This document shows, in pieces, positions 1-64,000 of a DNA stretch of 64,000 nucleotides. The stretch spans positions 1,612,001-1,676,000 of the forward strand of contig DASYBM010000004.1 of the NCBI GenBank assembly GCA_036500765.1, read 5' to 3'. Both the position numbers and the translations under genes were made by a program. Below the pieces are notes generated by a model. That model worked only from the letters and a program-made list of their open reading frames with translations. It was not told where the DNA came from and did not search any database. Source of the DNA: Candidatus Sulfotelmatobacter sp. (GTDB taxonomy: Bacteria; Acidobacteriota; Terriglobia; Terriglobales; Acidobacteriaceae). Each line of letters begins with the position of its first letter. The stretch's first letter is position 1.

Positions 1-1
1 C

Positions 2-637
2 TTGTTGCAACAGCGCGGCGTCGTGCGCCGGCTCGGACCTGGAGCAGGCCGCATCTACGCTGCTCTACGACTGCGCGACGTGCTGGGAGTTCGCCGGGCG
101 CACCAGCGCCGGGCTCCGGCTTCTTCGCGGTCGTTTGTTTTTGTCTGCTTCGGGAATATCATGCGCAGCGCCATGGCAGAGTTGCTCATGAGAAAAGCCG
201 CCAACGAAGCCGGGCTGGAAGAGCAGATCCGAATTGTGTCGGCCGGCCTGCACGCCTCCCCGGGCCGCGAAGCTCACCCGTGGGTGCAGGAGGCGTCGGC
301 GGAGCTGGGCATTTCCGTCGCTGCACACCGCTCCAAGCTGCTTACCCCCGAGATGGTCGAGCAGGCGGACTGCGTTTTCGCCATGGACTTTCAGAATCTG
401 GCTGAGTTGCTCACGCTGTATCCGCAGGCGCGGGAGAAGATGTACATGCTCAGCGCCTACGCTGAAGGCCCCTGGCAATATCGCGAAATCCCCGATCCCT
501 ATCTCGGCGACCTTGCGGCCACGCAATACTGCGGACGGCAACTGCGAACCTGCATTCACAACCTGCTGGCCTCGACGGTTCTATCTTCGCCTCCGTCTAC
601 GACCAGTCCCGCCGAGCCCCAGGTTTCCGGTCGCTGA
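2..637 (+). CDS. low-molecular-weight protein-tyrosine phosphatase (5' end uncertain)
   Basis: Predicted LMW protein-tyrosine phosphatase of the Wzb/Etp kind, which dephosphorylates the BY-kinase that controls EPS chain length. The P-loop CFGNIMRS (C-X5-R-S, Cys near residue 49 of the open frame) and the general-acid DP in IPDPYLGD (about residues 165-166) are visible. The usual loop reads CxGNICRSP, so the second Cys is Met and the Pro is Ala here. The first ~45 residues are Arg-rich and unlike the family, which normally starts only a few residues before the P-loop. Frame 3 over positions 3-190 has a more natural composition, so the true start or an upstream in-frame partner is unresolved at the window edge. 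The matching kinase is at 35865-36797. Confidence 0.8.
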   Translation: MLQQRGVVRRLGPGAGRIYAALRLRDVLGVRRAHQRRAPASSRSFVFVCFGNIMRSAMAELLMRKAANEAGLEEQIRIVSAGLHASPGREAHPWVQEASAELGISVAAHRSKLLTPEMVEQADCVFAMDFQNLAELLTLYPQAREKMYMLSAYAEGPWQYREIPDPYLGDLAATQYCGRQLRTCIHNLLASTVLSSPPSTTSPAEPQVSGR

Positions 638-676
638 TCACGCCTGTTTCTGCGGAACTCCGATTTCTCAAAATCT

Positions 677-745
677 GTCATTTCGAGCGGAGCAAAATGG
701 CGCAGTTGCGCGCTATTTTGCGAAGTCGAGAAACCTGCTTTCAGC
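677..745. repeat. REP-like palindromic intergenic element
   Basis: An imperfect inverted repeat lies between the phosphatase and the ATP-grasp gene. The inner arms, GCAAAATGGCGCA and TGCGCGCTATTTTGC, pair with one bulge, and the outer TTTCGAG / TCGAGAAA segments also pair. From memory, sequences beginning TCATTTCGAGCGGAGC are dispersed intergenic repeats in Acidobacteriota genomes; I could not search this. It sits between convergent genes, where it could act as a transcription-end hairpin. Confidence 0.5.
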
Positions 746-762
746 CCACGAAAACCCGCGAT

Positions 763-1962
763 CTAGTTTTTTTTCTTTCTCCAGCGGGAAAGGAACCATT
801 CCCGAACCCCGGCCGCTCCAGGCCGCAGGTCCGACAACCACAGATCGTCGTAACACATGCCGGGACGCCAAGGCAGAGCCATCGTCAAAAGGCTCGGCCA
901 AAAACTCGGGTATGCCCCCGGCCATTTGGGTGGACGTCCTGCACGGATGTTGCTGAGATGAGTCAACTCGCCCACAACACGGCGGCAGATAACGTTGTTG
1001 CGATACGAGGTCTCCTGCGGCGGCAGTGTTCCTTGCATCCACCAATCGACAAGATACTTGGGATAGTCGATTCCGCAGGCCACGGGCAAGCCAATCGAAC
1101 CCCAGGGGCGTCCATTGATCTCCATCAATATAAGGCGTCCGTCATCCGTTTTCTTGTACTCCACCATCGCGATTCCCTCGAAACCCATCTCGACAATCAG
1201 CCGCGCGCTCCGAGAGACCACCGACGGATCCAAGGGAACAGATTTCCTGGCGCTGCTGGCCGACCCGCGCGGATCTACTTCCCGGATTCTCTGCCACTGG
1301 AACGGCAGATACGCTTTTCCTGCGGTCACAAAGCAGGAGAACCCGACTCCAGCGCCCGACGTAAACTCTTGCACCAGAACATCTCCGGCCATCCGGACAC
1401 GCTCGCTGACCTTGCCTTCCAGTTCGGCAGCCGAGTAGGCGTAAGCCACCGATCCGAACACAGCCTTTCCGTTGATCCACCGCACCGAGAATCGATCCTT
1501 CACGACGACGGGGAATGGGCCATCCTGGAACTGCGCCAAATCCGCGTTCGAGCCAGCAAGCACAGTTCGTGGCACATCGATCCCAATCGATTCCGCCAGC
1601 TTCACAGTGCCATATTTGTCCGATGCAAGTTCGAGCGATTCCGGCAAGGGCATTGCCACGCGGCAGATTCCTGCAAAGCGCTGCCGTTGTGCCGAGAGAG
1701 GGCCAAGAGTCCAATCGGTTACAGGAATCACCAGGTCGATCGTATGGGCGCGTACGAACTCCAGAATCGCGTCCACAAACGCTTCGGATTCGCTGGTGGA
1801 AACGGGATACGCGAGGCTGGCGCTGCAATAGCGCGAGAGCGCGGCCGGGGCCAGGAGGCCTCGATTCGCACCCACCGCCACCCAATGTCCGGCACGTCCG
1901 GCAGACCGGGTTACCGACAGCGCCGCCGAACTGTGCCCATCCAAAACTAGAATTCTTGCCAA
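763..1962 (-). CDS. ATP-grasp family protein (copy 1)
   Basis: ATP-grasp enzyme of the carboxylate-amine/thiol ligase class, 399 aa. It has an N-terminal Rossmann-like segment (ARILVLDGHSSAALS), the ATP-grasp core (FPVVVKDRFSVRW, then DVLVQEFTSGAGVGFSCF) and the metal-binding end MVEYKKTDDGRLILMEINGR. Substrate unknown. I chose the TTG at 1962 because the paralogue at 17087-18286 starts at the same motif and the two are then both exactly 399 aa; a further TTG at 2010 would overlap the upstream deacetylase. It follows the deacetylase gene by 28 nt, and the paralogue is likewise next to a deacetylase. The pairing suggests ATP-dependent acylation or amidation of a sugar, which is inference. Confidence 0.8.
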   Translation of the reverse strand: MARILVLDGHSSAALSVTRSAGRAGHWVAVGANRGLLAPAALSRYCSASLAYPVSTSESEAFVDAILEFVRAHTIDLVIPVTDWTLGPLSAQRQRFAGICRVAMPLPESLELASDKYGTVKLAESIGIDVPRTVLAGSNADLAQFQDGPFPVVVKDRFSVRWINGKAVFGSVAYAYSAAELEGKVSERVRMAGDVLVQEFTSGAGVGFSCFVTAGKAYLPFQWQRIREVDPRGSASSARKSVPLDPSVVSRSARLIVEMGFEGIAMVEYKKTDDGRLILMEINGRPWGSIGLPVACGIDYPKYLVDWWMQGTLPPQETSYRNNVICRRVVGELTHLSNIRAGRPPKWPGAYPSFWPSLLTMALPWRPGMCYDDLWLSDLRPGAAGVREWFLSRWRKKKN

Positions 1963-1990
1963 GCCGCGAGAGCCCCGTTCTTGAGTGTCA

Positions 1991-2983
1991 TCACACAGTC
2001 CGTCCGGCAAAAGCGCTTTCCAGATTCCATCGCAAGCCTTCTACCGTTTTGGTCGGACGCAAACGGTTCAGACAAAGCACATTATCCCCCGGTCGGGTTA
2101 GTCCGCTCTTGGTGGTGACTCCTGTCTCGTAACCAAGCGCGCGGCTTTGCTGCACAGTACGATCATTCCAGTGCGGGGAAAGCGCAGGACACGGATAGGA
2201 AAAGTGCCGAATCGGCGCGCCCAGTTGCGACTCGAGTCTTTGCTTCGAGTCGGTGAACTCGCGGTGAGCTTCGTCCTCCTTCACATAGGCCATGTTCGGG
2301 TGTGTCATGGTATGCGATCCGACAAGATGCCCGTGGTGAATGAGCCCTCGTACTTGATCGTAGGTCATCATTAGGGCGCTGGACTCGCCGGGCAGGCAGG
2401 CCTGTAGTTCCCGCTCGACATAGCTTACAAATTCTTCCTGGGCTACGCCGCTCAGTTGGCAACAGCGATCACAGGCATGCAGAAAGGCCGCCTCTCGGTC
2501 GGAAGGACTCGTGAGCATCCAGGATTTGCCCAGCCGATTGTCCCATGCGTTCACCTTCGTACGGCGAAAAGCGAATCGCAAGCGGCTGGGCCAGGGCAAT
2601 TTACGGTTTTCGATGCAATCGACCGTCACGTAAAAGATCGCCGGCACGCCCAACCGGTTGAGCACGGGCATTGCGACCTCAAAGTTGTCGGCATAACCAT
2701 CGTCGAAGGTCACCACCACGGAACGTTTGGGCAAGGCTTCGCCGGCGCACAAACAGTCGACTGCGTCGTCCAGACTAATCGGGTGGTAGTGGCGGGCGAG
2801 CAGCTCCATCTGCGCGGTAAATTCGGATCCTGAATGGACGATGTCTCCCAACGAATCCACTTGGAGGCTGGGGTCGGGCAGAACCGAGTGGAACATCAGA
2901 ATCGCTGCGCCAGCAGCGCGCATGTCTCCGGCCAAGCGCAATGCTCCGCTGGCGACAATCCCTTTCTTGATCCAATCTTTCAT
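1991..2983 (-). CDS. polysaccharide deacetylase (NodB fold), copy 1
   Basis: Polysaccharide deacetylase (CE4/NodB homology domain), 330 aa. The metal-binding motifs TFDDGYADN (motif 1, with the catalytic base Asp) and SHTMTHPNM (motif 2, H-X3-H) are intact, as is the FSYPC segment corresponding to motif 3. There is no obvious signal peptide, so it may act on a cytoplasmic or lipid-linked sugar. It starts at an ATG and is the first gene of a leftward pair with the ATP-grasp protein. Two more NodB-type genes in the window (7598-8656, 18323-19114) point to several deacetylation steps in the EPS pathway. Confidence 0.88.
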   Translation of the reverse strand: MKDWIKKGIVASGALRLAGDMRAAGAAILMFHSVLPDPSLQVDSLGDIVHSGSEFTAQMELLARHYHPISLDDAVDCLCAGEALPKRSVVVTFDDGYADNFEVAMPVLNRLGVPAIFYVTVDCIENRKLPWPSRLRFAFRRTKVNAWDNRLGKSWMLTSPSDREAAFLHACDRCCQLSGVAQEEFVSYVERELQACLPGESSALMMTYDQVRGLIHHGHLVGSHTMTHPNMAYVKEDEAHREFTDSKQRLESQLGAPIRHFSYPCPALSPHWNDRTVQQSRALGYETGVTTKSGLTRPGDNVLCLNRLRPTKTVEGLRWNLESAFAGRTV

Positions 2984-3492
2984 TCATTTTCCATTTCCAA
3001 CGCGCTGCAGGAAACGCCCGGCTGGTTGCAGTTTAACCGAAGCGGACCACTCTGCCATGAGCGCTCGTCTTTGGTATCGGTCGGTCTGACATTGGTTAGT
3101 CTGATTACTGAATCGGATACGAAAACTGCGCAAGAACCTGCACAGCTAGAATATTGTCGGGGGAATACGTTCCCTCTCCTGCGCAACAATTTGCATAGGG
3201 CCGCACACTAAATCAGGCCGCTCTGCAAAAAAATTCGACATTCACCTTTTATCCTTATCAATTTACAGTACAATTGCCAAAACCGCTCCGGCATGGCAAT
3301 TGCGAGAGCAAGCGATGACGTTTCTTTAGATTTACACTGGAGCTAATCAAGGGTCACTGGCCCGCAACATTTGTCGTCTCGCTAGCACGTCCCCCCGGTT
3401 AGCTTGTCCGTAATTCCATTGCTTCACTCTGCGAGTTGCAGAATTTACATTGCACTAAATCCAAAATAAACGAACCTGGGAGGTTCTCACGC
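2984..3492. other. divergent intergenic region before the PAPS synthase gene
   Basis: About 500 bp without a convincing gene between the leftward deacetylase and the rightward sat-cysC gene. It is more AT-rich than its surroundings, especially around 3225-3280 (several A/T runs and a TACAAT at 3269-3274), and probably carries divergent promoters. No clear -35/-10 pair, operator palindrome or riboswitch fold was recognised. A strong ribosome-binding site, GGGAGG at 3478-3483, closes the region. Confidence 0.5.
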
Positions 3493-5244
3493 TTGTCTGC
3501 TTCGACTAGTCATCTGATTGCTCCGCACGGCGGCGAACTGGTAGATCTGCTTGCCTCAACCGAAAAAGCCGCGGAACTGAAAGCCCACTCTCGCGAGTGG
3601 CCATCCTGGGATCTGACTGCCCGCCAAGTTTGCGATCTGGAGCTGCTGATGAGCGGAGGCTTCTCTCCGCTGCGCGGCTTTATGAATAAAGCCGACTACG
3701 AAGGCGTTTGCCATAACATGCGTCTGGCCAGCGGAATTCTCTGGCCCATTCCGATTACGCTTGACGTCACCGAAGAATTTGCCAAGAAGCTTACGGCCGG
3801 CGGCAGCAAAGTTGCGCTGCGCGACGCCGAAGGCGTCATGTTGGCCGTGTTGCACGTCGAAGAAGTCTGGCAGGCCGACCGCGCGGCCGAAGCCAAAGCG
3901 GTTTTTAACAGCACCAGCAAGGCTCATCCGGGCTCCAACTACACCATGAACATTTCGAATCCATGGTATGTGGGTGGACGCATCGAGGGCTTGCAAGGCC
4001 CTTCGCATTATGACTTCCGCACCCTGCGCCTTACTCCGGCGGAATTGCGGGCTGAATTTGCCCGCTTAGGATGGCGTCGTACGGTTGCGTTTCAGACTCG
4101 CAACCCCATGCACCGCGCTCACGTGGAACTCACCTTCCGCGCTGCCAAGCAAGTCGAAGCCAATCTCCTGATCAACCCCAGCGTGGGCATGACCAAGCCT
4201 GGCGACGTCGACTACTTCACGCGCGTGCGCTGCTACCAACTCCTGCTTTCCAAATTCCCCCAGGGAACCGTGAAGCTCGCTCTTCTTCCGCTGGCGATGC
4301 GCATGGGCGGACCTCGCGAAGCTATCTGGCACGCCTTGATTCGCAAGAACCATGGCTGCACGCACTTCATTGTGGGTCGCGACCATGCCGGACCAGGCAA
4401 CGATACGGCAGGCGATGGCAAGCCTTTCTACGGTCCCTATGAAGCTCAGGAACTTTTCAAGAAGCACCAAGCCGACATCGGCGTGACCATGGTCGATTTC
4501 CAGATGATGGTCTACCTCGACGGCGAGGACCGCTACGTTCCCGACAACGAAGTGAAACCGGGCGACAAGGTTCTGAATATTTCCGGCACCGAACTGCGCA
4601 ACCGGCTCAACGAGGGCCGCGACATTCCCGCGTGGTTCACATACCCGGAAGTTGTGCAGGAACTGCGGCGCAGCTTTCCGCCACGCGCCAAGCAAGGCGT
4701 CACCATCTTCTTCACTGGTCTTTCGGGTTCGGGCAAATCCACCATCGCCAACGTTTTGATGACTAAGTTTCTGGAAGTCGGCGGACGTCCGGTGACGTTG
4801 CTCGATGGCGACCTGGTCCGCAAGCATCTTTCGTCGGAACTGGGATTCTCCAAAGAACATCGCGACATCAACATTCGCCGCATCGGCTATGTTGCGTCGG
4901 AAATCACCAAGAACGGCGGCATCGCAATTTGCGCTCCCATTGCGCCCTACGATGCCACCCGTAAACACGTGCGCGGAATGATCGAGCCTTACGGCGGATT
5001 CATCCTGGTGCACATTGCCACGACGGTCGAAGTCTGCGAGCAACGCGACCGCAAGGGACTTTACGCCAAAGCGCGCGCGGGCATTCTCAAAGAATTCACA
5101 GGAATTTCTGATCCCTACGAAGTCCCGGCGGATGCCAACGTAACCATTAACACCGGCGAGTTGTCGGCCGAAGAAGCCGCTCAGGAAATTATTCTGCACC
5201 TGGAGCGCGAAGGCTTCATCGGCGTCAGTAAGGCCGGAGAGTAA
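3493..5244 (+). CDS. sat/cysC: bifunctional sulfate adenylyltransferase / adenylylsulfate kinase (PAPS synthase)
   Basis: Fusion making PAPS from sulfate and ATP, 583 aa. The N-terminal ATP sulfurylase domain has QTRNPMHRAH (about residues 201-210) and GRDHAGPGND. The C-terminal APS kinase domain has an intact P-loop GLSGSGKST (about 409-417), then DGDLVRKHLSSELGFS and the lid region AICAPIAPY. The APS-kinase half therefore looks active, unlike the degenerate one of fungal sulfurylases. The start is TTG at 3493, set by GGGAGG nine nt upstream; a TTG at 3436 has no such site. It is followed by a TauE-type transporter and a CysQ-type PAP phosphatase. There is no cysH or sulfite reductase nearby, and a sulfotransferase gene lies in the same EPS region, so PAPS may serve sulfation. 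Confidence 0.93.
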   Translation: MSASTSHLIAPHGGELVDLLASTEKAAELKAHSREWPSWDLTARQVCDLELLMSGGFSPLRGFMNKADYEGVCHNMRLASGILWPIPITLDVTEEFAKKLTAGGSKVALRDAEGVMLAVLHVEEVWQADRAAEAKAVFNSTSKAHPGSNYTMNISNPWYVGGRIEGLQGPSHYDFRTLRLTPAELRAEFARLGWRRTVAFQTRNPMHRAHVELTFRAAKQVEANLLINPSVGMTKPGDVDYFTRVRCYQLLLSKFPQGTVKLALLPLAMRMGGPREAIWHALIRKNHGCTHFIVGRDHAGPGNDTAGDGKPFYGPYEAQELFKKHQADIGVTMVDFQMMVYLDGEDRYVPDNEVKPGDKVLNISGTELRNRLNEGRDIPAWFTYPEVVQELRRSFPPRAKQGVTIFFTGLSGSGKSTIANVLMTKFLEVGGRPVTLLDGDLVRKHLSSELGFSKEHRDINIRRIGYVASEITKNGGIAICAPIAPYDATRKHVRGMIEPYGGFILVHIATTVEVCEQRDRKGLYAKARAGILKEFTGISDPYEVPADANVTINTGELSAEEAAQEIILHLEREGFIGVSKAGE

Positions 5245-5276
5245 GGCAGGGAGAGTAACGCGGGGAGGGACCGATT

Positions 5277-6056
5277 ATGTTGCCAGTGATAGCGATCAAA
5301 ATCCTGGTGGGCTTTGGTGTGGGTATCCTCATCGGAATGACTGGAGTGGGAGGCGGCGTTCTAATGCTTCCCATTCTGATCTTCGGCTTGGGCTACCCGC
5401 CGATCGTGGCCGTCGGTTCCGATGCGCTGTTCCAGTTCTTCACCAAAATTCCGGCAGGACTGTTGCACCTGAAGAACGGGACGGTCCGTCGTAAAGTGGT
5501 CCTCGCGCTGGCGGCGGGAAGTATCCCAGGCTCCTTTGCAGGGGTAAAGCTGCTGATGTACATCCGCTCGGTCTACGGTAGCAGCAGTCTTAACAGCTTC
5601 ATCAAGCTGGCGGTGGGTGTGCTGCTGATCGTGATTCCAATTCTGCTGCTGCTGCAGAAAGGAATCGAAGAGCGCATCGCGAATCGTGCGCCGACCATGA
5701 AAGGTTTCGCAGGCATGGTGGCAATCGGCCTCAGCGTCGGTTTTATCGTGGGCATGACCTCGGTCGGTTCGGGCAGCATCATCATGATGCTGCTTCTCTT
5801 GTTCTACAGCTTCCCCCCCAAGATCAATGTCGGGACTGATGTCGTACATGCAGTCATACTCTTCGGAGTAACCGGGTGGCTTCAGTCCAAGGCTGGAAAC
5901 GTAGATCCCAAGCTGGTCGTTTCGCTGCTGATTGGGTCCATTCCCGGGGGGCTGCTCGGTTCGCATCTGGCCACGCGGGTCCCCATGCTCTGGCTGCGCC
6001 GTATGCTCTGCGCTTTGCTGCTGATCACCGGAGCCCGCATGTTGTGGCCTGCTTAA
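5277..6056 (+). CDS. TauE/SafE family membrane transporter
   Basis: Integral membrane protein of 259 aa with the two-repeat TauE/SafE (DUF81) pattern. Each half begins with a Gly-rich hydrophobic segment (GFGVGILIGMTGVGGGVLMLP and a similar GFIVGMTSVGSGSIIMML). About eight membrane helices are expected. Family members move sulfite, sulfonates or sulfate across the inner membrane. The position 32 bp after the PAPS synthase and 31 bp before the CysQ-like gene suggests it handles sulfate or another sulfur oxyanion for this pathway, although the direction of transport cannot be read from the sequence. Confidence 0.85.
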   Translation: MLPVIAIKILVGFGVGILIGMTGVGGGVLMLPILIFGLGYPPIVAVGSDALFQFFTKIPAGLLHLKNGTVRRKVVLALAAGSIPGSFAGVKLLMYIRSVYGSSSLNSFIKLAVGVLLIVIPILLLLQKGIEERIANRAPTMKGFAGMVAIGLSVGFIVGMTSVGSGSIIMMLLLLFYSFPPKINVGTDVVHAVILFGVTGWLQSKAGNVDPKLVVSLLIGSIPGGLLGSHLATRVPMLWLRRMLCALLLITGARMLWPA

Positions 6057-6087
6057 TAACGTTTAACGAATTGAGCGCAAGGACTTC

Positions 6088-6903
6088 ATGACTTCTTCTT
6101 ACTCGAACATTCTCAATCGCATCGAAGCCGCGCTCGACGCCGCTCGCATCGTTTTCGCGCGCTTTACTCCAGGCGCGATTGCGACCGAATACAAGATCGG
6201 CCACGATCCCGTGACCGAGGCCGACCGCGCGGTGGACGCAGTACTACGCCAGAATTTGCTGCGCGACGGCGAGGGCTGGCTCTCGGAAGAGAGCGTCGAC
6301 GACCCCTCACGCCTTGGTAAGAGCCGAGTGTGGGTGGTCGATCCGCTCGATGGCACCCGTGAATTTGTTCAGGGCATTCCCGAGTTCTGCGTTTCCATCG
6401 GATTCGTCGAAAATGGCCGGCCGGTGGCCGGTGGAATTTGCAACCCTGCGACCAACGAGACCATCGTCGGCGCCATCGATTCCGGCGTGCTCTACAACGG
6501 ACAGCCGGCGCGCCCGAGCGAGCGAACCACTTTGCAGGGTTCGCTAATTCTGGCCAGCCGCAGTGAAGTCAAACGTGGCGAGTGGCAGCAGTTCCAGAGC
6601 AGTGACTATCAGATTCGCCCCATGGGGTCGGTGGCCTACAAACTAGGACTCGTCGCCGCCGGCCAAGCCGATGTGACGTTCACGCTGACGCCGAAGAATG
6701 AGTGGGACGTGGCCGCCGGCGCCGCGCTGGTCGAAAGCGCCGGAGGATTCGTCGCCACGCTCGACAACGCTCCGCTGCGTTGTAACAATCGCAATCCGCT
6801 TCTCACCGGCCTGATGGCCAGCGGACCGTTGCTGCGGCAGGAACTGCTGTCGGCCCTGCAATCTCATCTCCCGGCATCGGCGGCTGGCTCTGCTCGCGGC
6901 TGA
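6088..6903 (+). CDS. cysQ: 3'(2'),5'-bisphosphate nucleotidase (CysQ-like, inositol monophosphatase family)
   Basis: Li-sensitive-phosphatase-fold enzyme, 271 aa. The metal-site motif WVVDPLDGTREF (about residues 82-93), the preceding GWLSEESVDD acidic motif and the C-terminal EWDVAAGAALVESAGG are all present. CysQ hydrolyses 3'-phosphoadenosine 5'-phosphate (PAP), the by-product of every PAPS-dependent sulfotransferase. Its place in line with the PAPS synthase and transporter supports that role over inositol monophosphatase, which shares the fold. It is the third gene of the apparent sulfate-activation operon. Confidence 0.85.
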   Translation: MTSSYSNILNRIEAALDAARIVFARFTPGAIATEYKIGHDPVTEADRAVDAVLRQNLLRDGEGWLSEESVDDPSRLGKSRVWVVDPLDGTREFVQGIPEFCVSIGFVENGRPVAGGICNPATNETIVGAIDSGVLYNGQPARPSERTTLQGSLILASRSEVKRGEWQQFQSSDYQIRPMGSVAYKLGLVAAGQADVTFTLTPKNEWDVAAGAALVESAGGFVATLDNAPLRCNNRNPLLTGLMASGPLLRQELLSALQSHLPASAAGSARG

Positions 6904-7013
6904 CGCAGATCGGATCTCCGGCCTTCGGAAGCATCGATCAGTTTCCCGCACAGTATAAAATTTGCGGTTCAGTATCCGAGTCGATTTCCAGGCAGAATCT
7001 GGAGGAGCGGTTC

Positions 7014-7580
7014 ATGCGAGTTCTCGACTTAGGTTGCGGGACCGGACAGGATCTGGCTGCCTGGGGCGTCACCTCTTCGGATTGGGTCACCGGGCTCGAT
7101 ATCGAGTTAGGCCGTCTGCGGATCGCCAAAACGCGATTTTCCGATCGCCGTTTTCTGCAAGCGGTGGGCGAATCGTTGCCCTTCAAAGCTGAGAGCTTTG
7201 GTTTCGTGGTCTCCTCTGTCGCTCTGCCCTATATGAACATTCCGCTCACCCTCGCAGAAATTTATCGTGTGCTCATCCCCGGTGGCGCTCTGTCGTTAAG
7301 TCTTCATCTTCCCGGTTTTACCATGAACGAGTTTGTCCGCCATGCCCTGCCGCGACCGGTTCCCACGTTTTTTCGTCTGTATGTCATGGCGAACGGTCTA
7401 CTGTTCCACTGGACCGGCAACACGATCGGGTTCGCAAATGGAAGAACGGAATCGTTCCAGACCGAGCGCGGAATGCGGATCGCGTTACAGCGAGCCGGAT
7501 TCGTCGATTCTTCATTCATCCGCGGCAGCGGTCCCAGCGGCAGCACATTTACCGTGGAAGCAAGGAGGGCACGCAATTAA
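7014..7580 (+). CDS. class I SAM-dependent methyltransferase
   Basis: Small SAM methyltransferase, 188 aa. It begins directly at the SAM-binding motif I (MRVLDLGCGTGQDLAAWG), followed by the acidic motif GLDIELGRL and the motif IYRVLIPGGALSLSLHLPG. The N-terminal helices that often precede motif I are absent, so it is a short version. The ATG is supported by GGAGGAG a few nt upstream. The substrate is unknown; O-methylation of an EPS sugar is plausible from context. It ends 17 bp from the convergent deacetylase gene. Confidence 0.82.
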   Translation: MRVLDLGCGTGQDLAAWGVTSSDWVTGLDIELGRLRIAKTRFSDRRFLQAVGESLPFKAESFGFVVSSVALPYMNIPLTLAEIYRVLIPGGALSLSLHLPGFTMNEFVRHALPRPVPTFFRLYVMANGLLFHWTGNTIGFANGRTESFQTERGMRIALQRAGFVDSSFIRGSGPSGSTFTVEARRARN

Positions 7581-7597
7581 CCTGAATGCCAAAAGGC

Positions 7598-8656
7598 CTA
7601 TTCTTCCGGCAAGGTATAGCGTTGCGACGCCGCCCTGCGAATTGCGAGCAACGACCCCACGCCACTGAGCCAACTCTCAAATTCCAGTTGAGTGCGCCCG
7701 GAAGTATCCACAAATCTCGGAAGCAGGAATGCATTGGATCGCCGATCCACCAATCCGGCATCGCACGTTGTGGCCGAAATTAGTTCTTCCTTCTCCATCC
7801 ACGGGAAGAATTCGTTTCGATACACGCCGCTTGGATAACAGAAATGAACCGCCGGCCGCCCGGTCATGGCTAAGACCCTTTCCCGATTCTGGGAAATCTC
7901 CAGCCGGAACCCTTTCTCCTCATTGGGCGTGCGATGACGATGAGTGTGCAATTGCACATCCACCCCAGCCTTAGAGATTTCCGCCACCTCGCGCGCATTC
8001 ATCAATCGCAGGATGCGCTTGGCCACGAGTGCGCCATAGTCAATCCCTAACATTTCCGCCAATTCCCGGGCGATCTCATCCTTGTCATTTCCGCTCAGGT
8101 TCTCCCGCTCGGAACGCTCAATCAGGCTGCGCACGACTCGATGCCGCCCCGCTTCACTCCGCAGATCCAGATTTTCCGTGAGGCCGAGTTGAGAGCATGC
8201 AGGCAACAGTTCGCCGCGCCGCTTCCATAGCAGGTAGGAGCACATCAGATTAAAGATCGGAATCTCGTGATCGGTGTAATAGGTCGATTGATAGACCGTT
8301 ATCGGTAGTCCATGCTTCTTGAGCAGAGGCCAAGCCTGCTGGTAAAAATCGTAGCCGCCATCATCGAAGGTAATGGCCACGCTGCGCGGCGGCAAATCGC
8401 GCACACGCAACCGCGTAAGAGCTTCGCCCAGGGGAAGCACCGAGTAACGCAGCGCAAGCAAAGCCTCCAATCGCTGTTCGAGAAGATCCGGGCGCATATA
8501 GAGCGCCGGTCTCCATTCGTGCTCGTCTTCGAGGGAAATCCCGTGATAACACAAAATCAGCAAGCGCTGCCGCCTCCAGGCGCTGTCGGCCACCCGGTTA
8601 AGTACGCGGGCACTTTTCAGCAGACCGAGTGCGGCGAGCTTGGCTTTCCTCAGCAT
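7598..8656 (-). CDS. polysaccharide deacetylase (NodB fold), copy 2
   Basis: CE4-type deacetylase, 352 aa, last gene of the leftward unit 14334-7598. It has motif 1 TFDDGGYDFY and motif 2 as LHTHRHRTPNEE, with FCYPSGVY as the motif 3 equivalent. The N-terminal helix is short and basic, not a clear signal peptide. The protein is longer than a minimal NodB domain because of a helical insert (about residues 140-215) rich in charged residues. It lies 38 bp after the amidotransferase gene and probably modifies the same glycan. Confidence 0.88.
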   Translation of the reverse strand: MLRKAKLAALGLLKSARVLNRVADSAWRRQRLLILCYHGISLEDEHEWRPALYMRPDLLEQRLEALLALRYSVLPLGEALTRLRVRDLPPRSVAITFDDGGYDFYQQAWPLLKKHGLPITVYQSTYYTDHEIPIFNLMCSYLLWKRRGELLPACSQLGLTENLDLRSEAGRHRVVRSLIERSERENLSGNDKDEIARELAEMLGIDYGALVAKRILRLMNAREVAEISKAGVDVQLHTHRHRTPNEEKGFRLEISQNRERVLAMTGRPAVHFCYPSGVYRNEFFPWMEKEELISATTCDAGLVDRRSNAFLLPRFVDTSGRTQLEFESWLSGVGSLLAIRRAASQRYTLPEE

Positions 8657-8694
8657 GGATCAGCAGGTTCTCGAAAGGAGTGCCGTAGGATGGC

Positions 8695-10659
8695 TCATCC
8701 GGCGACCGCATTGGTCTGCGCGGTATTTATCGCCGAATCGATTTCGCCGTCGAGAAATACTCTCTGCCATAGTTCGAGATTCAACAATCGCCAGATGCGA
8801 TTGCCGTGATCGCGGCGCCCGGCGCGATGCTCGGCAAAGATTCGCCGGATCGTCTCGATGCGAAAGAGATTTCTTGCCGTGCTGCGCGAATCCGTCAGCA
8901 GCCGCTCAATCTCCTCCAGTTGCGGACCCGCCAGCCAATAGGCCCACGGCGTCGGGAAGCCCATTTTCTTGCGGTAAACAATGTCCGCTGGCAAAAGATC
9001 TTCCACCGCTTCTTTCAGAATAAATTTTCCCGCCATCCCTCGGATCTGCTCGCTCGCTGGAATGCGCGCCGTGAATTCCACCAGCGGATGATCGAGAAAC
9101 GGCACCCGGCTCTCGATCGAGGCTGCCATGCTCATTTGGTCCTGCTTCATCAGCAGTTCAATCAGGTAACTGTTGATGTCGGTATAGAGCAGCCGGTGCA
9201 GCAAGTCTGACGATGTCGGAGAAGACGATCGGGACGACGAACGTTCCCATGCGCTCATCGACCCGGCATAGGGTTGCCCCATACTCGCGAGCGCCTCGGG
9301 CGTCAGCAACTCCGGAAGCTCGCTGCCGGGAAACGCCGAGTAGAAATTGTCGAAATAAAACGACGCCCAGTCCGCGCCATCCTTCATCAGGAATGTATGC
9401 TCCAGTTTGCGGTGCAGCCCGGCAGAAAAAGGCGCAGCGTGCAGCGCCGAGCGCAATCCCTGCCGCAGGAATCCCGGTGTCAGCGTCCGGTACGTCCGGT
9501 CCATTTTCGAATTCAACAGAGTCCACGCATAGCGCGTATAGCCGGCCAGGGTCTCGTCGCTGCCTTCTCCTGTGAGCACAACCGTCACGCGTTCTCGAGC
9601 CAACTTGGCCACGGAATACAAGGACAGACTCGAGGGCCAAACGACGGGTTCGTCTTCATGCCAGATCAACTGCGGCAGGCTGGCGAAAAATTCCTCGCGA
9701 CTCAGACGGACTTCATGATGGTCCGACTTGATGTGGGCAGCGACCTGGCGCGCGTAGGGCAATTCACTGAACTGCTCTTCCCCATAACCGACCGCAAAGG
9801 TTTGAATCTGGTCTCCGCGAATTTTCGTGGCCAGCGCGGCCACGGCGCTCGAGTCCAGCCCGCCGCTCAAAAACATTCCCAGCGGGACCTCGCTCATCAG
9901 ATGCGATTCCACTGCATCTTCCAGTAGTTTTCGGTACCTCTTCACATAGTATTCGTGCGGACGAACTTCGCGATCCACTTCGGTCGTGAGGTCCCAGTAG
10001 CGCTCGATCTTCGGTTCGCCGCGTTCGGAAAGTTGCAGTGTATGCCCGGGCATCAGCTTGCGGATTCCGGCAAACATGGTCTCCGGTCCGGTGACGTAGC
10101 CGAACGCGAGATACTCCGCGAGCGTGCCGCGGTTGAACTCGGCCTCCACATCGGGATAGGCCAGAATCGTCTTGATCTCCGACCCGAACAGGAACGACTT
10201 GCCATCCCAGCGATAGTAAAAGGGTTTAATTCCCAGGCGATCCCGCGCCGCGAACAGTACGCGCTTGCGGCGATCCCAAATCACAAACGCGAACATGCCC
10301 CGCAGATGCGTCACGCAATCGCGGCCATATTGTTCGTACAGGTGGACGATGGTTTCTGTGTCGCTGTGCGTGCGGTAGGTGTGCCCTTGCGCCTCCAGTC
10401 CCCTCCGCAACTCTGCATGGTTGTAGATTTCGCCGTTGAAAACGATCCAGACGTCACGATTTTCATTGGCCAGCGGCTGATGTCCGCTCTTGACGTCAAT
10501 GATGCTCAGCCTACGCATGGCCAGACCGACATTCTCTTCCACGAAGAAGCCCTCGTCGTCGGGCCCGCGATGCACAATGCGGCGGTTCATGCCCGCCAAC
10601 ACGTCTCCCTTGACATGCCAATCGCGCTCGGAAAAAAAGATCCCGCAAATTCCACACAT
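8695..10659 (-). CDS. asparagine-synthase-like glutamine amidotransferase, copy 1
   Basis: Class II glutamine amidotransferase fused to an asparagine-synthase domain, 654 aa. The N-terminal nucleophile Cys2 (MCGICGIF), the glutaminase motif FNGEIYNHAEL and the ATP-pyrophosphatase loop FLSGGLDSSAVA (about residue 265) are intact. In EPS loci such enzymes are thought to amidate a sugar carboxylate, and members tied to exosortase loci form a named family (exosortase A-associated amidotransferase, from memory). A plain asparagine synthetase cannot be excluded by sequence, but two copies inside a polysaccharide locus argue for glycan amidation. It lies 4 bp after the heparinase-type gene. Confidence 0.85.
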   Translation of the reverse strand: MCGICGIFFSERDWHVKGDVLAGMNRRIVHRGPDDEGFFVEENVGLAMRRLSIIDVKSGHQPLANENRDVWIVFNGEIYNHAELRRGLEAQGHTYRTHSDTETIVHLYEQYGRDCVTHLRGMFAFVIWDRRKRVLFAARDRLGIKPFYYRWDGKSFLFGSEIKTILAYPDVEAEFNRGTLAEYLAFGYVTGPETMFAGIRKLMPGHTLQLSERGEPKIERYWDLTTEVDREVRPHEYYVKRYRKLLEDAVESHLMSEVPLGMFLSGGLDSSAVAALATKIRGDQIQTFAVGYGEEQFSELPYARQVAAHIKSDHHEVRLSREEFFASLPQLIWHEDEPVVWPSSLSLYSVAKLARERVTVVLTGEGSDETLAGYTRYAWTLLNSKMDRTYRTLTPGFLRQGLRSALHAAPFSAGLHRKLEHTFLMKDGADWASFYFDNFYSAFPGSELPELLTPEALASMGQPYAGSMSAWERSSSRSSSPTSSDLLHRLLYTDINSYLIELLMKQDQMSMAASIESRVPFLDHPLVEFTARIPASEQIRGMAGKFILKEAVEDLLPADIVYRKKMGFPTPWAYWLAGPQLEEIERLLTDSRSTARNLFRIETIRRIFAEHRAGRRDHGNRIWRLLNLELWQRVFLDGEIDSAINTAQTNAVAG

Positions 10660-10663
10660 GAAT

Positions 10664-13084
10664 TCAGTTTTTCCCTTCCCAGCGTTCTTTTTCCGCGATC
10701 ACATTACCCGCGAGTTGCGGGCTGTCCTTATCCCGATGCATGCCCCGAACCATCTTCCATCCTTCGCGGTCAACTTCCGCCAACTCCGAATTCGAAGAAA
10801 CTACCTCTAAGCGATCCGCACGTTCGATGATCTCGCAGCGCAACATGGCCCGTTTGGCAGTCATAATCGTAAGTTCGCTCCAGCGCACATAGGTTGCGTT
10901 GCAGCAAATTAACGTTGCAGAATCTTCCGTATTTCCCCAGTACAGAAATTCTGCATCGCTGCTCCAAGCGTCCCCCTTCCACGGCTTGCCTTGACCGAAA
11001 AATACATAACTGCGTTCCGATCCGGCCTGGTAGCCGTAGCCAGCAACTGTCGCGGATGCCTCCATCGGAACAATCCTCGCAAGTTTGGGTCGTGGACGCG
11101 AAGTCTCGGAAACCGGCAGCAGCACGGTTACAAACTCTGTCGGAAGTTTCGCTCGTGTCGCGAAGTGCAGCACGCTGTGATTTTCCCGCTTGCCGTACAC
11201 GGGCGAGTGCAACTCCACCTCGGTAATTTGAGTCCATCCGTGGCCTTCCTCGGTCACAAACTGGAGGCCAACCCCGTCGCTCATAAAAACGTCTTCGCGT
11301 CCGCTCACCGGCCTTAGCCCCGGCCCCAGATGCCAAAACAGATCGAGTTGATATTCACCAAAACCAAGGGCCAGGTCACGCACCAGCCAGAAGCCGGTTT
11401 TAAGCGCAAAAACGAAGCGCCGGTGAATCGCAGGATTCGACAATCTCGAATACCCATCGTGGCTGCCCACAAACAGATCGAACGTATTCCCTGCAATCCA
11501 GCCCTCGGCCTGGACGTTCGGCAGTTTGCCCCAACCGAAAGGGCCGTTCGGTTCGGCCTGATCCTGGTCCGCCACCAGCAGAGTGTTGTGTGCCCGAGTG
11601 CCGCGAAAACGATCGCGTCCTCGATCGCTTCCCACGTATTCGAACGTTCCTGAATCCTCGAGCAACGGGAGTCCGTTGCTGCTTGCCGTCAGGCTGAGGG
11701 CATCGGCGTGTCCGTGGCCTGCGGTATGCGCGCCTTGCGGGCCGGCATCTATCACCAATTGCAGCTTGGCGTCCTGCCCTGTCATCACGTAGAGTCCACT
11801 CCCGCGGAATGCAACCGAGTTCCCCGCAGGTTCAACGGGGGGCAAACGGTTGAATTCTTCGCTGCCTGTTTCTCCCAGCAGCCACAGGGTTTCCTCGCGA
11901 GGACCCCCAGCAATCGTCTTGAAGTCGCCGCGCCCGAACAGAATCGCGCCCGTCGCGAGCGGATCAAGGAGATGCTCCACCCGGTTTCGCGAGGGATCGA
12001 ACAGCCGGCCCCCATCGTCGTCGCCCAGCCGCGGGATGGTGCCACTTCGAGCCAGCATTGCCAGTGGCTCCAGCATGCGCTCCAAGGTCTTATCGAACTC
12101 AGATGAAGTTGAGATCTGGTTCACCGATGCCAGCACCGCGGTATGAAGGAAGAAGTCCAGGGCGTACACGTGATAATAGATCGACTGCTCGAAATGAAGC
12201 CCGTCGCTTTGTACTTGCCGCTCAGCCTCCTGTTGCACGATCTGCAATCCGCGCCGCTGCCAATCCCAGGCGGAGGGAATCTCAGGGCACAGCGTCCCGA
12301 TGAAAAACAGCGCGACCGCCTCGCCCAGCAGATGGGTGTTCGGTGAAAAATATGTAGATAGATAGCAATCGATATGCCGCCCGGAGACTGCCAGGGCGCG
12401 CAACCAATCCGCTCGAAACCCAGCCGGCATCGCTGGCGAATCCTCGAGAAGAAAATAAAGCCACAGCCAAGACAGACTGCGAAACGCAACTTCCAGACTG
12501 CTGGCCCAGTTAATGCCGATGGGATATGGATTTTCACCGTGCCAGTGATGCCACTGGCGAAACAGTTCCACGCCGAACTTCTCGTTGCCCGTCAGGCGGA
12601 ATGCTTTTGCCAGTGTGACCAGATGTTGGTGCCGGTTCAGTTCCCACGTAACTTTACTGTCTCCCACCTCGTCGAAATCGAGATACTTTATCCGGTACCA
12701 AGGCAACTTCGGGGCTCGGATTCCGTGGACGCGGTCGCAATGCCAATCGATCTCCTCTCCATAGTCCACGCCGTCGTAGCCCAGCAAGTCGAAACGATGC
12801 GCGCAGATTCGCTCGGCACGTTCGACGATCTGCTTTGCCTCCTGTGGGAACGACTGCCGCAATCTCTCAATCAGACCCGGAACCTCATCGGTCGAGAAGA
12901 AGAACGTCGGCTGCGATCCCGAAGCAACCGAGTTCATCGCAGGCGCAAACTCCGCACCCGCCTTGTAGCGCGCCAGGTCGAGACGCGCCATGGCCAACTG
13001 GCGGATTCGGTCACCAATTTCCCCGTGCTCCATCCCTAGTGCGCGCCGATAGACGCGCTTCCAGTCCCCCGCCCGCGAACTCAT
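10664..13084 (-). CDS. heparinase II/III family polysaccharide lyase
   Basis: Predicted uronate polysaccharide lyase, 806 aa. An N-terminal alpha/alpha-toroid (about residues 90-380, with SPNTHLLGEAVALFF carrying the catalytic Asn/His region) is followed by the beta-sandwich heparinase II/III domain with the motif GHGHADALSLTA and LLEDSGTFEY (about residues 450-475). The family cleaves uronic-acid glycosidic bonds by beta-elimination (heparin, alginate). No signal peptide is evident at the annotated ATG. Its stop/start overlap with the upstream GT4 gene (ATGA) and its nearness to an AlgD-like dehydrogenase suggest it trims or edits a uronate-containing EPS, as AlgL does for alginate. Exact substrate unknown. 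Confidence 0.85.
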   Translation of the reverse strand: MSSRAGDWKRVYRRALGMEHGEIGDRIRQLAMARLDLARYKAGAEFAPAMNSVASGSQPTFFFSTDEVPGLIERLRQSFPQEAKQIVERAERICAHRFDLLGYDGVDYGEEIDWHCDRVHGIRAPKLPWYRIKYLDFDEVGDSKVTWELNRHQHLVTLAKAFRLTGNEKFGVELFRQWHHWHGENPYPIGINWASSLEVAFRSLSWLWLYFLLEDSPAMPAGFRADWLRALAVSGRHIDCYLSTYFSPNTHLLGEAVALFFIGTLCPEIPSAWDWQRRGLQIVQQEAERQVQSDGLHFEQSIYYHVYALDFFLHTAVLASVNQISTSSEFDKTLERMLEPLAMLARSGTIPRLGDDDGGRLFDPSRNRVEHLLDPLATGAILFGRGDFKTIAGGPREETLWLLGETGSEEFNRLPPVEPAGNSVAFRGSGLYVMTGQDAKLQLVIDAGPQGAHTAGHGHADALSLTASSNGLPLLEDSGTFEYVGSDRGRDRFRGTRAHNTLLVADQDQAEPNGPFGWGKLPNVQAEGWIAGNTFDLFVGSHDGYSRLSNPAIHRRFVFALKTGFWLVRDLALGFGEYQLDLFWHLGPGLRPVSGREDVFMSDGVGLQFVTEEGHGWTQITEVELHSPVYGKRENHSVLHFATRAKLPTEFVTVLLPVSETSRPRPKLARIVPMEASATVAGYGYQAGSERSYVFFGQGKPWKGDAWSSDAEFLYWGNTEDSATLICCNATYVRWSELTIMTAKRAMLRCEIIERADRLEVVSSNSELAEVDREGWKMVRGMHRDKDSPQLAGNVIAEKERWEGKN

Positions 13085-14334
13085 TCCGCACCTCGCGCGC
13101 GCAACAGTTCGGTATAGAGCTGATCGGTTTTTTCAATCATCCGCTGAAAACTGAACTCCGACGCAACGGACTTTCGGCCATTCTCTCCTAAGCTGCTTGC
13201 CAACCCGGGATCGCGCAAAAGACGAAGAATGGCCTGCGCGAGCGCGGACGAATCCTGCGGGGGAACCAGCAGCCCGGTCCTGCCGTCCTGAATGATCTCG
13301 GCATTGCCTCCAACCCGGCTGGCAACAGTGGGCAAGCCTGCCGCCAGATATTCCAAAACCGCGTTGGGCAAACCCTCGGCCCGGGAGGGCAGAACGGCAA
13401 TGTCGGAACAGCTCAGAATGCGGGGAACATCGTCGCGCCGTCCGAGAAATAAGAAATGGCGCTCCAGTCCCTGTTGCGCCACCTGCGCTTCAAAGTCCTT
13501 CCTCAGTGCTCCGTCGCCAGCCAGCACAAAACGGCTCTCAGGAAACTCATCCGTGATCGCCTTTGCCGCGGCAATCAGCCAGGGATGTCCCTTGACATCG
13601 CTGTGCATGTTTCCCACCAGCACAATCCATTTCTGCTTTTCCGCCTCCCCACCGGACAAAAGCCAGCTCCGATCTCGCGAACCCCCATTGAATCTCTCCC
13701 CGTCCACACCGTTATGAATCACGCGAATCTTCTCGGGAGCAAAATGATCCTCGGTCTGCATCGCGTCTCGAATCGCATTCGCATTGGTGAGTACAGCGGT
13801 TGAAAGATTCTGCAAACGGCGAACCCATACGCGGCGCCGCGTCTTATATAAATCAAGGTGCGCTAAGTCGCGCTGACTCGAAATGATGACCGGCACACGC
13901 GCCAGCAGCGCCGCCGGGATGCCCAGCAGATTCGCGTACAGGTCGTGAGTGTGAACAATACGGAAACCACCGCGACGCAGAAACACCGCGAGGCGCAGCA
14001 TCTGATAGATACCGCGGACCGAATCGAAGCCGCCCTCGGGATAGAATTCGCGAATAGAAACAGACGTTCCGGCCAACTTCTCCAATAGCGGGCCACGCGC
14101 CCGCAGACAACCCAGAGTAATTTCATAACGCTCGGAGTCCAGCCGTGTCGCCAACTCGACGGCCTGGGTCTCGGTGCCTCCGACGTTCAAGGAATCGACC
14201 AGGAAGAATATTCTCCGGCGCGACCGGGTTGGTCGAGGCGTCGGCCGACCATTCGACGCTTGCCTCTCCCGCAATTCCTGCACTCCCTGCGAGCCCGCAG
14301 CCAGGGATTCCGGGCGTTGGTCCATTGCATCCAT
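13081..14334 (-). CDS. GT4 family glycosyltransferase
   Basis: Glycosyltransferase of the GT-B fold, 417 aa. The acceptor-domain start FLVDSLNVGGTETQAVEL (about residues 48-65) and the donor-domain motif SCSDIAVLPSRAEGLPNAVLEYLAAGLP (about 320-347, with the E-X7-E element) are clear. The first ~40 residues are polar and unlike the family, so translation may start downstream. It is the first gene of the leftward unit and overlaps the lyase gene by 4 nt. It should add a sugar to the lipid-linked EPS repeat on the cytoplasmic face; the donor cannot be read from sequence. Confidence 0.87.
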   Translation of the reverse strand: MDAMDQRPESLAAGSQGVQELRERQASNGRPTPRPTRSRRRIFFLVDSLNVGGTETQAVELATRLDSERYEITLGCLRARGPLLEKLAGTSVSIREFYPEGGFDSVRGIYQMLRLAVFLRRGGFRIVHTHDLYANLLGIPAALLARVPVIISSQRDLAHLDLYKTRRRVWVRRLQNLSTAVLTNANAIRDAMQTEDHFAPEKIRVIHNGVDGERFNGGSRDRSWLLSGGEAEKQKWIVLVGNMHSDVKGHPWLIAAAKAITDEFPESRFVLAGDGALRKDFEAQVAQQGLERHFLFLGRRDDVPRILSCSDIAVLPSRAEGLPNAVLEYLAAGLPTVASRVGGNAEIIQDGRTGLLVPPQDSSALAQAILRLLRDPGLASSLGENGRKSVASEFSFQRMIEKTDQLYTELLRARGAE

Positions 14335-14499
14335 GCTCCTTCATACTAGCGGCAATTCCCCGCCGTTGCACAGCACAACCGTGGTGTCAGAATATTAAGT
14401 TCACGTTAAAAGACGGGCTGCAACACCCGCGCGGTTTGCCGCTATTCGCGCCGTCGGCTATCTTAGAACTTCGCCATTCGAAAGACGAGAAGGGTACAA

Positions 14500-15825
14500 A
14501 TGGGCCGGACGATCAGCATTTTCGGGTTAGGTTATGTGGGAACCGTCACGGCTGCTTGCCTGGCGCACCAGGGAAACCGGGTTACCGGAGTCGACCTCAG
14601 CCCGGCCAAGGTCGCGGCCCTCGACAGCGGACGCAGTCCCATTGTTGAGCCAGCGGTGGCCGACCTGATTGCCGAATCGCAGAAGGCCGGCCGGCTCCGC
14701 GCCACGTCCGATTCCGAAAAAGCTGTTCTCGACACCGAGATCTCCGTCCTCTGCGTGGGCACTCCCAGCATGCGCAACGGTAAACTCGACTTGGGCCACA
14801 TCGGCCCGGTCTGTCAGGAAATCGGAGCCGCCCTCCGCAAGAAAGATTCCTTCCACCTCATCGTACTGCGCAGCACGGTATTGCCGGGCACTGCGGAGAC
14901 CATCGTCGTTCCCACTTTAGAGAAAGCGGGCGGCAAGAAAATCGGACGCGACTTTGGAGTTTGCGTGAATCCTGAGTTCATGCGCGAGGGCACAGCGGTT
15001 GCCGATTTTCTTGAGCCTTCCATCACTATCATTGGAGCCGCCGATCCCGCGCACAGCCAGATTCTTCGCGACCTCTACGCCTGGGTTCCGGGCCGCGTTT
15101 TTGAAACCTCATTCCGCTCCGCCGAAATGGCGAAATATGTCTGCAACGCCTGGCACGCCGTGAAAGTCTCCTTTGCCAACGAAGTCGGCACGTTAGCCAA
15201 GGAGTTGGATGTCGATGCCGAAGCGGTGGTCGAGATCTTCACCGCCGATACCAAACTGAATATTTCTTCGAGTTACCTCAAACCTGGATTTGCATTCGGC
15301 GGCTCGTGCCTGCCCAAAGATGTGCGCGCTTTGACCTATCGCGCCAAGGAACTCGATCTCGAGTTGCCGCTCTTTGAATCGATTCTGCCCAGTAACGAGG
15401 CCCATATCGATCGCGCGCTCGACATCGTATTAAGCACGGGAAAGAAAAATGTCGCCATGCTGGGCCTCAGCTTCAAGGCCGCCACCGACGATCTGCGGGA
15501 GAGTCCGCAGGTGCAACTAGTCAAGCGTTTGATTGGAGAAGGTTGCAAGCTCCACATCTGGGACGACAATGTTTCCCTGGGACGCCTCATCGGTTCCAAC
15601 CGGCAATACATCGAAGACGTCATTCCCCATATCGGTTCCCTGCTTTCTTCGAATCTGGCGGACGTGCTGGCAAACGCCGACGTGGTTATTATTGGCACGC
15701 GCGGCATCGAGCGGAAAACTCTCGAAGCCCAACTCCGCCCCAGCCACTTCGTAGTCGATCTGGTAAACCTGGAAAAGGCTCGGCGCCCGGCCTCGTCGAA
15801 CTCGTACGAGGGGTTGTGCTGGTAA
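14500..15825 (+). CDS. algD: GDP-mannose 6-dehydrogenase (AlgD-like nucleotide-sugar dehydrogenase)
   Basis: NAD-dependent four-electron nucleotide-sugar dehydrogenase, 441 aa, oxidising C6 of the sugar to a carboxylate. It shows the NAD-binding start SIFGLGYVGTVTAACLA, the catalytic Cys motif GFAFGGSCLPKDVRALTYRA and the C-terminal GLSFKAATDDLRESP. The segments SPIVEPAVADL, VLRSTVLPGT, KYVCNAWHAVKVSFANE and the final GLCW follow Pseudomonas AlgD closely (recalled from memory), which favours GDP-mannose over UDP-glucose as substrate. The product would be GDP-mannuronate. It opens the rightward unit, with AGAAGGG upstream of the ATG. The 165-bp gap to the leftward unit must hold divergent promoters. 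Confidence 0.82.
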   Translation: MGRTISIFGLGYVGTVTAACLAHQGNRVTGVDLSPAKVAALDSGRSPIVEPAVADLIAESQKAGRLRATSDSEKAVLDTEISVLCVGTPSMRNGKLDLGHIGPVCQEIGAALRKKDSFHLIVLRSTVLPGTAETIVVPTLEKAGGKKIGRDFGVCVNPEFMREGTAVADFLEPSITIIGAADPAHSQILRDLYAWVPGRVFETSFRSAEMAKYVCNAWHAVKVSFANEVGTLAKELDVDAEAVVEIFTADTKLNISSSYLKPGFAFGGSCLPKDVRALTYRAKELDLELPLFESILPSNEAHIDRALDIVLSTGKKNVAMLGLSFKAATDDLRESPQVQLVKRLIGEGCKLHIWDDNVSLGRLIGSNRQYIEDVIPHIGSLLSSNLADVLANADVVIIGTRGIERKTLEAQLRPSHFVVDLVNLEKARRPASSNSYEGLCW

Positions 15826-15836
15826 TTCACTGACCA

Positions 15837-17090
15837 ATGAAAATACTCTGGGTCAAGGCAGGAAAGCTGTTGCCGGTCGACACCGGAGGCAAGATCCGGT
15901 CGTTTAATATTCTGCGGCATCTGGCGCGAAGCCATGATGTCACGCTCCTGTCGTATTATGGCGGACCTCGCGACCTGGAGTACGAAACCGCCGTCACGCA
16001 GCGTCTGCCGGGCGCCGTAACCATCCACACCGCCGCGCCCGAGGGCGGTCTCGCGCAGTCTCTGGATTACGTTCTCCGTCTTCCGTCCACGGCTCCCTAC
16101 GCGGTCAGAAAGTTCACGCACGCAAGCGTTCGACAAGAAGTTGCTCGCCTTCTGTCCGATCGCAGCCTCGACGTGGCCGTGTGCGATTTTCTTTCGGCGT
16201 CGCTGAATTTTCCCGCGAGTCTGTCTGCGCCCGTCGTTCTCTTTCAACACAATGTCGAAACCATGCTCTGGAGGCGCATGGCGCGCACCGAAACATCTCC
16301 CCTCCGAAAGCTCTCCTACAATATTGAGTCCCGGAAAATGTCGTCCTATGAAACCAGCGCCCTGCGAAGATTTCACCATGTCATCGCGGTCTCCGATAAT
16401 GATCGCGACGCGATGCTGACGTTATCGCCCCGCTGCCCGATTACAGTCGTCCCTACCGGCGTCGACACTGAACAGTATCAGGTCGCGCCTCCGGCTTCCG
16501 CCGCTCCTCCCGTCATCGTCTTTACCGGCTCCATGGATTGGGAACCGAACATCGACGCCATGGAATATTTCTGCCGCGACATCTGGCCAACCATTTTGGC
16601 GTCTGTTCCAGCCGCGCGCTTTCAGATCGTCGGCCGCAATCCCCATCCGCGTGTGCAACGTCTCGCCTCGGCATCGGTCGAAGTAACCGGAACGGTCCCT
16701 TCAGTCGCCAGTTATCTGCGATCGGCCACCGTGGTGATCGTTCCGCTACGCATCGGGGGCGGTACGCGACTCAAGATTTTCGAAGCCATGGCCATGGCCA
16801 AGGCTATGGTTTCTACCTCCATCGGCGCGGAAGGTTTGGACGTAACTCATGGCCGCGACCTGCTGATCGCCGACGATGCGGCATCATTTGCCGCCGGCAT
16901 TCTACAGTTTCTGCGTGACCCCGAACTGCGCCGCAGTTGCGAACAAAATGCTGCCGCGCTCGCCGCGAAATACGATTGGTCGCAGATCGCGCGGCTCTTC
17001 GCCGAAGTGCTCCGCGATTCCGCGGCCGCTTTCCGCTCCGGTCAAATCAAAGAGAAAGAGCGCATCGCCATTTCACCGGTGCAGCCGTGA
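15837..17090 (+). CDS. GT4 family glycosyltransferase (exosortase-locus sugar transferase type)
   Basis: GT-B glycosyltransferase, 417 aa. The N-terminal motif PVDTGGKIRSFNILRHLA (about residues 13-30) and the donor-site region VVIVPLRIGGGTRLKIFEAMAMAKAMVSTSIGAEGL are typical of the GT4 members often found in exosortase/PEP-CTERM EPS loci (Stp1-type, recalled from memory). The gene starts 12 bp after the dehydrogenase stop and ends in a GTGA overlap with the ATP-grasp gene, so the three are translationally linked. Confidence 0.87.
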   Translation: MKILWVKAGKLLPVDTGGKIRSFNILRHLARSHDVTLLSYYGGPRDLEYETAVTQRLPGAVTIHTAAPEGGLAQSLDYVLRLPSTAPYAVRKFTHASVRQEVARLLSDRSLDVAVCDFLSASLNFPASLSAPVVLFQHNVETMLWRRMARTETSPLRKLSYNIESRKMSSYETSALRRFHHVIAVSDNDRDAMLTLSPRCPITVVPTGVDTEQYQVAPPASAAPPVIVFTGSMDWEPNIDAMEYFCRDIWPTILASVPAARFQIVGRNPHPRVQRLASASVEVTGTVPSVASYLRSATVVIVPLRIGGGTRLKIFEAMAMAKAMVSTSIGAEGLDVTHGRDLLIADDAASFAAGILQFLRDPELRRSCEQNAAALAAKYDWSQIARLFAEVLRDSAAAFRSGQIKEKERIAISPVQP

Positions 17091-18286
17091 GAATTCTGGT
17101 GCTGGATGGCAACCAGAACCAGGCAGTCGCCTCCGTACGCTCCCTGGCGAAAGCCGGGCATCAAGTTCTCGTCGGCGAGTCGAGTTCTTGGTCCAAGGCC
17201 GGCTGGTCTCGTTATTCATCCGGCAGCTTCCGCTACCCTCCACCGCAAGCGAGCGCCTCTGACTTCGTCGCGCGAATTTCCGAAGTAGCCGCGTACCAGG
17301 CCGGAACGCTAGTGCTGCCCATGACGGAAGCCACTACACTTCCACTCTCAGCCCAGCGCGACTCGCTACTCGCAACCGGGGCTCGGCTCGTCTTGCCCTC
17401 GCATGAGGACGTGCTGCGCGCGTTTAACAAAGAAGAAACGGTGCGCTTGGCGGCTTCTCTAGGAATCGCCGTCCCGACCACCATCCTTGTAGAGAACGCG
17501 GACGAAGCTCGCGAAGCGGCTCATGCGATAAAGTTTCCAGTAGTCCTCAAGCCGCGCAGTTCGGTCGAAACTCAATCCAGCGGTGCGCTGCAAACTACCG
17601 GACGTCCCCGCTACGCCAAAACGCCAGAAGATCTTCAGATCCTCTATCGCGAGATGAGCCGGACCTGCTCCCGGATTCTGGTGCAGGAGTTCGTCGACGG
17701 CGAAGGCGCAGGTTACTTCGCGTTGATGCACCATGGCGAATTGCGGGCAGAGTTCGCGCACCGCCGCATCCGCGACGTTTATCCTACCGGGTCTGGCAGC
17801 GCGCTTCGCGTCAGCGTCGAGCCTGACCCGCAGGTTCGCAGCGCGTCTCTCGCCATGCTCCAGGCTTTGCATTGGCACGGCGTCGCCATGGTGGAGTTCC
17901 GCCAGGTCCCAGCACAGCCGCCCGTCTTCATGGAAGTTAACGGCCGTTTCTGGAATTCCCTGCCCCTCGCCTGTTACGCGGGCGCGGACTTCCCAGCGCT
18001 CTTGGCGCGGATGGCAGAATCGGACGATATGGAAAAGCAAAATTCATTTCGTACCGGCGTCGCATGTCGTTGGCTGCTCGGTGATTTTCGCCATCTCGCG
18101 GAAGTGTGGCGCGGAGCTCCGGCAGGCTACCCCAGGCCGTATCCGGGAAGATTGCGCACGCTCCTGGCAGTGATGACGCCGGTGCCCGGCACCTTCCACG
18201 ACAACTTTCAGTGGGCCGATCCCCTGCCAGAATTAGGTGACTGGCTGAGCTTCTTCGAGCGCGCATTTCAAAAAGCGAGATCATAA
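17087..18286 (+). CDS. ATP-grasp family protein (copy 2)
   Basis: Paralogue of the protein at 763-1962, also 399 aa. It starts VRILVLDGNQNQAVASV, has the ATP-grasp lysine segments FPVVLKPRSSVETQ and RILVQEFVDGEGAGYFAL, and ends the metal site with MVEFRQ...VFMEVNGRFWNSLPLA. GTG at 17087 is chosen because it overlaps the upstream stop (GTGA) and matches the paralogue's start; an open frame extends to 16937 but only inside the glycosyltransferase gene. The next gene is a NodB deacetylase, repeating the ATP-grasp/deacetylase pairing at the left end. Substrate unknown; a ligase acting on a deacetylated or uronate sugar is my inference. Confidence 0.82.
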   Translation: MRILVLDGNQNQAVASVRSLAKAGHQVLVGESSSWSKAGWSRYSSGSFRYPPPQASASDFVARISEVAAYQAGTLVLPMTEATTLPLSAQRDSLLATGARLVLPSHEDVLRAFNKEETVRLAASLGIAVPTTILVENADEAREAAHAIKFPVVLKPRSSVETQSSGALQTTGRPRYAKTPEDLQILYREMSRTCSRILVQEFVDGEGAGYFALMHHGELRAEFAHRRIRDVYPTGSGSALRVSVEPDPQVRSASLAMLQALHWHGVAMVEFRQVPAQPPVFMEVNGRFWNSLPLACYAGADFPALLARMAESDDMEKQNSFRTGVACRWLLGDFRHLAEVWRGAPAGYPRPYPGRLRTLLAVMTPVPGTFHDNFQWADPLPELGDWLSFFERAFQKARS

Positions 18287-18322
18287 TCAGACGAAGATCA
18301 TCGTCGGCGGGAACATTTCGAC

Positions 18323-19114
18323 ATGGCCAAAAACGGCACAGTGTTTTTCATGTATCACGAACTGGCGGTTCCCGGAAGGCGCTTGTGCCACGCCGAGCCC
18401 GGATACACGCGCTACGCCTTGTCCGATGCCGATTTTCGCAGCCATATCGCCCGCCTCGCCCGTGAGGGTTGGCAAGCCAAGAACGTAACCCAGGCCCTCC
18501 AGTCCTTCGCCATCAAAGATGTCTGCCTCACATTTGATGATGGCTGCGAAACCGATCTCATCTCCGCCGCCCCGGTTCTGCAACAGTTCGGCTTCGGCGC
18601 CACGTTTTATATCACCGTCGAATTTCTCGGCAAGCCCGGATACATGACGGAAGCACAGGTTCGAGACTTAGCGGCGGTGGGATTTGAAATCGGATGCCAC
18701 TCCCTGACTCATCCGTATCTTCCCGACATCGACGACGCTCGCCTTCGCGAGGAGACAGCCGGCGCAAAAGAGCGCCTCCAGCAGATCGCCGGCGTTCCCG
18801 TGGAGCACTTTTCTTGTCCCGGCGGACGATGGGATCGCCGCGTGCTCGCAGCCGTGAAGGCCGCTCCTTTCCGAACCATGGCTACCAGTCGTACGGGAAT
18901 GAACTTCGCGAGCACAGATCCCCTTCATCTGAATCGTGTCGCTGTATTGAGCGGCACTAGCGAAGAAGTATTCATCGAACAGTGCCGGGGGCGGGGGTTG
19001 CTCAAAACAAAACTCAAGGAAAGCGCCCGGGAAGCAGCCAGAAGTGTGCTGGGAAACTCCAATTACGACTCGCTTCGCGGTTATATTCTCGACCGTTCAA
19101 AAATTGACACGTAA
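18323..19114 (+). CDS. polysaccharide deacetylase (NodB fold), copy 3
   Basis: Compact CE4-type deacetylase, 263 aa. Motif 1 is CLTFDDGCETD, motif 2 is GCHSLTHPYLPD and motif 3 is FSCPGGRWDRRV. It has no clear signal peptide. It follows the ATP-grasp gene by 36 bp in the rightward unit. It is shorter than copies 1 and 2 and lacks their helical inserts, so the three are diverged paralogues and not recent duplicates. Confidence 0.88.
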   Translation: MAKNGTVFFMYHELAVPGRRLCHAEPGYTRYALSDADFRSHIARLAREGWQAKNVTQALQSFAIKDVCLTFDDGCETDLISAAPVLQQFGFGATFYITVEFLGKPGYMTEAQVRDLAAVGFEIGCHSLTHPYLPDIDDARLREETAGAKERLQQIAGVPVEHFSCPGGRWDRRVLAAVKAAPFRTMATSRTGMNFASTDPLHLNRVAVLSGTSEEVFIEQCRGRGLLKTKLKESAREAARSVLGNSNYDSLRGYILDRSKIDT

Positions 19115-19320
19115 GTTTGGCGTCTTTTCCACAGGCCCAACTGCTTTCTCTCCCGCGCTTTTAGGGCCCTGGCCCATCGGACATCTCCCAGTGTGTCCTT
19201 TCGTGCGCCAACTGGCCAGTGTCCTCTGTTATCTATTCCCATCCTCCCTCTCTCTCTAGATTAAATCGAGGCGAATCGCAAATTAGATTCCCCGCGACTC
19301 GATCATGTGAGGGCCCCCAA

Positions 19321-22300
19321 ATGTTCTTGCACCCATCCCCCGATTCAGAACAACGCAAGGCATCCGCAGGTCTTGTCCGGCAAATTGGAATTGCAATTTT
19401 TCTTTCAGCTTTGGCTTATTTTTCCGTCGGCTGCGCGGGCCTTCCGACATCTGCGACGCAACCATCCACTTCCAAATCCGCAAACGGCGCGCTCCGGCTG
19501 TCTCCTGCCACAGCTACCATCTCATCCGGCAGCCAGCAATTGTTCTCGGCAACTTTGCCTGTCTCTACTGTCACTCCCACTAGTTTCGCGTCGACCAGAT
19601 TACCGTCGACGGGCGGGACTTTACCGAGTGCGGTCATCATCTGGCGCACAACTGCGGGTACAATCTCGCAAGACGGATTGCTCACAGCTCCTTCCGTAAC
19701 ATCATCGACCACCGTGACCGTAACTGCCTCAAGTTCGGCAGATGCGGGCATGATCGCGAGGGCTCAAATCACGGTGGTGCCGCTAAATAAAATCGGCATT
19801 ACCTTGTCGCCAGTCACAGTAGCGCTGTCTTCCGGCGCCAAACAACAGTTCTCCGCTACTCTCACCTCGACCAGCAACACAGCGGTCACATGGCAAGCCA
19901 GTTCGGGGACAATTTCGAGCAGCGGTCTTTACACTGCACCGTCCGTATCCGCTTCGAGCAAAGCGATCGTAACCGCCACCAGCGTGGCCGACGGCAGCGT
20001 TGTCGCCTCCTCCCAAATCACGGTCTCCCCCGTCAGCAAGCTCGCGATTTCAAGCTCTACCGTGCCCGCTGGAACGTCGGGCACTTTCTACAGCACAAAC
20101 CTCGCGGCCACCGGAGGCACGGCGCCCTACTCTTGGCAAATCAGCGCCGGGGCCTTGCCTCAAGGTCTCTCCCTCAATAAAACCACTGGAGTCATTTCGG
20201 GCACCACGTCGCAGAATGGAGCCTTCCCCTTCACGACTTCCGTCACCGACGCATCCTCGACGAGCAGCAGCGCATCGTTCAGTCTCGCGATGAATGAAAT
20301 CGGTCTTACCCTGTCGCCCGCCACAGTGACGCTGTCTTCCGGCGCCAAACAACAGTTCTCCGCTACGCTGACGTCGACCAGCAACACAGCGGTCACGTGG
20401 CAAGCCAGTTCGGGAACAATTTCGAGCAGCGGCCTTTACACCGCGCCGTCCGTATCCGCTTCGAGCAAAGCTACTGTAACCGCCACCAGCGTGGCCGAAG
20501 GCAGCGTGGTCGCTACCTCCCAAGTCACGGTCTCCCCCGTCAGCAAGCTCGCAATTTCCGTCCACTCCATGCCCTCTGGAACTGCCGGCACTGCCTACAG
20601 TGCGAGCCTGGCGGCCAGCGGAGGCGTAGCGCCGTACACCTGGCAAATCACAGCCGGATCATTGCCGCAGGGCCTATCGCTGGACAAGACGACCGGAGCT
20701 GTTTCAGGGACTACTTCGCTGACTGGAACCTACCCCTTTACAACTTCCGTTACAGACTCCATGTCATCGACCGTGAGCAGTTCGCTCAGCATTGCGATGA
20801 GCCAGTCCACTTCGGGAACTTATGACGGCCCGGCGGAGCTTCCGCGCGTCTACATGCAGAGCGCCGTGGCCGACACCCCCGCGCCGGGCAGCGTGATTAC
20901 CGTGGCCAAAGGTGGAGACTTTCAGAGCGCTTTAAACAGCGCCAAGTGCGGGAATACCATCACCCTTCAGGCTGGAGCAGTTTTCACCGGCAGCTTCAAT
21001 TTCCCTGCGCAAACCTGCGACGACGGTCATTGGATCATCATCCGGACCAGCACAGCCGACAGCAGTTTGCCTCCAGAAAATACGCGGATCACTCCGTGCT
21101 ACGCCGGCGTGTCGTCCCTTCCCGGCCGCCCGGCCTTGCACTGCGCTTCCACCAAAAATGTGATGGCCCAGATCCAGTATTCGGGCAACGCGAGCGGGCC
21201 CATCACTTTCCTCAACGGCGCCAGCCACTACCGCTTCATTGGTCTCGAGATCACCCGAACTCCTGGCACCGGGATCGTCTACAACCTTGCCTTCAATCAG
21301 GGCAACGCGGCGAACAACATTATCTTCGATCGCTGCTGGTTTCACGGTACTGCCCAGGACGAAACCGAGCGCGGCGTGATGCTGGCCGGATCCACCTACG
21401 CCGCAATCGTGGATTCTTTCTTTACTGACTTTCATTGTGTCTCGAAAACGGGAGTGTGCCTGGACGCGCAGGCGATCGCCGGAGGTCTGGGCGACCTGGT
21501 CATGGGCCCCTATAAGATTGTCGACAATTTCCTGGAGGCTGCCGCCGAATCGATCATTTTCGGGGGCGGCACTGCCACCGCGACTCCCACCGATATTGAA
21601 ATTCGCCGCAATCACATGTTCAAACCCATGACCTGGATGCAGGGGCAGCCGGGATATGTCGGAGGAGTGGACGGCAATCCGTTCATTGTTAAGAACCTGT
21701 TCGAGCTCAAGAACGCGCAGCGCGTCCTGTTCGAAGCCAACATCCTGGAAAACACCTGGGGTGGCTTCTCGCAGTCCGGCTTCGGCATACTGCTTACGCC
21801 AAAGAACCAGGCGATCGGAACGTCCAACGTCTGCCCGTCGTGCGAAGTCACCGACATTACCATTCGTTACACCACGATCAGTCACGTGGGCGCCGGAATG
21901 CAGATCGGCAACGGCATGTCTTCCAATGGAGGCGCGCCCCTGGCGGGCGAGCGCTACAGCATTCATGACCTCACCATCGATGATATTGATGCGACAAAAT
22001 ATGACGGCAACGGTGACTTCGCTCAGATCTCGATGGGACAGGGAGCGCCTGTTCTGCAATCTGTGACCATCAATCACATCACCGCCTTCCAGCCCGACGT
22101 CATGCTGAACCTGGGCGATGATCTCAGCATGAATCCCCCCATGAACAATTTCGTGTTTACCAACAGCATCGTCAACGGCGGAACCTCTGTCACCAGCACT
22201 ACGGGCAGCGGTGGCACGGCAGATTGCGCCTATCATCCTCAGCCTCTGACCGCGCTGGGTTTGTGTTTCAGTTCCTACACCTTTACCCACAACGCGATTA

Positions 22301-22515
22301 TCGCTACGCCCGCCGTCGATCCCATCGGCGACTATCCTTCCGGCAATTACTTCCCCTCATCCGTCGCGGCGGTTGAGTTCGTCAAGTACAACGGCGGCAA
22401 CGGTGGAAACTATCAACTGCAAAGCACCAGCCCTTACAAGAATGCCGGAACCGATGGCCTGGACCTGGGGGCCGACATCGCCACGATTCTGGCCGACACC
22501 GTCGGTGTCTATTAA
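19321..22515 (+). CDS. secreted lipoprotein with Ig-like repeats and a C-terminal beta-helix domain
   Basis: Predicted lipoprotein, 1064 aa. A signal sequence ends in a lipobox, SVGC (Cys about residue 38). Next come a bacterial Ig-like segment (about 60-155) and two copies of a 169-residue module (positions 19789-20295 and 20296-20802), each joining an Ig-like domain (QQFSATLTSTSNTAVTWQA) to a putative-Ig domain (GTAPYSWQISAGALPQGLSL). The C-terminal ~560 residues (from FDGP-like TYDGPAELPRVYMQ) form a right-handed parallel beta-helix, shown by NIIFDRCWFHG, IEIRRNHMFKP and similar rungs. The beta-helix part is a paralogue of the next gene product. ATG 19321 is chosen over 19219 because it gives a proper signal sequence. 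Role unknown; a surface glycan-binding or glycan-modifying protein fits. Confidence 0.75.
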   Translation: MFLHPSPDSEQRKASAGLVRQIGIAIFLSALAYFSVGCAGLPTSATQPSTSKSANGALRLSPATATISSGSQQLFSATLPVSTVTPTSFASTRLPSTGGTLPSAVIIWRTTAGTISQDGLLTAPSVTSSTTVTVTASSSADAGMIARAQITVVPLNKIGITLSPVTVALSSGAKQQFSATLTSTSNTAVTWQASSGTISSSGLYTAPSVSASSKAIVTATSVADGSVVASSQITVSPVSKLAISSSTVPAGTSGTFYSTNLAATGGTAPYSWQISAGALPQGLSLNKTTGVISGTTSQNGAFPFTTSVTDASSTSSSASFSLAMNEIGLTLSPATVTLSSGAKQQFSATLTSTSNTAVTWQASSGTISSSGLYTAPSVSASSKATVTATSVAEGSVVATSQVTVSPVSKLAISVHSMPSGTAGTAYSASLAASGGVAPYTWQITAGSLPQGLSLDKTTGAVSGTTSLTGTYPFTTSVTDSMSSTVSSSLSIAMSQSTSGTYDGPAELPRVYMQSAVADTPAPGSVITVAKGGDFQSALNSAKCGNTITLQAGAVFTGSFNFPAQTCDDGHWIIIRTSTADSSLPPENTRITPCYAGVSSLPGRPALHCASTKNVMAQIQYSGNASGPITFLNGASHYRFIGLEITRTPGTGIVYNLAFNQGNAANNIIFDRCWFHGTAQDETERGVMLAGSTYAAIVDSFFTDFHCVSKTGVCLDAQAIAGGLGDLVMGPYKIVDNFLEAAAESIIFGGGTATATPTDIEIRRNHMFKPMTWMQGQPGYVGGVDGNPFIVKNLFELKNAQRVLFEANILENTWGGFSQSGFGILLTPKNQAIGTSNVCPSCEVTDITIRYTTISHVGAGMQIGNGMSSNGGAPLAGERYSIHDLTIDDIDATKYDGNGDFAQISMGQGAPVLQSVTINHITAFQPDVMLNLGDDLSMNPPMNNFVFTNSIVNGGTSVTSTTGSGGTADCAYHPQPLTALGLCFSSYTFTHNAIIATPAVDPIGDYPSGNYFPSSVAAVEFVKYNGGNGGNYQLQSTSPYKNAGTDGLDLGADIATILADTVGVY
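19789..20802 (+). repeat. tandem 507-bp coding repeat (two copies)
   Basis: Positions 19789-20295 and 20296-20802 are in-frame tandem copies of a 507-bp unit (169 codons). Long stretches are identical at DNA level, for example around GGCGCCAAACAACAGTTCTC in both copies. The high nucleotide identity in the first half of the unit points to recent duplication or gene conversion; the second half is more diverged. Confidence 0.85.
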
Positions 22516-22704
22516 AACCATACAAATTACCCAATAGTGCTCGCGGTCGGGCGGGTGGGATCGGGAAATCTCATCACACTCGTCCCAGCCGCCGCCCCAC
22601 TTTCTGCCGGTCGTTCTTGCCCGATCGCTGCCCTTCTCACGGAGATTCGGTATCTGATAAATTGAAGTGAGGTTTTTCTTGCGCGGATTCTCCTCACGTG
22701 CCCA

Positions 22705-24558
22705 ATGAAACGCCCTTCTGCCATGAGGTCTCCCCGTCACGACCGGACTGCTTATTGGTTGAACCGCCGGTTCGTTTGGGTCCTGCTGGCATGGCTCTCA
22801 GCGGCGAGCTTTTCCGCTCTGAGCCAGGAATCTCTCAACAAGAACTCCTCTCCCAGCAACTTTGATGGACCTGCCGAATTGCCCAGGACTTACATCGACA
22901 GTTCCTTGCAGGCGACGCCGGCGCCCGGCAAGACGGTGACGGTGCATGCCGGCGAAGACCCTTCCCAGGCCATCGCCAACGCGTCCTGCGGCGACACCGT
23001 CCAATTGCAGGCTGGAGCCACCTTCAACAAGCTTCTCCTGCCGGAGAAGAAGTGCGACGACTCGCATTGGATCGTCATTCGCACCAGCACTCCTGATGCG
23101 AAGCTTCCTCCGCCCGGCACTCGCCTTACTCCCTGCTATGCCGGCATTTCTTCTCTTCCCGGCCGTCCGCCTTACCCGTGCGCTTCACCGGAAAACGTAC
23201 TGGCCAAAATCGAATTTACCGGCAAGGGCGGCTCGGGACCCGTCCAGCTCGCGCAAGGAGCGAACCATTACCGATTGATCGGCTTGGAGGTCACACGCGC
23301 GGAATCGCCGGCGGTCGTGTACAACCTGATCGGTCCCGAAAAACAAACGACTGCCGACCACATCGTGTACGACCGCATGTGGATCCACGGGACCGCGCAC
23401 AACGAAACTGTGCGCGGCGTGATGCTCAGCCACCTCCGTTTCGCCGCGGTGGTCGATTCTTACTTTTCCGATTTCCATTGCGTGGCCAAAACCGGCGGTT
23501 GCACCGATTCCCAGGCCATTGCCGGTGGAGTCGGCGACGATCTGATGGGACCCTTCAAGATTGTCAACAACTTCCTCGAATCCGCCGCCGAATGTATCGA
23601 ACTTGGCGGCTCGCAGGCCACGGCAACTCCCACCGACATCGAAATTCGCCACAACCATCTGTTCAAGCCCATGACCTGGATGAAGGGTCAACCCGGATTT
23701 GTCGGCGGCGTCGACGGCAGTCCCTTCATCGTCAAGAATTTATTCGAACTCAAAAACGCACAGCGGGTGCTGTTCGAAGGAAATATTCTGGAAAACACCT
23801 GGGGAGGTTTTTCGCAGGCCGGCTTCGCCATTCTGCTGACGCCCAAGAACCAGGCGATTGGCATATCCAATGTCTGCCCAGCTTGCATTGTTAGCGACGT
23901 CACCATTCGGGATTGCTGGATCAGCCACGTCGCCAGCGGCTTCCAGATTGGCAATGGAGTTTCTTCTAACGGCGGCGCGGCCAAGGATGGCGGCCGCTAT
24001 AGCATTCACGATGTCGTTGTGGACGACATCCAGCCCGAATTCTACAATGGGTTCGGCGTATTCGCACAGATCTCGATGACGCCCGGTGAATCGGCATCAC
24101 CCAGACTGCACGATGTCAGAATCGATCATGTTACGGCTTTTCCTCCCCGAAGCCTGTTCATCCTAGGCGGCCCGCGCGTTGACCCCAGAATGTCTGGCCT
24201 TTCCATCACTAACAGTATCTTTTCAACCGGTTCGCAACCGATTTCTACGACTGGGGGCGGAATAGAAAAAAATTGCTCGGCCATGCCAGCGCGTAATACA
24301 CCCGAGGGTGTCTTCCACGATTGCTTTTCCTCTTACTCTTTTCACCACAACATCATCATCGGGGGTGGGGGAGGCTGGCCGAAGGACAACAAAACCTTAG
24401 GCAACGCGGCCGATGTAGGTTTTACGAATTTCAAAGATGGCAACGGCGGAGACTACCGGTTGACTCCAGCCAGCAAATTCAAGCACGCCGCCGCCGACCA
24501 GAAAGACATCGGCGCCGATCTCGATGCCATTGAGCATGCCACCATGGGGGCCCGGTAA
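22705..24558 (+). CDS. secreted right-handed beta-helix protein
   Basis: 617 aa with an N-terminal signal peptide (WVLLAWLSAASFSALSQ, cleavage about residue 42). The rest is a right-handed parallel beta-helix homologous almost end to end to the C-terminal ~560 residues of the preceding protein. Shared segments include DGPAELPRTYI, CYAGISSLPGRP, FKPMTWMKGQPGFVGGVDG and ENTWGGFSQAGFAILLTPKNQAIG. It lacks the Ig-like modules and the lipobox. Conserved cysteines recur in both paralogues (CGDT, CDDSHW, CYAG, CASPEN, NVCPAC), suggesting disulfides. Family members act on or bind polysaccharides, but no catalytic motif was recognised. It probably arose by tandem duplication. Confidence 0.75.
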   Translation: MKRPSAMRSPRHDRTAYWLNRRFVWVLLAWLSAASFSALSQESLNKNSSPSNFDGPAELPRTYIDSSLQATPAPGKTVTVHAGEDPSQAIANASCGDTVQLQAGATFNKLLLPEKKCDDSHWIVIRTSTPDAKLPPPGTRLTPCYAGISSLPGRPPYPCASPENVLAKIEFTGKGGSGPVQLAQGANHYRLIGLEVTRAESPAVVYNLIGPEKQTTADHIVYDRMWIHGTAHNETVRGVMLSHLRFAAVVDSYFSDFHCVAKTGGCTDSQAIAGGVGDDLMGPFKIVNNFLESAAECIELGGSQATATPTDIEIRHNHLFKPMTWMKGQPGFVGGVDGSPFIVKNLFELKNAQRVLFEGNILENTWGGFSQAGFAILLTPKNQAIGISNVCPACIVSDVTIRDCWISHVASGFQIGNGVSSNGGAAKDGGRYSIHDVVVDDIQPEFYNGFGVFAQISMTPGESASPRLHDVRIDHVTAFPPRSLFILGGPRVDPRMSGLSITNSIFSTGSQPISTTGGGIEKNCSAMPARNTPEGVFHDCFSSYSFHHNIIIGGGGGWPKDNKTLGNAADVGFTNFKDGNGGDYRLTPASKFKHAAADQKDIGADLDAIEHATMGAR

Positions 24559-24608
24559 GCGAGGCTCGGTAACCGACACGCAAAGAATCGCGCACCAGAC
24601 TGGAGATC

Positions 24609-26792
24609 ATGAAGCAACTGCTGCGAAAGGGGTTGAGCACGATCGTCGTCGATGAGGTTCCGGACCCTGTCGTCGCGCCTCATCACGTCATTGTCCGTCC
24701 CCATTACTCCCTGATCAGCAGCGGCACCGAGACGGCCAGCATTCATCGCGGGGGAGCGCTGGGAGCCGTCGCCGAAAATCCCTCCTACATCGGCAAGATC
24801 CTCGATGTGATGAGGAACGAAGGCCCGCTACGGACAACCCGCGAGGTGCTGGCGAAATTCAGCGAGTATGCAGTGCTTGGCTATTCCGGAGCCGGTGTCA
24901 TCATCCAGAAACACAGCAATGTTCTCGACCTCGAAGTAGGCGACCACGTAGCTTATGGCGGCGAGGGTACCGGGCATGCTGAAGCAATCCTGGTGGGCCA
25001 AAATCTGGTTGCCAGGATTCCCGACAATGTAGCTTTCGAACATGCTTGCTTCACCACTCTCGGCAGCATCGCCCTGAACGCAGTTCGCATTGCCAATATC
25101 TCCTTAGGGGAGAAGGTCGCCGTAATTGGCCTGGGATTAGTTGGGCAATTAATTGCCCAACTCGCCCGCCTGCAAGGTGGATTTGTCGTCGCCACTGACC
25201 TCAAACCGGACCGCGTCGCACTGGCTCGCCAACTCGGCGCGGACTCTGCCCTCCTGGGCGGCGGACAGTTTTCGCAGCAAGTAAGTTCGATCACCGGCGG
25301 AATCGGCGTAGACTGCGCCATCATCGCGGCCGCCGCCAAGTCGGACGCCCCCTGCCGCGTGGCTGTCGAAATTTGCCGCGACCGCGGACGCATTGTCGAC
25401 GTCGGCGCCGTCGAACTCAACTTTCCCTGGTACGAAAGTTATCTCAAGGAAATTCAGGTTTTCATGGCGCGCGCCTACGGTCCGGGGAGTTACGACTCCA
25501 CCTACGAAAAACAAGGGCGAGATTATCCCCTGCCCTACGTGCGCTGGACCGAAAAACGCAACATGGAAGAGTTCCTCCGTCTCGCCGCTCAGGGGCGATT
25601 GCAAATCGAGGGCCTGACCACGCACCGCTTCCCTCTCGAAGACGCGCCCCGGGCTTACGACGTAATCATGGACTCCACTCAGAATAGTCTGGCAGTCCTG
25701 CTCAAGTATCCCGCCGCGGACGTTGCAAACGCGGTCGCCGCTGCGCCGCCGGCAGGCAGAATCGAAGTCAATCGCAGCGACGCTGGTGGTTCTGAATTCG
25801 GCGTGGCCCTGGTCGGAGCCGGCAATCTCGCGCGCTGGGTTCACCTGCCGAATCTCAAGAAGACGCCAGGCGCGCGCCTGCGCGCAATCCAGTCCGGCAG
25901 TGGCTCGCGCGCCAAAAGTTACGCACTACGCTTTGGCGCGGAGTACTGCACCTCGGACTACGGCGAAATTCTAAGCAACCCTGCGGTGCAGGTCGTCGTC
26001 ATCGTTAGCCGTAACCAACAACACGCCGCTCAGGCCCTGGCGGCTTTGCGCGCCGGAAAACACGTTTTCGTGGAAAAGCCGATGGCTCTCACCGAAGAGG
26101 AATGCCGTGAACTCGCGCAGGCCGTGCAGGAGTCCGGCAGGCAACTTACGGTCGGCTTCAATCGCCGCTATGCTCCAAGCTATATTAGCCTCAAACAGCA
26201 AATCGCGAAGCGCACCGCGCCCGCGGTCCTCAACTGCCGCGTGAATTCTCCCGGCATCTCAGGTTCCTACTGGATGGCTGATCCCGTTATCGGCGGTGCT
26301 ATTCTCGGAGAGGCCTGCCATTTTGTCGATCTGATGTACTGGCTCCTCGAGTCGGAACCGGTCGAGGTGTTTGCATCCTCGCTCCCCACGGGCGCGAAAG
26401 ATCCCATCGGCCAGAATAACCTCGTCGCCAGCTTTTCCTTCGCCGATGGTTCTATCGCCAATCTAACCTACTGCACAGTCGGCAGCCGCACTTCAGGCGG
26501 AGAGCGCGTCGAAGCGTTCGCCTCCGGAGTGGGCGCCTCGGCGGAAAACTTCCGCGAGTCTGTCGTCCGCGCCGGCCTGGTGCGCAAGCGCACCAGCTGG
26601 TTTGCGGAAAAAGGCTACGACGCCCAGATGCAGGCGTTCTTCGCCGCCCTGCGAAAAGGCAAACCCGCAGACATTAATGTTCGAGACGGCGTCCGCGCCA
26701 CTCTCGGTTGCCTGCGCATGTTGCAGTCCGCGCGCGAACACTCTCCGTGCGCGCTTGACCTCGACCGCTTTCTGGCTGCCCCTGAGCCATGA
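24609..26792 (+). CDS. bi-domain oxidoreductase (MDR alcohol-dehydrogenase-like plus Gfo/Idh/MocA)
   Basis: 727-aa fusion. Residues ~1-370 are a medium-chain dehydrogenase/reductase with the NAD(P) motif VAVIGLGLVGQLIAQLARL. Residues ~395-727 are a Gfo/Idh/MocA oxidoreductase with VALVGAGNLARWVHL, the catalytic-lysine motif EKPMAL and the His-containing GEACHFVDLMYWLL. The MDR half lacks the usual zinc ligands: the Cys-Gly-x-Asp site reads SSGTET and the GHE site reads GYSGAG. It is therefore likely zinc-independent. Such fusions occur in EPS loci and may carry out coupled redox steps on a nucleotide-sugar. It lies 50 bp after the beta-helix gene and overlaps the next gene (ATGA). Confidence 0.83.
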   Translation: MKQLLRKGLSTIVVDEVPDPVVAPHHVIVRPHYSLISSGTETASIHRGGALGAVAENPSYIGKILDVMRNEGPLRTTREVLAKFSEYAVLGYSGAGVIIQKHSNVLDLEVGDHVAYGGEGTGHAEAILVGQNLVARIPDNVAFEHACFTTLGSIALNAVRIANISLGEKVAVIGLGLVGQLIAQLARLQGGFVVATDLKPDRVALARQLGADSALLGGGQFSQQVSSITGGIGVDCAIIAAAAKSDAPCRVAVEICRDRGRIVDVGAVELNFPWYESYLKEIQVFMARAYGPGSYDSTYEKQGRDYPLPYVRWTEKRNMEEFLRLAAQGRLQIEGLTTHRFPLEDAPRAYDVIMDSTQNSLAVLLKYPAADVANAVAAAPPAGRIEVNRSDAGGSEFGVALVGAGNLARWVHLPNLKKTPGARLRAIQSGSGSRAKSYALRFGAEYCTSDYGEILSNPAVQVVVIVSRNQQHAAQALAALRAGKHVFVEKPMALTEEECRELAQAVQESGRQLTVGFNRRYAPSYISLKQQIAKRTAPAVLNCRVNSPGISGSYWMADPVIGGAILGEACHFVDLMYWLLESEPVEVFASSLPTGAKDPIGQNNLVASFSFADGSIANLTYCTVGSRTSGGERVEAFASGVGASAENFRESVVRAGLVRKRTSWFAEKGYDAQMQAFFAALRKGKPADINVRDGVRATLGCLRMLQSAREHSPCALDLDRFLAAPEP

Positions 26793-27838
26793 GAGTACTT
26801 CTGCTCGGGCCATATCCGCCCCCGCACGGCGGGGTGCAGACGAATCTCGTTGCCATTCGATCTTTTCTGCTGAAGCGCGATGTCCCTTGCGCCGTCGTCA
26901 ACATCACTCGCCATCGCAAGCCCGACGCGGATGAAGTCTACTACCCAGCGAACCCGTTTCAACTCCTTCAACTTCTCGCACACCTGAAATATGACGTAAT
27001 CCACTTGCATATCGGCGGGATGCTGACGACGCGCCTTCTTTCGCTCGCGTGGATTTGCACTGCCTGTCCCGGCGCGAAATCCGTGATGACGTTTCACTCC
27101 GGCGGCTTCCCTTCCACGCCGGAGGGCCAGGCGCTTGGGCCAGCATCGTTCGCAGGATTCGTGTTGCGCAGGTTCAATGGCCTCATTGCTGTGAACTCCG
27201 AAATCATGGGCTTCTTCCAAAAAATGGGAGTCCCTCCTCAACGTATCCGCCTAATCTCGCCGTACGCATTCCTTCCGCGCGAGCCGTCCTCTTCCTTGCC
27301 CGCAGCGCTCGCAGACTTCTTCGCCAGCCACAATCCAGTTCTGAGTTCGGTCGGCTTGCTCGAGCCCGAATATGATCTGCCTCTCCAGATCGAAGTCCTG
27401 CCGCAAGTTCGCCAGCGATTCCAGGGTGCGGGACTATTGCTGATCGGTTCCGGCAGCCTCGAAGCCAGCCTGCGAACTCTCATTCACTCTAGTCCGTGTG
27501 CCCAACACATCCTCCTTGCGGGTGATGTCCCGCATGAATCGACCGTGCAGGCCATCTCCCGTTCCCGCCTCATGTTGCGCACTACGCTCTATGACGGTGA
27601 CGCTTTATCCGTCCGCGAAGCGCTGCAACTGGGAACGCCGGTCATTGCCTCCGACAACGGCATGCGGCCCGCCGGAGTCAGCCTCATACCGAAATCCGAT
27701 CCGCAGGCACTTTTGCGGGCCGTCGAGCAGGAACTCGATCGTCCGAGCGAGCGCAAGGCGATCGCCGGCGGCGACGAAAGCAATCTTCAGGCCGTTTTTG
27801 ATTTCTACCGGGACATCGTCGACGGGAAGAGCAGGTAA
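26789..27838 (+). CDS. GT4 family glycosyltransferase
   Basis: GT-B glycosyltransferase, 349 aa, last gene of the rightward unit. The N-terminus MRVLLLGPYPPPHGGVQTNLVAI is the classic GT4 start. The donor domain contains SRSRLMLRTTLYDGDALSVREALQLGTPVIASD with the E-X7-E type arrangement. It overlaps the bi-domain oxidoreductase stop by 4 nt. It converges on the sulfotransferase gene with only 25 bp between the stop codons and no obvious terminator hairpin there. Confidence 0.85.
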   Translation: MRVLLLGPYPPPHGGVQTNLVAIRSFLLKRDVPCAVVNITRHRKPDADEVYYPANPFQLLQLLAHLKYDVIHLHIGGMLTTRLLSLAWICTACPGAKSVMTFHSGGFPSTPEGQALGPASFAGFVLRRFNGLIAVNSEIMGFFQKMGVPPQRIRLISPYAFLPREPSSSLPAALADFFASHNPVLSSVGLLEPEYDLPLQIEVLPQVRQRFQGAGLLLIGSGSLEASLRTLIHSSPCAQHILLAGDVPHESTVQAISRSRLMLRTTLYDGDALSVREALQLGTPVIASDNGMRPAGVSLIPKSDPQALLRAVEQELDRPSERKAIAGGDESNLQAVFDFYRDIVDGKSR

Positions 27839-27863
27839 GGATTCGACGTTACTTTGCGCAATC

Positions 27864-28901
27864 TTAAATCCACGACAGATCCCGCGTAACCAGCAACTGT
27901 CCAAGAGGCGTCTTAGCTTTAAGATATAACTTTGCGTCGAAATACTTTCGGTACATGGCCCGCATGCGCCGCAGGTCGGCTCGGCTTAACGCGTCGCGAT
28001 CCTTAGTCGCCAGTTCATATCCATTCTCTTCCAGCGTATGTCCGACTAATCCCTCGAAGGTCGCCAGTTCTTCTTCCGAATATCCGCTGCGCCAGCGCCC
28101 GGTCGGATTAAAATCCGCCTTCGACGCGTCGCCAAAAGAACTGTTCGGCGCGCTCACCGAACCAACGCCCGCTTTCCGGATTTCGTCATAGTCGAGTTTC
28201 TGCCCGATGAACTCGCCCAGTCGGGTCAAAGTTTCCTGCGGCTTGCCGACCAATTCCTCAAAATGAACTTCTGTATAATCCCCGCCTAAATCTCGGCCGT
28301 CCCGCCGCCCTGTGTTCACCATCCATTCCCAGTAGAGTCCCGCAACCATCTTTGGAGACTTCCGATCCCACGGAAGAGGGTGAATGTACCCTTGCTTCTC
28401 GGTCGAGAGCGCAACATCCCGCCCATCGCGAATAATATGAACGACCAGCGCCTCAGGGATGGTTTCTTTGATGCGATGCAAGTGCAGCAGATGCTCCGGG
28501 GTCGTGTCTGCCCAGCGCTGCACGCCCTGCTTCCGCGCCATCTCCGACATGATGATCCGCAGGAAATCCCCGCCGTTCCGGCATTCGCTCATCACCTTCG
28601 CCGCAATCTCTTCTTTATCCAATCCCGATAACGTGAAGAGCCGGCTGTCATACCATGCTTCGAGCAGCCGCATCTTGTTGCCGTCCTGGGACAAATCCCC
28701 GAATCGCGGCTCCAGCAGGTTAATCGCATTGGATTCGACCCGGTATACCGCAAAATTCCCGGCAGACAACAGCATGTGATAGAGCAGCGTCGTTCCCGAC
28801 CGCCCGCAGCCCACCACAAACACCGGCGCTACGCTGCGGCCGCCCGCTTGCGCGTCATGGTCTACGCCCGTGGTTGAGATATTGGGAATCATCGTCATCA
28901 T
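27864..28901 (-). CDS. PAPS-dependent sulfotransferase family protein
   Basis: Sulfotransferase of 345 aa. The 5'-phosphosulfate-binding loop VVGCGRSGTTLLYHML (about residues 30-45) and the 3'-phosphate-binding motif VVHIIRDGRDVALS (about 130-145) are both intact, so binding of PAPS is well supported. Family members sulfate hydroxyl or amino groups of glycans, lipids or small molecules. It is the last gene of the long leftward EPS unit, 13 bp after the second amidotransferase. With the PAPS synthase and PAP phosphatase at the left end of the locus it makes a complete sulfation set. No signal peptide or membrane helix was seen, so it would act in the cytoplasm on the lipid-linked repeat or its precursors. 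Confidence 0.85.
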   Translation of the reverse strand: MMTMIPNISTTGVDHDAQAGGRSVAPVFVVGCGRSGTTLLYHMLLSAGNFAVYRVESNAINLLEPRFGDLSQDGNKMRLLEAWYDSRLFTLSGLDKEEIAAKVMSECRNGGDFLRIIMSEMARKQGVQRWADTTPEHLLHLHRIKETIPEALVVHIIRDGRDVALSTEKQGYIHPLPWDRKSPKMVAGLYWEWMVNTGRRDGRDLGGDYTEVHFEELVGKPQETLTRLGEFIGQKLDYDEIRKAGVGSVSAPNSSFGDASKADFNPTGRWRSGYSEEELATFEGLVGHTLEENGYELATKDRDALSRADLRRMRAMYRKYFDAKLYLKAKTPLGQLLVTRDLSWI

Positions 28902-28914
28902 TTATAAAACTTCC

Positions 28915-30897
28915 TCAGTCGGTAGTAGCTCCCGTTTGCGCTTGTATTTCCATCGGAGGCAGCAGCGCACGTGCCTCGTGGCTGCGAATCTCGGGAGCAC
29001 GGCGCGGGGACGTCCAACCCGATCGGCTTTCCATGAAATTTCTGTGCCACAACTCCAGAACCAGCATGCGCCAGAGCAGCCCCGACCGATTGCGCCGTCC
29101 GCGAACATGCTCGTCAATGAGCGCGCGCACGGCGTCAGGCTTGAAATAACCACGCTCCAACGTTCTCGATTCCAGCAGCACGCCCCAGAATTGGTTTTTC
29201 TTTTCGCTCCGCATCCAATCCACCAGCGGCATTTGGAACCCCTGTTTTCGCCGTTGCAGCAATGCCGGCGGAATCCCCAGCCGCTCCGCCAGTTTCTTCA
29301 AAATATGTTTTCTTACTCCCGACCTGAATTTCCATTCCACGGGAAGAGAACTCACCCACTCCACAAATTCGTGATCGAGCATCGGAACTCGCACTTCGAG
29401 TGAAGTGGCCATGCTCATGCGGTCGACCTTGGTCAGAATGTCGGAATTCAAATAAGTCTTGGTATCGAGATATAGCAACCGGCTGAGCCGGTCCTCGCCC
29501 GGAGCCGAGTCGTAGAGCCGCTGCCATTCCAGCAGCGGATCCGGCAGCCGATTCGCGCTTTCCAGAAAATCCGCCGTAAACAAATCCCGCTCCCGATGCA
29601 GCGCCGGAAAAAACGAAATTCCGTCCAGATAACGATCGCGATCGTTCAGCGACGCATTCCATGCCAGATTCTTCCCGTACATTCCTGCCGGAATCAGCCC
29701 ATGAATTCGATCGCGATAGATCGGCCCCAGCCAGCGCTGTAATGGATCGAACTTCGGCCGTTCCATCGCCACCAGATAGCGGTCATACCCGGCGAACAAT
29801 TCGTCGCCGCCGTCGCCCGACAGAGCAACGGTGACTTCCTGCCTGGCCATTCGGCAAACGTAATAGGTGGGCAGCATGGAAGAATCCCCAAACGGCTCTT
29901 CCAGCATCCCCGAGAGATAATGCAGAGTCTGATCGAGATCCGGATCGAGAATCAGTTCGTGATGCTCCGTGCCAAAGCGCTCCGCTACCAGCCGCGCATA
30001 TTCCGCTTCGTTGAATCGTTCTTCTTGAAAACCGATGGAAAAAGTTTTCACTGGCTTCGCGCTGGTGCGCGCCATCAGCGCCACGATGATGGAAGAATCC
30101 ACGCCTCCGCTCAGCAGCGCTCCAAGGGGGACATCGCTGATCAGCCGAATGCGAACCGCTTCCTCCAGCCGGCGCTCCAACTCCTGCACGCATTCATCTT
30201 CACTAATCGCCGGATGCGTGCCGTACTTTGGCAGGTCCCAGTACTGACGAATTTTCACTTCGCCGTTGCGGAACTCCATCAAGTGCCCCGCAGGCAGCTT
30301 GCGAATGCCCCGGAACGCGGTGTGCGGATCGGGAATATATCCGAAGTAAAAATATTGCAGCAAGCCTTCGGCATCGACCTCGGCCAATTCCGGATGGAGT
30401 GCGAGAATCGTCTTGATCTCCGATCCGAACAGCAGACGGCCCCGGTGCAGGGCGTAGTGCAGCGGCTTTTTGCCCAGTCGGTCGCGCGCCAGCAACAAGG
30501 AATCCCGCTTCGCGTCATAGAGGGCGATGGCGAACATGCCGCGCAACTTCTTTACGCAATCCGCTCCCATCTCCTCGTAGAGGTGAACGATTACTTCAGT
30601 ATCGCTGTGGGTGTAGAACCGGTGCCCTCGGCTCTCGAGTTCGCGGCGCAATTCGGGAAAGTTGTAGATCTCCCCATTGAACACCACCCAGACCGACTGG
30701 TCTTCATTGTGGATGGGCTGCTTTCCGCCGGCCAGATCAATAATGCTAAGCCGCCGCATGCCCAGTCCCACCGGGCCATGCGCGTAGATGCCTTCATCAT
30801 CGGGGCCGCGATGGACGATCGTCTGGCACATCCGGCGCACGTCGTCCGCCGGGATGACCTCGCCTGGCCTGCCGACTACGCCTGCTATCCCGCACAC
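28915..30897 (-). CDS. asparagine-synthase-like glutamine amidotransferase, copy 2
   Basis: Second class II amidotransferase/asparagine-synthase fusion, 660 aa. Cys2 (MCGIAGVVG), FNGEIYNFPEL and LLSGGVDSSIIVAL are present. It starts with GTG. The C-terminal ~25 residues extend beyond the catalytic domain. It differs from copy 1 throughout (IVHRGPDDEGIYAHG versus IVHRGPDDEGFFVEE), so the two are old paralogues with possibly distinct sugar targets. It belongs to the leftward assembly/export unit, next to the ligase and sulfotransferase genes. Confidence 0.85.
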   Translation of the reverse strand: MCGIAGVVGRPGEVIPADDVRRMCQTIVHRGPDDEGIYAHGPVGLGMRRLSIIDLAGGKQPIHNEDQSVWVVFNGEIYNFPELRRELESRGHRFYTHSDTEVIVHLYEEMGADCVKKLRGMFAIALYDAKRDSLLLARDRLGKKPLHYALHRGRLLFGSEIKTILALHPELAEVDAEGLLQYFYFGYIPDPHTAFRGIRKLPAGHLMEFRNGEVKIRQYWDLPKYGTHPAISEDECVQELERRLEEAVRIRLISDVPLGALLSGGVDSSIIVALMARTSAKPVKTFSIGFQEERFNEAEYARLVAERFGTEHHELILDPDLDQTLHYLSGMLEEPFGDSSMLPTYYVCRMARQEVTVALSGDGGDELFAGYDRYLVAMERPKFDPLQRWLGPIYRDRIHGLIPAGMYGKNLAWNASLNDRDRYLDGISFFPALHRERDLFTADFLESANRLPDPLLEWQRLYDSAPGEDRLSRLLYLDTKTYLNSDILTKVDRMSMATSLEVRVPMLDHEFVEWVSSLPVEWKFRSGVRKHILKKLAERLGIPPALLQRRKQGFQMPLVDWMRSEKKNQFWGVLLESRTLERGYFKPDAVRALIDEHVRGRRNRSGLLWRMLVLELWHRNFMESRSGWTSPRRAPEIRSHEARALLPPMEIQAQTGATTD

Positions 30898-30980
30898 TGG
30901 CCGATCTCCTTATTCGTTACCCAGACTGGATTAGGTCCCGCCGACAGTTCACTTCCCCAGGCTCAACCGGAACAAAAGCA

Positions 30981-32330
30981 TCAGCGGTTATAGACTGGCT
31001 GCGGCCGCTCAAAGCGGCGATACGTTGCACCACTGAAACGCTGACCCTTCTTTGCCGGCGCCGGGCCGGTCCAGGGCTGATTAATGATCTGGACCATGGA
31101 ACACGAGTACGCCACCAACAGATAAGAATACAAAAGGTACTCGGTTGAGGCGAAACAGGCTCCCGCCAGATACGCCACAATTCCCGCTCCCAAGGCCTGA
31201 GTGAAAAGCTTGAATTCCGGATCCTCCGCATACTGACGGGATTTCCGAACCAGGGCAAGATTCCTAAACGCCGCCGCTATCGCCAGAAGAAACAGCACCA
31301 GCGCAGGGATGCCATCTTCCGCCGCCAGTTCCGTATACGTGTTGTGCGCCACCACCCAACCCTTATCCACGAGTACGAAACAACCCGGTCCCACCCCAAA
31401 TAACGGGTGTGCCGCCGCAACTTTAATACTCTTTATCAAGAGCTCCTTGCGGGCCTCGCGCGACCCCTTATCGTGCGAACCTTCAATATTCCCGAGGAAA
31501 ATACTCTCCACGCGGGCTCGGTAGTGCGAGGTCGAGAGTGCCGCGCCCAAACCCACGATCAGGATTACGATGGTCGCCCCAACCAGGGATTTGCGTTTCC
31601 CCTTGATTCCATATTCCCATACGCAAATAGCGACGCTGAGAATGAAAGCCAGCAACCCGCTTCTCGATAAAGTCAGGACCACGCCTAAGCCCATGAACAA
31701 TAGACCGATCAGCCATACGACCTTCTTGAGACCTTTGGCGCGCAACATGAAGGCTAAGCCCAGGGGAAAACTGATCGCGATATTTATGGCAAGATCGTTC
31801 GGGTTCTCCAGAATGCTCTTCTGAACTCCTTCCAGCCTCCCGTCCTTCGAGTGTCCCACTAAGATGGAAATGAAGGTCACCAGAGCGACTGCGCTCACCT
31901 GGATCCAAAGCAGCCTGCGCAGTTCGCGCACACTCACCACGGCCATGCTGATCAAGGTGGCAACCACCACGCCTTTCGAGATCTTGTCGATCACCGTGGA
32001 AAGAGCCCCGCCCCTCCAGATCGCGAACGGGACGCACATGGTCACCTGCACGAGCAGCAGCCAGAGAATCTGGATGGCTCTCGGCATTTTCGTTTTGCCG
32101 CCGCCGCCCATCATACCGATCAGGAACGCCACCATTCCAATGATGCCGGCGATTTTTGCCATCGGAATATAAGTGAGCCCGGGAATGTAATCCTCCGGCC
32201 GGTAAAAATAAAGCCAACAAAACACTACCGTAGCGCCGAACAGGAACTTGCGGAGCCCGTCGGAACCAGCCTGAGCCGGCCTCCGAAACGTTCTCTCATT
32301 CCCTGCGGTCGTTATGGTTTGCACCGTCAT
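30981..32330 (-). CDS. O-antigen ligase/polymerase-like membrane protein
   Basis: Polytopic inner-membrane protein, 449 aa, with about ten hydrophobic segments. It has the Wzy_C-type periplasmic signature: LTLSRSGLLAFIL, then HPLFGVGPGCF and the HNxYxE-like AHNTYTELAAEDGIPALVLF (about residues 330-350). It may be the polymerase of the Wzx/Wzy pathway, or the exosortase-associated O-glycosylation ligase recalled for these loci. The sequence alone does not decide between them. No second Wzy candidate and no Wzx flippase were seen in the window. Confidence 0.8.
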   Translation of the reverse strand: MTVQTITTAGNERTFRRPAQAGSDGLRKFLFGATVVFCWLYFYRPEDYIPGLTYIPMAKIAGIIGMVAFLIGMMGGGGKTKMPRAIQILWLLLVQVTMCVPFAIWRGGALSTVIDKISKGVVVATLISMAVVSVRELRRLLWIQVSAVALVTFISILVGHSKDGRLEGVQKSILENPNDLAINIAISFPLGLAFMLRAKGLKKVVWLIGLLFMGLGVVLTLSRSGLLAFILSVAICVWEYGIKGKRKSLVGATIVILIVGLGAALSTSHYRARVESIFLGNIEGSHDKGSREARKELLIKSIKVAAAHPLFGVGPGCFVLVDKGWVVAHNTYTELAAEDGIPALVLFLLAIAAAFRNLALVRKSRQYAEDPEFKLFTQALGAGIVAYLAGACFASTEYLLYSYLLVAYSCSMVQIINQPWTGPAPAKKGQRFSGATYRRFERPQPVYNR

Positions 32331-32358
32331 AAACGTATTCTTGCCATGCCGCCTAAGA

Positions 32359-33129
32359 CTAAGCCCCGGCCTTCACCAACCTCATCGTGACAGTGGTTGC
32401 ATATTGTTTCATCGCCGGCCAGTGCCGGCACATCCAACCGTCGGCTTTCCACGCCGCCCGGCGCATGAACGGCAGCACTTTGGCAACGATCGGCAACCAC
32501 GGCAATCGGAAATATCTTGCCTCTTGCGCCTCGAAATGCTCCGTCATTGTCGCCAGTTCCTCACGCGTCAACGGGTGCTCGAACTCCGAAATGTTCTCCT
32601 GCGCCGGCAACAAGCTTCTCAGAAAAGCGTACGTCCTGGAGAATCGAACCGGCTCCTTCAGAATCACAACCCCGCCTTTCGCCAGGATCCTCAACATTTC
32701 GTTGCGGGCCCGCGCTATGTCCAGATGATGAATCAGAGCGATGCAAAATATGACGTCGACCGATCCACTCTCCAGACCCGTATCGTAGGCCGAACCGATC
32801 TTTAAGGCTGCTTCCAGGCCTGCCTTTTGCACTCGTTGCCGCGCCAATTCAATCAGATCCGGAGAAATGTCAATCCCGATCACACGGGCGCCACGCTCGA
32901 TAAGCGGCACAATATTCTCGCCCGTGCCGCATCCCAGATCGACTACCGTCTTGCCGCGTACATCCCCCAGCAGATAAAAAGCGTACTCAAGAGAATAGGG
33001 AGTATCGGACGGAGGATTTAAATAGCGATCGACTTGAGCGCGGTCGATGCCGGCCAGGATGGTTCTACGCGCCTCTTCCGCGCTGCGCTCGATCTCGGCT
33101 TGATCACGCTCAGATATCGTGTTGTTCAT
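32359..33129 (-). CDS. class I SAM-dependent methyltransferase
   Basis: 256-aa methyltransferase. Motif I is VVDLGCGTGENIVPL (about residues 57-71), followed by VIGIDISPDLIEL and IFCIALIHHLD, with the post-motif LRILAKGGVVILKEP. Residues ~1-50 contain a helical cap. A C-terminal hydrophobic, Trp-rich stretch (about 215-240) may contact the membrane or a lipid-linked substrate. It lies between the ligase and GT2 genes, so methylation of the EPS or its lipid carrier intermediate is plausible. Confidence 0.82.
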   Translation of the reverse strand: MNNTISERDQAEIERSAEEARRTILAGIDRAQVDRYLNPPSDTPYSLEYAFYLLGDVRGKTVVDLGCGTGENIVPLIERGARVIGIDISPDLIELARQRVQKAGLEAALKIGSAYDTGLESGSVDVIFCIALIHHLDIARARNEMLRILAKGGVVILKEPVRFSRTYAFLRSLLPAQENISEFEHPLTREELATMTEHFEAQEARYFRLPWLPIVAKVLPFMRRAAWKADGWMCRHWPAMKQYATTVTMRLVKAGA

Positions 33130-33209
33130 GCGAAGTGTTCCCTTTTCCCTTCATGATTGGAAGCACCCGTCATGCCTTCCGATCGAATATTGCAAATGTT
33201 CCCATTCCT

Positions 33210-34334
33210 CTACCGCGTCCAGGCGGCGCGCCGGCCCGCCAAAAAGTTCGCCAACGCGACCACGGCGGCGCCATTCAGCAGGACGAAAGTTCCAGCCGCA
33301 TCCGCGAGCCTTGCCAGCGCGCCGCCCTTCACCATCCTGCTCAGCGCCAGCGCGCTCAATGCGTAAAACACCAGTTGCAGGATCAACATGACCCGGTAGA
33401 AGGGAGTCGTCAGCCAGAAAGAGGCCGCCAGCAACATCGCCAGCGCAAACGGAACCACCAGACGCAAGAGCTTGTGACTGACAAACTCGAAGCGGATCGG
33501 ATTCTCTCCGCTCAAGAGCCAGGGTGCGAGTTGCAGAAGCTGATAGTTGCCACTCAGCGTGCGGACCTTTCGCGAGAATTCCCGGCCTGCACCCAGGTTC
33601 GGCTGGTCCCAGGCTCGCGCCCGCTCGTCCAGCACCACTCGCTTGCCCTGCCGCACCACCTGCATCGGCAAGTAAACATCGTCCAAAATCGTGCCCGCCG
33701 GCACCACCGTCAGCAATACTCGGCGCACTGCGTAGAGAGCCCCGGTTGCTCCCACCACCGAACCCGACGCCGCCTCCAGTTTGCGAACCTGTTTTTCGAT
33801 CCTCCAATACAGGCTCAGTCCCTGGCTGCTCTCGCCGCCATCCATATCGCCCAACATCAATTCCCCGCTCGCACATCCCACATCCGGATCGGCGAAGTTC
33901 TCCACCAACCGGCGCACAGCCTGAGGCTCGATCTTCTGCCGAGCATCCGTAAACACTACAACTTCTCCCTGTGCCAACTGAATGGCATCGTTCAATCCCG
34001 ACGCCTTGCCTTGCGGCAACTGATTCAGAACGATGTGAATCCGAGGATCGCGCGCATACCCACGCAGAATCTCTTCCGTCCCATCTGTCGACCCGTCCGA
34101 GACGACGATAATCTGGCATTCTTCCGCCGGATAATCCAGGCTCAGCAGGTTCTCCAACTTGTCGGCAAGAATCTTTTCCTCGTTGCGCACGATCATCACG
34201 ATCGACACCGGCGGCGCAGCATCTCCATGCTGCACCGGCCGCGCGCGCCAGAGCAGGCGGACGCGCAACCAGCAGGCGTAGCCCAGATAGGTGTAGGCAA
34301 CCAACCCCGCCGACAGCCAGAACGCCCATCTCAC
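33210..34334 (-). CDS. GT2 family membrane glycosyltransferase
   Basis: 374 aa. There is one N-terminal membrane helix, a GT-A catalytic domain with VSIVMIVRNEE, IIVVSDGSTDGTEEIL, VVVFTDARQ and the acceptor-side LDDVYLPMQVV plus KVRTLSGNYQLL (the Q/RxxRW-like position), then three C-terminal helices. This is the architecture of processive or membrane-anchored GT2 enzymes, though shorter than Alg8 or cellulose synthase. The start is a GTG. It belongs to the leftward unit between the methyltransferase and the initiating sugar transferase. Confidence 0.85.
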   Translation of the reverse strand: MRWAFWLSAGLVAYTYLGYACWLRVRLLWRARPVQHGDAAPPVSIVMIVRNEEKILADKLENLLSLDYPAEECQIIVVSDGSTDGTEEILRGYARDPRIHIVLNQLPQGKASGLNDAIQLAQGEVVVFTDARQKIEPQAVRRLVENFADPDVGCASGELMLGDMDGGESSQGLSLYWRIEKQVRKLEAASGSVVGATGALYAVRRVLLTVVPAGTILDDVYLPMQVVRQGKRVVLDERARAWDQPNLGAGREFSRKVRTLSGNYQLLQLAPWLLSGENPIRFEFVSHKLLRLVVPFALAMLLAASFWLTTPFYRVMLILQLVFYALSALALSRMVKGGALARLADAAGTFVLLNGAAVVALANFLAGRRAAWTR

Positions 34335-34455
34335 GCCAGTCCCTCCCTATCCCACAGATGAAGATCCCGCAAACCGATGTCCTGCAAGCGGTGTCCCGGA
34401 AAACCCGTCTCCTGGAGACCACTTCCCCTGGACCAAGGCCGGCCTGGCCGGCCCG

Positions 34456-35856
34456 TTACTTCGCTCCACGCCCCAACAGCACGATCTTGACGGTCTGGAA
34501 GACGATCCAGAAGTCCAGCCCCACCGATGCATTTTTGATGTAAAACAAATCGTATTGCAGCTTTTCGCGGGCATCCTCAATCGTGTTGCCGTACTTGTAT
34601 TGCACCTGCGCCCAGCCCGTAATTCCCGGCCGGACCGTGTGGCGAACCCCATAGTAGGGAATTTCTTTACTCAACATTTCCACGAATTCCGGCCGCTCCG
34701 GCCGCGGCCCCACGAAGTGCATATCGCCCTTCAACACGCACCACAACTGTGGAAGTTCATCCAGCCGCGACGAGCGCAGGAACTTTCCCACGCGCGTAAT
34801 GCGAGGATCGTTATCGGTAGCCCAGGTCGCGCCAGTATCCGCCTCCGCATCCTGCCGCATGGTGCGAAATTTGTAGCAATAAAACGTTGAGCCGGCCCGC
34901 CCCACCCGCCGCTGCCGGTAGAGCACCGGCCCCGGGGAACTGAACTTGACCGCCAGCGCCACAAACGGCAGCAGGGGCAGCGAGATCACCGTTCCCAGCA
35001 GGGCTACCAGAAAATTCAGCACGCGCCGCACCAGCCGGAAGAAGCTGCTGAAGCGGAAGCCATCGGCGAAAATCAGCCAGCTCGGATATAGCTGTTCCAC
35101 TTCAATCCGGCCGGAAATTTTCTCCAGCCATGACGTTGCCTCCTCCATTTTCACGCCCGCCAGCCGCAGATTCATCAACTCTTCCACCGGCAAAGTACCC
35201 CGCCGATCCGGCATGGCCACGATCACGCGATGCACTCCGTTCTCCTGAGCCAACCCCAGCAGATGCCTGGCCACGCTCTCCCGGTTCAGTTCTCCGGTTA
35301 TGTCTCCCGTCCAGCCCACCACTTCAATGCCCAGTTCCGAGCGCTGCCGCAGCCCATCTCGCACTCGTTGCGCCCGCTCTCCTGTGCCCAGAACGTAAAC
35401 GCGCTCGCGAAAATACTTCTGTTGCACCAGCCAGGAATAGGCCGCCCGCCAGCCCAACAGCGAGAAGGTCAAAATGACCAGGCCCAAAAGCGCGGAATCG
35501 TGCGGCAAAAAATCGCGGCCCGGCAAAAAATAGTGGTAGATATAGCCCACCGCCGACAGCGTCAGCGCCACCAGCCCCAGCACCAGCAAAAGGCGAAACG
35601 TCTGATCCCACTTCGCGACCAGGCTCGAGGAATCGTATAAATCCAGCCCGTGGGACAGCATCAGCACAATCCCGGTGACCAACAGGATCTTGAAAAATCC
35701 GCCTTCGATCAGCAGCTGATTGTTCAGATTCAGAAGCCAGTCGTCCGGGCTTCTCGCCAGGGTTCCCACTACAAAGGAAGACCAGACAATCAGCGTCTCG
35801 ACCGCCAGCAGTACCAGCGTTCGCGCAGGGTAGTAGACTCTGAAAAGCCGGATCAC
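34456..35856 (-). CDS. initiating exopolysaccharide sugar transferase (polyprenyl glycosylphosphotransferase)
   Basis: Transfers the first sugar-1-phosphate to undecaprenyl phosphate. 466 aa: about four N-terminal membrane helices (VYYPARTLVLLAVETLIVWSS onward), a cytoplasmic CoA-binding-like Rossmann segment (VYVLGTGERAQRV), a fifth hydrophobic segment near residue 280, and the C-terminal bacterial sugar transferase domain with GPVLYRQRRVG, FRTMRQDAE, SRLDELPQLW and GPRPERPEF. The GTG at 35856 is chosen because a purine-rich AGGGGGGAA precedes it and it lies 8 bp after the kinase stop; a longer open frame to 36054 only runs through the kinase gene. It matches the sugar transferases of exosortase loci. 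Confidence 0.9.
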   Translation of the reverse strand: MIRLFRVYYPARTLVLLAVETLIVWSSFVVGTLARSPDDWLLNLNNQLLIEGGFFKILLVTGIVLMLSHGLDLYDSSSLVAKWDQTFRLLLVLGLVALTLSAVGYIYHYFLPGRDFLPHDSALLGLVILTFSLLGWRAAYSWLVQQKYFRERVYVLGTGERAQRVRDGLRQRSELGIEVVGWTGDITGELNRESVARHLLGLAQENGVHRVIVAMPDRRGTLPVEELMNLRLAGVKMEEATSWLEKISGRIEVEQLYPSWLIFADGFRFSSFFRLVRRVLNFLVALLGTVISLPLLPFVALAVKFSSPGPVLYRQRRVGRAGSTFYCYKFRTMRQDAEADTGATWATDNDPRITRVGKFLRSSRLDELPQLWCVLKGDMHFVGPRPERPEFVEMLSKEIPYYGVRHTVRPGITGWAQVQYKYGNTIEDAREKLQYDLFYIKNASVGLDFWIVFQTVKIVLLGRGAK

Positions 35857-35864
35857 TTCCCCCC

Positions 35865-36797
35865 CTAGGCCTTGGGCTCGGTCGTCTTCTTCTCGTAAGC
35901 TTCGTAGTAATAACGCTGGTAGGGCGCTGCGTCTTCCCTGGTACCGTTGAGCACGACTCCTACCATGGCCTGGTCGGGAAATTCCAGTCGCGCCCGGCGG
36001 GCCATTTCGGAGGGCGTCGAATTCGAGCGCACCACCATCAACACCCCGTCGCAAGCCTTGGCCAGCAAACTGGCGTCGGCCACCGGAACCGCCGGGGGCG
36101 AATCGATGATAATCCAGTCAAAGAGGTGCTCCAGCCGCTGCAAGAGAATCTTCAGCCGCCCGTTGCCCACCATCTCGGCGGGATCTTCGATGCCGGTACC
36201 GGCGGGAATGAAAAATAGATTCTCCATCGGTCCCCTCTGCATAACGGAAAACTCGTCGTTTTTTCCTTGCAGATATTCCGCCAGGCCGGGTCCCGGCGTT
36301 GTACCCAACACCTGGTGCAGACGGGGACCGCGCAGGTCGCCGTCGATCAGCAGCGCTCGCCGCCCATGCTGCCGCACTACCACCTGGGCCAGATTCGCCG
36401 AGGTGAACGACTTGCCTTCCTTGGGCAGCGCGCTCGTCACCAGCAGCGACTTCAGCGTCATCTTCTCGCGCATATGGTACAGCCGCGATCGCAGAGTGCG
36501 AAATTCTTCGGTGCCCCGTGCACTGTCGTCGCCGTTCATGAACAACATCGTGCTCAAATCAGGCCTCCACTCCAACTGTGGACATCGCCCCAGCAGCGCT
36601 TCGACCCCGTACGGAGTGGCCAAAACCGGCATTCCGGCTACCAACGACTCCGCCGCCATTGGAGATGCCGGCGCCTCCGTATATAACGGTGAATCTGCCA
36701 CGGGCGGCGGCGGCGCAAAGCTGGGCTGTACCGCGACCCCCTGGTTCGCGGCCCGCTCCTGCTCGGCTTTCTTTAATGCTTCATGAATACGGCTCAT
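35865..36797 (-). CDS. BY-type tyrosine autokinase (exosortase-locus type)
   Basis: Cytoplasmic tyrosine kinase controlling EPS polymerisation with the chain-length protein, 310 aa. The Walker A is TSALPKEGKSFTSANLA (Lys for Gly before EGKS), Walker A' is ALLIDGDLRGPRLH and Walker B is WIIIDSPPAVPVADA. The C-terminus carries a Tyr cluster (YQRYYYEAYEKK, five Tyr in twelve residues), the expected autophosphorylation tail. The N-terminal MSRIHEALKKAEQER is typical of the stand-alone kinases in exosortase loci. Its ATG overlaps the stop of the ATPase gene (ATGA). The likely phosphatase is at 2-637. Confidence 0.9.
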   Translation of the reverse strand: MSRIHEALKKAEQERAANQGVAVQPSFAPPPPVADSPLYTEAPASPMAAESLVAGMPVLATPYGVEALLGRCPQLEWRPDLSTMLFMNGDDSARGTEEFRTLRSRLYHMREKMTLKSLLVTSALPKEGKSFTSANLAQVVVRQHGRRALLIDGDLRGPRLHQVLGTTPGPGLAEYLQGKNDEFSVMQRGPMENLFFIPAGTGIEDPAEMVGNGRLKILLQRLEHLFDWIIIDSPPAVPVADASLLAKACDGVLMVVRSNSTPSEMARRARLEFPDQAMVGVVLNGTREDAAPYQRYYYEAYEKKTTEPKA

Positions 36798-37747
36798 AGT
36801 TTCCTTTCGTCGGGGAGGTCCTTCTCTTCTTCGCGTAAACGGTCGGCCAGCGTGGCTAGCGACCGCAATGCGTCCACTAAATCAAACTTCTCGGTCCCGC
36901 CCGGCGGCGATATGGTCATGGTGCCCGACGGGGTGTTGTCGCCCAGATCGAAATCCCGCGCCACATTGTCAACTACCGCCGCGCCGATCAGCTTCTGTTG
37001 GTCCACAAACGCGCTCACCAGACAGTGTTCGCTCAATAAGTTGATCACGCGCGGAATTCCCGCGGCATAGCGGTGAATGGCAGCCACCGCCTCCGGTTCG
37101 AATATCTGCTGCCCATTCGAGCCCGCTATGCGCAACCGTTGCTGCACGTAAGCCTTGGTTTCGTCGGGGGTCAGCGCGTGGGTTCTTGCCCGCAAGGTCA
37201 ACCGCTGGCGCAACTGGCGCAACTGCGGCTGCTTCAGCTTCTGCTCCAGCTCCGGTTGCCCCACCAGCACGATCTGCAACAGCTTTTCGGTGAAGGTCTC
37301 GAGATTGGTCAGCATCCGGATCTCTTCCAGCACTTCCTCGGAAAGATTCTGTGCTTCGTCTACGATCAGCACCGCAGTCTCTCCCGCCCGGTAGCGGTCC
37401 AGCAGCCAGTTGTACAGCCGCAGCAGGACTTGGCTCTTGGCCCTCGAATCGCAGGGGATGCCAAAATCCGCCATCATGTAGTCCAGAAACTGTGGCACGT
37501 TCAGGCGCGAGTTGAAAATGAAAGCCGTCGCCACCTGCTGTAGCCGCAGCCACTCCAGCAGTTTGTTGATGAGCGTGGTTTTGCCTGTGCCCACCTCCCC
37601 GGTGAGCAGAACGAAGCCCTTGCGGCTCTGAATGCCATAGGTCAGGCACGCCAGCGCCTCTTCGGTATGCCGCGTCAGAAACAGATAACGCGGGTCCGGG
37701 TTCACGTTGAACGGATTCGCCTTTAGTCCGTAGAACTCTTTGTACAT
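36794..37747 (-). CDS. ExeA-like AAA ATPase of the EPS/PEP-CTERM locus
   Basis: 317-aa AAA ATPase similar to the ExeA/GspA ATPase. It starts MYKEFYGLKANPFNVNPDPR. Walker A is LLTGEVGTGKTTLINKL (about residues 48-64), Walker B is TAVLIDEAQNLS-like (VLIVDEAQNLSEEVLEE), and the sensor region is QIVLVGQPELEQKL. Members of this family are fixed components of exosortase EPS loci (recalled as the PEP-CTERM locus ATPase). The role is unproven, perhaps assembly of the envelope-spanning complex. It is 24 bp after the chain-length gene. Confidence 0.88.
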   Translation of the reverse strand: MYKEFYGLKANPFNVNPDPRYLFLTRHTEEALACLTYGIQSRKGFVLLTGEVGTGKTTLINKLLEWLRLQQVATAFIFNSRLNVPQFLDYMMADFGIPCDSRAKSQVLLRLYNWLLDRYRAGETAVLIVDEAQNLSEEVLEEIRMLTNLETFTEKLLQIVLVGQPELEQKLKQPQLRQLRQRLTLRARTHALTPDETKAYVQQRLRIAGSNGQQIFEPEAVAAIHRYAAGIPRVINLLSEHCLVSAFVDQQKLIGAAVVDNVARDFDLGDNTPSGTMTISPPGGTEKFDLVDALRSLATLADRLREEEKDLPDERKL

Positions 37748-37771
37748 AGTTGTCCCTGAATCCAGCCTGGC

Positions 37772-39319
37772 CTAGACTCCGATCGTTAGCTTGTGCTCCT
37801 CAGGATTCTTGTCGTGGTTCCAGAACTTGAACTTCCCGTTCTTTACGGGCTCGGCGACGACTCCCACCCAGGGAACCGAAATCAGCAAGGGCAGCTCCAG
37901 CGCCGCCTCGGCATCGGCCTCGGTGCGGATCGAACTGTCGCGCAGCTCCAGCCACATGGCCAGCCCGCCACCCAAAGCCAACCCGGCCCCCAGCCCGCCT
38001 GCCGCAAAGAGCCAGCGATTGGGAAAACTGGGCGCGTCCGGTAGGTCCGCCGGATTCAGCGGAAACATCCGCTCACCTTCCTCCTGGTTGGTCATGTTCG
38101 CGGTCAAGTCGGCGTCGCTCTTCTTCGCCAGCAGATCCTGGTACGTCTTCTGCTGGTTGTCGTAGTCGCGGGTCAGACCTTTGTACTCCTCCTCGACGGC
38201 CGGGCTCAGCGATACGCGTCCCTCATAGACGGCGATCTCTTTCTGGAGCCGCCCCTGATCGCGCGTGGCTGCTGTAATCAGATCGGAGTACTGATGCACC
38301 TGGAGCCGCAATTGACGAATCTCCGGCGGCTCGGTGGCCGAAGCCTTGTCGTTGCTGGTGTCTGTCGGATCCGTCGACGCCTTGTTGATCTCCGCCAGCT
38401 TCTTCTTTACTTCCGCAATGTCAGCTTTGGTTTTGATCACGTCCGGATGGTCGTCGGTATAGCGGGCCTGAAGTCCCAGCAGCGCGGTTTGCAAGTCGGA
38501 GAGCTGCTTTTCCAGGGTTTGCGGATTGGTCGAGCTTTGCGCCGACTTCCACGCTCCCAATTGCTGCGCCAGCATCGACTCGGTGTAGGTCTTATCCTGC
38601 TGCGCGCGGTTCAGCGTTTGCGTATTCGCTTCCAGTTGCGAGTTCAGCCCCGACAGGATCTTCAGGTTATTCTCTTCATCTCCCGGAAGCTGTCCCACAT
38701 ACTTCTGCTTGAACTGCGCCAGGTTCTTGTCCAGTTCGTCCAGCCTATTTTTGGCATCGTCCAACCCTGTTTTCAACACCGCGCTGGTGCCATGGGCTGC
38801 GGCCTGAACCGAGAGCTGGTTCTCTTGTATGAGCAGGCCGGTAAGTTCATTGCAAATCTGCTGCGCCTCTCGGGCATTCCGATAGGTGTAGGTGACATTA
38901 AAGGCCGGCGTCGGCGGAGTTTGCCCTGGCTTCTTTTGCGATAACGACAGATCCGATACCACCGGTTCCACTCTCATATTCAGTCGAATATCGTCGATTA
39001 TCTCGCTGGCTTCCTGGCTGTTCCTGCCCGGAAACACCTTGTCCACCACCTTCTGTAGATTGGGCTGGCTCAGTACCTGCTGTTGCAGCGTCTCCATGCG
39101 GGAAGTCAAGTCCTGGGAAGCAATCGGCTGCACCATTTTTTCCGGCACCTTCTGCTGCTCCACCAGGATCGTCGACGACGAGGTGAACTTGGGCGTGAAA
39201 AAATAAGAGACCAGAAATCCGATGAGCGGCGCGATCAGCGCCGGAATCAGGATTACCTTCGCCCTGCGGCGCAGCATCGAAAGATAGTCGTCCATCGTTA
39301 ATTCGCGATTCTGAATCAT
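37772..39319 (-). CDS. Wzz/GumC-type polysaccharide chain-length determinant
   Basis: Inner-membrane co-polymerase, 515 aa. The N-terminal membrane segment (VILIPALIAPLIGFLVSYFF, about residues 17-36) and C-terminal one (NRWLFAAGGLGAGLALGGGLAMWL, about 435-458) flank a long periplasmic coiled-coil region rich in Gln/Leu heptads (about 160-400). The end of the periplasmic part has the PADLPDAPSFPNRW proline motif of the family. The kinase is a separate protein (35865-36797), as is usual in exosortase loci. It precedes the ATPase and kinase genes. Confidence 0.88.
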   Translation of the reverse strand: MIQNRELTMDDYLSMLRRRAKVILIPALIAPLIGFLVSYFFTPKFTSSSTILVEQQKVPEKMVQPIASQDLTSRMETLQQQVLSQPNLQKVVDKVFPGRNSQEASEIIDDIRLNMRVEPVVSDLSLSQKKPGQTPPTPAFNVTYTYRNAREAQQICNELTGLLIQENQLSVQAAAHGTSAVLKTGLDDAKNRLDELDKNLAQFKQKYVGQLPGDEENNLKILSGLNSQLEANTQTLNRAQQDKTYTESMLAQQLGAWKSAQSSTNPQTLEKQLSDLQTALLGLQARYTDDHPDVIKTKADIAEVKKKLAEINKASTDPTDTSNDKASATEPPEIRQLRLQVHQYSDLITAATRDQGRLQKEIAVYEGRVSLSPAVEEEYKGLTRDYDNQQKTYQDLLAKKSDADLTANMTNQEEGERMFPLNPADLPDAPSFPNRWLFAAGGLGAGLALGGGLAMWLELRDSSIRTEADAEAALELPLLISVPWVGVVAEPVKNGKFKFWNHDKNPEEHKLTIGV

Positions 39320-39396
39320 CTTCGTGTCCTTCCGGCCTCAATCCCTACCTTGCGCTCTTCCTCAATCTCAAGGTTCGGCATGCGCGGCCCTGCAAA

Positions 39397-40944
39397 TCAA
39401 TCAATCCGGATCGGGCGGGGAGTCCAGTCCAATCCAACTGTAAATACGTTCCGGTTCGAGATCCTGCCGCAGGCAGCACCAGTCCCGCAGTAGGAACGAT
39501 CGAACGACAACTCGCTAAACTGATAGCTCGTATACCCGTGAAATTCTCGGCCAAACGGCCGATGTACTCCGACTCCCGCGAAACCAAAGGAATACGCGTT
39601 CGCGTCGACCCCGGGGCATGGCGGCAGACTCGGATTCGACTGCCCGGGCAGATTGCAAGTGGCTGTTTCCGACTGCGTTAGACCTTGCAGGCGAACGTTG
39701 TGCGCGTATCCAATATCGGCGAAGCCGCTCCAAATCCGCGATAACGGACGATTCGCCGTAACCCGCGCAATGTCACTCTGCGCTCCTGCAAAAACTCCCG
39801 ATCCGCTGGTCTCGAATCGTTCATATCGCAAATCCAGCGACGTTCTCGTGAACTTGTACCGCAGCCGAAACTGTCCTGCAACTCCCAGCTTGGTATTCGG
39901 AACCGTGCCACTCAGGCACACTCCAGAGAAGAAAAATGGGCATGAACTGATGAGGGTGATCTGCGGCCCGGCTCCAATCAGCAAATCCATTCGTCCCGTG
40001 ATCCGGTGCCCGTACATGCCCTGGATTACGTGCGAATGAAACGCCGTGTCAAACACTGAGAAATCGAACGCCTGATATCCGTACACGAGGGCGATCTGGG
40101 TATGCGTGGTCAGAGTGCGGTTGTAGCCTACCTGTCCGGAAGTTTGCGAACTGCCAATGAAATTCACCCCCGTCGATTGATCGCTGCCATAAAAGTGCGT
40201 AAAAGCGTAGCCTCCCGCTACCGTGATGGAGGATTTGGGCGTAAGGCTTTCCGAAACGTCGGCCAGGCTTACATTCGTCATGCGTGAGACCTGTCCGAGG
40301 GCTCCCAGGCTGCTCCCTCCGAAGAAACTGCCGAAGGCCGTGGTTCCCAGGGACGAGATTCCCTGCGAGCCCGTCGACCCATAAGAGGATCCAAAGTTGC
40401 CTTCCGGTAGATAGCTGAAGCTATCGCGCAGCGACAGCTGGCCCCGCTTCCACGTGACCTTCTGATCGAGATCCATCTGCTGCAGCGTCTTCCAGCCAAT
40501 GCCCCGCAGGGTGTAGTAGGCGACGCCGCCGGCATAATCCATGGCCAGGTCGTAGTGGCTCCACAATCGTTTCAGCGTTGCGCTTCCGATCCCGCGAGTA
40601 ATCGAGGAGAAGGCCGAGCCTCCCGCGGTGTCGCCCGCATTGGAGTCCGCCGACTCGCTGAAGGTTGCTCCCGGTTGGATGTAACTCAGCGGCGCCGCGT
40701 GCGGTTCCAGCGACGGCAGATCGAGTCCCGACAGCGGAGGATTGTCGCTGACCGGGGGCGGGGGATTTTCCTGCCCGTAGGCAGGTACAGGCTCCTGCGG
40801 GCTGCTCTGCGGAACAGTGGTCTGCGGAGCAGTGGTCTGCGGAGCAGGCTCACCAGCCGGCGGCGTGGACGTGTCTTGCGCCCACGCTCCACACAGCGCG
40901 CACACCAGCATGCCCAGAATCCAGATGTTCTTACGTTGGCTCAT
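39397..40944 (-). CDS. outer-membrane beta-barrel-like protein of the EPS locus
   Basis: 515 aa with a signal peptide (IWILGMLVCALCGAWAQ) and a Pro/Gln/Thr-rich linker (about residues 22-85). A long region of alternating aromatic/polar strands follows (for example ISSLGTTAFGSFFGG, TQIALVYGYQAFDFSVFD, FRLRYKFTRTSLDLRYERF), characteristic of an outer-membrane beta-barrel. It lies between the Wza-like and chain-length genes. Similar-sized uncharacterised proteins occur at this place in exosortase loci. It may form the outer-membrane exit pore, since the Wza-like protein here is short and has no lipobox. The exact function is not known. Confidence 0.7.
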   Translation of the reverse strand: MSQRKNIWILGMLVCALCGAWAQDTSTPPAGEPAPQTTAPQTTVPQSSPQEPVPAYGQENPPPPVSDNPPLSGLDLPSLEPHAAPLSYIQPGATFSESADSNAGDTAGGSAFSSITRGIGSATLKRLWSHYDLAMDYAGGVAYYTLRGIGWKTLQQMDLDQKVTWKRGQLSLRDSFSYLPEGNFGSSYGSTGSQGISSLGTTAFGSFFGGSSLGALGQVSRMTNVSLADVSESLTPKSSITVAGGYAFTHFYGSDQSTGVNFIGSSQTSGQVGYNRTLTTHTQIALVYGYQAFDFSVFDTAFHSHVIQGMYGHRITGRMDLLIGAGPQITLISSCPFFFSGVCLSGTVPNTKLGVAGQFRLRYKFTRTSLDLRYERFETSGSGVFAGAQSDIARVTANRPLSRIWSGFADIGYAHNVRLQGLTQSETATCNLPGQSNPSLPPCPGVDANAYSFGFAGVGVHRPFGREFHGYTSYQFSELSFDRSYCGTGAACGRISNRNVFTVGLDWTPRPIRID

Positions 40945-41008
40945 CTCTTTCCTTCAAAACTATTCTTGCAGAACGATGCCACGGAACAGTCTTAGGGAAC
41001 GACTGATC

Positions 41009-41647
41009 TTAGGGAACGACGATCGTGTCGCCCGCCTGCAAAACAATATTCTGTTCTGGATTCCTTCCCTTCACCACTTCCTTGTAATTAAACGGATGCT
41101 TCACTTGCTTCCCGTTTTCATTGCGCAGCAGATAAGTCGCCTTGGGATTGGCGAATTGCGTGAAGCCGGCCTGAGCCAGCGCCTGCAGCATAGTCATGTG
41201 CGGCAGCAGCGCCATCGGCCCGGTATGCGCCACTTCTCCGGTCACGAAAATGCGCCGGCTATTCATCGCCGTCACCACTACCGTCACCCGCGGATCGGAA
41301 ATGTACTTCTTCAGTTGCTCGGTGAGCGAATCCTTCAATTGCAACGGCGTGAGCCCCGCCGCCGTTACATCGTTCAGCAGCGGCATCGAGATTTTTCCAT
41401 CGGGACGCACCGGCAACGTCTCGGAAAGATCCGGCTCCTTCCACACCGAAATATGCAGCGTGTCGTCGGCTCCGATGACGTAGTCGAGCGCCAGCGCGGG
41501 CGCCTGCTCCGCGGACTTGTCAGTTTGTACAGTTGCCTTATCGCTCTTGCCGGCCTCGGCTTTCGCCACTTCGCCGGACTGCGCCGGCAGACCCGCCGCC
41601 AACAGGCCCGTCGCTATTAACACTCCTATCTTCATCACTTTCGTCAT
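41009..41647 (-). CDS. Wza-like polysaccharide export protein
   Basis: 212 aa. A signal peptide (IGVLIATGLLAAGLPAQ) without a lipobox Cys is followed by the poly-export domain (YVIGADDTLHISVWKEPDLSETLPVRPDGKISMPLLNDV) and one SLBB-type domain (RRIFVTGEVAHTGPMALLPHMTMLQALAQAG). It lacks the additional SLBB repeats and C-terminal amphipathic helix of Wza, so it resembles the short export proteins of exosortase loci. It is the second gene of the leftward unit, 15 bp after the regulator gene. Confidence 0.88.
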   Translation of the reverse strand: MTKVMKIGVLIATGLLAAGLPAQSGEVAKAEAGKSDKATVQTDKSAEQAPALALDYVIGADDTLHISVWKEPDLSETLPVRPDGKISMPLLNDVTAAGLTPLQLKDSLTEQLKKYISDPRVTVVVTAMNSRRIFVTGEVAHTGPMALLPHMTMLQALAQAGFTQFANPKATYLLRNENGKQVKHPFNYKEVVKGRNPEQNIVLQAGDTIVVP

Positions 41648-41662
41648 CGACGTCTCCGGGAG

Positions 41663-42625
41663 CTAGGCTCCGTATCCTTCGAATCCAATTTGCTTCAATT
41701 TGTAGAGCAGGGCCTTGTAGCTGATCTGCAACTCGACCGCGGCCCGCCGCCGGTTCCAGCGCGTGCGCTTCAGCGCATTCAGGATCAACTCTTTTTCCGC
41801 TTCGCGCGAAGCCGCTCTCGATGCGGCCTTCAGAGAAATTCCCGCGGCATTGCCCCCCGCTTCCGGTCTACGCAAGAGAGCGCGGAGTCCGCCCAGCGCC
41901 ACCTGCTCGTCCCCCAGCGCCACCAGCACTCGCGCCGCGTCTTCCAGTTCGCGCAAATTCCCTGGCCAGGCATAGTCCAGAAACAAACGCAGCGTCTCGG
42001 CGCTCAGGTCGGGAACTGTGCGGCGGAAATCGCGGGCATATTTGCGCAGAAAATATCCCATCAAAAATGGGATGTCTTCCTTTCTTTGGCGCAACGGCGG
42101 CAGGCGCAGGCACACGCCGCTGATGCGGTAGTAAAGATCTTCGCGAAACCGGCCCCGCTTGACCTCGACTTCAAGATCGCGCGCACTGCTGCAAATCAGT
42201 CGTGCCCGCTCGCTACCCTCCGTGCTCTTGCCTGACGATTGAGGCAGAGCCTCCAACAGCCGGTCCTGCCCTTCCGCGCTCAAGTCCGCCAGCTCCTGGA
42301 GATAAATCGTCCCCGCACTCGCTCCGGCAATCTCTTGTTCTTCCAGAATCTCCAATTCTTCCGGCTTCAGGCCCAGGCATTGAAACCAGCGGAAAGGTTG
42401 CGCACTCCTTCGCGACATGCGATGGATCCGCAATGCTGTCGCATGCTTGCCCGATCCGGCTTCCGCCAGCACCAGCACCGGAACTTCGCTCTGCGCCAGT
42501 TCCCGGATTACCGCCTCGACCGGGCGCATGCTGGCGCTTACCCCTTCGACAAATGCGATTTCCGCCGGCGCCGCCGCCAAGCCTTCTCCGTCGCCTCGTC
42601 CAGCATTAGGCAAGATATTGCCCAT
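41663..42625 (-). CDS. truncated-type sigma-54 activator homologue with Fis-like DNA-binding domain
   Basis: 320 aa. The central domain resembles an NtrC-type AAA+ module: a modified Walker A (LAEAGSGKHATALRIH), RGRFREDLYYRISGVCLRLPPLRQRKEDIP, then YAWPGNLRELEDAARVL. The C-terminus is a Fis-type helix-turn-helix (LKRTRWNRRRAAVELQISYKALLYKLKQIG). There is no receiver domain. The GAFTGA loop that contacts sigma-54 is missing, the region reading EILEEQEIAGASAGTIYLQEL, and the Walker A deviates from GESGTGKE. It may bind DNA without activating sigma-54, or act as a repressor. It is the first gene of the leftward unit, behind the sigma-54-like promoter at 42682-42697. Confidence 0.82.
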   Translation of the reverse strand: MGNILPNAGRGDGEGLAAAPAEIAFVEGVSASMRPVEAVIRELAQSEVPVLVLAEAGSGKHATALRIHRMSRRSAQPFRWFQCLGLKPEELEILEEQEIAGASAGTIYLQELADLSAEGQDRLLEALPQSSGKSTEGSERARLICSSARDLEVEVKRGRFREDLYYRISGVCLRLPPLRQRKEDIPFLMGYFLRKYARDFRRTVPDLSAETLRLFLDYAWPGNLRELEDAARVLVALGDEQVALGGLRALLRRPEAGGNAAGISLKAASRAASREAEKELILNALKRTRWNRRRAAVELQISYKALLYKLKQIGFEGYGA

Positions 42626-43182
42626 TATTACCTTTCACCTGACGCCCGTTCAAACTGCACAGAACTTACTCTTGCCTCTCCTGCACGAGTGTTGCCACCC
42701 GATTCGCGGCTGGCAGATCTCGGTAGAGAACGATATATTATACCTATTTTCAATAACTTAGAGTTAAATTGGAAACGCCACGGGGGAGAGAAATCTATAG
42801 TAGCCTTCAGCCTTCAATCAACAATCCAATGGGTTTTGTGGGAAAACTTTTTCTCACATTGTCTGACTCCCAGCGCTAACGGTGGAAGCATTCCAAGCAC
42901 ACTTGCCGTAAATTGTAACCGTTTATATCTGCCACGCTGCCTGAATTTAATTGCCTCGACAATAACTCAAAAGTTATCCAGTACTCGCTTTCCCGCGATT
43001 CGGAGCTCATCGCCTTGCTTCCGATTCAATCCCATGAAAGTATCTCATGCATTCGCGCAACCTTGCCCTAGGGATTGGTACTTTCCGCAGATTTAACCTG
43101 GCCGTAACCATTGCTGTCGGTGGCAGGGCTAGAATCGCGCCTCATCCGGCATTTGGCCCAATTTTTTTCAGGAGCGTAGACG
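42626..43182. other. AT-rich divergent regulatory region between the assembly unit and the exosortase unit
   Basis: About 560 bp with no convincing gene. It holds the leftward sigma-54-like site (42682-42697) and an AT-rich block at about 42730-42775. A small dyad TGGAA-GCA-TTCCA-like lies near 42880. It is the natural place for control of both the leftward assembly unit and the rightward exosortase genes. No riboswitch fold was recognised. Confidence 0.5.
42682..42697 (-). promoter_or_regulatory. sigma-54-type promoter of the leftward EPS unit
   Basis: Read on the minus strand the site is TGGCAACACTCGTGCA. It has the -24 GG and -12 GC with exactly ten bases between them, as sigma-54 requires, and matches 9 of the 12 defined positions of TGGCACG-N4-TTGCW. 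The predicted transcript would start near 42671, about 45 nt before the regulator's ATG at 42625. Sigma-54 control is known for several PEP-CTERM systems. Confidence 0.55.
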
Positions 43183-43326
43183 ATGCGCAAAAAACGCCGT
43201 TCATTGTTCGACCGAATCGCATTTCTCGCGGTTATTGGAGTGCTGGCGGGCGCCGTTGGTGGCCTCGGAATCGGCGTGATCACCGGAAAAACGGCAAGTT
43301 CGCCGGCCGCGTCCACACCCCGCTAG
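43183..43326 (+). CDS. small glycine-zipper membrane protein (47 aa)
   Basis: Short reading frame of 47 aa that begins ATG CGC with AGGAG about 10 nt upstream. A basic N-terminus (MRKKRRSLFDR) is followed by one hydrophobic Gly-rich helix (IAFLAVIGVLAGAVGGLGIG) and a polar Ser/Pro tail. The positive-inside pattern predicts a single-span inner-membrane peptide, and the G-x3-G spacing a helix-packing zipper. It is the only candidate gene between the regulator and the exosortase. No family recognised. Confidence 0.55.
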   Translation: MRKKRRSLFDRIAFLAVIGVLAGAVGGLGIGVITGKTASSPAASTPR

Positions 43327-43509
43327 TCGGTAGCACTCTTGCTGCCGCTTCTCGACGGCTTCCGCCCTCGAACTCCGTGCCTCTGCCGGCACTCAGCGGA
43401 CCGCGGGTGGCTACGTTATTTTGGTGTATCCCAGGCCCCAATTTAACGTTGCGTGGCTCTCAGCTCTCGCTTATGCTGAGATTTCACCCAGGTAATAGGA
43501 TCTCTATCT

Positions 43510-44406
43510 CTGAATTCTCTGGCGCAAATCGAGCAAGTCTCCCAGCCTCCACGACGAGGATGGCTTGCATCGACCTCGTGGTACCAGCTTGCGATTATTG
43601 CGGCTCTGTCTCTGTGGCTCTTCGGGCCCACCCTCGTTCACCTCGTCAGTCAATGGTGGCAGAATCCCGATTTTTCTCACGGCTTTTTCGTGCCGTTATT
43701 CTCCGCCTTTGTCATCTGGCAGGAGCGCCACCGCCTGGCCAGAATTCCCCTCGACCCCTCCTGGTCCGGTCTGGTGCTGCTACTATTCGGTCTGGCTGTG
43801 TTTGTCGTGGGTCAGCTTGGAGCCGAACTTTTTCTCGCTCGCTCTTCCATGCTACTCGTGCTGGCCGGCCTGATTGTGCTCTTCTGGGGATGGAACTACT
43901 TTCGCGCTCTTCTGTTTCCGCTGGCGTTCTTGATTCTGATGATCCCGATCCCCACCATCGTCTTTAACCAGATCACATTTCCGCTCCAGTTACTGGACTC
44001 GCAAGCCGCCGCCGTCATTCTGCCCTGGCTGGGCGTGCCCGTATTCCGCGAGGGCAACGTAATCAATCTTCCTGCCATGCCGTTGAACGTAGCCGAGGCT
44101 TGCAGCGGCATCCGCTCGCTCATGTCTCTGGTTACGCTGGCCATCATTTACGGCTATCTGATGGATCGCCGAACCTCGGTCCGCGTGGTGCTGGCCATTG
44201 CTTCCGTACCCATCGCAGTCGCCGCCAACAGTCTGCGCATTATTGGAACCGGCCTGCTGGTGCAATACTGGGATCCCGACAAGGCGGAAGGCTATTTCCA
44301 CGCTTCCTGGGGTCTGTTTATCTTTCTGATTGCGCTGGTCGCGATGTATCTCCTACACCGGGCGATATGCCTGATTTGGCCGGTGGAAGCGGAGAAAGCG
44401 CTTTGA
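43510..44406 (+). CDS. exosortase (transpeptidase-like sorting enzyme)
   Basis: Polytopic membrane cysteine enzyme that recognises PEP-CTERM tails. The catalytic triad residues are visible: Cys in EACSGIRSL (about residue 198), Arg in NSLRIIG (about 243) and His in FHASWGLF (about 264). The conserved early motif PDFSHGFFVPLFSAFVIW lies at 43660-43713, but the first ATG/GTG/TTG in frame is GTG at 43690, inside this motif. The frame is open back to a TGA at 43477. I extend it to CTG 43510, preceded by a GGA-type site, giving 298 aa, the usual family length. A non-standard start or a sequence error upstream is possible. EpsI follows almost immediately. Confidence 0.85.
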   Translation: MNSLAQIEQVSQPPRRGWLASTSWYQLAIIAALSLWLFGPTLVHLVSQWWQNPDFSHGFFVPLFSAFVIWQERHRLARIPLDPSWSGLVLLLFGLAVFVVGQLGAELFLARSSMLLVLAGLIVLFWGWNYFRALLFPLAFLILMIPIPTIVFNQITFPLQLLDSQAAAVILPWLGVPVFREGNVINLPAMPLNVAEACSGIRSLMSLVTLAIIYGYLMDRRTSVRVVLAIASVPIAVAANSLRIIGTGLLVQYWDPDKAEGYFHASWGLFIFLIALVAMYLLHRAICLIWPVEAEKAL

Positions 44407-44408
44407 AA

Positions 44409-45044
44409 ATGCGTTTCATCGCCGCCGCCGCCCTGATCGGACTTACTGCCGTCCTGCTCCAGGCGCGCGGCCGCAACGAAGTCTTCCCCAAGCGACTGCC
44501 CCTCAATGCGTTCCCCCAGCAGTTCGGCGCGTGGAAGGCGACCGACTTGCCCATCGACAAGGAGACGCTCGACATTTTGGGCCCAGGCGACTTCCTCTTA
44601 CGCGAATATTCGCCACAAACCAACCTGAGTCCAACCGTCAATCTGTACATCGCGTATTTTCCCAGCCAGCGCGCGGGCGATACCATTCATTCGCCCAAGA
44701 ACTGCCTGCCTGGCGCAGGATGGCTGCCCGTGGAAAGCGAACGCATCCAGCTTTCTCTGCCGGGTCATGCGCCGTTTCCGGTCAACCGTTACGTCATCGC
44801 CAAAGGGGACTCCCGCCTGCTGGTCTTGTACTGGTATTGGGCCCACGATCGCGGAATCGCCAGCGAGTACTGGGCCAAGTATTATCTGGTAGCCGATGCC
44901 ATCCGCATGAACCGCAGCGACGGCGCCCTGGTGCGCATCTCGACGGCCATGCTTCCCGGAGAAAGTTCCATCGCCGCCCAACAGCGCCTGATGCCCTTCT
45001 CCGGCACGGTGGTTTCGTTGCTCGACGACTACATCCCTCGCTGA
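44409..45044 (+). CDS. epsI: EpsI family exosortase-associated protein
   Basis: 211 aa. An N-terminal signal/anchor (FIAAAALIGLTAVLLQ) precedes the EpsI (DUF3485) domain, with FGAWKATDLPI, YIAYFPSQRAGDTIHSPKNCLPGAGW (the conserved HSP-x-NC-x-PG core) and LVLYWYWAHDRG. It normally follows or is fused to exosortases of the EPS-linked class; here the two are separate, with 2 bp between stop and ATG (a TTG at 44403 would overlap). The conserved Cys and His suggest a periplasmic accessory or catalytic role in sorting or EPS coupling. Confidence 0.9.
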   Translation: MRFIAAAALIGLTAVLLQARGRNEVFPKRLPLNAFPQQFGAWKATDLPIDKETLDILGPGDFLLREYSPQTNLSPTVNLYIAYFPSQRAGDTIHSPKNCLPGAGWLPVESERIQLSLPGHAPFPVNRYVIAKGDSRLLVLYWYWAHDRGIASEYWAKYYLVADAIRMNRSDGALVRISTAMLPGESSIAAQQRLMPFSGTVVSLLDDYIPR

Positions 45045-45100
45045 CGTGTTCCGCAGTTTTTGGGGGCCCCGGCTAGCCACCGAAAGTAACAGGAGTAACT

Positions 45101-45129
45101 TTGGCCGTTTTCTTGGCTTACAATATGAT
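45101..45129 (+). promoter_or_regulatory. sigma-70-type promoter before the TPR lipoprotein gene
   Basis: TTGGCC (45101-45106), a spacer of 17 bp and TATGAT (45124-45129). This matches the -35 consensus at 4 of 6 positions and the -10 at 5 of 6. Transcription would start near 45136, about 55 nt before the ATG at 45191. Confidence 0.55.
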
Positions 45130-45190
45130 GGGTAGATCCTCCCCGAAAAATCATGCACATTGCCTCCGTGCTTGCCATTGGAGAATACCG

Positions 45191-47482
45191 ATGAGTTGTG
45201 CCACTTCCGTTCGCCTCTTGCTCACCTGTTCCCTGCTTGCGATGTTCGTCACCGGATGCTCGCGGGATCCCAACGCGCGCAAACAGAAATATTTCGACAG
45301 CGGCGAGAAATATTACGCCGAAGGCAAGTACCGCGAAGCCGCGATCCAGTATTCCAATGCCCTCCAGATCGATTCCCGCTTCGCGCAGGCGCATTACAAG
45401 CTGGGCGAAACCTATTTGAAATTGCACGACTGGCAACGATCTGCGCAGGAACTGTCGCGCTCGGTCGAACTGTTCCCCGACAATTACACCGCCCGCGTCG
45501 ATCTGGCCAACCTCCTGATCTCCGGGCGACAACTCAACTACGCTCAGCCTCATCTCGATGCTCTGCGCGAAAAACAGCCCGATAACCCCGACACTCACGA
45601 AGCCTGGGCCAACTTCTACGCCGCGCAGGACAATCTTCCTGCCGCCATACAGGAGATGGAGCAGGCAATCAAGTCCGATCCCTACCGCTCTGAGAGCTAT
45701 CTGCTACTCGCCATCTTCGAAATGCGGGTCCATCAACCCGATAAGGCTGAGGGCCTTTTCAAAAAAGCTACCGAAGTCGATCCCAAGGCGATGAACGCCC
45801 AACTTGCCCTCGGCGGTTTCTTTCAGTCCAGTAACCGCTTGCCGGAAGCCGAGCAGCAGTACCGCCGTGCCATTACCGTCGATCCCAAGAGTCCGGATCC
45901 CCGCGCCGCCCTGGTTCGGCTTCTCATGCAGGAAGGAAAGAAGGATGAGATTGAATCCTTCCTGCGTCAAACCAAGAAAGATCTGGCCGGCAATCCCGAA
46001 GGCTATCGCATGCTCGGCGATTTCTACTTCGCCACCGGCGATTTGGACAAAGCCATCGTGGAGTATGGTTCTCTCTATACCGACCATCCCAAAGACAATA
46101 CCATCAAGAAAAACTATATCCAGATCCTGATTCTCAAGAACCGCCTCGACGAAGCCGCCAAACTCAACGATGAGATTCTCAAATCCAACTCGCACGACGT
46201 CGATGCCCTGGTCTACAAGGCCCAGGTGCAGCTACGGAAGAATGATGCCAGGGGCGCTGTTGATTCCCTCCAAACTGCGCTGAAGAACGATCCCGACAAC
46301 GCCGTCGCGCACTACCAGTTAGGGAACGCTTTCGCGCAACAGAATAATGCCACTCAGGCCGAGTCGGAGTGGCGCGAAGCGGTTCGGCTCCGTCCGGATA
46401 TGACGGACGCGCAGCGTGCCCTGGCGGGAATGGCTTTGCGGCGCGGCGATATCGACGCGGTGCTACAGGCTGGGCAGCAAATTGTTACCACCCAGCCCTA
46501 TTCGCCGGACGGCTTCCTGCTCAAGGGCATCGCCGAAGTCGCCCGTCAGAGATACGCCGACGCCGAGCAGGACGCCCAGCAAGCCCTGCAACGGGCGCCG
46601 CAGAGTCCCGCCCCTTATGTCCAGTTAGGAAATGTCCAACTGGCCCAGAAGCACTTCCCCGAGGCCGAAAAGTTCTACCAGCAGGCGCTCGACAAAGACC
46701 CGTCGTCGGCCGACGCCCTCAGCGGCCTCATGAATACTTACTTCGCAGAAAAGCAGTATGACAAAGCCATCGCCGCAGCCAACGCGCAGATTGCCAAGTC
46801 CCCGACGACTGCGAACTTCTACGATCTTCTCGGCACCGCGCTTTTCAACGGCAAGAAGGATCTTCCCGGCGCCGAAGCCGCGCTCCGCAAAGCAATAGAA
46901 CTCGACAAGAACAACACCGACGCACTGGAAAAGCTGGGCAAGGTGCAGGTTCAGCAAGGTTCCGCCGATCAGGCGCTCGCGCTCTACCTGCAATCCCTCA
47001 AGGACAATCCCCGGGAAGCCTCTTTATACATTCTTTGCGGCGAACTGTATGAAGCCAGGAAAGACTGGGATCACGCGAAAGCCATGTATCAGCAGGCGCT
47101 CAGCATCGCCCCGGATCATCCTCTCGCATCCAACAATTTGGCCTATGTGATGCTCGAGCAGGGCGGCAACGTCGATGTAGCCATGGGCCTGGCGCAAACC
47201 GCGCGCCGCGGCATGCCGGATTCTGCCAACGCCGCCGATACTTTAGGCTGGGCCTACTATCAGAAAGGCATCTATCAATCCGCCATCAACCAGTTCCAGG
47301 AAGCCCTCCGGCTGGGCGAAAAACACGGCGAACCTGACGATGCCGATCTTCACTACCACCTCGGCCTCGCTTATGAAAAGGACAATAAGTCCTCGCTGGC
47401 GCGCCAGCAATTGGAGAAGGCGGTCAAGCTGCGTCCCGATCACGCCGAAGCCCGCAAAGCTCTGTCCGATCTCCGCAGCTAG
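45191..47482 (+). CDS. TPR-repeat lipoprotein of the PEP-CTERM/exosortase system
   Basis: 763 aa. A signal peptide ends in the lipobox FVTGC (Cys 23). The rest is a near-continuous array of tetratricopeptide repeats, about twenty units of 34 residues (for example AAIQYSNALQIDSRFAQAHYKLG and AEKFYQQALDKDPSSADALSGL). This fits the large TPR lipoproteins that accompany exosortase EPS loci, comparable to scaffold proteins such as AlgK. ATG 45191 is chosen because GGAG precedes it and a clean signal sequence follows; an open frame to 45101 exists. It has its own promoter-like sequence and a terminator-like hairpin after it. Confidence 0.88.
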   Translation: MSCATSVRLLLTCSLLAMFVTGCSRDPNARKQKYFDSGEKYYAEGKYREAAIQYSNALQIDSRFAQAHYKLGETYLKLHDWQRSAQELSRSVELFPDNYTARVDLANLLISGRQLNYAQPHLDALREKQPDNPDTHEAWANFYAAQDNLPAAIQEMEQAIKSDPYRSESYLLLAIFEMRVHQPDKAEGLFKKATEVDPKAMNAQLALGGFFQSSNRLPEAEQQYRRAITVDPKSPDPRAALVRLLMQEGKKDEIESFLRQTKKDLAGNPEGYRMLGDFYFATGDLDKAIVEYGSLYTDHPKDNTIKKNYIQILILKNRLDEAAKLNDEILKSNSHDVDALVYKAQVQLRKNDARGAVDSLQTALKNDPDNAVAHYQLGNAFAQQNNATQAESEWREAVRLRPDMTDAQRALAGMALRRGDIDAVLQAGQQIVTTQPYSPDGFLLKGIAEVARQRYADAEQDAQQALQRAPQSPAPYVQLGNVQLAQKHFPEAEKFYQQALDKDPSSADALSGLMNTYFAEKQYDKAIAAANAQIAKSPTTANFYDLLGTALFNGKKDLPGAEAALRKAIELDKNNTDALEKLGKVQVQQGSADQALALYLQSLKDNPREASLYILCGELYEARKDWDHAKAMYQQALSIAPDHPLASNNLAYVMLEQGGNVDVAMGLAQTARRGMPDSANAADTLGWAYYQKGIYQSAINQFQEALRLGEKHGEPDDADLHYHLGLAYEKDNKSSLARQQLEKAVKLRPDHAEARKALSDLRS

Positions 47483-47588
47483 CAACAGCTCATACGGCGA
47501 CGGGCCGCCTCGGCCGTCCCGCGACGGGCGAAGCCCGAGCGATGAACACGCCAAAACCAACCATAGCCAATCCGACCACCAAAGATAA

Positions 47589-47610
47589 AACCCCGCCTCG
47601 CGGCGGGGTT
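47589..47610. terminator. bidirectional intrinsic terminator
   Basis: A perfect stem of AACCCCGCC and GGCGGGGTT with a TCGC loop, preceded by an A-rich run and followed by TTTCATTTT. It sits between the convergent TPR lipoprotein and PEP-CTERM genes and could stop transcripts from both sides. Confidence 0.8.
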
Positions 47611-47636
47611 TCATTTTCCAGCATCTAGTGAAACGC

Positions 47637-48245
47637 TTAGACCGTCAGCTTGCGGCGAAGCACTCCCGCCAAACCGATTAATCCGGTTCCGAGCAGGGTC
47701 AAGGAACCCGGTTCGGGAACTACCATGTTGGTGTCACCGCTTGAAATAGTGGTGCTGCCGTTGAAGAAGCCCTTGCCGGTGTTGATCGTTAACTGCACGG
47801 TCACACCCATAATCGAGGCTCCGGCTGCATTCCAACCGGACAAAGCGCCGGTTAGGGTATAGTTATGGGTTCCGTTGGCCAGAGTTACGAGCGTCCAGGT
47901 TACGGGCCCCGAAAAAGTTCCCGAGAATAGACTTCCGTTCGGAATTCCGTTGCTGCCATTGCCAGTGATGGTGAACGATCCGCCACCCGCGAACGTGCCT
48001 CCCATTTGCAGAGATCCGCTGGTGAGCGCTCCGGTTGAGAAGGTGACGCTGCCCAGGTCAGTGCCCGTGATCAGCCCGCCCCCATTCAGCCCATTGACTG
48101 CAACCAGAACGGATCCGCTCAGCGTAAGACCGCTGCTCGTGCCCGACAAGGTGCCGCCACTGTTGGTGTAATCGATACCGCTACCGGCAAAAGCAGCCAT
48201 CGGCAGGGCCAGTGCCAAGACAGCCAGTAATAGAGTTTTCTTCAT
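47637..48245 (-). CDS. PEP-CTERM sorting-domain protein
   Basis: 202 aa, the apparent exosortase substrate of the locus. It has a signal peptide (KKTLLLAVLALALPMAAFAG), a Gly/Ser/Thr-rich beta-like body with few charged residues, then a canonical C-terminal signal. That signal comprises VPEPGS (about residue 176), a hydrophobic helix (LTLLGTGLIGLAGVL) and a basic end (RRKLTV). The ATG at 48245 is chosen because AGGAG lies 8 nt upstream; the ATG at 48251 is only 2 nt from it. The function of the mature protein is unknown. The low-complexity composition suggests a surface or matrix protein. Confidence 0.9.
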   Translation of the reverse strand: MKKTLLLAVLALALPMAAFAGSGIDYTNSGGTLSGTSSGLTLSGSVLVAVNGLNGGGLITGTDLGSVTFSTGALTSGSLQMGGTFAGGGSFTITGNGSNGIPNGSLFSGTFSGPVTWTLVTLANGTHNYTLTGALSGWNAAGASIMGVTVQLTINTGKGFFNGSTTISSGDTNMVVPEPGSLTLLGTGLIGLAGVLRRKLTV

Positions 48246-48304
48246 GCACATTTCTCCTAGGAGTTACTTCGCCCGAGTCCGAAGACGAACGACGCGTGGC
48301 TCGC

Positions 48305-48329
48305 GCCTTAATGAGGGAGAGATTAAGGC
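48305..48329. promoter_or_regulatory. 8-bp inverted repeat in the leader of the PEP-CTERM gene
   Basis: GCCTTAAT and ATTAAGGC are perfect inverted arms separated by 9 bp. The dyad lies just downstream of the -10 region of the proposed promoter (48339-48367) and about 60 nt before the start codon. It could be an operator or an mRNA stem-loop. Confidence 0.4.
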
Positions 48330-48338
48330 ACTGCCCCC

Positions 48339-48367
48339 AATTTGCACCTCGAGTACCAAAGTGTCAA
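48339..48367 (-). promoter_or_regulatory. possible sigma-70 promoter of the PEP-CTERM gene
   Basis: Read leftward: TTGACA (perfect -35, 48367-48362), a 17-bp spacer and CAAATT (48344-48339, only 3 of 6 to the -10 consensus). The position, about 95 nt before the start codon, is reasonable; the weak -10 keeps confidence low. Confidence 0.4.
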
Positions 48368-48543
48368 TTCTAGTAAGCCTCAGTAGAATAAAGACTTGTG
48401 GGCGATTTGGAAGGTTCTGCTCGAGGTGAAGGTGAAAACATCTGCGCAACATCGCAAGAAATCTTTTGGGGAAGCCCCGTCTAGTCTGGCCAGCAGCGCG
48501 TGATCGCGATCACAGTTCTACGAGGGGAGCGCAGGAATCTGAA

Positions 48544-48960
48544 TTATGAAAACGGGTCGGCCACAGTCACGCCGAAATATTCCTGTCCCGGATTGAAATC
48601 TTCAGACCAGATTTTTTCACATCCCGCGCGCTCGGCAGCGGCCACGATCATGCCGTCGTAGAAGTGGATGCCGTAAGCGGCGTGCGCCTCAACCGCGCGC
48701 CGCACCATGTCGCCATCCGGAACCACCACTGAGATTGGACCGAGGACATCGACGATCCTCTTGACTTCGTCGGGAGTCTTCGTCGGCGAAACCTTGTGCA
48801 GCAGCACAGATGCGAATTCGGCCAGCACCTGCGCGGAAATCACCAACTCGCCCAAGACCGCCCGCGTAACTAACTCGTCTGCAATTTTCTGCTTGCGCGA
48901 ATCGACAGGAGAGTAGGCACAGAGCAGAATGTTGGTGTCCAGGAAATCACGACTGCTCAT
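48544..48960 (-). CDS. PIN-domain ribonuclease toxin (VapC-like)
   Basis: 138 aa PIN domain. The acidic active-site residues are at DTNILL (Asp near residue 8), AEF (Glu), FYDGMIVAAA (Asp) and SEDF (Glu/Asp near the end). VapC toxins cleave tRNA or rRNA. The gene overlaps the upstream antitoxin-like gene by 4 nt, the usual toxin-antitoxin layout, with antitoxin first. Confidence 0.85.
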   Translation of the reverse strand: MSSRDFLDTNILLCAYSPVDSRKQKIADELVTRAVLGELVISAQVLAEFASVLLHKVSPTKTPDEVKRIVDVLGPISVVVPDGDMVRRAVEAHAAYGIHFYDGMIVAAAERAGCEKIWSEDFNPGQEYFGVTVADPFS

Positions 48961-49229
48961 GTTCCCGACCGATGCTCCGACCGATAATGACTTTGCCGGT
49001 CATAAAGATCTTCCCGACGCCAAGTTCTCTTCCCGTAGTTGATCTTCACTTCCCGGAAGCTCCGCTCCAGCGCTTCCACCTCGCGACGTTTGCGTCCCGA
49101 CTTGGCGTGCTCGGAGGCGAGTGCTTCCAGATGCGCCCGCACCAGCGCCGTTAAAGTAGTATCGCGCTCGACCGCGATCTTTCGAACTTCTTTAACCAGC
49201 TTGTCGTCGAGGGAGAGCGTAATGTTCAT
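48957..49229 (-). CDS. VapB-like antitoxin (ribbon-helix-helix type)
   Basis: 90 aa. The N-terminus MNITLSLDDKLVKEVRKIAVERDTT looks like a ribbon-helix-helix DNA-binding domain. It is followed by a long charged helix and a disordered C-terminus (RREDLYDRQSHYRSEHRSGT) able to wrap the toxin. The ATG at 49229 is chosen because the RHH strand begins there; an open frame continues to 49286 without family support. It should autoregulate the pair. Confidence 0.75.
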   Translation of the reverse strand: MNITLSLDDKLVKEVRKIAVERDTTLTALVRAHLEALASEHAKSGRKRREVEALERSFREVKINYGKRTWRREDLYDRQSHYRSEHRSGT

Positions 49230-49298
49230 GCCCACATAATACGTGGAACCCTTAACCAGGGCAAGGTATATTCCCGGTAAACCCACCCTCTGCCCAAC

Positions 49299-49499
49299 CT
49301 ATTCCGACCAAAGCTGCGTCGCGAATGGACAGCGCTTGCCGCCGTGACCCGAAGCATCGTGTTCCCGGACGAGACCAATAGCGAAACGCTCAGCCCGCGT
49401 CACTGCCTCGCGTTCCTCAGAGTTGAGTCCACGGCTGCTGGCGACTGTGCGTACATCCGAAAGGTGCTGCTCCAGGTCATCCTTGGTCTGGCATTCCAT
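49299..49499 (-). CDS. small hypothetical protein (66 aa)
   Basis: 66 aa, acidic/basic and helical (DDLEQHLSDVRTVASSRGLN, then EEREAVTRAERFAIGLVREHDASGH), without a membrane segment or recognised family. The ATG is preceded by GGGGGAG four nt upstream, a strong ribosome-binding site, which argues that it is translated. It lies 70 bp upstream of the antitoxin gene on the same strand but is probably independent of it. Confidence 0.55.
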   Translation of the reverse strand: MECQTKDDLEQHLSDVRTVASSRGLNSEEREAVTRAERFAIGLVREHDASGHGGKRCPFATQLWSE

Positions 49500-49610
49500 T
49501 GATCTCCCCCGGCGAAAACATATTGTGTGCTGCTCTACGTTTATCCCACTCTCGGAGATTCGAAAAGTACGAAACTTGTTCCATGTCGAATCTCAGACCA
49601 GACCCGGGGT

Positions 49611-49639
49611 TTGACACCGTCCCGCCCCTTACCTAGACT
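49611..49639 (+). promoter_or_regulatory. sigma-70 promoter of nuoB
   Basis: TTGACA (49611-49616, perfect -35), a 17-bp spacer and TAGACT (49634-49639, 4 of 6). The predicted start near 49646 gives a leader of about 50 nt. A direct repeat, CCGGACATCT at 49658-49667 and 49671-49680, lies in the leader. Confidence 0.65.
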
Positions 49640-49694
49640 GCCAGTGTAGACCTTCCGCCGGACATCTAAGCCGGACATCTTAAAGAGGCCATTC

Positions 49695-50255
49695 ATGGGC
49701 TGGCTGCAAAACAAGTTCGAAAAGAATTTCATGATCTCGACCGTGGACTACGTTTTCAACTGGGCGCGCAAGTCTGCCGTCTGGCCGATGACGTTTGGCC
49801 TGGCCTGCTGCGCCATCGAGATGATCGCCTCCTCCACGTCGCGCTTCGACATCGCGCGCTTCGGCTCGGAAGTCTTTCGTCCCAGCCCGCGCCAGAGCGA
49901 TCTGATGATCGTCGCCGGCACGGTGACCCTGAAGATGGCGCCGGTGGTAAAGCGCATCTATGATCAGATGCCCGATCCGAAGTGGGTGATCTCCATGGGC
50001 GCATGCTCGTCGGTCGGCGGTCCGTTCAATACGTACGCCGTGTTGCAGGGCGTCGACAAAATAGTTCCGACCGATGTCTACGTCACCGGATGCCCACCAC
50101 GCCCGGAAAATCTTTTCTACGCCCTGCTTAAGTTACAGGACAAAATCGACACCATGACGCTGGCCCGAAAGCCCACCGAAGTCCGCCTCGACCCCAACAT
50201 GGTCGAAAACTTCAAGCGCCAGGTAATGATCGCGCAAACGCTGCAACCCAAATAA
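49695..50255 (+). CDS. nuoB: NADH-quinone oxidoreductase subunit B
   Basis: Complex I subunit carrying the N2 [4Fe-4S] cluster, 186 aa. The cluster cysteines are visible in [10 protein letters not shown] (tandem Cys), [10 protein letters not shown] and [11 protein letters not shown]. The start ATG follows AGAGG by 8 nt. Length is normal for NuoB. No nuoA, nuoC or nuoD lies beside it: the next gene encodes a Rieske protein and the upstream genes are unrelated, so this copy stands alone with its own promoter. Confidence 0.95.
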
Positions 50256-50285
50256 GCTGTCAGCTCTCAGCTTTCAGCTATCAGC
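50256..50285. repeat. heptad-repeat arm (GCTNTCA x4) after nuoB
   Basis: Four consecutive 7-bp units of the form GCTNTCA start at the base after the nuoB stop codon. This is one arm of the repeat family described at 53384, 58161, 60172 and 63419; no matching inverted arm was found close by. Confidence 0.7.
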
Positions 50286-50330
50286 AAAACGGCTCATGTG
50301 GGCAATGACGTGTGGGGAAGGGGTTGTGTG

Positions 50331-50354
50331 GGGACGGGCGCATTCGCCCGTCCC
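50331..50354. terminator. strong hairpin, possible terminator of nuoB
   Basis: GGGACGGGCG and CGCCCGTCCC form a perfect 10-bp stem with a CATT loop. No T-run follows, so it may act as a REP-type transcript end and not as an intrinsic terminator. Confidence 0.5.
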
Positions 50355-50394
50355 GCCAAGCGCAGCGAGGCGCATCTAACCACGAAGACGAACG

Positions 50395-50703
50395 ATGCCA
50401 ACTTTCATCAAGCTCACCACGCAATCCGAACTACCCGCCGCCGATGAAGCCAAAGAATTCCCCTGCGGCGAAAAGACGATCTGCGTCGCCAACGTGAACG
50501 GCACTTTCAGCGCCATGGACAACATCTGCCTGCACCGCGGCGGTCCGCTCGGCGAAGGCACCATCGAGCGCGGCAAGATCGTCTGTCCCTGGCACGGCTG
50601 GGAATGGGACCCCACAACGGGCCAAGCCGAACAAGACTCGAAGACAAGAGTTGCGATTTACCCGCTGAAAATCGCAAACGGCGATGTGCTGATCGAAATC
50701 TAG
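50395..50703 (+). CDS. Rieske [2Fe-2S] ferredoxin-like protein
   Basis: 102 aa, a single Rieske domain. The cluster ligands are C-x-H in ICLHRGG and C-x2-H in VCPWHGW, separated by the usual loop. It is the size of NirD or dioxygenase-ferredoxin proteins and has no membrane anchor. No partner oxygenase or reductase gene is adjacent, so the electron acceptor is unknown. Confidence 0.9.
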   Translation: MPTFIKLTTQSELPAADEAKEFPCGEKTICVANVNGTFSAMDNICLHRGGPLGEGTIERGKIVCPWHGWEWDPTTGQAEQDSKTRVAIYPLKIANGDVLIEI

Positions 50704-50737
50704 CCGCCGTCCTGACTCATGAACCCGCGTGCGAGCT

Positions 50738-51370
50738 CTAGTGACCCACAAACTTAGGCGTGAACCGGATCGCGAGATGAGCCATCTTGCGGATGACATC
50801 GACGACCTCTTCCATGGATCTTTCGTCTTGCGAGAGCGCGTCGAAGGTTTCGAAACTGGTCAGCATGTACAGCGTGTCAATCGCAACGGGAAGTTCTTTG
50901 GAAGTCAGCGGAGGATACCTGTTGCAATAGCGTTCGACGATAACCATCAGGCCCTTACGTCGGCGTTCGTTGCGCGCCCGGAGTCCCTGCCCGATTTCGG
51001 CATCGATCGCGCCCAACGCGTGCAATCGCCGAATCACTTCCCGATCTGAAGCCCAGAAGCGCGCGAACACCACGATGAAATCGCTCAGCATTTTCAACGG
51101 ATCGCCACTTTTCCGAAAGACATCCGCGAGTCGTTCCATCTCTCCGCGCCGCGCAAGGTAGTTGTACAAAGCCTCGAGCAGTCCCGCCTTGGAGTCGAAC
51201 TGGTAATACACCGTAAGGCGCGAGACGTCGGCCGCGCGCCCCACCGCCTCCATAGTGAATTCTGAGAAGCTTTCCGCCAGCAGCAACTTGCGCGCCGCTT
51301 CCAGAATCCGCTCCTTGGTCTGGTCGACGGCAGCCTGGCGCTGCCCCATTTGGTAAGTCCTCGGGCTCAT
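50738..51370 (-). CDS. TetR family transcriptional regulator
   Basis: 210 aa. The N-terminal TetR helix-turn-helix is visible (RILEAARKLLLAESFSEFTMEAVGRAADVSRLTVYYQFDSKAGLLEAL, about residues 18-65). The C-terminal ligand/dimer domain is of unassigned type. It is divergent from the DUF2306 gene with an AT-rich palindromic gap between them, so autoregulation and repression of the neighbour are likely. Confidence 0.9.
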   Translation of the reverse strand: MSPRTYQMGQRQAAVDQTKERILEAARKLLLAESFSEFTMEAVGRAADVSRLTVYYQFDSKAGLLEALYNYLARRGEMERLADVFRKSGDPLKMLSDFIVVFARFWASDREVIRRLHALGAIDAEIGQGLRARNERRRKGLMVIVERYCNRYPPLTSKELPVAIDTLYMLTSFETFDALSQDERSMEEVVDVIRKMAHLAIRFTPKFVGH

Positions 51371-51374
51371 GAAT

Positions 51375-51405
51375 ATATATTAATCATACAATATGTATAA
51401 TATAT
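51375..51405. promoter_or_regulatory. nested palindromic operator in the TetR/DUF2306 intergenic gap
   Basis: Outer arms ATATATTA (51375-51382) and TAATATAT (51398-51405) enclose an inner dyad ATAC-AATAT-GTAT (51386-51398). A perfect -10 sequence TATAAT (51396-51401) for the rightward gene lies inside. This strikingly AT-rich patch in GC-rich DNA is the natural TetR binding site. Confidence 0.65.
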
Positions 51406-51427
51406 AGAAACGATCTCGGAGACATTC

Positions 51428-52084
51428 ATGCCGGTATCAAAACATGCAACCCGCTGGCTCTGGATCGCAGTCGGTTTTCTCGCCTTCATCGGGATTGCCG
51501 CGGTCACACGCCGGACGCTGGTTTTGCTCTGGCCGGTGCGGTTCTCCGCCGGAAACTCCTCTCCCGCCGCCGGCCTCGATGCGGGATTCGCGCGCCACAT
51601 GGCGTTGACGCTGCTCCACATTCTGCCGGGAGGACTCTTCCTTGCGCTGGCACCCTTCCAGTTCTCGCCCAGCATTCGACGAAAGCACTTGCAGATTCAT
51701 CGCTGGATGGGACGAGTGCTCATGCTCTGCGGACTCATCATTGGGGTCTCCGCGCTGGTCATGAGCTATAAGATGAACATCGGCGGGCCCAACGAAACCG
51801 CGGCCACTACGCTCTTCGCCATCGTGTTTCTGTTTTGCCTGATCAAAGCTTACCTGCACATTCGCCGCAAAGAAGTGGCGCGGCATCGCGAATGGATGAT
51901 TCGCGCCTTCGGCGCCGCCCTGGGTGTAGCCACGACGCGCCCGATTGTGGGTATGTTTTTCGCCTTCCGCCGGCTCACTCCTCATGAGTTTTTTGGGATC
52001 GCGTTCTGGCTGGGATTTACGACTACGTTTCTCGCCGCTGAGGCGTGGGTCGATTACACGCGACAATACGCGATCTCGTCCTGA
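51428..52084 (+). CDS. DUF2306-type membrane protein
   Basis: 218 aa integral membrane protein with about six helices. It has the family-type segments HMALTLLHILPGGLFLALAPFQF, IHRWMGRVLML and RHREWMIRAFGAALGVATTRP, whose conserved His/Arg residues could hold a haem or quinone. The function of the family is not established. The ATG is preceded by GGAG. It is likely under control of the divergent TetR regulator. Confidence 0.8.
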   Translation: MPVSKHATRWLWIAVGFLAFIGIAAVTRRTLVLLWPVRFSAGNSSPAAGLDAGFARHMALTLLHILPGGLFLALAPFQFSPSIRRKHLQIHRWMGRVLMLCGLIIGVSALVMSYKMNIGGPNETAATTLFAIVFLFCLIKAYLHIRRKEVARHREWMIRAFGAALGVATTRPIVGMFFAFRRLTPHEFFGIAFWLGFTTTFLAAEAWVDYTRQYAISS

Positions 52085-52119
52085 AGACTCTGAGTCCTGA
52101 AACCGTGCAGCCGAACTTG

Positions 52120-53376
52120 TCAGCCGAGCACTCGCAGAAATCTCCCCGGCTGATTGTCATATCCCGGAAACACCGCCGCCAGATTTTTGTTGCCCATGTG
52201 GCGCGCGACGGCTTCGCCGATCACCTGGCGGAAGTCCGTGGTCAAAGCCAGGTCACGGCCTTCGTAGAGTTGCGACTGGTCGAGCCCCGGCCAGCGCCCG
52301 TACACTCTGCCGCCTTTCACGGGCCCGCCCAGCACGAACATCACGTTAGCGTGGCCGTGATCGGTGCCGCGATTGCCGTTCTCGCGCGCGGTGCGTCCGA
52401 ACTCGGACATCGTCACCACGACCGTGTCTTCACCGAGATCGCCGAGATCGGTCCAGAATGCTGCCAGCGACTGTGAAAATTCCGTCAGCACATTGGCAAG
52501 TTGGCCTTCGACCGCGCCTTCGTTGACGTGGTGGTCCCAGCCGCTAATGTCGGCGAACGCCACCTGCACGCCCAGGTTCGCTTTGATCAACTGCGCCAAC
52601 TGCCGCAGTCCGTCGCCGAAGCGGCCCTTGGGATAGTTAGCTCCCGCGGCGGGCGTGTATTGCTCTGGATTCGCAGCCTTCAGCATTTTCACCGCGTCGA
52701 AGGTTTCTTCGCCGGTCCCATGCAGAATGCTGTCGGACGAGTGATCGTACATCGCCTCAAACGCGCTCGCAGCAGGCGAAGCCTTAGGATTTTTTCCGCC
52801 CACCGAAAAGTCGTTGATGTTATTCATCGCGACCGCCGGCGCGGAACCGCTCAAGATTCGCGGCACCGACGGCCCTAGGGCAATCGCGCGAAACGGAGAA
52901 TTCTTCGCCGGCATCGTCCCGCCTGCGGGCAGAGTGTGAAGCGACCGATTGAGCCATCCATCTTCGGTGATCTTCACCCCGGGCGTTCCCGTCTCCATGA
53001 AATCCTGCGCATCGAAGTGCGACCGTGTTGTATCGGGCGATCCCGCGGCGTGCACAATGGCCAGATGTCCCTGCTGCCACAGCGGCTGAAATGGCGAGAG
53101 CGACGGATGCAACCCGAAGAAGCCGTTGAGATCGATCACCGACTTGCGCGGAATGTTGATGCTCGGCCGCATGACGTAGTACTGCGGCTCGGCATAAGGC
53201 ACAACGATGTTCAGTCCGTCGGCCGCGCCGCGCTGAAAAATCACCACGAGACGCTTGTTGCGTCCGCCGCTCTCGACGGCGCCAAAAGCCGCGCGTTGCA
53301 GAAAGCTCGGCACCGCCGCCGTGCCGACTACGGCCAGCGCGCCGTTGCGAAGAAAAACTCGACGGGTGATGGACAT
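52120..53376 (-). CDS. DUF1501 family secreted protein (Tat substrate)
   Basis: 418 aa. The twin-arginine start (SITRRVFLRNGALAVVGTAAVPSFL) predicts Tat export. The DUF1501 (sulfatase-like fold) body includes LVVIFQRGAADGLNIVVPY and TMSEFGRTARENGNRGTDHGHANVMFVLGG. These proteins are encoded with DUF1800 proteins, as here (53504-55756 upstream on the same strand), and probably act together in the periplasm; their reaction is unknown. Confidence 0.9.
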   Translation of the reverse strand: MSITRRVFLRNGALAVVGTAAVPSFLQRAAFGAVESGGRNKRLVVIFQRGAADGLNIVVPYAEPQYYVMRPSINIPRKSVIDLNGFFGLHPSLSPFQPLWQQGHLAIVHAAGSPDTTRSHFDAQDFMETGTPGVKITEDGWLNRSLHTLPAGGTMPAKNSPFRAIALGPSVPRILSGSAPAVAMNNINDFSVGGKNPKASPAASAFEAMYDHSSDSILHGTGEETFDAVKMLKAANPEQYTPAAGANYPKGRFGDGLRQLAQLIKANLGVQVAFADISGWDHHVNEGAVEGQLANVLTEFSQSLAAFWTDLGDLGEDTVVVTMSEFGRTARENGNRGTDHGHANVMFVLGGPVKGGRVYGRWPGLDQSQLYEGRDLALTTDFRQVIGEAVARHMGNKNLAAVFPGYDNQPGRFLRVLG

Positions 53377-53383
53377 GACGACA

Positions 53384-53508
53384 GCTCCTAGCTGCTAGCT
53401 CCTAGCAAATCTGGCTCCTATGCATTCTTAAGAATCTCGACGCGACTTTTTAAGTACGAAGCAATATAGCGGTCTTGTTTAGCTGGCAGCTAGAAGCTAG
53501 CAGCTATC
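53384..53508. repeat. heptad-repeat inverted pair between the DUF1501 and DUF1800 genes
   Basis: The left arm 53384-53406 reads as units GCTCCTA, GCTGCTA, GCTCCTA. The right arm 53480-53508 is inverted, with units of the same kind (TAGCAGC, TAGAAGC, TGGCAGC). The ~73-bp centre has no gene. The right arm overlaps the last codons and stop of the DUF1800 gene. The pair can fold into a long stem-loop. Confidence 0.7.
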
Positions 53509-55756
53509 TCTTCTGAAACTCCGGCGAACCCAGCAACAACCCAGCCATCGTGCTCGCGTCAGGCGGATGCGGCGCGTCGGGCTTGCGCTGCGGCAATTTC
53601 ATCGCATCGCCGCGAGCCTTCGAATCCTGCATCCCCGCGTCCGGCATCGCATTCTTCGTCGGGGCCTCGATCTGCGCGATGATCGAGTCGTGTGTCTGCT
53701 TCGACACATCGCCGGCGAGCAACTTCGCTTCCAGCGCGGCAAGTGCAGTAGTGGCATCTGGCGGTGGAGGCGGACCTCCGGCCAACTGCACGGCATCCAC
53801 TTTCACGCCGCGAACTTTGCCGCCCGTCAGGCCCAGCGCGAAATTCATGCGGCCGAGCAATGCCGACGAACTCACCCAGGTATCGGCCTTCATCGAATAT
53901 CCGGTGGGGGGCTGCGCCGAGTAGAGAGGCATGCCCAGGTTGCCGATCTGCCGCGCGAGAGGAAAGGCATCGTCAACGTTGGCGCCCGTCGCGCGCACCG
54001 CCGATGCGACAAATTCCAAAGGCGTTTTCACTTTGGCGCGATAAGCCGTGTCGGCCCAAAACTCCGGCGAATGGAACAGCGTGCTCAGGACTTCGCGAAT
54101 GTCGCCCTTCTTCTTCTCGAAGGTTTTCGCCATGCGCTCGACAAGCGCGGGCGGCGGATCGTCGGAGACGAAGCGCTGCGCCAGCTTCAACGAAATAAAA
54201 TGCGCAGTCTGCGGACTCGTCGCGAGCATGTGCAGCACTTCCCTGCCTTCGTCTTCGCCCCTGGGCTTGATTTTGTGTCCCAGCACAAACTTCGGGCCAG
54301 GCTCGTGCATGCGGGGATCGTAGCGGAAACCCAGGCCTTCATAGGGCTTCTCGATCGTCCAGCCGGTGAAAACTTTGGCGACTTCGGTGACATCGCGCTG
54401 CGAGTAGCCGCCGTTCACGCTGAGCGTGTGCAGTTCCAGCAACTCGCGGCCATAATTTTCATTCAGCCCTGTCTGTTTCCGCTTCCCGTTCGGATTCGCT
54501 CCTGGCCGCTGTTCAGGATAAGGAAAGCGCCGCGGACGGCCGTACGGTCCATAGCCGCCGCGCATGGGCCGCGCAGGAATTCCCTGCGCCTGCTGGGAAT
54601 TCGGTCCGACGCTCATCCAATTGTCCAGATAAAAAAGCATCGCCGGACTCTTCGCTGTGGCCAACAGCAGATCTTCAAACTTGCCCAGCGCCCGCGGACG
54701 AATCACTTCCTGCTCATAGTTGGTGAGGAACTCGCGCTCCGGACCCTTGCCGACGAAGACGTTGAAGTGATTGAACCAGAAATCGGTCATCACCTGTTCC
54801 AGTTGACGGTCGCTGTAGATGGCTCGCAACAGCTTGGCTTGAACCAGTTCCGAGAGCACCACGGCCTGCGGATTGTTCATGGCCATCAGCGTTTCTTTCT
54901 GCTTGGGGTCCATGCCATCGAGAAAATTTTCGCCCTTGCCGCGCAGGGAGTCGGAGAATTCCAACTGCTCGCCGGTAGACATCGACATGACTTTCTTGTA
55001 GCGCTGGTCAGGCGAAAGATCGAGCAGTCCCTGCACTTTCAAATCGCCATAAAGACGATCTTCGCGGCGGCGGGCGGCCTCGGCATCGTCCAGGGGCTTG
55101 GTCCCGGCTTTAGGCGCCATCGTCATTTCGTTGGCAGATGCGGTTGTTGCGCTCGCCGGCTCTGTGCTCATCATGTTTCCGTCTGCGGCCGGCTCAGCGG
55201 TAGCAGCGGCGGCAGCGGCCAGCTCTTCCGCTGTCTTCGCAGTATCGCTCGCAGCCGGTCCAGCCGGAGCGGACACAGCAGCCGCGGCTTCCTCTTTGCG
55301 TCCCTTCTTTTCCTGCTTTTCCTGCATGCGCGCGATTTGCACTTCAACCACGGCGCGTCTCGCAGGATCGGATGGCATGGACCGCTTACCTTCCATGATC
55401 TGCTTGATCACCTGGTTGTCGGGAAATTCCTCGACGATTTCTTTCGAACTCATGCGCAGCGTCCGAAAGGGCGCAAGACGCGCCTCGACAGCGCTGTCGG
55501 AAATTTTCTCCGGATGCAACTGCTGATCGATCCAGCGGTCGACCCCGATCGCGGCCACCTGCTGGACGTCGCCGAGCCGCGGACCGAAGGTGAGGCGATT
55601 CAGCGCATGCACGGCCCGTTTCTGTTCGGTGAGCGCAGTATCGACCGCCTGGTCTTTTTTCTTCGCGAGCAATTGCGGGACGGCCCAGGCGAAACTCAGG
55701 CACGCAGCAACCAACGCAACCTTGCCGACGCTTAATCTCATCGCGCTGAATTTCAT
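53504..55756 (-). CDS. DUF1800 family secreted protein
   Basis: 750 aa with an N-terminal signal peptide (VALVAACLSFAWAVPQLLA). The DUF1800 features are present: VHALNRLTFGPRLGDVQQVAAIG near the start, DFWFNHFNVFVGKG, and ENYGRELLELHTLSVNGGYSQRDVTEVAKVFTGW. A low-complexity Ala/Thr/Pro-rich insert (about residues 155-235) interrupts the domain. It is paired with the DUF1501 gene downstream. No enzymatic role is established for the family. Confidence 0.9.
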   Translation of the reverse strand: MKFSAMRLSVGKVALVAACLSFAWAVPQLLAKKKDQAVDTALTEQKRAVHALNRLTFGPRLGDVQQVAAIGVDRWIDQQLHPEKISDSAVEARLAPFRTLRMSSKEIVEEFPDNQVIKQIMEGKRSMPSDPARRAVVEVQIARMQEKQEKKGRKEEAAAAVSAPAGPAASDTAKTAEELAAAAAATAEPAADGNMMSTEPASATTASANEMTMAPKAGTKPLDDAEAARRREDRLYGDLKVQGLLDLSPDQRYKKVMSMSTGEQLEFSDSLRGKGENFLDGMDPKQKETLMAMNNPQAVVLSELVQAKLLRAIYSDRQLEQVMTDFWFNHFNVFVGKGPEREFLTNYEQEVIRPRALGKFEDLLLATAKSPAMLFYLDNWMSVGPNSQQAQGIPARPMRGGYGPYGRPRRFPYPEQRPGANPNGKRKQTGLNENYGRELLELHTLSVNGGYSQRDVTEVAKVFTGWTIEKPYEGLGFRYDPRMHEPGPKFVLGHKIKPRGEDEGREVLHMLATSPQTAHFISLKLAQRFVSDDPPPALVERMAKTFEKKKGDIREVLSTLFHSPEFWADTAYRAKVKTPLEFVASAVRATGANVDDAFPLARQIGNLGMPLYSAQPPTGYSMKADTWVSSSALLGRMNFALGLTGGKVRGVKVDAVQLAGGPPPPPDATTALAALEAKLLAGDVSKQTHDSIIAQIEAPTKNAMPDAGMQDSKARGDAMKLPQRKPDAPHPPDASTMAGLLLGSPEFQKR

Positions 55757-55839
55757 GAGGCGGGCTCTCAGGAATCACTCCCCAACAAAGTAGGTGCTCT
55801 CATTATGAACCCTTGGGGGAGAAAAAGTTGCGATTGGAC

Positions 55840-55858
55840 CGGATTCTCGGAGAATCCG
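55840..55858. repeat. near-perfect short palindrome
   Basis: CGGATTCTC-G-GAGAATCCG, nine-base arms around one base. It is about 85 bp upstream of the DUF1800 start and downstream of the HD-GYP gene. It could be an operator or a transcript-end hairpin. Confidence 0.4.
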
Positions 55859-55919
55859 AAACTAACCGGGGAATAACGGCTTTGGGAGCACGATTAGCAG
55901 CGGATTGGAAGTCTCGAGC

Positions 55920-57320
55920 CTAATGGCCGCTTTCTTTGGCCAAGTACATCCTGCCGCGCGAGACTTTGTGTTGCAAAGTAGCGGCCAGCTGATCGATGTC
56001 GGCGGCCGCGATGTTCACCGACATGCCTTCCAGCAGTGGCGCTCGATTGCTGCGCACGGCGTCGCGGCGCACTTGAATCAGCAATCCCTGCACCACATTG
56101 GGATCGTATTTCTCCGGCGCCATGCGCACCAGATCGCTCAGGGCGCTGCCCACCGACAGCGGAGCGCGATACGGACGCGCGCTGGTCATGGCGTCGAACG
56201 AGTCGGCAAGGCCCACAATACGCACCGCCAGAGGCACGTCATCCTGAACCAGTTTGTCGGGATAGCCGGAGCCGTCGCTGCGCTCATGGTGCCAGCGCAC
56301 GGACTCGGGAATCTTCGGCCAGGGAAACTGCACGCTGCTGACGATCTGGTGGCCGACGGTGGTGTGGTCGGCCATCTCGCGAACTTCGTCGGGATCGAGC
56401 GCGCTGGCTTTGCCGAACAGGCGGCGATCGACCGCGACTTTTCCAATATCGTGAAGGTATCCCGCGCTGCGCAGCGCAGCCACTTCGCCCGGGTCCATGC
56501 CCATCGCCTCGCCGATAGCGGCGGCGTAGCGCCCGACGCGCAACGAGTGGCCGTGAATGTTGACGTGCTTCACATCGATGGCAGTGGCAAAAGCTTCGAG
56601 CGCGTTGTCATAGAAACCGTGCAGCGATGCCATCAGCCGCAGATTTTCCGAGACCCGCTGCGCGATGGTCTGCGTGAGTGCGTGATTCTGCACCGCCAAC
56701 GCAACGTAGCTGCACAGCATTTCCAGCGCGTCGAGTTCGCTGTCTTCGTACAGCGCGTCACCAGGACGCCGGCCCAGAGCGACGACTCCCGCCAGTCGCC
56801 CACCCGCTTTCAGAGGGGCAAGGCATTTGAACAGTTCCGGCGCGACGTTGCCGTTGGAACTGAGGAACACCGAATACGTCGACGAGTTGAGAACAATGGG
56901 GCCGCGCGCCGCGGTGAGCGCATGCACATGTTTGGGCAGGAGAGGAATGAAGGCGGGATCGGGCATCAGGGCAAATCCCTGTGCCGCGGCCGCGGTCAGC
57001 ATCGCGGGCTTGTCGTTGAACAGTAGGAGCGCACCTTCGCGCGCGCCCGCCGCTTCCATGATGGCCGACAGCATCAGCCGCGACGTTTCCGAGAACTCGC
57101 GCTCCGCCGTCAGCGCGGGACCGAGTTCGGAAAGCGCCTCAACCGTTTGCAGCAGCCGCCGTAAATTGTTGGTCCGAATCGCCACTGACGAAGTGGGAGC
57201 CAGATCGCAGAGCAACATGAGCGTAGCATGCGGGGAAGGCCCTGAGCGAGACTTCGTGTTGGTTAGTTTGATGCGGTAGTGGCGAAGATGGAAATGTGGT
57301 GACGAAGCTGATTCCGCCAC
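55920..57320 (-). CDS. GAF-HD-GYP protein (predicted c-di-GMP phosphodiesterase)
   Basis: 466 aa. A GAF sensor domain (about residues 65-215, ARPPIVLNSSTYSVF-like core GPIVLNSSTYSVFLSS) is followed by an HD-GYP domain with GYLHDIGKVAVD and the complete HHERSDGSGYP signature, so c-di-GMP hydrolysis is likely. The start is unsure: GTG 57320 gives the longest form, ATG 57218 a form lacking a polar leader; neither has a clear ribosome-binding site. Such proteins often tune EPS synthesis, but a link with the EPS locus ~8 kb away is only a possibility. Confidence 0.88.
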   Translation of the reverse strand: MAESASSPHFHLRHYRIKLTNTKSRSGPSPHATLMLLCDLAPTSSVAIRTNNLRRLLQTVEALSELGPALTAEREFSETSRLMLSAIMEAAGAREGALLLFNDKPAMLTAAAAQGFALMPDPAFIPLLPKHVHALTAARGPIVLNSSTYSVFLSSNGNVAPELFKCLAPLKAGGRLAGVVALGRRPGDALYEDSELDALEMLCSYVALAVQNHALTQTIAQRVSENLRLMASLHGFYDNALEAFATAIDVKHVNIHGHSLRVGRYAAAIGEAMGMDPGEVAALRSAGYLHDIGKVAVDRRLFGKASALDPDEVREMADHTTVGHQIVSSVQFPWPKIPESVRWHHERSDGSGYPDKLVQDDVPLAVRIVGLADSFDAMTSARPYRAPLSVGSALSDLVRMAPEKYDPNVVQGLLIQVRRDAVRSNRAPLLEGMSVNIAAADIDQLAATLQHKVSRGRMYLAKESGH

Positions 57321-57383
57321 GGGCGTGCCATCGCGGGCATTGGTGGGGAAACTTGTACAGCGTAAAGACTACGGCGAAGAGCG

Positions 57384-57457
57384 TTAACCACAGAGGACAC
57401 AGAGTTCCACAGAGGCTTTTTTCTTCCCCTGTGTTCCTCAGTGCCCTCTGTGGTTAA
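57384..57457. repeat. CCACAGAGG-type palindromic intergenic repeat
   Basis: TTAACCACAGAGG at the left end and CCTCTGTGGTTAA at the right end are perfect inverted arms. The interior repeats ACACAGAG, CCACAGAGG and CTGTGTTCCTC. From memory this TTAACCACAGAGGACACAGAG motif is a widespread dispersed repeat in Acidobacteriota and related genomes. It lies between two leftward genes. Confidence 0.75.
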
Positions 57458-57467
57458 GGATTTTGAC

Positions 57468-58160
57468 TTAGAAATGGTCGCGCAGCTCGGCAAAGCGGCC
57501 AATGATCAGCAATTTCTGCCGTGGCGGAGCGGGATTCACTTCTTCGTGCTCCAGGATCCATGTATCGCCATGTGGAATGAAGATGGCGTGGAGGCCGGCG
57601 GCGAGCGCGGGATTGATATCGGACTTCGGGCTGTTTCCCACCATCCACGTGCACTCGCAGGCAAAGCCGTATTTTTCAACCAGGCGCGCGTAGGCCTCCG
57701 GATTTTTCTCGGCCACGATTTCAACGGCCGCGAAATATTTCTTCAATCCCGAGCGCTCGACTTTGCCGCTCTGTTCAGCGATGGCGCCCTTCGTCACGAG
57801 AATCAAACGATGACGCTCGGATAAATACTGCAAGGTTTCGGGCACTTCCGGCAGCATCTCGATCGCATGATCGGTAATAGCGTGCGTAAAACTCAAGACC
57901 TGGGCATGCAACTCAGCCGTAACGGGCTCGACGCTCAGGCGTTCAAAAGTCTTCACTAACGCGTGCGCAAAGCTGTGCAGGCCGTAGCCGTGCGTCACGA
58001 TGCACTCGCGCTCCACGTCGTTGAGCACTCCGCGCACCTGCTCCGGCGAGAATTCGTGGTGATTCAAAAACGAAATGAAGCGCGCGATCGCCCGCTCGAA
58101 GTAGACATTGTTCTCCCACAGCGTATCGTCGGCGTCGATGAGGAGAGTTTGGGGCGGCAA
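57468..58160 (-). CDS. HAD-superfamily hydrolase
   Basis: 230 aa. HAD motif I is DADDTLW (the nucleophile Asp near residue 8), motif II LVTKG, the Lys region and motif IV GNSPKSDINPALAAG are all present. A helical cap lies between. The substrate is unknown; a sugar or nucleotide phosphatase is typical. Because motif I begins at residue 8 the TTG at 58160 must be close to the true start; it directly abuts the heptad-repeat arm at 58161-58200, so its leader is repeat DNA. Confidence 0.85.
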   Translation of the reverse strand: MPPQTLLIDADDTLWENNVYFERAIARFISFLNHHEFSPEQVRGVLNDVERECIVTHGYGLHSFAHALVKTFERLSVEPVTAELHAQVLSFTHAITDHAIEMLPEVPETLQYLSERHRLILVTKGAIAEQSGKVERSGLKKYFAAVEIVAEKNPEAYARLVEKYGFACECTWMVGNSPKSDINPALAAGLHAIFIPHGDTWILEHEEVNPAPPRQKLLIIGRFAELRDHF

Positions 58161-58321
58161 GCTTTTGGCTCTTGGCTTTTAGCTCTTAGCTTTTGGCTCA
58201 ACCCCAACGTCTGATTACTGGGGAAGAAACCTGGATCACATCATGCAGAGCAAGAAAGCTGCGCGTCGTTCCAAAAGATGCAAGGTAATAAGCTAAAGGC
58301 CAAGAGCTAAGAGCCAATAGC
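58161..58321. repeat. heptad-repeat inverted pair between the HAD and MqnD-like genes
   Basis: The left arm 58161-58200 is five-plus units of GCTNTTR (GCTTTTG, GCTCTTG, GCTTTTA, GCTCTTA, GCTTTTG). The right arm 58289-58321 is inverted and of the same unit type (TAGAGC-like on the plus strand). The ~88-bp centre has no gene. The element fills the whole intergenic space. Confidence 0.75.
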
Positions 58322-58329
58322 GACTTCCC

Positions 58330-59211
58330 TCACACCCAATCCACTTTCGCCTCCGGCCCGATGATGCCCGCCTTGTGCCCCATGTCAAGCAGGCGGCGGA
58401 CGGCTTCGCGACCGTCCGGGCCATAGTCGAGCGTGCGCTCGTTCACGTACATCCCGATGAACTTGTCGGCGGACTGCGTGTCAAGATCGCGCGCGAACTG
58501 CATCGCGTACGACAAAGCTTCCTCGCGATGATCGAGCCCGTACTGTATGCTCTCGCGCAGAGCGGCAGAAACCAGCGGCATCAACTCCGGCCCGAGGGCG
58601 CGGCGAATCGCATTGCCTCCCAACGGCAACGGCAGGCCGGTCACTTTTTGCCACCAGCGGCCGAGATCGACAATGCGGTGCAGGCCCGACTTGTCATAAG
58701 TCAGCTGGCCTTCGTGAATGATCAGGCCAGCTTCATATTTTCCTTCGAGCACCTGCGGAATGATCTGGTCGAACGGCACGACCTCGGTCTCTACTCCGGG
58801 AGCGAATAACTGCAAAGCCAGATAAGCCGTTGTAAGCGTACCCGGCACGGCGATCTTCTTCGTTTTGATTTCGTCGGTCGTGAACGCGCGCGGCGAAACG
58901 ATCATGGGGCCGTAGCCCTCGCCCACGCTGCCGCCGCAGGTCATCAGCGCGTATTTGTCGTGCACGTAGGGATAGGCATGAAACGAAATTGCGCTCACAT
59001 CGTAGACGCCCTCGCGCGCTTTTTGGTTCAACGTCTCAATGTCGCAAAGCGTATGGGTGAAACGCAGACCCGGCGTGCGGACCTTGTTCGTGGCCAGGCC
59101 GTAGAACATAAAGGCGTCGTCGGAGTCGGGGCTGTGAGCCACGGTAATTTCTCGAACTTGACCGGAGGCACTGCTGCCCGGCGCTTTTGCGGTTTCGGAT
59201 ACTGCTGTCAT
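58330..59211 (-). CDS. mqnD: MqnD-like menaquinone biosynthesis protein (1,4-dihydroxy-6-naphthoate synthase family)
   Basis: 293 aa, periplasmic-binding-protein fold without a signal peptide. The start ITVAHSPDSDDAFMFYGL corresponds to the SPCPNDTF-type segment of MqnD, and CDIETLNQ, PGTLTTAYLALQLF, LIIHEGQLTY and the basic GLPLPLGGNAI follow the family. MqnD converts cyclic de-hypoxanthinyl futalosine to 1,4-dihydroxy-6-naphthoate. MqnA is a related alternative. ATG 59211 is chosen because TTGGAG lies 7 nt upstream; 59232 is a less likely start. Confidence 0.78.
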   Translation of the reverse strand: MTAVSETAKAPGSSASGQVREITVAHSPDSDDAFMFYGLATNKVRTPGLRFTHTLCDIETLNQKAREGVYDVSAISFHAYPYVHDKYALMTCGGSVGEGYGPMIVSPRAFTTDEIKTKKIAVPGTLTTAYLALQLFAPGVETEVVPFDQIIPQVLEGKYEAGLIIHEGQLTYDKSGLHRIVDLGRWWQKVTGLPLPLGGNAIRRALGPELMPLVSAALRESIQYGLDHREEALSYAMQFARDLDTQSADKFIGMYVNERTLDYGPDGREAVRRLLDMGHKAGIIGPEAKVDWV

Positions 59212-59339
59212 CTTGAACTCCAATAGAAACACAAGCGGGGATATCCTATGCCCGCAGGGCTAAAGCCCGATTCCCTTCGGCACAGTACGCGGCCCTGAAG
59301 GGCCGCTCTTCCACGAGTCGCCGGACCAGGTAAACGAAT

Positions 59340-59918
59340 CTATCGCCTAACTGCGCCGCGCCAGCGAGTCGCAATCGCGGCAGCGAACATTACTTTGATG
59401 ACTTCCGCGGCGAGGAACCAGTACAGGCCGAGATACGCCGCCTTGGCCAGCGAATGCGTGAACGCATAAAGCCAACTCAAACCGCCGGCGAAGAGCAACA
59501 ACTCCGCCAGAAGACCTCCGAGCGCGGCACGCACGAACGACTTTTCTCCGCGCTCGAAAACATATCCCGCCAGGAACGCGACGAACGGATACACCATCAA
59601 GAATCCGCCGGTCGGTCCCAGCAACTGGGCGATCCCTCCCGGACCGGTGGGATTGAACACCGGCAACCCGACCGCGCCTTCCACCAAGTAAAGTGCCAGA
59701 GCCGCAAAGCCGCGGCGGCTGCCCAGCATCAGCCCGACCAGCAGTACGCCTAGATTCTGCACCGTCAGCGGCACTGGTGTGAGCGGCATCAGGGGAATCG
59801 TAATGCGCGCGCACAACGCCACCACCAGGCTCGCGCCCACGACGAGCGCGACCTGTCGCGAGGCTTCGAGAGCCCGCTCTTGCGGAGTTTCCAAAACTCG
59901 AATTGCTGACTTTGCCAT
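59340..59918 (-). CDS. bioY: BioY family biotin transporter substrate-binding component
   Basis: 192 aa, about six membrane helices. The BioY pattern is clear: VALCARITIPLMPLTPVPLTVQNLGVLLVGLMLGSRRG and LYLVEGAVGLPVFNPTGPGGIAQLLGPTGGFLMVYPFVAFLAGY. It is the S-component of an ECF importer or a stand-alone biotin carrier. ATG 59918 is preferred over TTG 59930 because TTGGAG lies 6 nt before it. No bioM/bioN or other biotin gene is adjacent. Confidence 0.93.
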   Translation of the reverse strand: MAKSAIRVLETPQERALEASRQVALVVGASLVVALCARITIPLMPLTPVPLTVQNLGVLLVGLMLGSRRGFAALALYLVEGAVGLPVFNPTGPGGIAQLLGPTGGFLMVYPFVAFLAGYVFERGEKSFVRAALGGLLAELLLFAGGLSWLYAFTHSLAKAAYLGLYWFLAAEVIKVMFAAAIATRWRGAVRR

Positions 59919-59978
59919 GTCGATCTCCAAGCCGCTTTCTGATCTCAGCGTTTTATTTCAACGCCTCATCCTCATCGA

Positions 59979-60140
59979 TCACCGCTCAATGCTGTCCGTG
60001 CGATGCTTTGCTTCGCGCGAGGGATCTTCCTGCGAAGCCTGCCCTTTCTGGAGATTCCGCCGCAAGTGCATATACAAGGCAATCGCCACACACACTACCA
60101 CCAGCGTGCTCACGCCCAGGATCAGGAACCACCAGATCAT
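59979..60140 (-). CDS. small single-span membrane protein (53 aa)
   Basis: 53 aa. One hydrophobic helix (IWWFLILGVSTLVVVCVAIALYM) begins at the N-terminus and a charged cytoplasmic tail follows (HLRRNLQKGQASQEDPSREA). The size and pattern recall CcmD/CcoQ-like assembly peptides, but no family motif is present. The ribosome-binding site is weak. Confidence 0.45.
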   Translation of the reverse strand: MIWWFLILGVSTLVVVCVAIALYMHLRRNLQKGQASQEDPSREAKHRTDSIER

Positions 60141-60171
60141 TCGCACAGCAGGCTAGGATATCAGAACGACA

Positions 60172-60309
60172 GCTTCCAGCTGCTGCCTTCTAGCGGCTAG
60201 CGAAAACAAAACCTTTGGCTAGATGGAAGAAGCATGGAAAATACAAATAGAAGCCGCCGTACGATCATGTTTTCAAGGTTAGCGGGTTTGAGCTCGGAGC
60301 TAGGAACTG
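60172..60309. repeat. heptad-repeat inverted pair upstream of the small membrane protein
   Basis: The left arm 60172-60201 has units GCTTCCA, GCTGCTG, CCTTCTA, GCGGCTA. The right arm 60287-60309 is inverted, with units such as GCTCCGA and GTTCCTA on the minus strand. The right arm overlaps the 3' end and stop codon of the leftward gene 60300-60761. The centre has no gene. Confidence 0.55.
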
Positions 60310-60761
60310 GCCAGCGCCTTCCGCCGCTCGCGCATGGTCTCGACTCGCTTCAAGGTGAATTGCAGGCGGTCACGTCCCCATTTCGTGCGCGTGATGGCTT
60401 TCTCAATGCTGAGGAAGATGTTCGGGTCATCCATCTTTGCGCGAATTTCCTTGAGGTATGGATAAATCTTCGCAAAAATGAGAAACATTTCACCGCTAAA
60501 GGGCGGTTGCAGAAAAAGTTCCTCGTTCAATGCACCGGTCAGTACCAATGACGCGACAATTCCCCAGTAGCCGCCCACTTGGCGCATCCAGGCGTTTTCT
60601 TGCGTCCCCATCGCCCAAACCAATTTGAGGCAGTCGTCGGCGCTTTCTGGGAAAAACTGCTCCACGTACCACTTCCGGGCTTTGCGCATCTCGGCCTCGC
60701 GGCGCAGATCGTAGAGCTCAAGGATCAGATGAGCATCGGCTGTGGTCGGTTTCTTGGCCAT
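60300..60761 (-). CDS. hypothetical helical protein (153 aa)
   Basis: Not recognised. 153 aa, mostly helical. It has a charged N-terminal half (LYDLRREAEMRKARKWYVEQFFPESADDCLKLVW), a short hydrophobic stretch (WGIVASLVLTGALNEELFL) and a basic C-terminus (RTKWGRDRLQFTLKRVETMRERRK). The ATG is preceded by GGAG at a good distance, so it is probably translated. It follows topA on the other side of an ~80-bp gap in the same leftward direction. Confidence 0.7.
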   Translation of the reverse strand: MAKKPTTADAHLILELYDLRREAEMRKARKWYVEQFFPESADDCLKLVWAMGTQENAWMRQVGGYWGIVASLVLTGALNEELFLQPPFSGEMFLIFAKIYPYLKEIRAKMDDPNIFLSIEKAITRTKWGRDRLQFTLKRVETMRERRKALASS

Positions 60762-60837
60762 AGTTTTCTCCGTGTAATTTTTAGATTTGGCGCTCGCCTT
60801 CCGGAAGCCCGAAGCCGAGAGCCGGAAGCCGTCTTGA

Positions 60838-63339
60838 TCACGCTGTGGTCGCAGCCGCTTCCGGCGGTGGAGGCGGCGCTGGCCGCTCGTAATCGCATTC
60901 TTTATTCGGACACGCGATCACCGGCCCGGCTTTGAGAAATTTCTCCACCAGATATTCGCTGCCGCAACTCGGGCACTTCTCGGGGATCGGCTTGTGCGCA
61001 GAAGTAAACTTGCAGTTGGGATAATTTCCGCAACCGTAAAACGTGTTCCCCTTGCGCGCGCGCTTCTCGACGAGTTCGCCCTCTTTGCACTCCGGGCACT
61101 TCACCCCGATAAAGTTCTGCTTCACATACTTGCATTCGGGATATCCGCTGCACGTCGTGAACTCCCCGTAACGCCCGTGGCGAATCATCATGTTGCGTCC
61201 GCACTTCGGGCACAGTTCGTCGAGCGGAATGTCGGGAACTTTTTTGCCCTGGTCGAGACGCCGCGTGGTCTTGCAGTCGGGATATCCCGTGCATGCCATG
61301 AACTGCCCGAAGCGCCCGCGCTTCAGCACCATCACGCGGCCGCAGTTTTCGCAGTATTCTTCCGCGGCGCCAGTCTCCTGCACGTCGGCTGAATCGAGAT
61401 CGGGCAAATTAATCGGATTCTCTTTGGTAAAGGTGCAGGTGTTCGGATCTTCTTTATCGTAGGTGCTGCACGCATAAAACGATCCGTGCCTGCCCCACTT
61501 GATCACCAGCGGAGAGCCACACTTTTCACACTTCTCGTCGGTCGGCTTCTCCATCCGCTTGATGTTCTCCATATGCTTTTCGGCATACTTGAGATCCTTG
61601 GTGAACTTCTTGTAGAAGTCGGCCATGGCGTCCTGCCACTTCTCTTTGCCTTCTTCTATTTCGTCGAGTTCTTCTTCCAGACGTGCGGTATATTGCAGAT
61701 CGAAAATGTCGCGGAAGTTTTCCACCAGCAGGTCGGTGACGACCAGGCCGATCTCCGTGGGCGAAAACTTGCCGCCAATTTTCTGCACGTACTGGCGTTC
61801 CTGAATCGTGGTCAGAATCGCGGCGTAGGTCGACGGACGGCCAATGCCCCGCTCTTCCAGCTCTTTCACCAGCGACGCTTCGTTGAAGCGCGGCGGCGGC
61901 TCGGTGAAGTGCTGTTCCGGCTTCAATTCCCTGAGAGTAAGTTTCTGTCCGGCTTCGAGCGCGGGCAGCTTGTGCTTCAGCTCCTCGTCTTCTTCGTCCT
62001 TGCCTTCTTTCGATTCTTCGTAGACGCGCAGGAAGCCGTCGAATTTCAGCACCGATCCGGTCACGCGGAACCAGAAAACTTCGTTGCCATTTTTCGCGTC
62101 GATGTCGACCGTCGTCTGGTCGAAGACCGCCGGCATAATCTGCGAAGCAACGAACCGTTGCCAGATCAGCTTGTAGACTTTGAACTCATCTTCTTTTAAG
62201 TACTGCTTGATCTGGTCGGGATGACGCATCGCCGACGTCGGCCGAATGGCTTCGTGCGCGCCTTGCGCGTCTTTTTTGTCTTTATAGGCGTTTGGATTCT
62301 CCGGCAGGTAAGCCGCGCCATATTCCTTGCCCACATATTCACGCACTTCCTGAATCGCTTCCGGCGCAACCCGCACCGAGTCGGTACGCATATAAGTAAT
62401 GAGGCCGATCGAGCCTTCTTCGCCCAACTCCACGCCTTCATACAATCGCTGTGCGATCATCATGGTGCGCTTCACGCTAAAGCGCAGCTTGCGCGACGAG
62501 TCCTGTTGCAGCTTGCTGGTCGTGAACGGAGGAGCGGCATTTCGGCGGCGTTCTTTTTTATCAACCGCCCGGACAATCCAGTCGGCCTTCTCTAGAGCGG
62601 CACGAATCTTTTCCGCGTCTTCGCCGTTAGTGACTTCAATTTTTTCCTCGCCCTTGCCCAGAAACCGCGCATCGAACGCCGGCGGCTTGTTGGCCGCAAG
62701 GTGCGCATCGATCGTCCAGTACTCGACCTTCTGGAACGCTTTGATCTCGCGTTCGCGCTCCACAATCAATCGCAGAGCCACGGTCTGCACACGTCCCGCC
62801 GACAGGCCGCGACGCACTTTATCCCAAAGCAGTGGCGAAACCTGATATCCGACGAGCCGGTCGAGCACACGCCGCGCCTGCTGCGCATCGACCAGATTCT
62901 GATCGATCGCCCGCGGATGCTCAAATGCCGCCTGCACCGCGCGCTTGGTAATTTCATTGAAGGTGACGCGCTGAATGCGCGGAGGCGGTTCCGCTTCACC
63001 CTTCTTTAACTTTACTTTCTTGGCTTTTTTCCCTTTGCCGTTGTCGCCGAGTTCAAACGCCAGATGCGCAGCGATGGCTTCACCTTCGCGGTCCGGGTCA
63101 GGCGCCAGATAAATCGAATCCGCCGCGCCCGCCAGCTTCTTCAGCTTGGCCACAACTTTTTCTTTGCCGGGGATGACGACGTAATCCGTCTCGAAGTCGT
63201 TCGACGTGTCCACGCCCAATGTGCTCTTGGGCAAATCCCGCACGTGGCCGTAGGAGGCCTCGACCGTGAAGCCTTTGCCCAGATATTTCTGGATGGTTTT
63301 CGCCTTACCCGGCGATTCGACAATGACTAAACCTTTAGA
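60838..63339 (-). CDS. topA: DNA topoisomerase I
   Basis: Type IA topoisomerase, 833 aa, relaxing negative supercoils. Toprim motifs: GLVIVESPGKAKTIQKYLG at the N-terminus and APDPDREGEAIAAHLA. The active-site Tyr lies in GLITYMRTDS. The C-terminus has five CxxC-type zinc ribbons (CEKCGSPL, CENCGRVM, CPKCGRNM, CPECKEGEL, CPSCGSEY). TTG 63339 is chosen as start because AGAGG lies 5 nt upstream and the sequence then begins as in E. coli TopA; a GTG at 63384 lacks such a site. The next gene upstream in the conserved order would be dprA, but a four-helix-bundle gene lies between. Confidence 0.95.
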   Translation of the reverse strand, partial: SKGLVIVESPGKAKTIQKYLGKGFTVEASYGHVRDLPKSTLGVDTSNDFETDYVVIPGKEKVVAKLKKLAGAADSIYLAPDPDREGEAIAAHLAFELGDNGKGKKAKKVKLKKGEAEPPPRIQRVTFNEITKRAVQAAFEHPRAIDQNLVDAQQARRVLDRLVGYQVSPLLWDKVRRGLSAGRVQTVALRLIVEREREIKAFQKVEYWTIDAHLAANKPPAFDARFLGKGEEKIEVTNGEDAEKIRAALEKADWIVRAVDKKERRRNAAPPFTTSKLQQDSSRKLRFSVKRTMMIAQRLYEGVELGEEGSIGLITYMRTDSVRVAPEAIQEVREYVGKEYGAAYLPENPNAYKDKKDAQGAHEAIRPTSAMRHPDQIKQYLKEDEFKVYKLIWQRFVASQIMPAVFDQTTVDIDAKNGNEVFWFRVTGSVLKFDGFLRVYEESKEGKDEEDEELKHKLPALEAGQKLTLRELKPEQHFTEPPPRFNEASLVKELEERGIGRPSTYAAILTTIQERQYVQKIGGKFSPTEIGLVVTDLLVENFRDIFDLQYTARLEEELDEIEEGKEKWQDAMADFYKKFTKDLKYAEKHMENIKRMEKPTDEKCEKCGSPLVIKWGRHGSFYACSTYDKEDPNTCTFTKENPINLPDLDSADVQETGAAEEYCENCGRVMVLKRGRFGQFMACTGYPDCKTTRRLDQGKKVPDIPLDELCPKCGRNMMIRHGRYGEFTTCSGYPECKYVKQNFIGVKCPECKEGELVEKRARKGNTFYGCGNYPNCKFTSAHKPIPEKCPSCGSEYLVEKFLKAGPVIACPNKECDYERPAPPPPPEAAATTA

Positions 63340-63418
63340 CAATGGATCCTCTGTTTCCTTTAATTCCGTTTTCGAAGCTAGCACGAATTGGCGGGATGCA
63401 ACAAGTTACTGCAAGAAA

Positions 63419-63882
63419 GCTCTTGGCTCTTGGCTGTTGGCTTTTGGCTTGAATCCTTACGCCGCGGAGATATTTCTGATCTTTGCGGAGAGTGCGGATA
63501 ACATTTTCAGCACTCTCTCAGTCTGCGAGTTCAGCGGCGTAAAACCCTCTTCGGACAGGAAGCCCAAGTCTTTCGCCAAAAGAAGATGGTAGGAGAGTTC
63601 TGAGCCGGAACCCATCGCAATTTGGACAAATCGAGCCATCTCCCCATCCGACCTTCGCCCACAGCCTTCCGCCAAGTTCGCGGCAATCGAAGAAGAACAT
63701 CGTCGGATCTGGCTGATCATCCCGAAGCGCTCGTCCTTGGGAAACGTCATTGTTACTTTGTAGACAGCCAAAGTAAGCTGATGTGCTTCATGCCAAACCC
63801 GCAAGTCCTTGTAATTTCTCATGAGGCGCCTCCTCGGTACTGAATGGTTCAAGCCAAGAGCCAAAGGCCAATAGCCAAGAGC
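63419..63882. mobile_element. heptad-TIR cassette enclosing a four-helix-bundle gene
   Basis: The arms 63419-63453 and 63848-63882 are each five 7-bp units and are inverted copies of one another at 31 of 35 positions. The enclosed gene (63457-63822) begins and ends within a few to ~25 bases of the arms, so the element is little more than gene plus terminal repeats. It lies between topA and dprA, which are usually adjacent. No transposase is encoded; mobility, if any, would need a factor supplied elsewhere. Confidence 0.55.
63457..63822 (-). CDS. four-helix-bundle protein (23S rRNA intervening-sequence protein family)
   Basis: 121 aa. It has the family's typical opening (NYKDLRVWHEAHQLTLAVYKVTMTFPKDERFGMISQIRRCSSSIAANLAEGCGR) and the later SELSYHLLLAKDLGFLSEE. 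Members form pentameric four-helix bundles and were first seen in insertions within 23S rRNA genes, and relatives serve as accessory proteins of diversity-generating retroelements. No reverse transcriptase is nearby. The ATG at 63822 is set by AGGAGG six nt upstream; an open frame to 63864 runs into the repeat arm. Confidence 0.9.
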   Translation of the reverse strand: MRNYKDLRVWHEAHQLTLAVYKVTMTFPKDERFGMISQIRRCSSSIAANLAEGCGRRSDGEMARFVQIAMGSGSELSYHLLLAKDLGFLSEEGFTPLNSQTERVLKMLSALSAKIRNISAA

Positions 63883-63883
63883 G

Positions 63884-64000
63884 CTAAAAGCTTTTCACAA
63901 AATTCTTCCCCGGCATCTGCCGCACTTTGCCGGCGAGCTCGAGTTCGAAGAGCGCGGCGAAAATTTCGGAGGACGATAACTGCGCCTCCAGCTTTTCGAC
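63884..64000 (-). CDS. dprA: DprA C-terminal end (partial, continues beyond the window)
   Basis: Only the last 38 residues are in the window. They read FELELAGKVRQMPGKNFVKSF at the very end, the usual C-terminal winged-helix end of DprA/Smf, which loads RecA on incoming DNA during transformation. The position upstream of topA on the same strand is the common dprA-topA order. The stop codon is the TAG read from 63886 to 63884. Confidence 0.75.
   Translation of the reverse strand, partial: VEKLEAQLSSSEIFAALFELELAGKVRQMPGKNFVKSF

Follow-up and report, generated by a model that had tools for sequence, protein, structure and literature searches.

Gene clusters have been described for several bacterial polysaccharides that carry sulfate or may carry it. 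The structure of the sulfated polymer of Cobetia marina KMM 1449 was established (PMC11766843), and sulfation of the exopolysaccharide (EPS) synechan was shown in Synechocystis 6803 (PMC8205485). According to the available text on Actinoplanes missouriensis, a soil bacterium, its wps-1 cluster has two sulfotransferases, and one of the two sulfotransferase mutants looked normal by SEM (PMC13390465). In the same source, deletion of AMIS_7390 severely impaired sporangium formation, and the transcriptional control of this gene differs from that of the wps-1 cluster. The statement of an earlier note on the present DNA, that sulfated EPS is little known outside marine bacteria and rhizobial Nod factors, omits cyanobacteria such as Synechocystis (PMC8205485) and this soil actinomycete candidate (PMC13390465).

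Here we analyzed a stretch of 64,000 nucleotides (the window) from the acidobacterium Candidatus Sulfotelmatobacter sp. In our favored and probable reading, it holds a sulfation cassette within an exosortase A EPS region, the cassette makes PAPS for the sulfotransferases of the region, the EPS is sulfated, and Sat is shared with cysteine synthesis.

The cassette and the exosortase A EPS region

The features of the window are listed in Table 1. Sat-CysC scored 917 bits with NF004040 (NCBIfam, bifunctional sulfate adenylyltransferase/APS kinase; cut-off 669), and PF14306, PF01747 and PF01583 were all matched, with both domains at full length. Its start is a TTG with GGGAGG 5' of the start codon. 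In fungal homologues of the bifunctional enzyme, the APS-kinase activity has been lost. The APS-kinase P-loop GLSGSGKST is intact here, and as judged from its sequence this half is likely an active PAPS maker. The three cassette genes are on the same strand, with 32 bp between Sat-CysC and TauE and 31 bp between TauE and the third gene. The best NCBIfam model of the third protein, which carries the motif DPLDGTREF, was CysQ, but its 129.9 bits are under the curated cut-off of 228.8, and therefore the protein is named CysQ-like only. The genome has one further PF00459 protein, with inositol monophosphatase as its top model, also under the cut-off. Profile matches and motifs confirmed the four genes of the earlier note (Sat-CysC, TauE, CysQ-type and sulfotransferase) in position and family, with CysQ under the cut-off.

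Table 1. Features of the window, numbered from its first nucleotide
Feature	Position	Strand	Remark
Low-molecular-weight protein tyrosine phosphatase (Wzb-like)	2..637	+	next after upstream sulfotransferase pair
Sat-CysC, bifunctional ATP sulfurylase/APS kinase	3493..5244	+	NF004040 match
TauE/SafE membrane protein; predicted cassette carrier of sulfate or sulfite	5277..6056	+	PF01925, 152.7 bits
CysQ-like PAP (3'-phosphoadenosine 5'-phosphate) phosphatase, predicted	6088..6903	+	inositol-phosphatase superfamily
UDP-glucose/GDP-mannose dehydrogenase; predicted uronic-acid supply	14500..15825	+	
PEP-CTERM/XrtA glycosyltransferase, stp1-like	15837..17090	+	TIGR03087 under cut-off
GT4-type glycosyltransferase, adjoins sulfotransferase	26789..27838	+	
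PAPS-dependent sulfotransferase (Sulfotransfer_3)	27864..28901	-	PF13469; 13 bp after asnB1, closes EPS assembly run
XrtA-system-type amidotransferase asnB1, asparagine-synthase family	28915..30897	-	TIGR03108 under cut-off
Wzy/O-ligase-like protein, exosortase A associated	30981..32330	-	TIGR03097 under cut-off
GT2-type glycosyltransferase	33210..34334	-	models under cut-off
Initiating sugar transferase	34456..36054	-	PF02397
Polysaccharide tyrosine autokinase	35865..36797	-	TIGR01007 over cut-off; XrtA-specific TIGR03018 under
AAA ATPase of EPS locus	36794..37747	-	
Wzz chain-length determinant	37772..39319	-	PF02706 over cut-off
Exosortase A	43603..44406 (start approximate)	+	TIGR03109 212.6 bits, cut-off 208

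The region has the make-up of an exosortase A EPS locus, with XrtA over its cut-off and Wzz, a kinase and an initiating transferase nearby; several XrtA-specific models matched under their cut-offs. PAPS genes and a sulfotransferase lie within one polysaccharide gene cluster, as is characteristic of a polysaccharide sulfation cluster.

Co-occurrence of Sat-CysC and the sulfotransferase in related genomes

Genomes with a best match above 280 bits (35 genomes) were taken as carriers of the sulfotransferase; of the 46 genomes with a match of any strength, the 11 that had nothing but weak ones were treated as non-carriers. For the fusion, assemblies showing fragments only (e.g., G010, G021, G032 and G034) were accepted as carriers, all pieces having at least 72% identity; the fusion of G098 (43% identity) was left out. 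Of the 35 carrier genomes, own genome included, 34 had the Sat-CysC fusion, as against 20 of the 86 without the sulfotransferase family. In the 28 genomes from other genera of the taxonomic family, the fusion was present in 6/6 with the sulfotransferase and 5/22 without (Fisher p = 0.0012), and inside the genus the association was not significant (p = 0.14). Both genes were on one contig in 17 of the 34 genomes, 3.3-35.3 kb apart by start coordinates, one of these linkages (G067) being based only on a contig-end fragment of 45 bits. The earlier note had made its reading depend on such co-occurrence in relatives, which these counts bear out. G011 is a clear unlinked case, since its Sat contig, 187 kb long, is not the one that carries the sulfotransferase. 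The other split cases were mostly in fragmented assemblies.

Gene order was read in 29 of the 54 fusion loci. TauE followed Sat-CysC in 24 of them, and the full order Sat-CysC, TauE, CysQ was seen in 23. A PPTase was upstream of Sat in 9 of 20 Sat loci. Of 20 Sat loci, 11 had sulfotransferases and 16 had one or more EPS-type genes, as against 0 of 20 cysH control loci for either. This sample is not a clean one: in 14 of the 20 source genomes a sulfotransferase shares the contig with Sat, which was part of the reason for choosing them, and the less selected figure is the 17/34 on one contig. In the remaining six Sat loci, from genomes without a same-contig sulfotransferase, the roughly 10 kb read in each direction (a shorter stretch near contig ends) contained no sulfotransferase, and just two of the six had an EPS-type gene. 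CysD over the cut-off was found in 0 of the 54 fusion genomes; G098 also has CysD, and counting it would give one exception to the mutual exclusion of the fusion and CysD. The window sulfotransferase family was absent from 20 of the 54 fusion genomes, and since 18 of these 20 have a cysH match, the fusion probably serves cysteine synthesis there.

The cysteine branch

As the earlier note had stated, the window has no match to cysH, cysI-type or cysD genes over its full length. On another contig, however, there is an intact-looking operon of a NirA/Sir-type reductase, cysG, cobA and cysH. The cysH gene is the one PF01507 match of the genome, the one NIR_SIR protein is encoded beside it, and a whole-genome profile search found no CysD. 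Sat-CysC is the single PF01747 match and the sole ATP sulfurylase found in the genome. With a single ATP sulfurylase, no CysD and a cysH operon, Sat should also supply cysteine synthesis.

CysH has two cysteine pairs, CC at 120-121 and CxxC at 203-206. Both align with its best PDB match, adenosine phosphosulfate reductase (2goy), and the second PDB match, with the same pairs, was deposited as a PAPS reductase. The CC...CxxC pattern was kept in 30/30 best cysH loci (own included) and in G049, G070, G071 and G097, that is, in 34/34 checked. These iron-sulfur ligands in CysH are associated with APS use. Among the profile models, CysH passed NF002537 and TIGR00434, both named phosphoadenylyl-sulfate reductase, and was under the cut-offs of both the APS-specific TIGR02055 (230.4 vs 235.3) and the PAPS-specific TIGR02057 (215.8 vs 254.2). 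By its iron-sulfur motif CysH would be of the APS reductase type, and cysteine would need APS only; CysC and CysQ should therefore not be needed for cysteine. In the available parts of the literature, an APS-reductase-like CysH is described in Corynebacterium glutamicum (PMC1266029) and a bifunctional B. subtilis reductase is noted (PMC6286981).

The earlier note had assigned the sulfate-activation genes to glycan sulfation and not to cysteine synthesis. The first part is supported by the cassette with sulfotransferases in the EPS region and its co-occurrence in relatives; the exclusion of cysteine synthesis was rejected, with one Sat found and the cysH operon present in the genome. Dependence of the cysH/cysI pathway on this sat-cysC, which the note had named as counter-evidence, holds for the Sat half and fails for the CysC/CysQ half, given the APS-type motif of CysH.

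Three relatives keep Sat-CysC at high completeness (G025, G053 and G065; 96, 99 and 97%) and have no PF01507 and no PF01077 match, i.e., neither a detectable cysH nor a detectable sulfite/nitrite reductase. In two of them, G025 and G053, Sat-CysC has sulfotransferases within 8 kb. Among fusion genomes at least 95% complete, 4/30 were without cysH vs 0.62 expected, one of the four (G001) having 9% contamination and keeping NIR_SIR matches. Some of the missing cysH genes could be explained by assembly gaps.

These data bear on the alternative that Sat-CysC, TauE and CysQ serve ordinary cysteine assimilation and are near EPS genes only incidentally, their PAPS being used for cysteine as in E. coli. 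The sole ATP sulfurylase, the lack of CysD in the fusion genomes, the cysH matches in most sulfotransferase-less fusion genomes and the names of the models that CysH passes are in its favor, but we consider it unlikely: CysC and CysQ should be dispensable for a CysH with the APS-reductase motif, EPS and sulfotransferase genes accompany the cassette in many genomes and cysH in 0/20 loci, and the three near-complete genomes have retained the cassette with neither cysH nor a sulfite/nitrite reductase detectable.

The sulfotransferases and their acceptor

The window sulfotransferase matched PF13469 with 96.3 bits (cut-off 27). It carries GCGRSGTTLLY and HIIRDGRDVALS as the 5'-phosphosulfate loop and the 3'-phosphate motif, and the core residues of both were invariant in an alignment of 43 sequences. 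Its AlphaFold model (pLDDT 81.6) matched PAPS-dependent sulfotransferases in the PDB, PAP-bound folds included. PF13469 occurs at nine places in the genome, four of them within 39 kb (C4:1602010-1640826) around Sat at 1615493. A search for the window sulfotransferase in the genome_contigs set gave only 4 loci. The evident users of PAPS from the APS-kinase half are the sulfotransferases.

Three of the four sulfotransferase places near Sat are just upstream of the window, at most about 10 kb from position 1. A run ending just before this position comprises a PPTase, a one-module NRPS (C-A-T-TE), a Wzx-like flippase and two PF00685 sulfotransferases, and suggests another target, namely that the sulfotransferases act on the NRPS product, which would be a lipopeptide or an aminoacyl group, instead of the EPS. 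In G007 and G036, an NRPS and Wzx directly follow CysQ. Nevertheless, we regard this as distinctly improbable, because the window sulfotransferase closes the EPS assembly run just after asnB1, 14 of the 17 examined copies of its relatives have EPS-type genes no more than 5 kb away, and a flippase of the Wzx type speaks for a lipid-linked glycan.

The closest solved folds are tyrosylprotein sulfotransferases, in favor of a sulfation of protein tyrosines, as by TPST or by RaxST, a bacterial protein-tyrosine sulfotransferase. We regard this as very improbable, since these matches are all remote (TM normalized by query length no higher than 0.53, 16-18% identity) and the gene is placed in the EPS run. 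With such top matches at low TM, the fold search was rejected as proof of the acceptor, and the fold gives no pointer to a sugar acceptor.

Proposed route of sulfate

Under our preferred reading of a sulfation cassette in the EPS region, TauE would import sulfate, the direction of transport being presumed. By family knowledge, Sat would convert sulfate to APS, CysC would phosphorylate APS to PAPS, and CysQ would remove the product PAP. With PAPS as donor of the sulfuryl group, the sulfotransferases would sulfate the repeat unit or else a linked glycan, and from the gene content the polymer is likely sulfated. The pathway would fork at APS, where the APS-type reductase of the distant cysH operon would reduce APS directly to sulfite for cysteine. 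CysC and CysQ would thus serve sulfation, and the Sat half, probably common to both branches, would serve both ends.

Going further, we tentatively suggest that the only sulfate-activating enzyme moved from the neighborhood of the cysteine genes to a sulfated-glycan island. Surface sulfation may then be the main sulfate sink, with cysteine living on shared APS, and some members may have lost sulfate reduction entirely and activate sulfate for slime only.

If the preferred reading is true, sulfated EPS is a trait of a large Acidobacteria branch known mostly from metagenomes, for which the available literature gave no report of one in our search. Sat-CysC, TauE and CysQ beside XrtA/Wzy and sulfotransferase genes would be a gene signature for finding producers, and the locus offers new candidate polysaccharide sulfotransferases. 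In this lineage, the use of activated sulfate for cysteine seems to part from its use for sulfation at APS, and therefore the split is testable.

Comparison with known systems

The following comparisons refer to the available parts of the sources. The cys cluster of C. glutamicum has, as here, a nitrite-reductase-like CysI and an APS-reductase-like CysH, and its CysZ, a DUF81 membrane protein and likely sulfate permease, is an analogue of TauE; unlike here, the assimilation genes are in one cluster, with no sulfotransferase mentioned in that text (PMC1266029). The cyanobacterial xss cluster for synechan shares a Wzx/Wzy-type EPS system with sulfotransferases, two in that case, but no PAPS-making gene is described and the main text is without the word PAPS (PMC8205485). 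The sulfated capsule cluster of Vibrio sp. KMM 8419 contains PAPS genes and sulfotransferases, as here; its cysC, cysN and cysD are second copies, whereas Sat-CysC is the only copy found in our genome (PMC11641403). In A. missouriensis, AMIS_7390, a gene of the Sat/APS-kinase family, is likewise beside a Wzx/Wzy EPS cluster, wps-1, but CysQ and TauE are not named there and sulfation is a candidate only (PMC13390465). The capsule cluster of C. marina KMM 1449 combines PAPS genes, cysQ, a sulfate permease and a sulfotransferase in a polysaccharide cluster, as in the window (PMC11766843). It differs in having cysN/C and cysD instead of a Sat-CysC fusion, and in belonging to a marine, ABC-transporter capsule system instead of Wzx/Wzy with exosortase A (PMC11766843). 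By this comparison of gene content, similar cassettes are already known from the Cobetia capsule and Actinoplanes EPS clusters.

The sulfate activation genes and the EPS assembly run

The four genes that the earlier note had described were borne out in the window (C4:1612001-1676000 of a genome of 5.04 Mb, 99.3% complete): a Sat-CysC fusion (ATP sulfurylase/APS kinase), a TauE transporter, a CysQ-like phosphatase and, with the two PAPS motifs present, a Sulfotransfer_3 protein. The fusion scored 917 bits against the bifunctional model (cut-off 669), and its start is a TTG with GGGAGG ahead of it. The first three genes, referred to as the cassette, are on the same strand with spacings of 32 bp (Sat-CysC/TauE) and 31 bp (TauE/CysQ). 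The sulfotransferase begins 13 bp past an amidotransferase gene (asnB1) and is the final gene of an exopolysaccharide (EPS) assembly run, whose other members are a Wzy-like protein, a GT2, an initiating transferase, a kinase, an AAA ATPase and Wzz. The occurrence of two amidotransferases and a heparinase II/III family protein in one EPS region may indicate that uronic acids are amidated and that the polymer contains uronate. The close relatives of the window sulfotransferase (4 loci) are from Acidobacteria/Terriglobia metagenome assemblies; the protein matches listed include two entries under the name Candidatus Sulfotelmatobacter (75-76%) and one under Candidatus Dormibacteraeota (74%).

Across the genome, PF13469 matched ten stretches at nine places (the stretch on contig C13 being partial), four of which are within 39 kb around Sat-CysC. 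Three more sulfotransferases were found immediately upstream of the window, and a low-molecular-weight tyrosine phosphatase comes next after the PF00685 pair there. NRPS and Wzx genes related to this upstream run adjoin Sat-CysC in three genomes of the comparison set (G007, G022 and G036).

Positions of the features in the window and in related regions
Feature	Position	Strand or remark
Sat-CysC	window 3493-5244	+
TauE	window 5277-6056	+
CysQ-like phosphatase	window 6088-6903	+
Sulfotransferase	window 27864-28901	-
Two asparagine-synthase-like amidotransferases (XrtA-system type) and heparinase II/III family protein	window 8695-13084 and 28915-30897	one EPS region; asnB1 at 28915-30897
Exosortase A (XrtA)	window, about 43603-44406	
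Low-molecular-weight tyrosine phosphatase	window 2-637	
Three further sulfotransferases	C4:1602010, 1610432, 1611319	
PPTase, one-module NRPS (C-A-T-TE), Wzx-like flippase, two PF00685 sulfotransferases, in this order	L016:11750-18116	contig C4, just upstream of window
Wzy_C (Wzy-type) ligase and two sulfotransferases	L018:5382-13484	second polysaccharide-like region, near end of contig C16
Two adjoining NIR_SIR frames	C107:27438-29218	genome G001

Cysteine synthesis and the probable sharing of ATP sulfurylase

The proposal that these genes serve EPS sulfation and not cysteine synthesis failed in its second half. At the sensitivity of our searches, the Sat-CysC of the window is the single ATP sulfurylase in the genome and CysD is absent, and contig C16 carries a gene run of a NirA/Sir-type reductase, a cysG-type gene, a cobA-type gene and cysH, the last encoding the one PF01507 protein of the genome. 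As far as the searches show, the APS for this operon can come from Sat-CysC alone, and sulfation and cysteine synthesis would therefore use Sat in common. The top models for the C16 reductase were nitrite reductase models, every one below its cut-off; CysI of C. glutamicum resembles nitrite reductase, according to an excerpt of its description (PMC1266029).

The CysH protein contains a CC pair (120-121) and a CxxC pair (203-206), cysteines which mark APS-type reductases. Both pairs align with its best solved relative, adenosine phosphosulfate reductase 2goy, and the second, 7lhr, has the same pairs and was deposited as a PAPS reductase. Both pairs were kept in 30/30 loci (the best 30; 86 of the 121 genomes compared had a match) and in four further genomes. 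Counting against the APS reading, the curated models passed by CysH are named phosphoadenylyl-sulfate reductase, and it fell below the cut-off for APS-specific and PAPS-specific models alike. With APS-type cysteine pairs in CysH, cysteine synthesis should do without PAPS, and the presence of CysC with CysQ thus points to the sulfotransferases. In the excerpts available, CysH of C. glutamicum bears APS motifs (PMC1266029) and B. subtilis has a bifunctional enzyme (PMC6286981).

Four of the 30 fusion genomes at least 95% complete were missing cysH, where 0.62 would be expected from incompleteness. PF01507 gave zero matches in all four, and NIR_SIR gave zero in three (G025, G053 and G065). Unless the operon is absent from these assemblies through gaps, their cassette cannot supply cysteine via cysH. 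Both G025 and G053 have sulfotransferases at most 8 kb from the cassette together with Wzx and deacetylase genes, and the region also holds Wzy-like, asnB, UGD and GT genes. The Sat locus of G065 stops at a contig end and showed no sulfotransferase. In G001, which has Sat-CysC and no cysH match, two separate NIR_SIR frames adjoin each other.

Co-occurrence and gene order in relatives

Among 121 genomes (our own and 120 relatives), 35 carried the sulfotransferase family (best match over 280 bits to the window sulfotransferase); the fusion, whole or in pieces, was present in 54. The co-occurrence proposed for relatives was found: 34/35 genomes with the family carry the fusion, vs 20/86 without it. 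The association was not significant within the genus (p=0.14), and in the other genera of the family (28 genomes) the fusion occurred in 6/6 genomes with the sulfotransferase vs 5/22 without (p=0.0012). Of the 34 double carriers, 17 had fusion and sulfotransferase on a shared contig, at distances of 3.3 to 35.3 kb (16 without G067, linked only through a weak 45-bit fragment); the random expectation in a 5 Mb genome is about 1.4% for each. In G011 the two are clearly unlinked. Of the 20 fusion genomes that lack the family, 18 had a cysH match, which fits a shared Sat. CysD was over the cut-off in 32/121 genomes and in 0/54 fusion carriers, a pattern suggesting that CysDN gave way to the fusion in this lineage; G098 has CysD together with a distant fusion (43%).

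TauE and then CysQ followed Sat-CysC in 23 of the 29 loci read out from the 54 fusion genomes, and CysQ was within two genes of Sat-CysC in 27; one of the others ends at a contig end and one is without both TauE and CysQ. G097 has the order GT4, Sat-CysC, TauE, CysQ, sulfotransferase, and in G014 two sulfotransferases come after CysQ. In four loci (L093, L094, L095 and L097, from G048, G054, G052 and G104) CysQ directly follows Sat-CysC without TauE. These genomes are also without the sulfotransferase family of the window, and TauE may therefore go with sulfation. The direction of transport by TauE is putative. TauE/SafE is the family also called DUF81. CysZ, a DUF81 protein, is the likely sulfate permease of C. 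glutamicum in the excerpt available (PMC1266029).

As a control, 20 cysH loci (18 from the same 20 genomes as the Sat loci, and two others) were searched with profiles built from our genome's own sulfotransferases. Sulfotransferases were present in 11/20 Sat loci vs 0/20 cysH loci, and EPS-type genes in 16/20 vs 0/20, the Sat loci being a non-random sample with 14 from genomes with a same-contig sulfotransferase. The remaining six had no sulfotransferase in the fetched stretch, and two of them had an EPS-type gene. A phosphopantetheinyl transferase was at most two genes upstream of Sat-CysC in 9/20 loci. Since these transferases also release PAP, CysQ may serve two PAP sources.

Acceptor of the sulfotransferase

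The sulfotransferase model (pLDDT 81.6) matches PAPS sulfotransferases, the closest structures being tyrosylprotein sulfotransferases (TM about 0.5, 16-18% identity). These matches support the reaction, not the acceptor. The gene position favours EPS: EPS-type genes are within 5 kb in 14 of the 17 copies examined (two of the other three are at the edge of their locus). In addition, three loci of relatives (L022, L024 and L025) keep the run from Wzz to the Wzy-like gene, asnB1 and sulfotransferase. PAPS would flow from the cassette to this enzyme, and sulfate would be placed on the polymer.

Comparison with known systems

Judged by titles and the starts of abstracts, no literature on sulfated EPS in Acidobacteria was found. 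Comparable systems are described elsewhere, as far as the excerpts of these reports go. Sulfated glycoconjugates were reported in granular sludge EPS, and Pontiella is a further case, in Verrucomicrobiota. The authors of the Vibrio KMM 8419 study regard PAPS genes with sulfotransferases as a hallmark of sulfated polysaccharide clusters (PMC11641403). Sporangia of Actinoplanes missouriensis form normally only with a Sat/APS-kinase-family gene that adjoins a Wzx/Wzy cluster containing two sulfotransferases (PMC13390465). The sulfated capsule of Cobetia marina, whose structure was solved, has a cluster with cysN/C, cysD, cysQ, a sulfate permease and a sulfotransferase (PMC11766843), and synechan is a proven Wzx/Wzy case of a sulfated EPS (PMC8205485).
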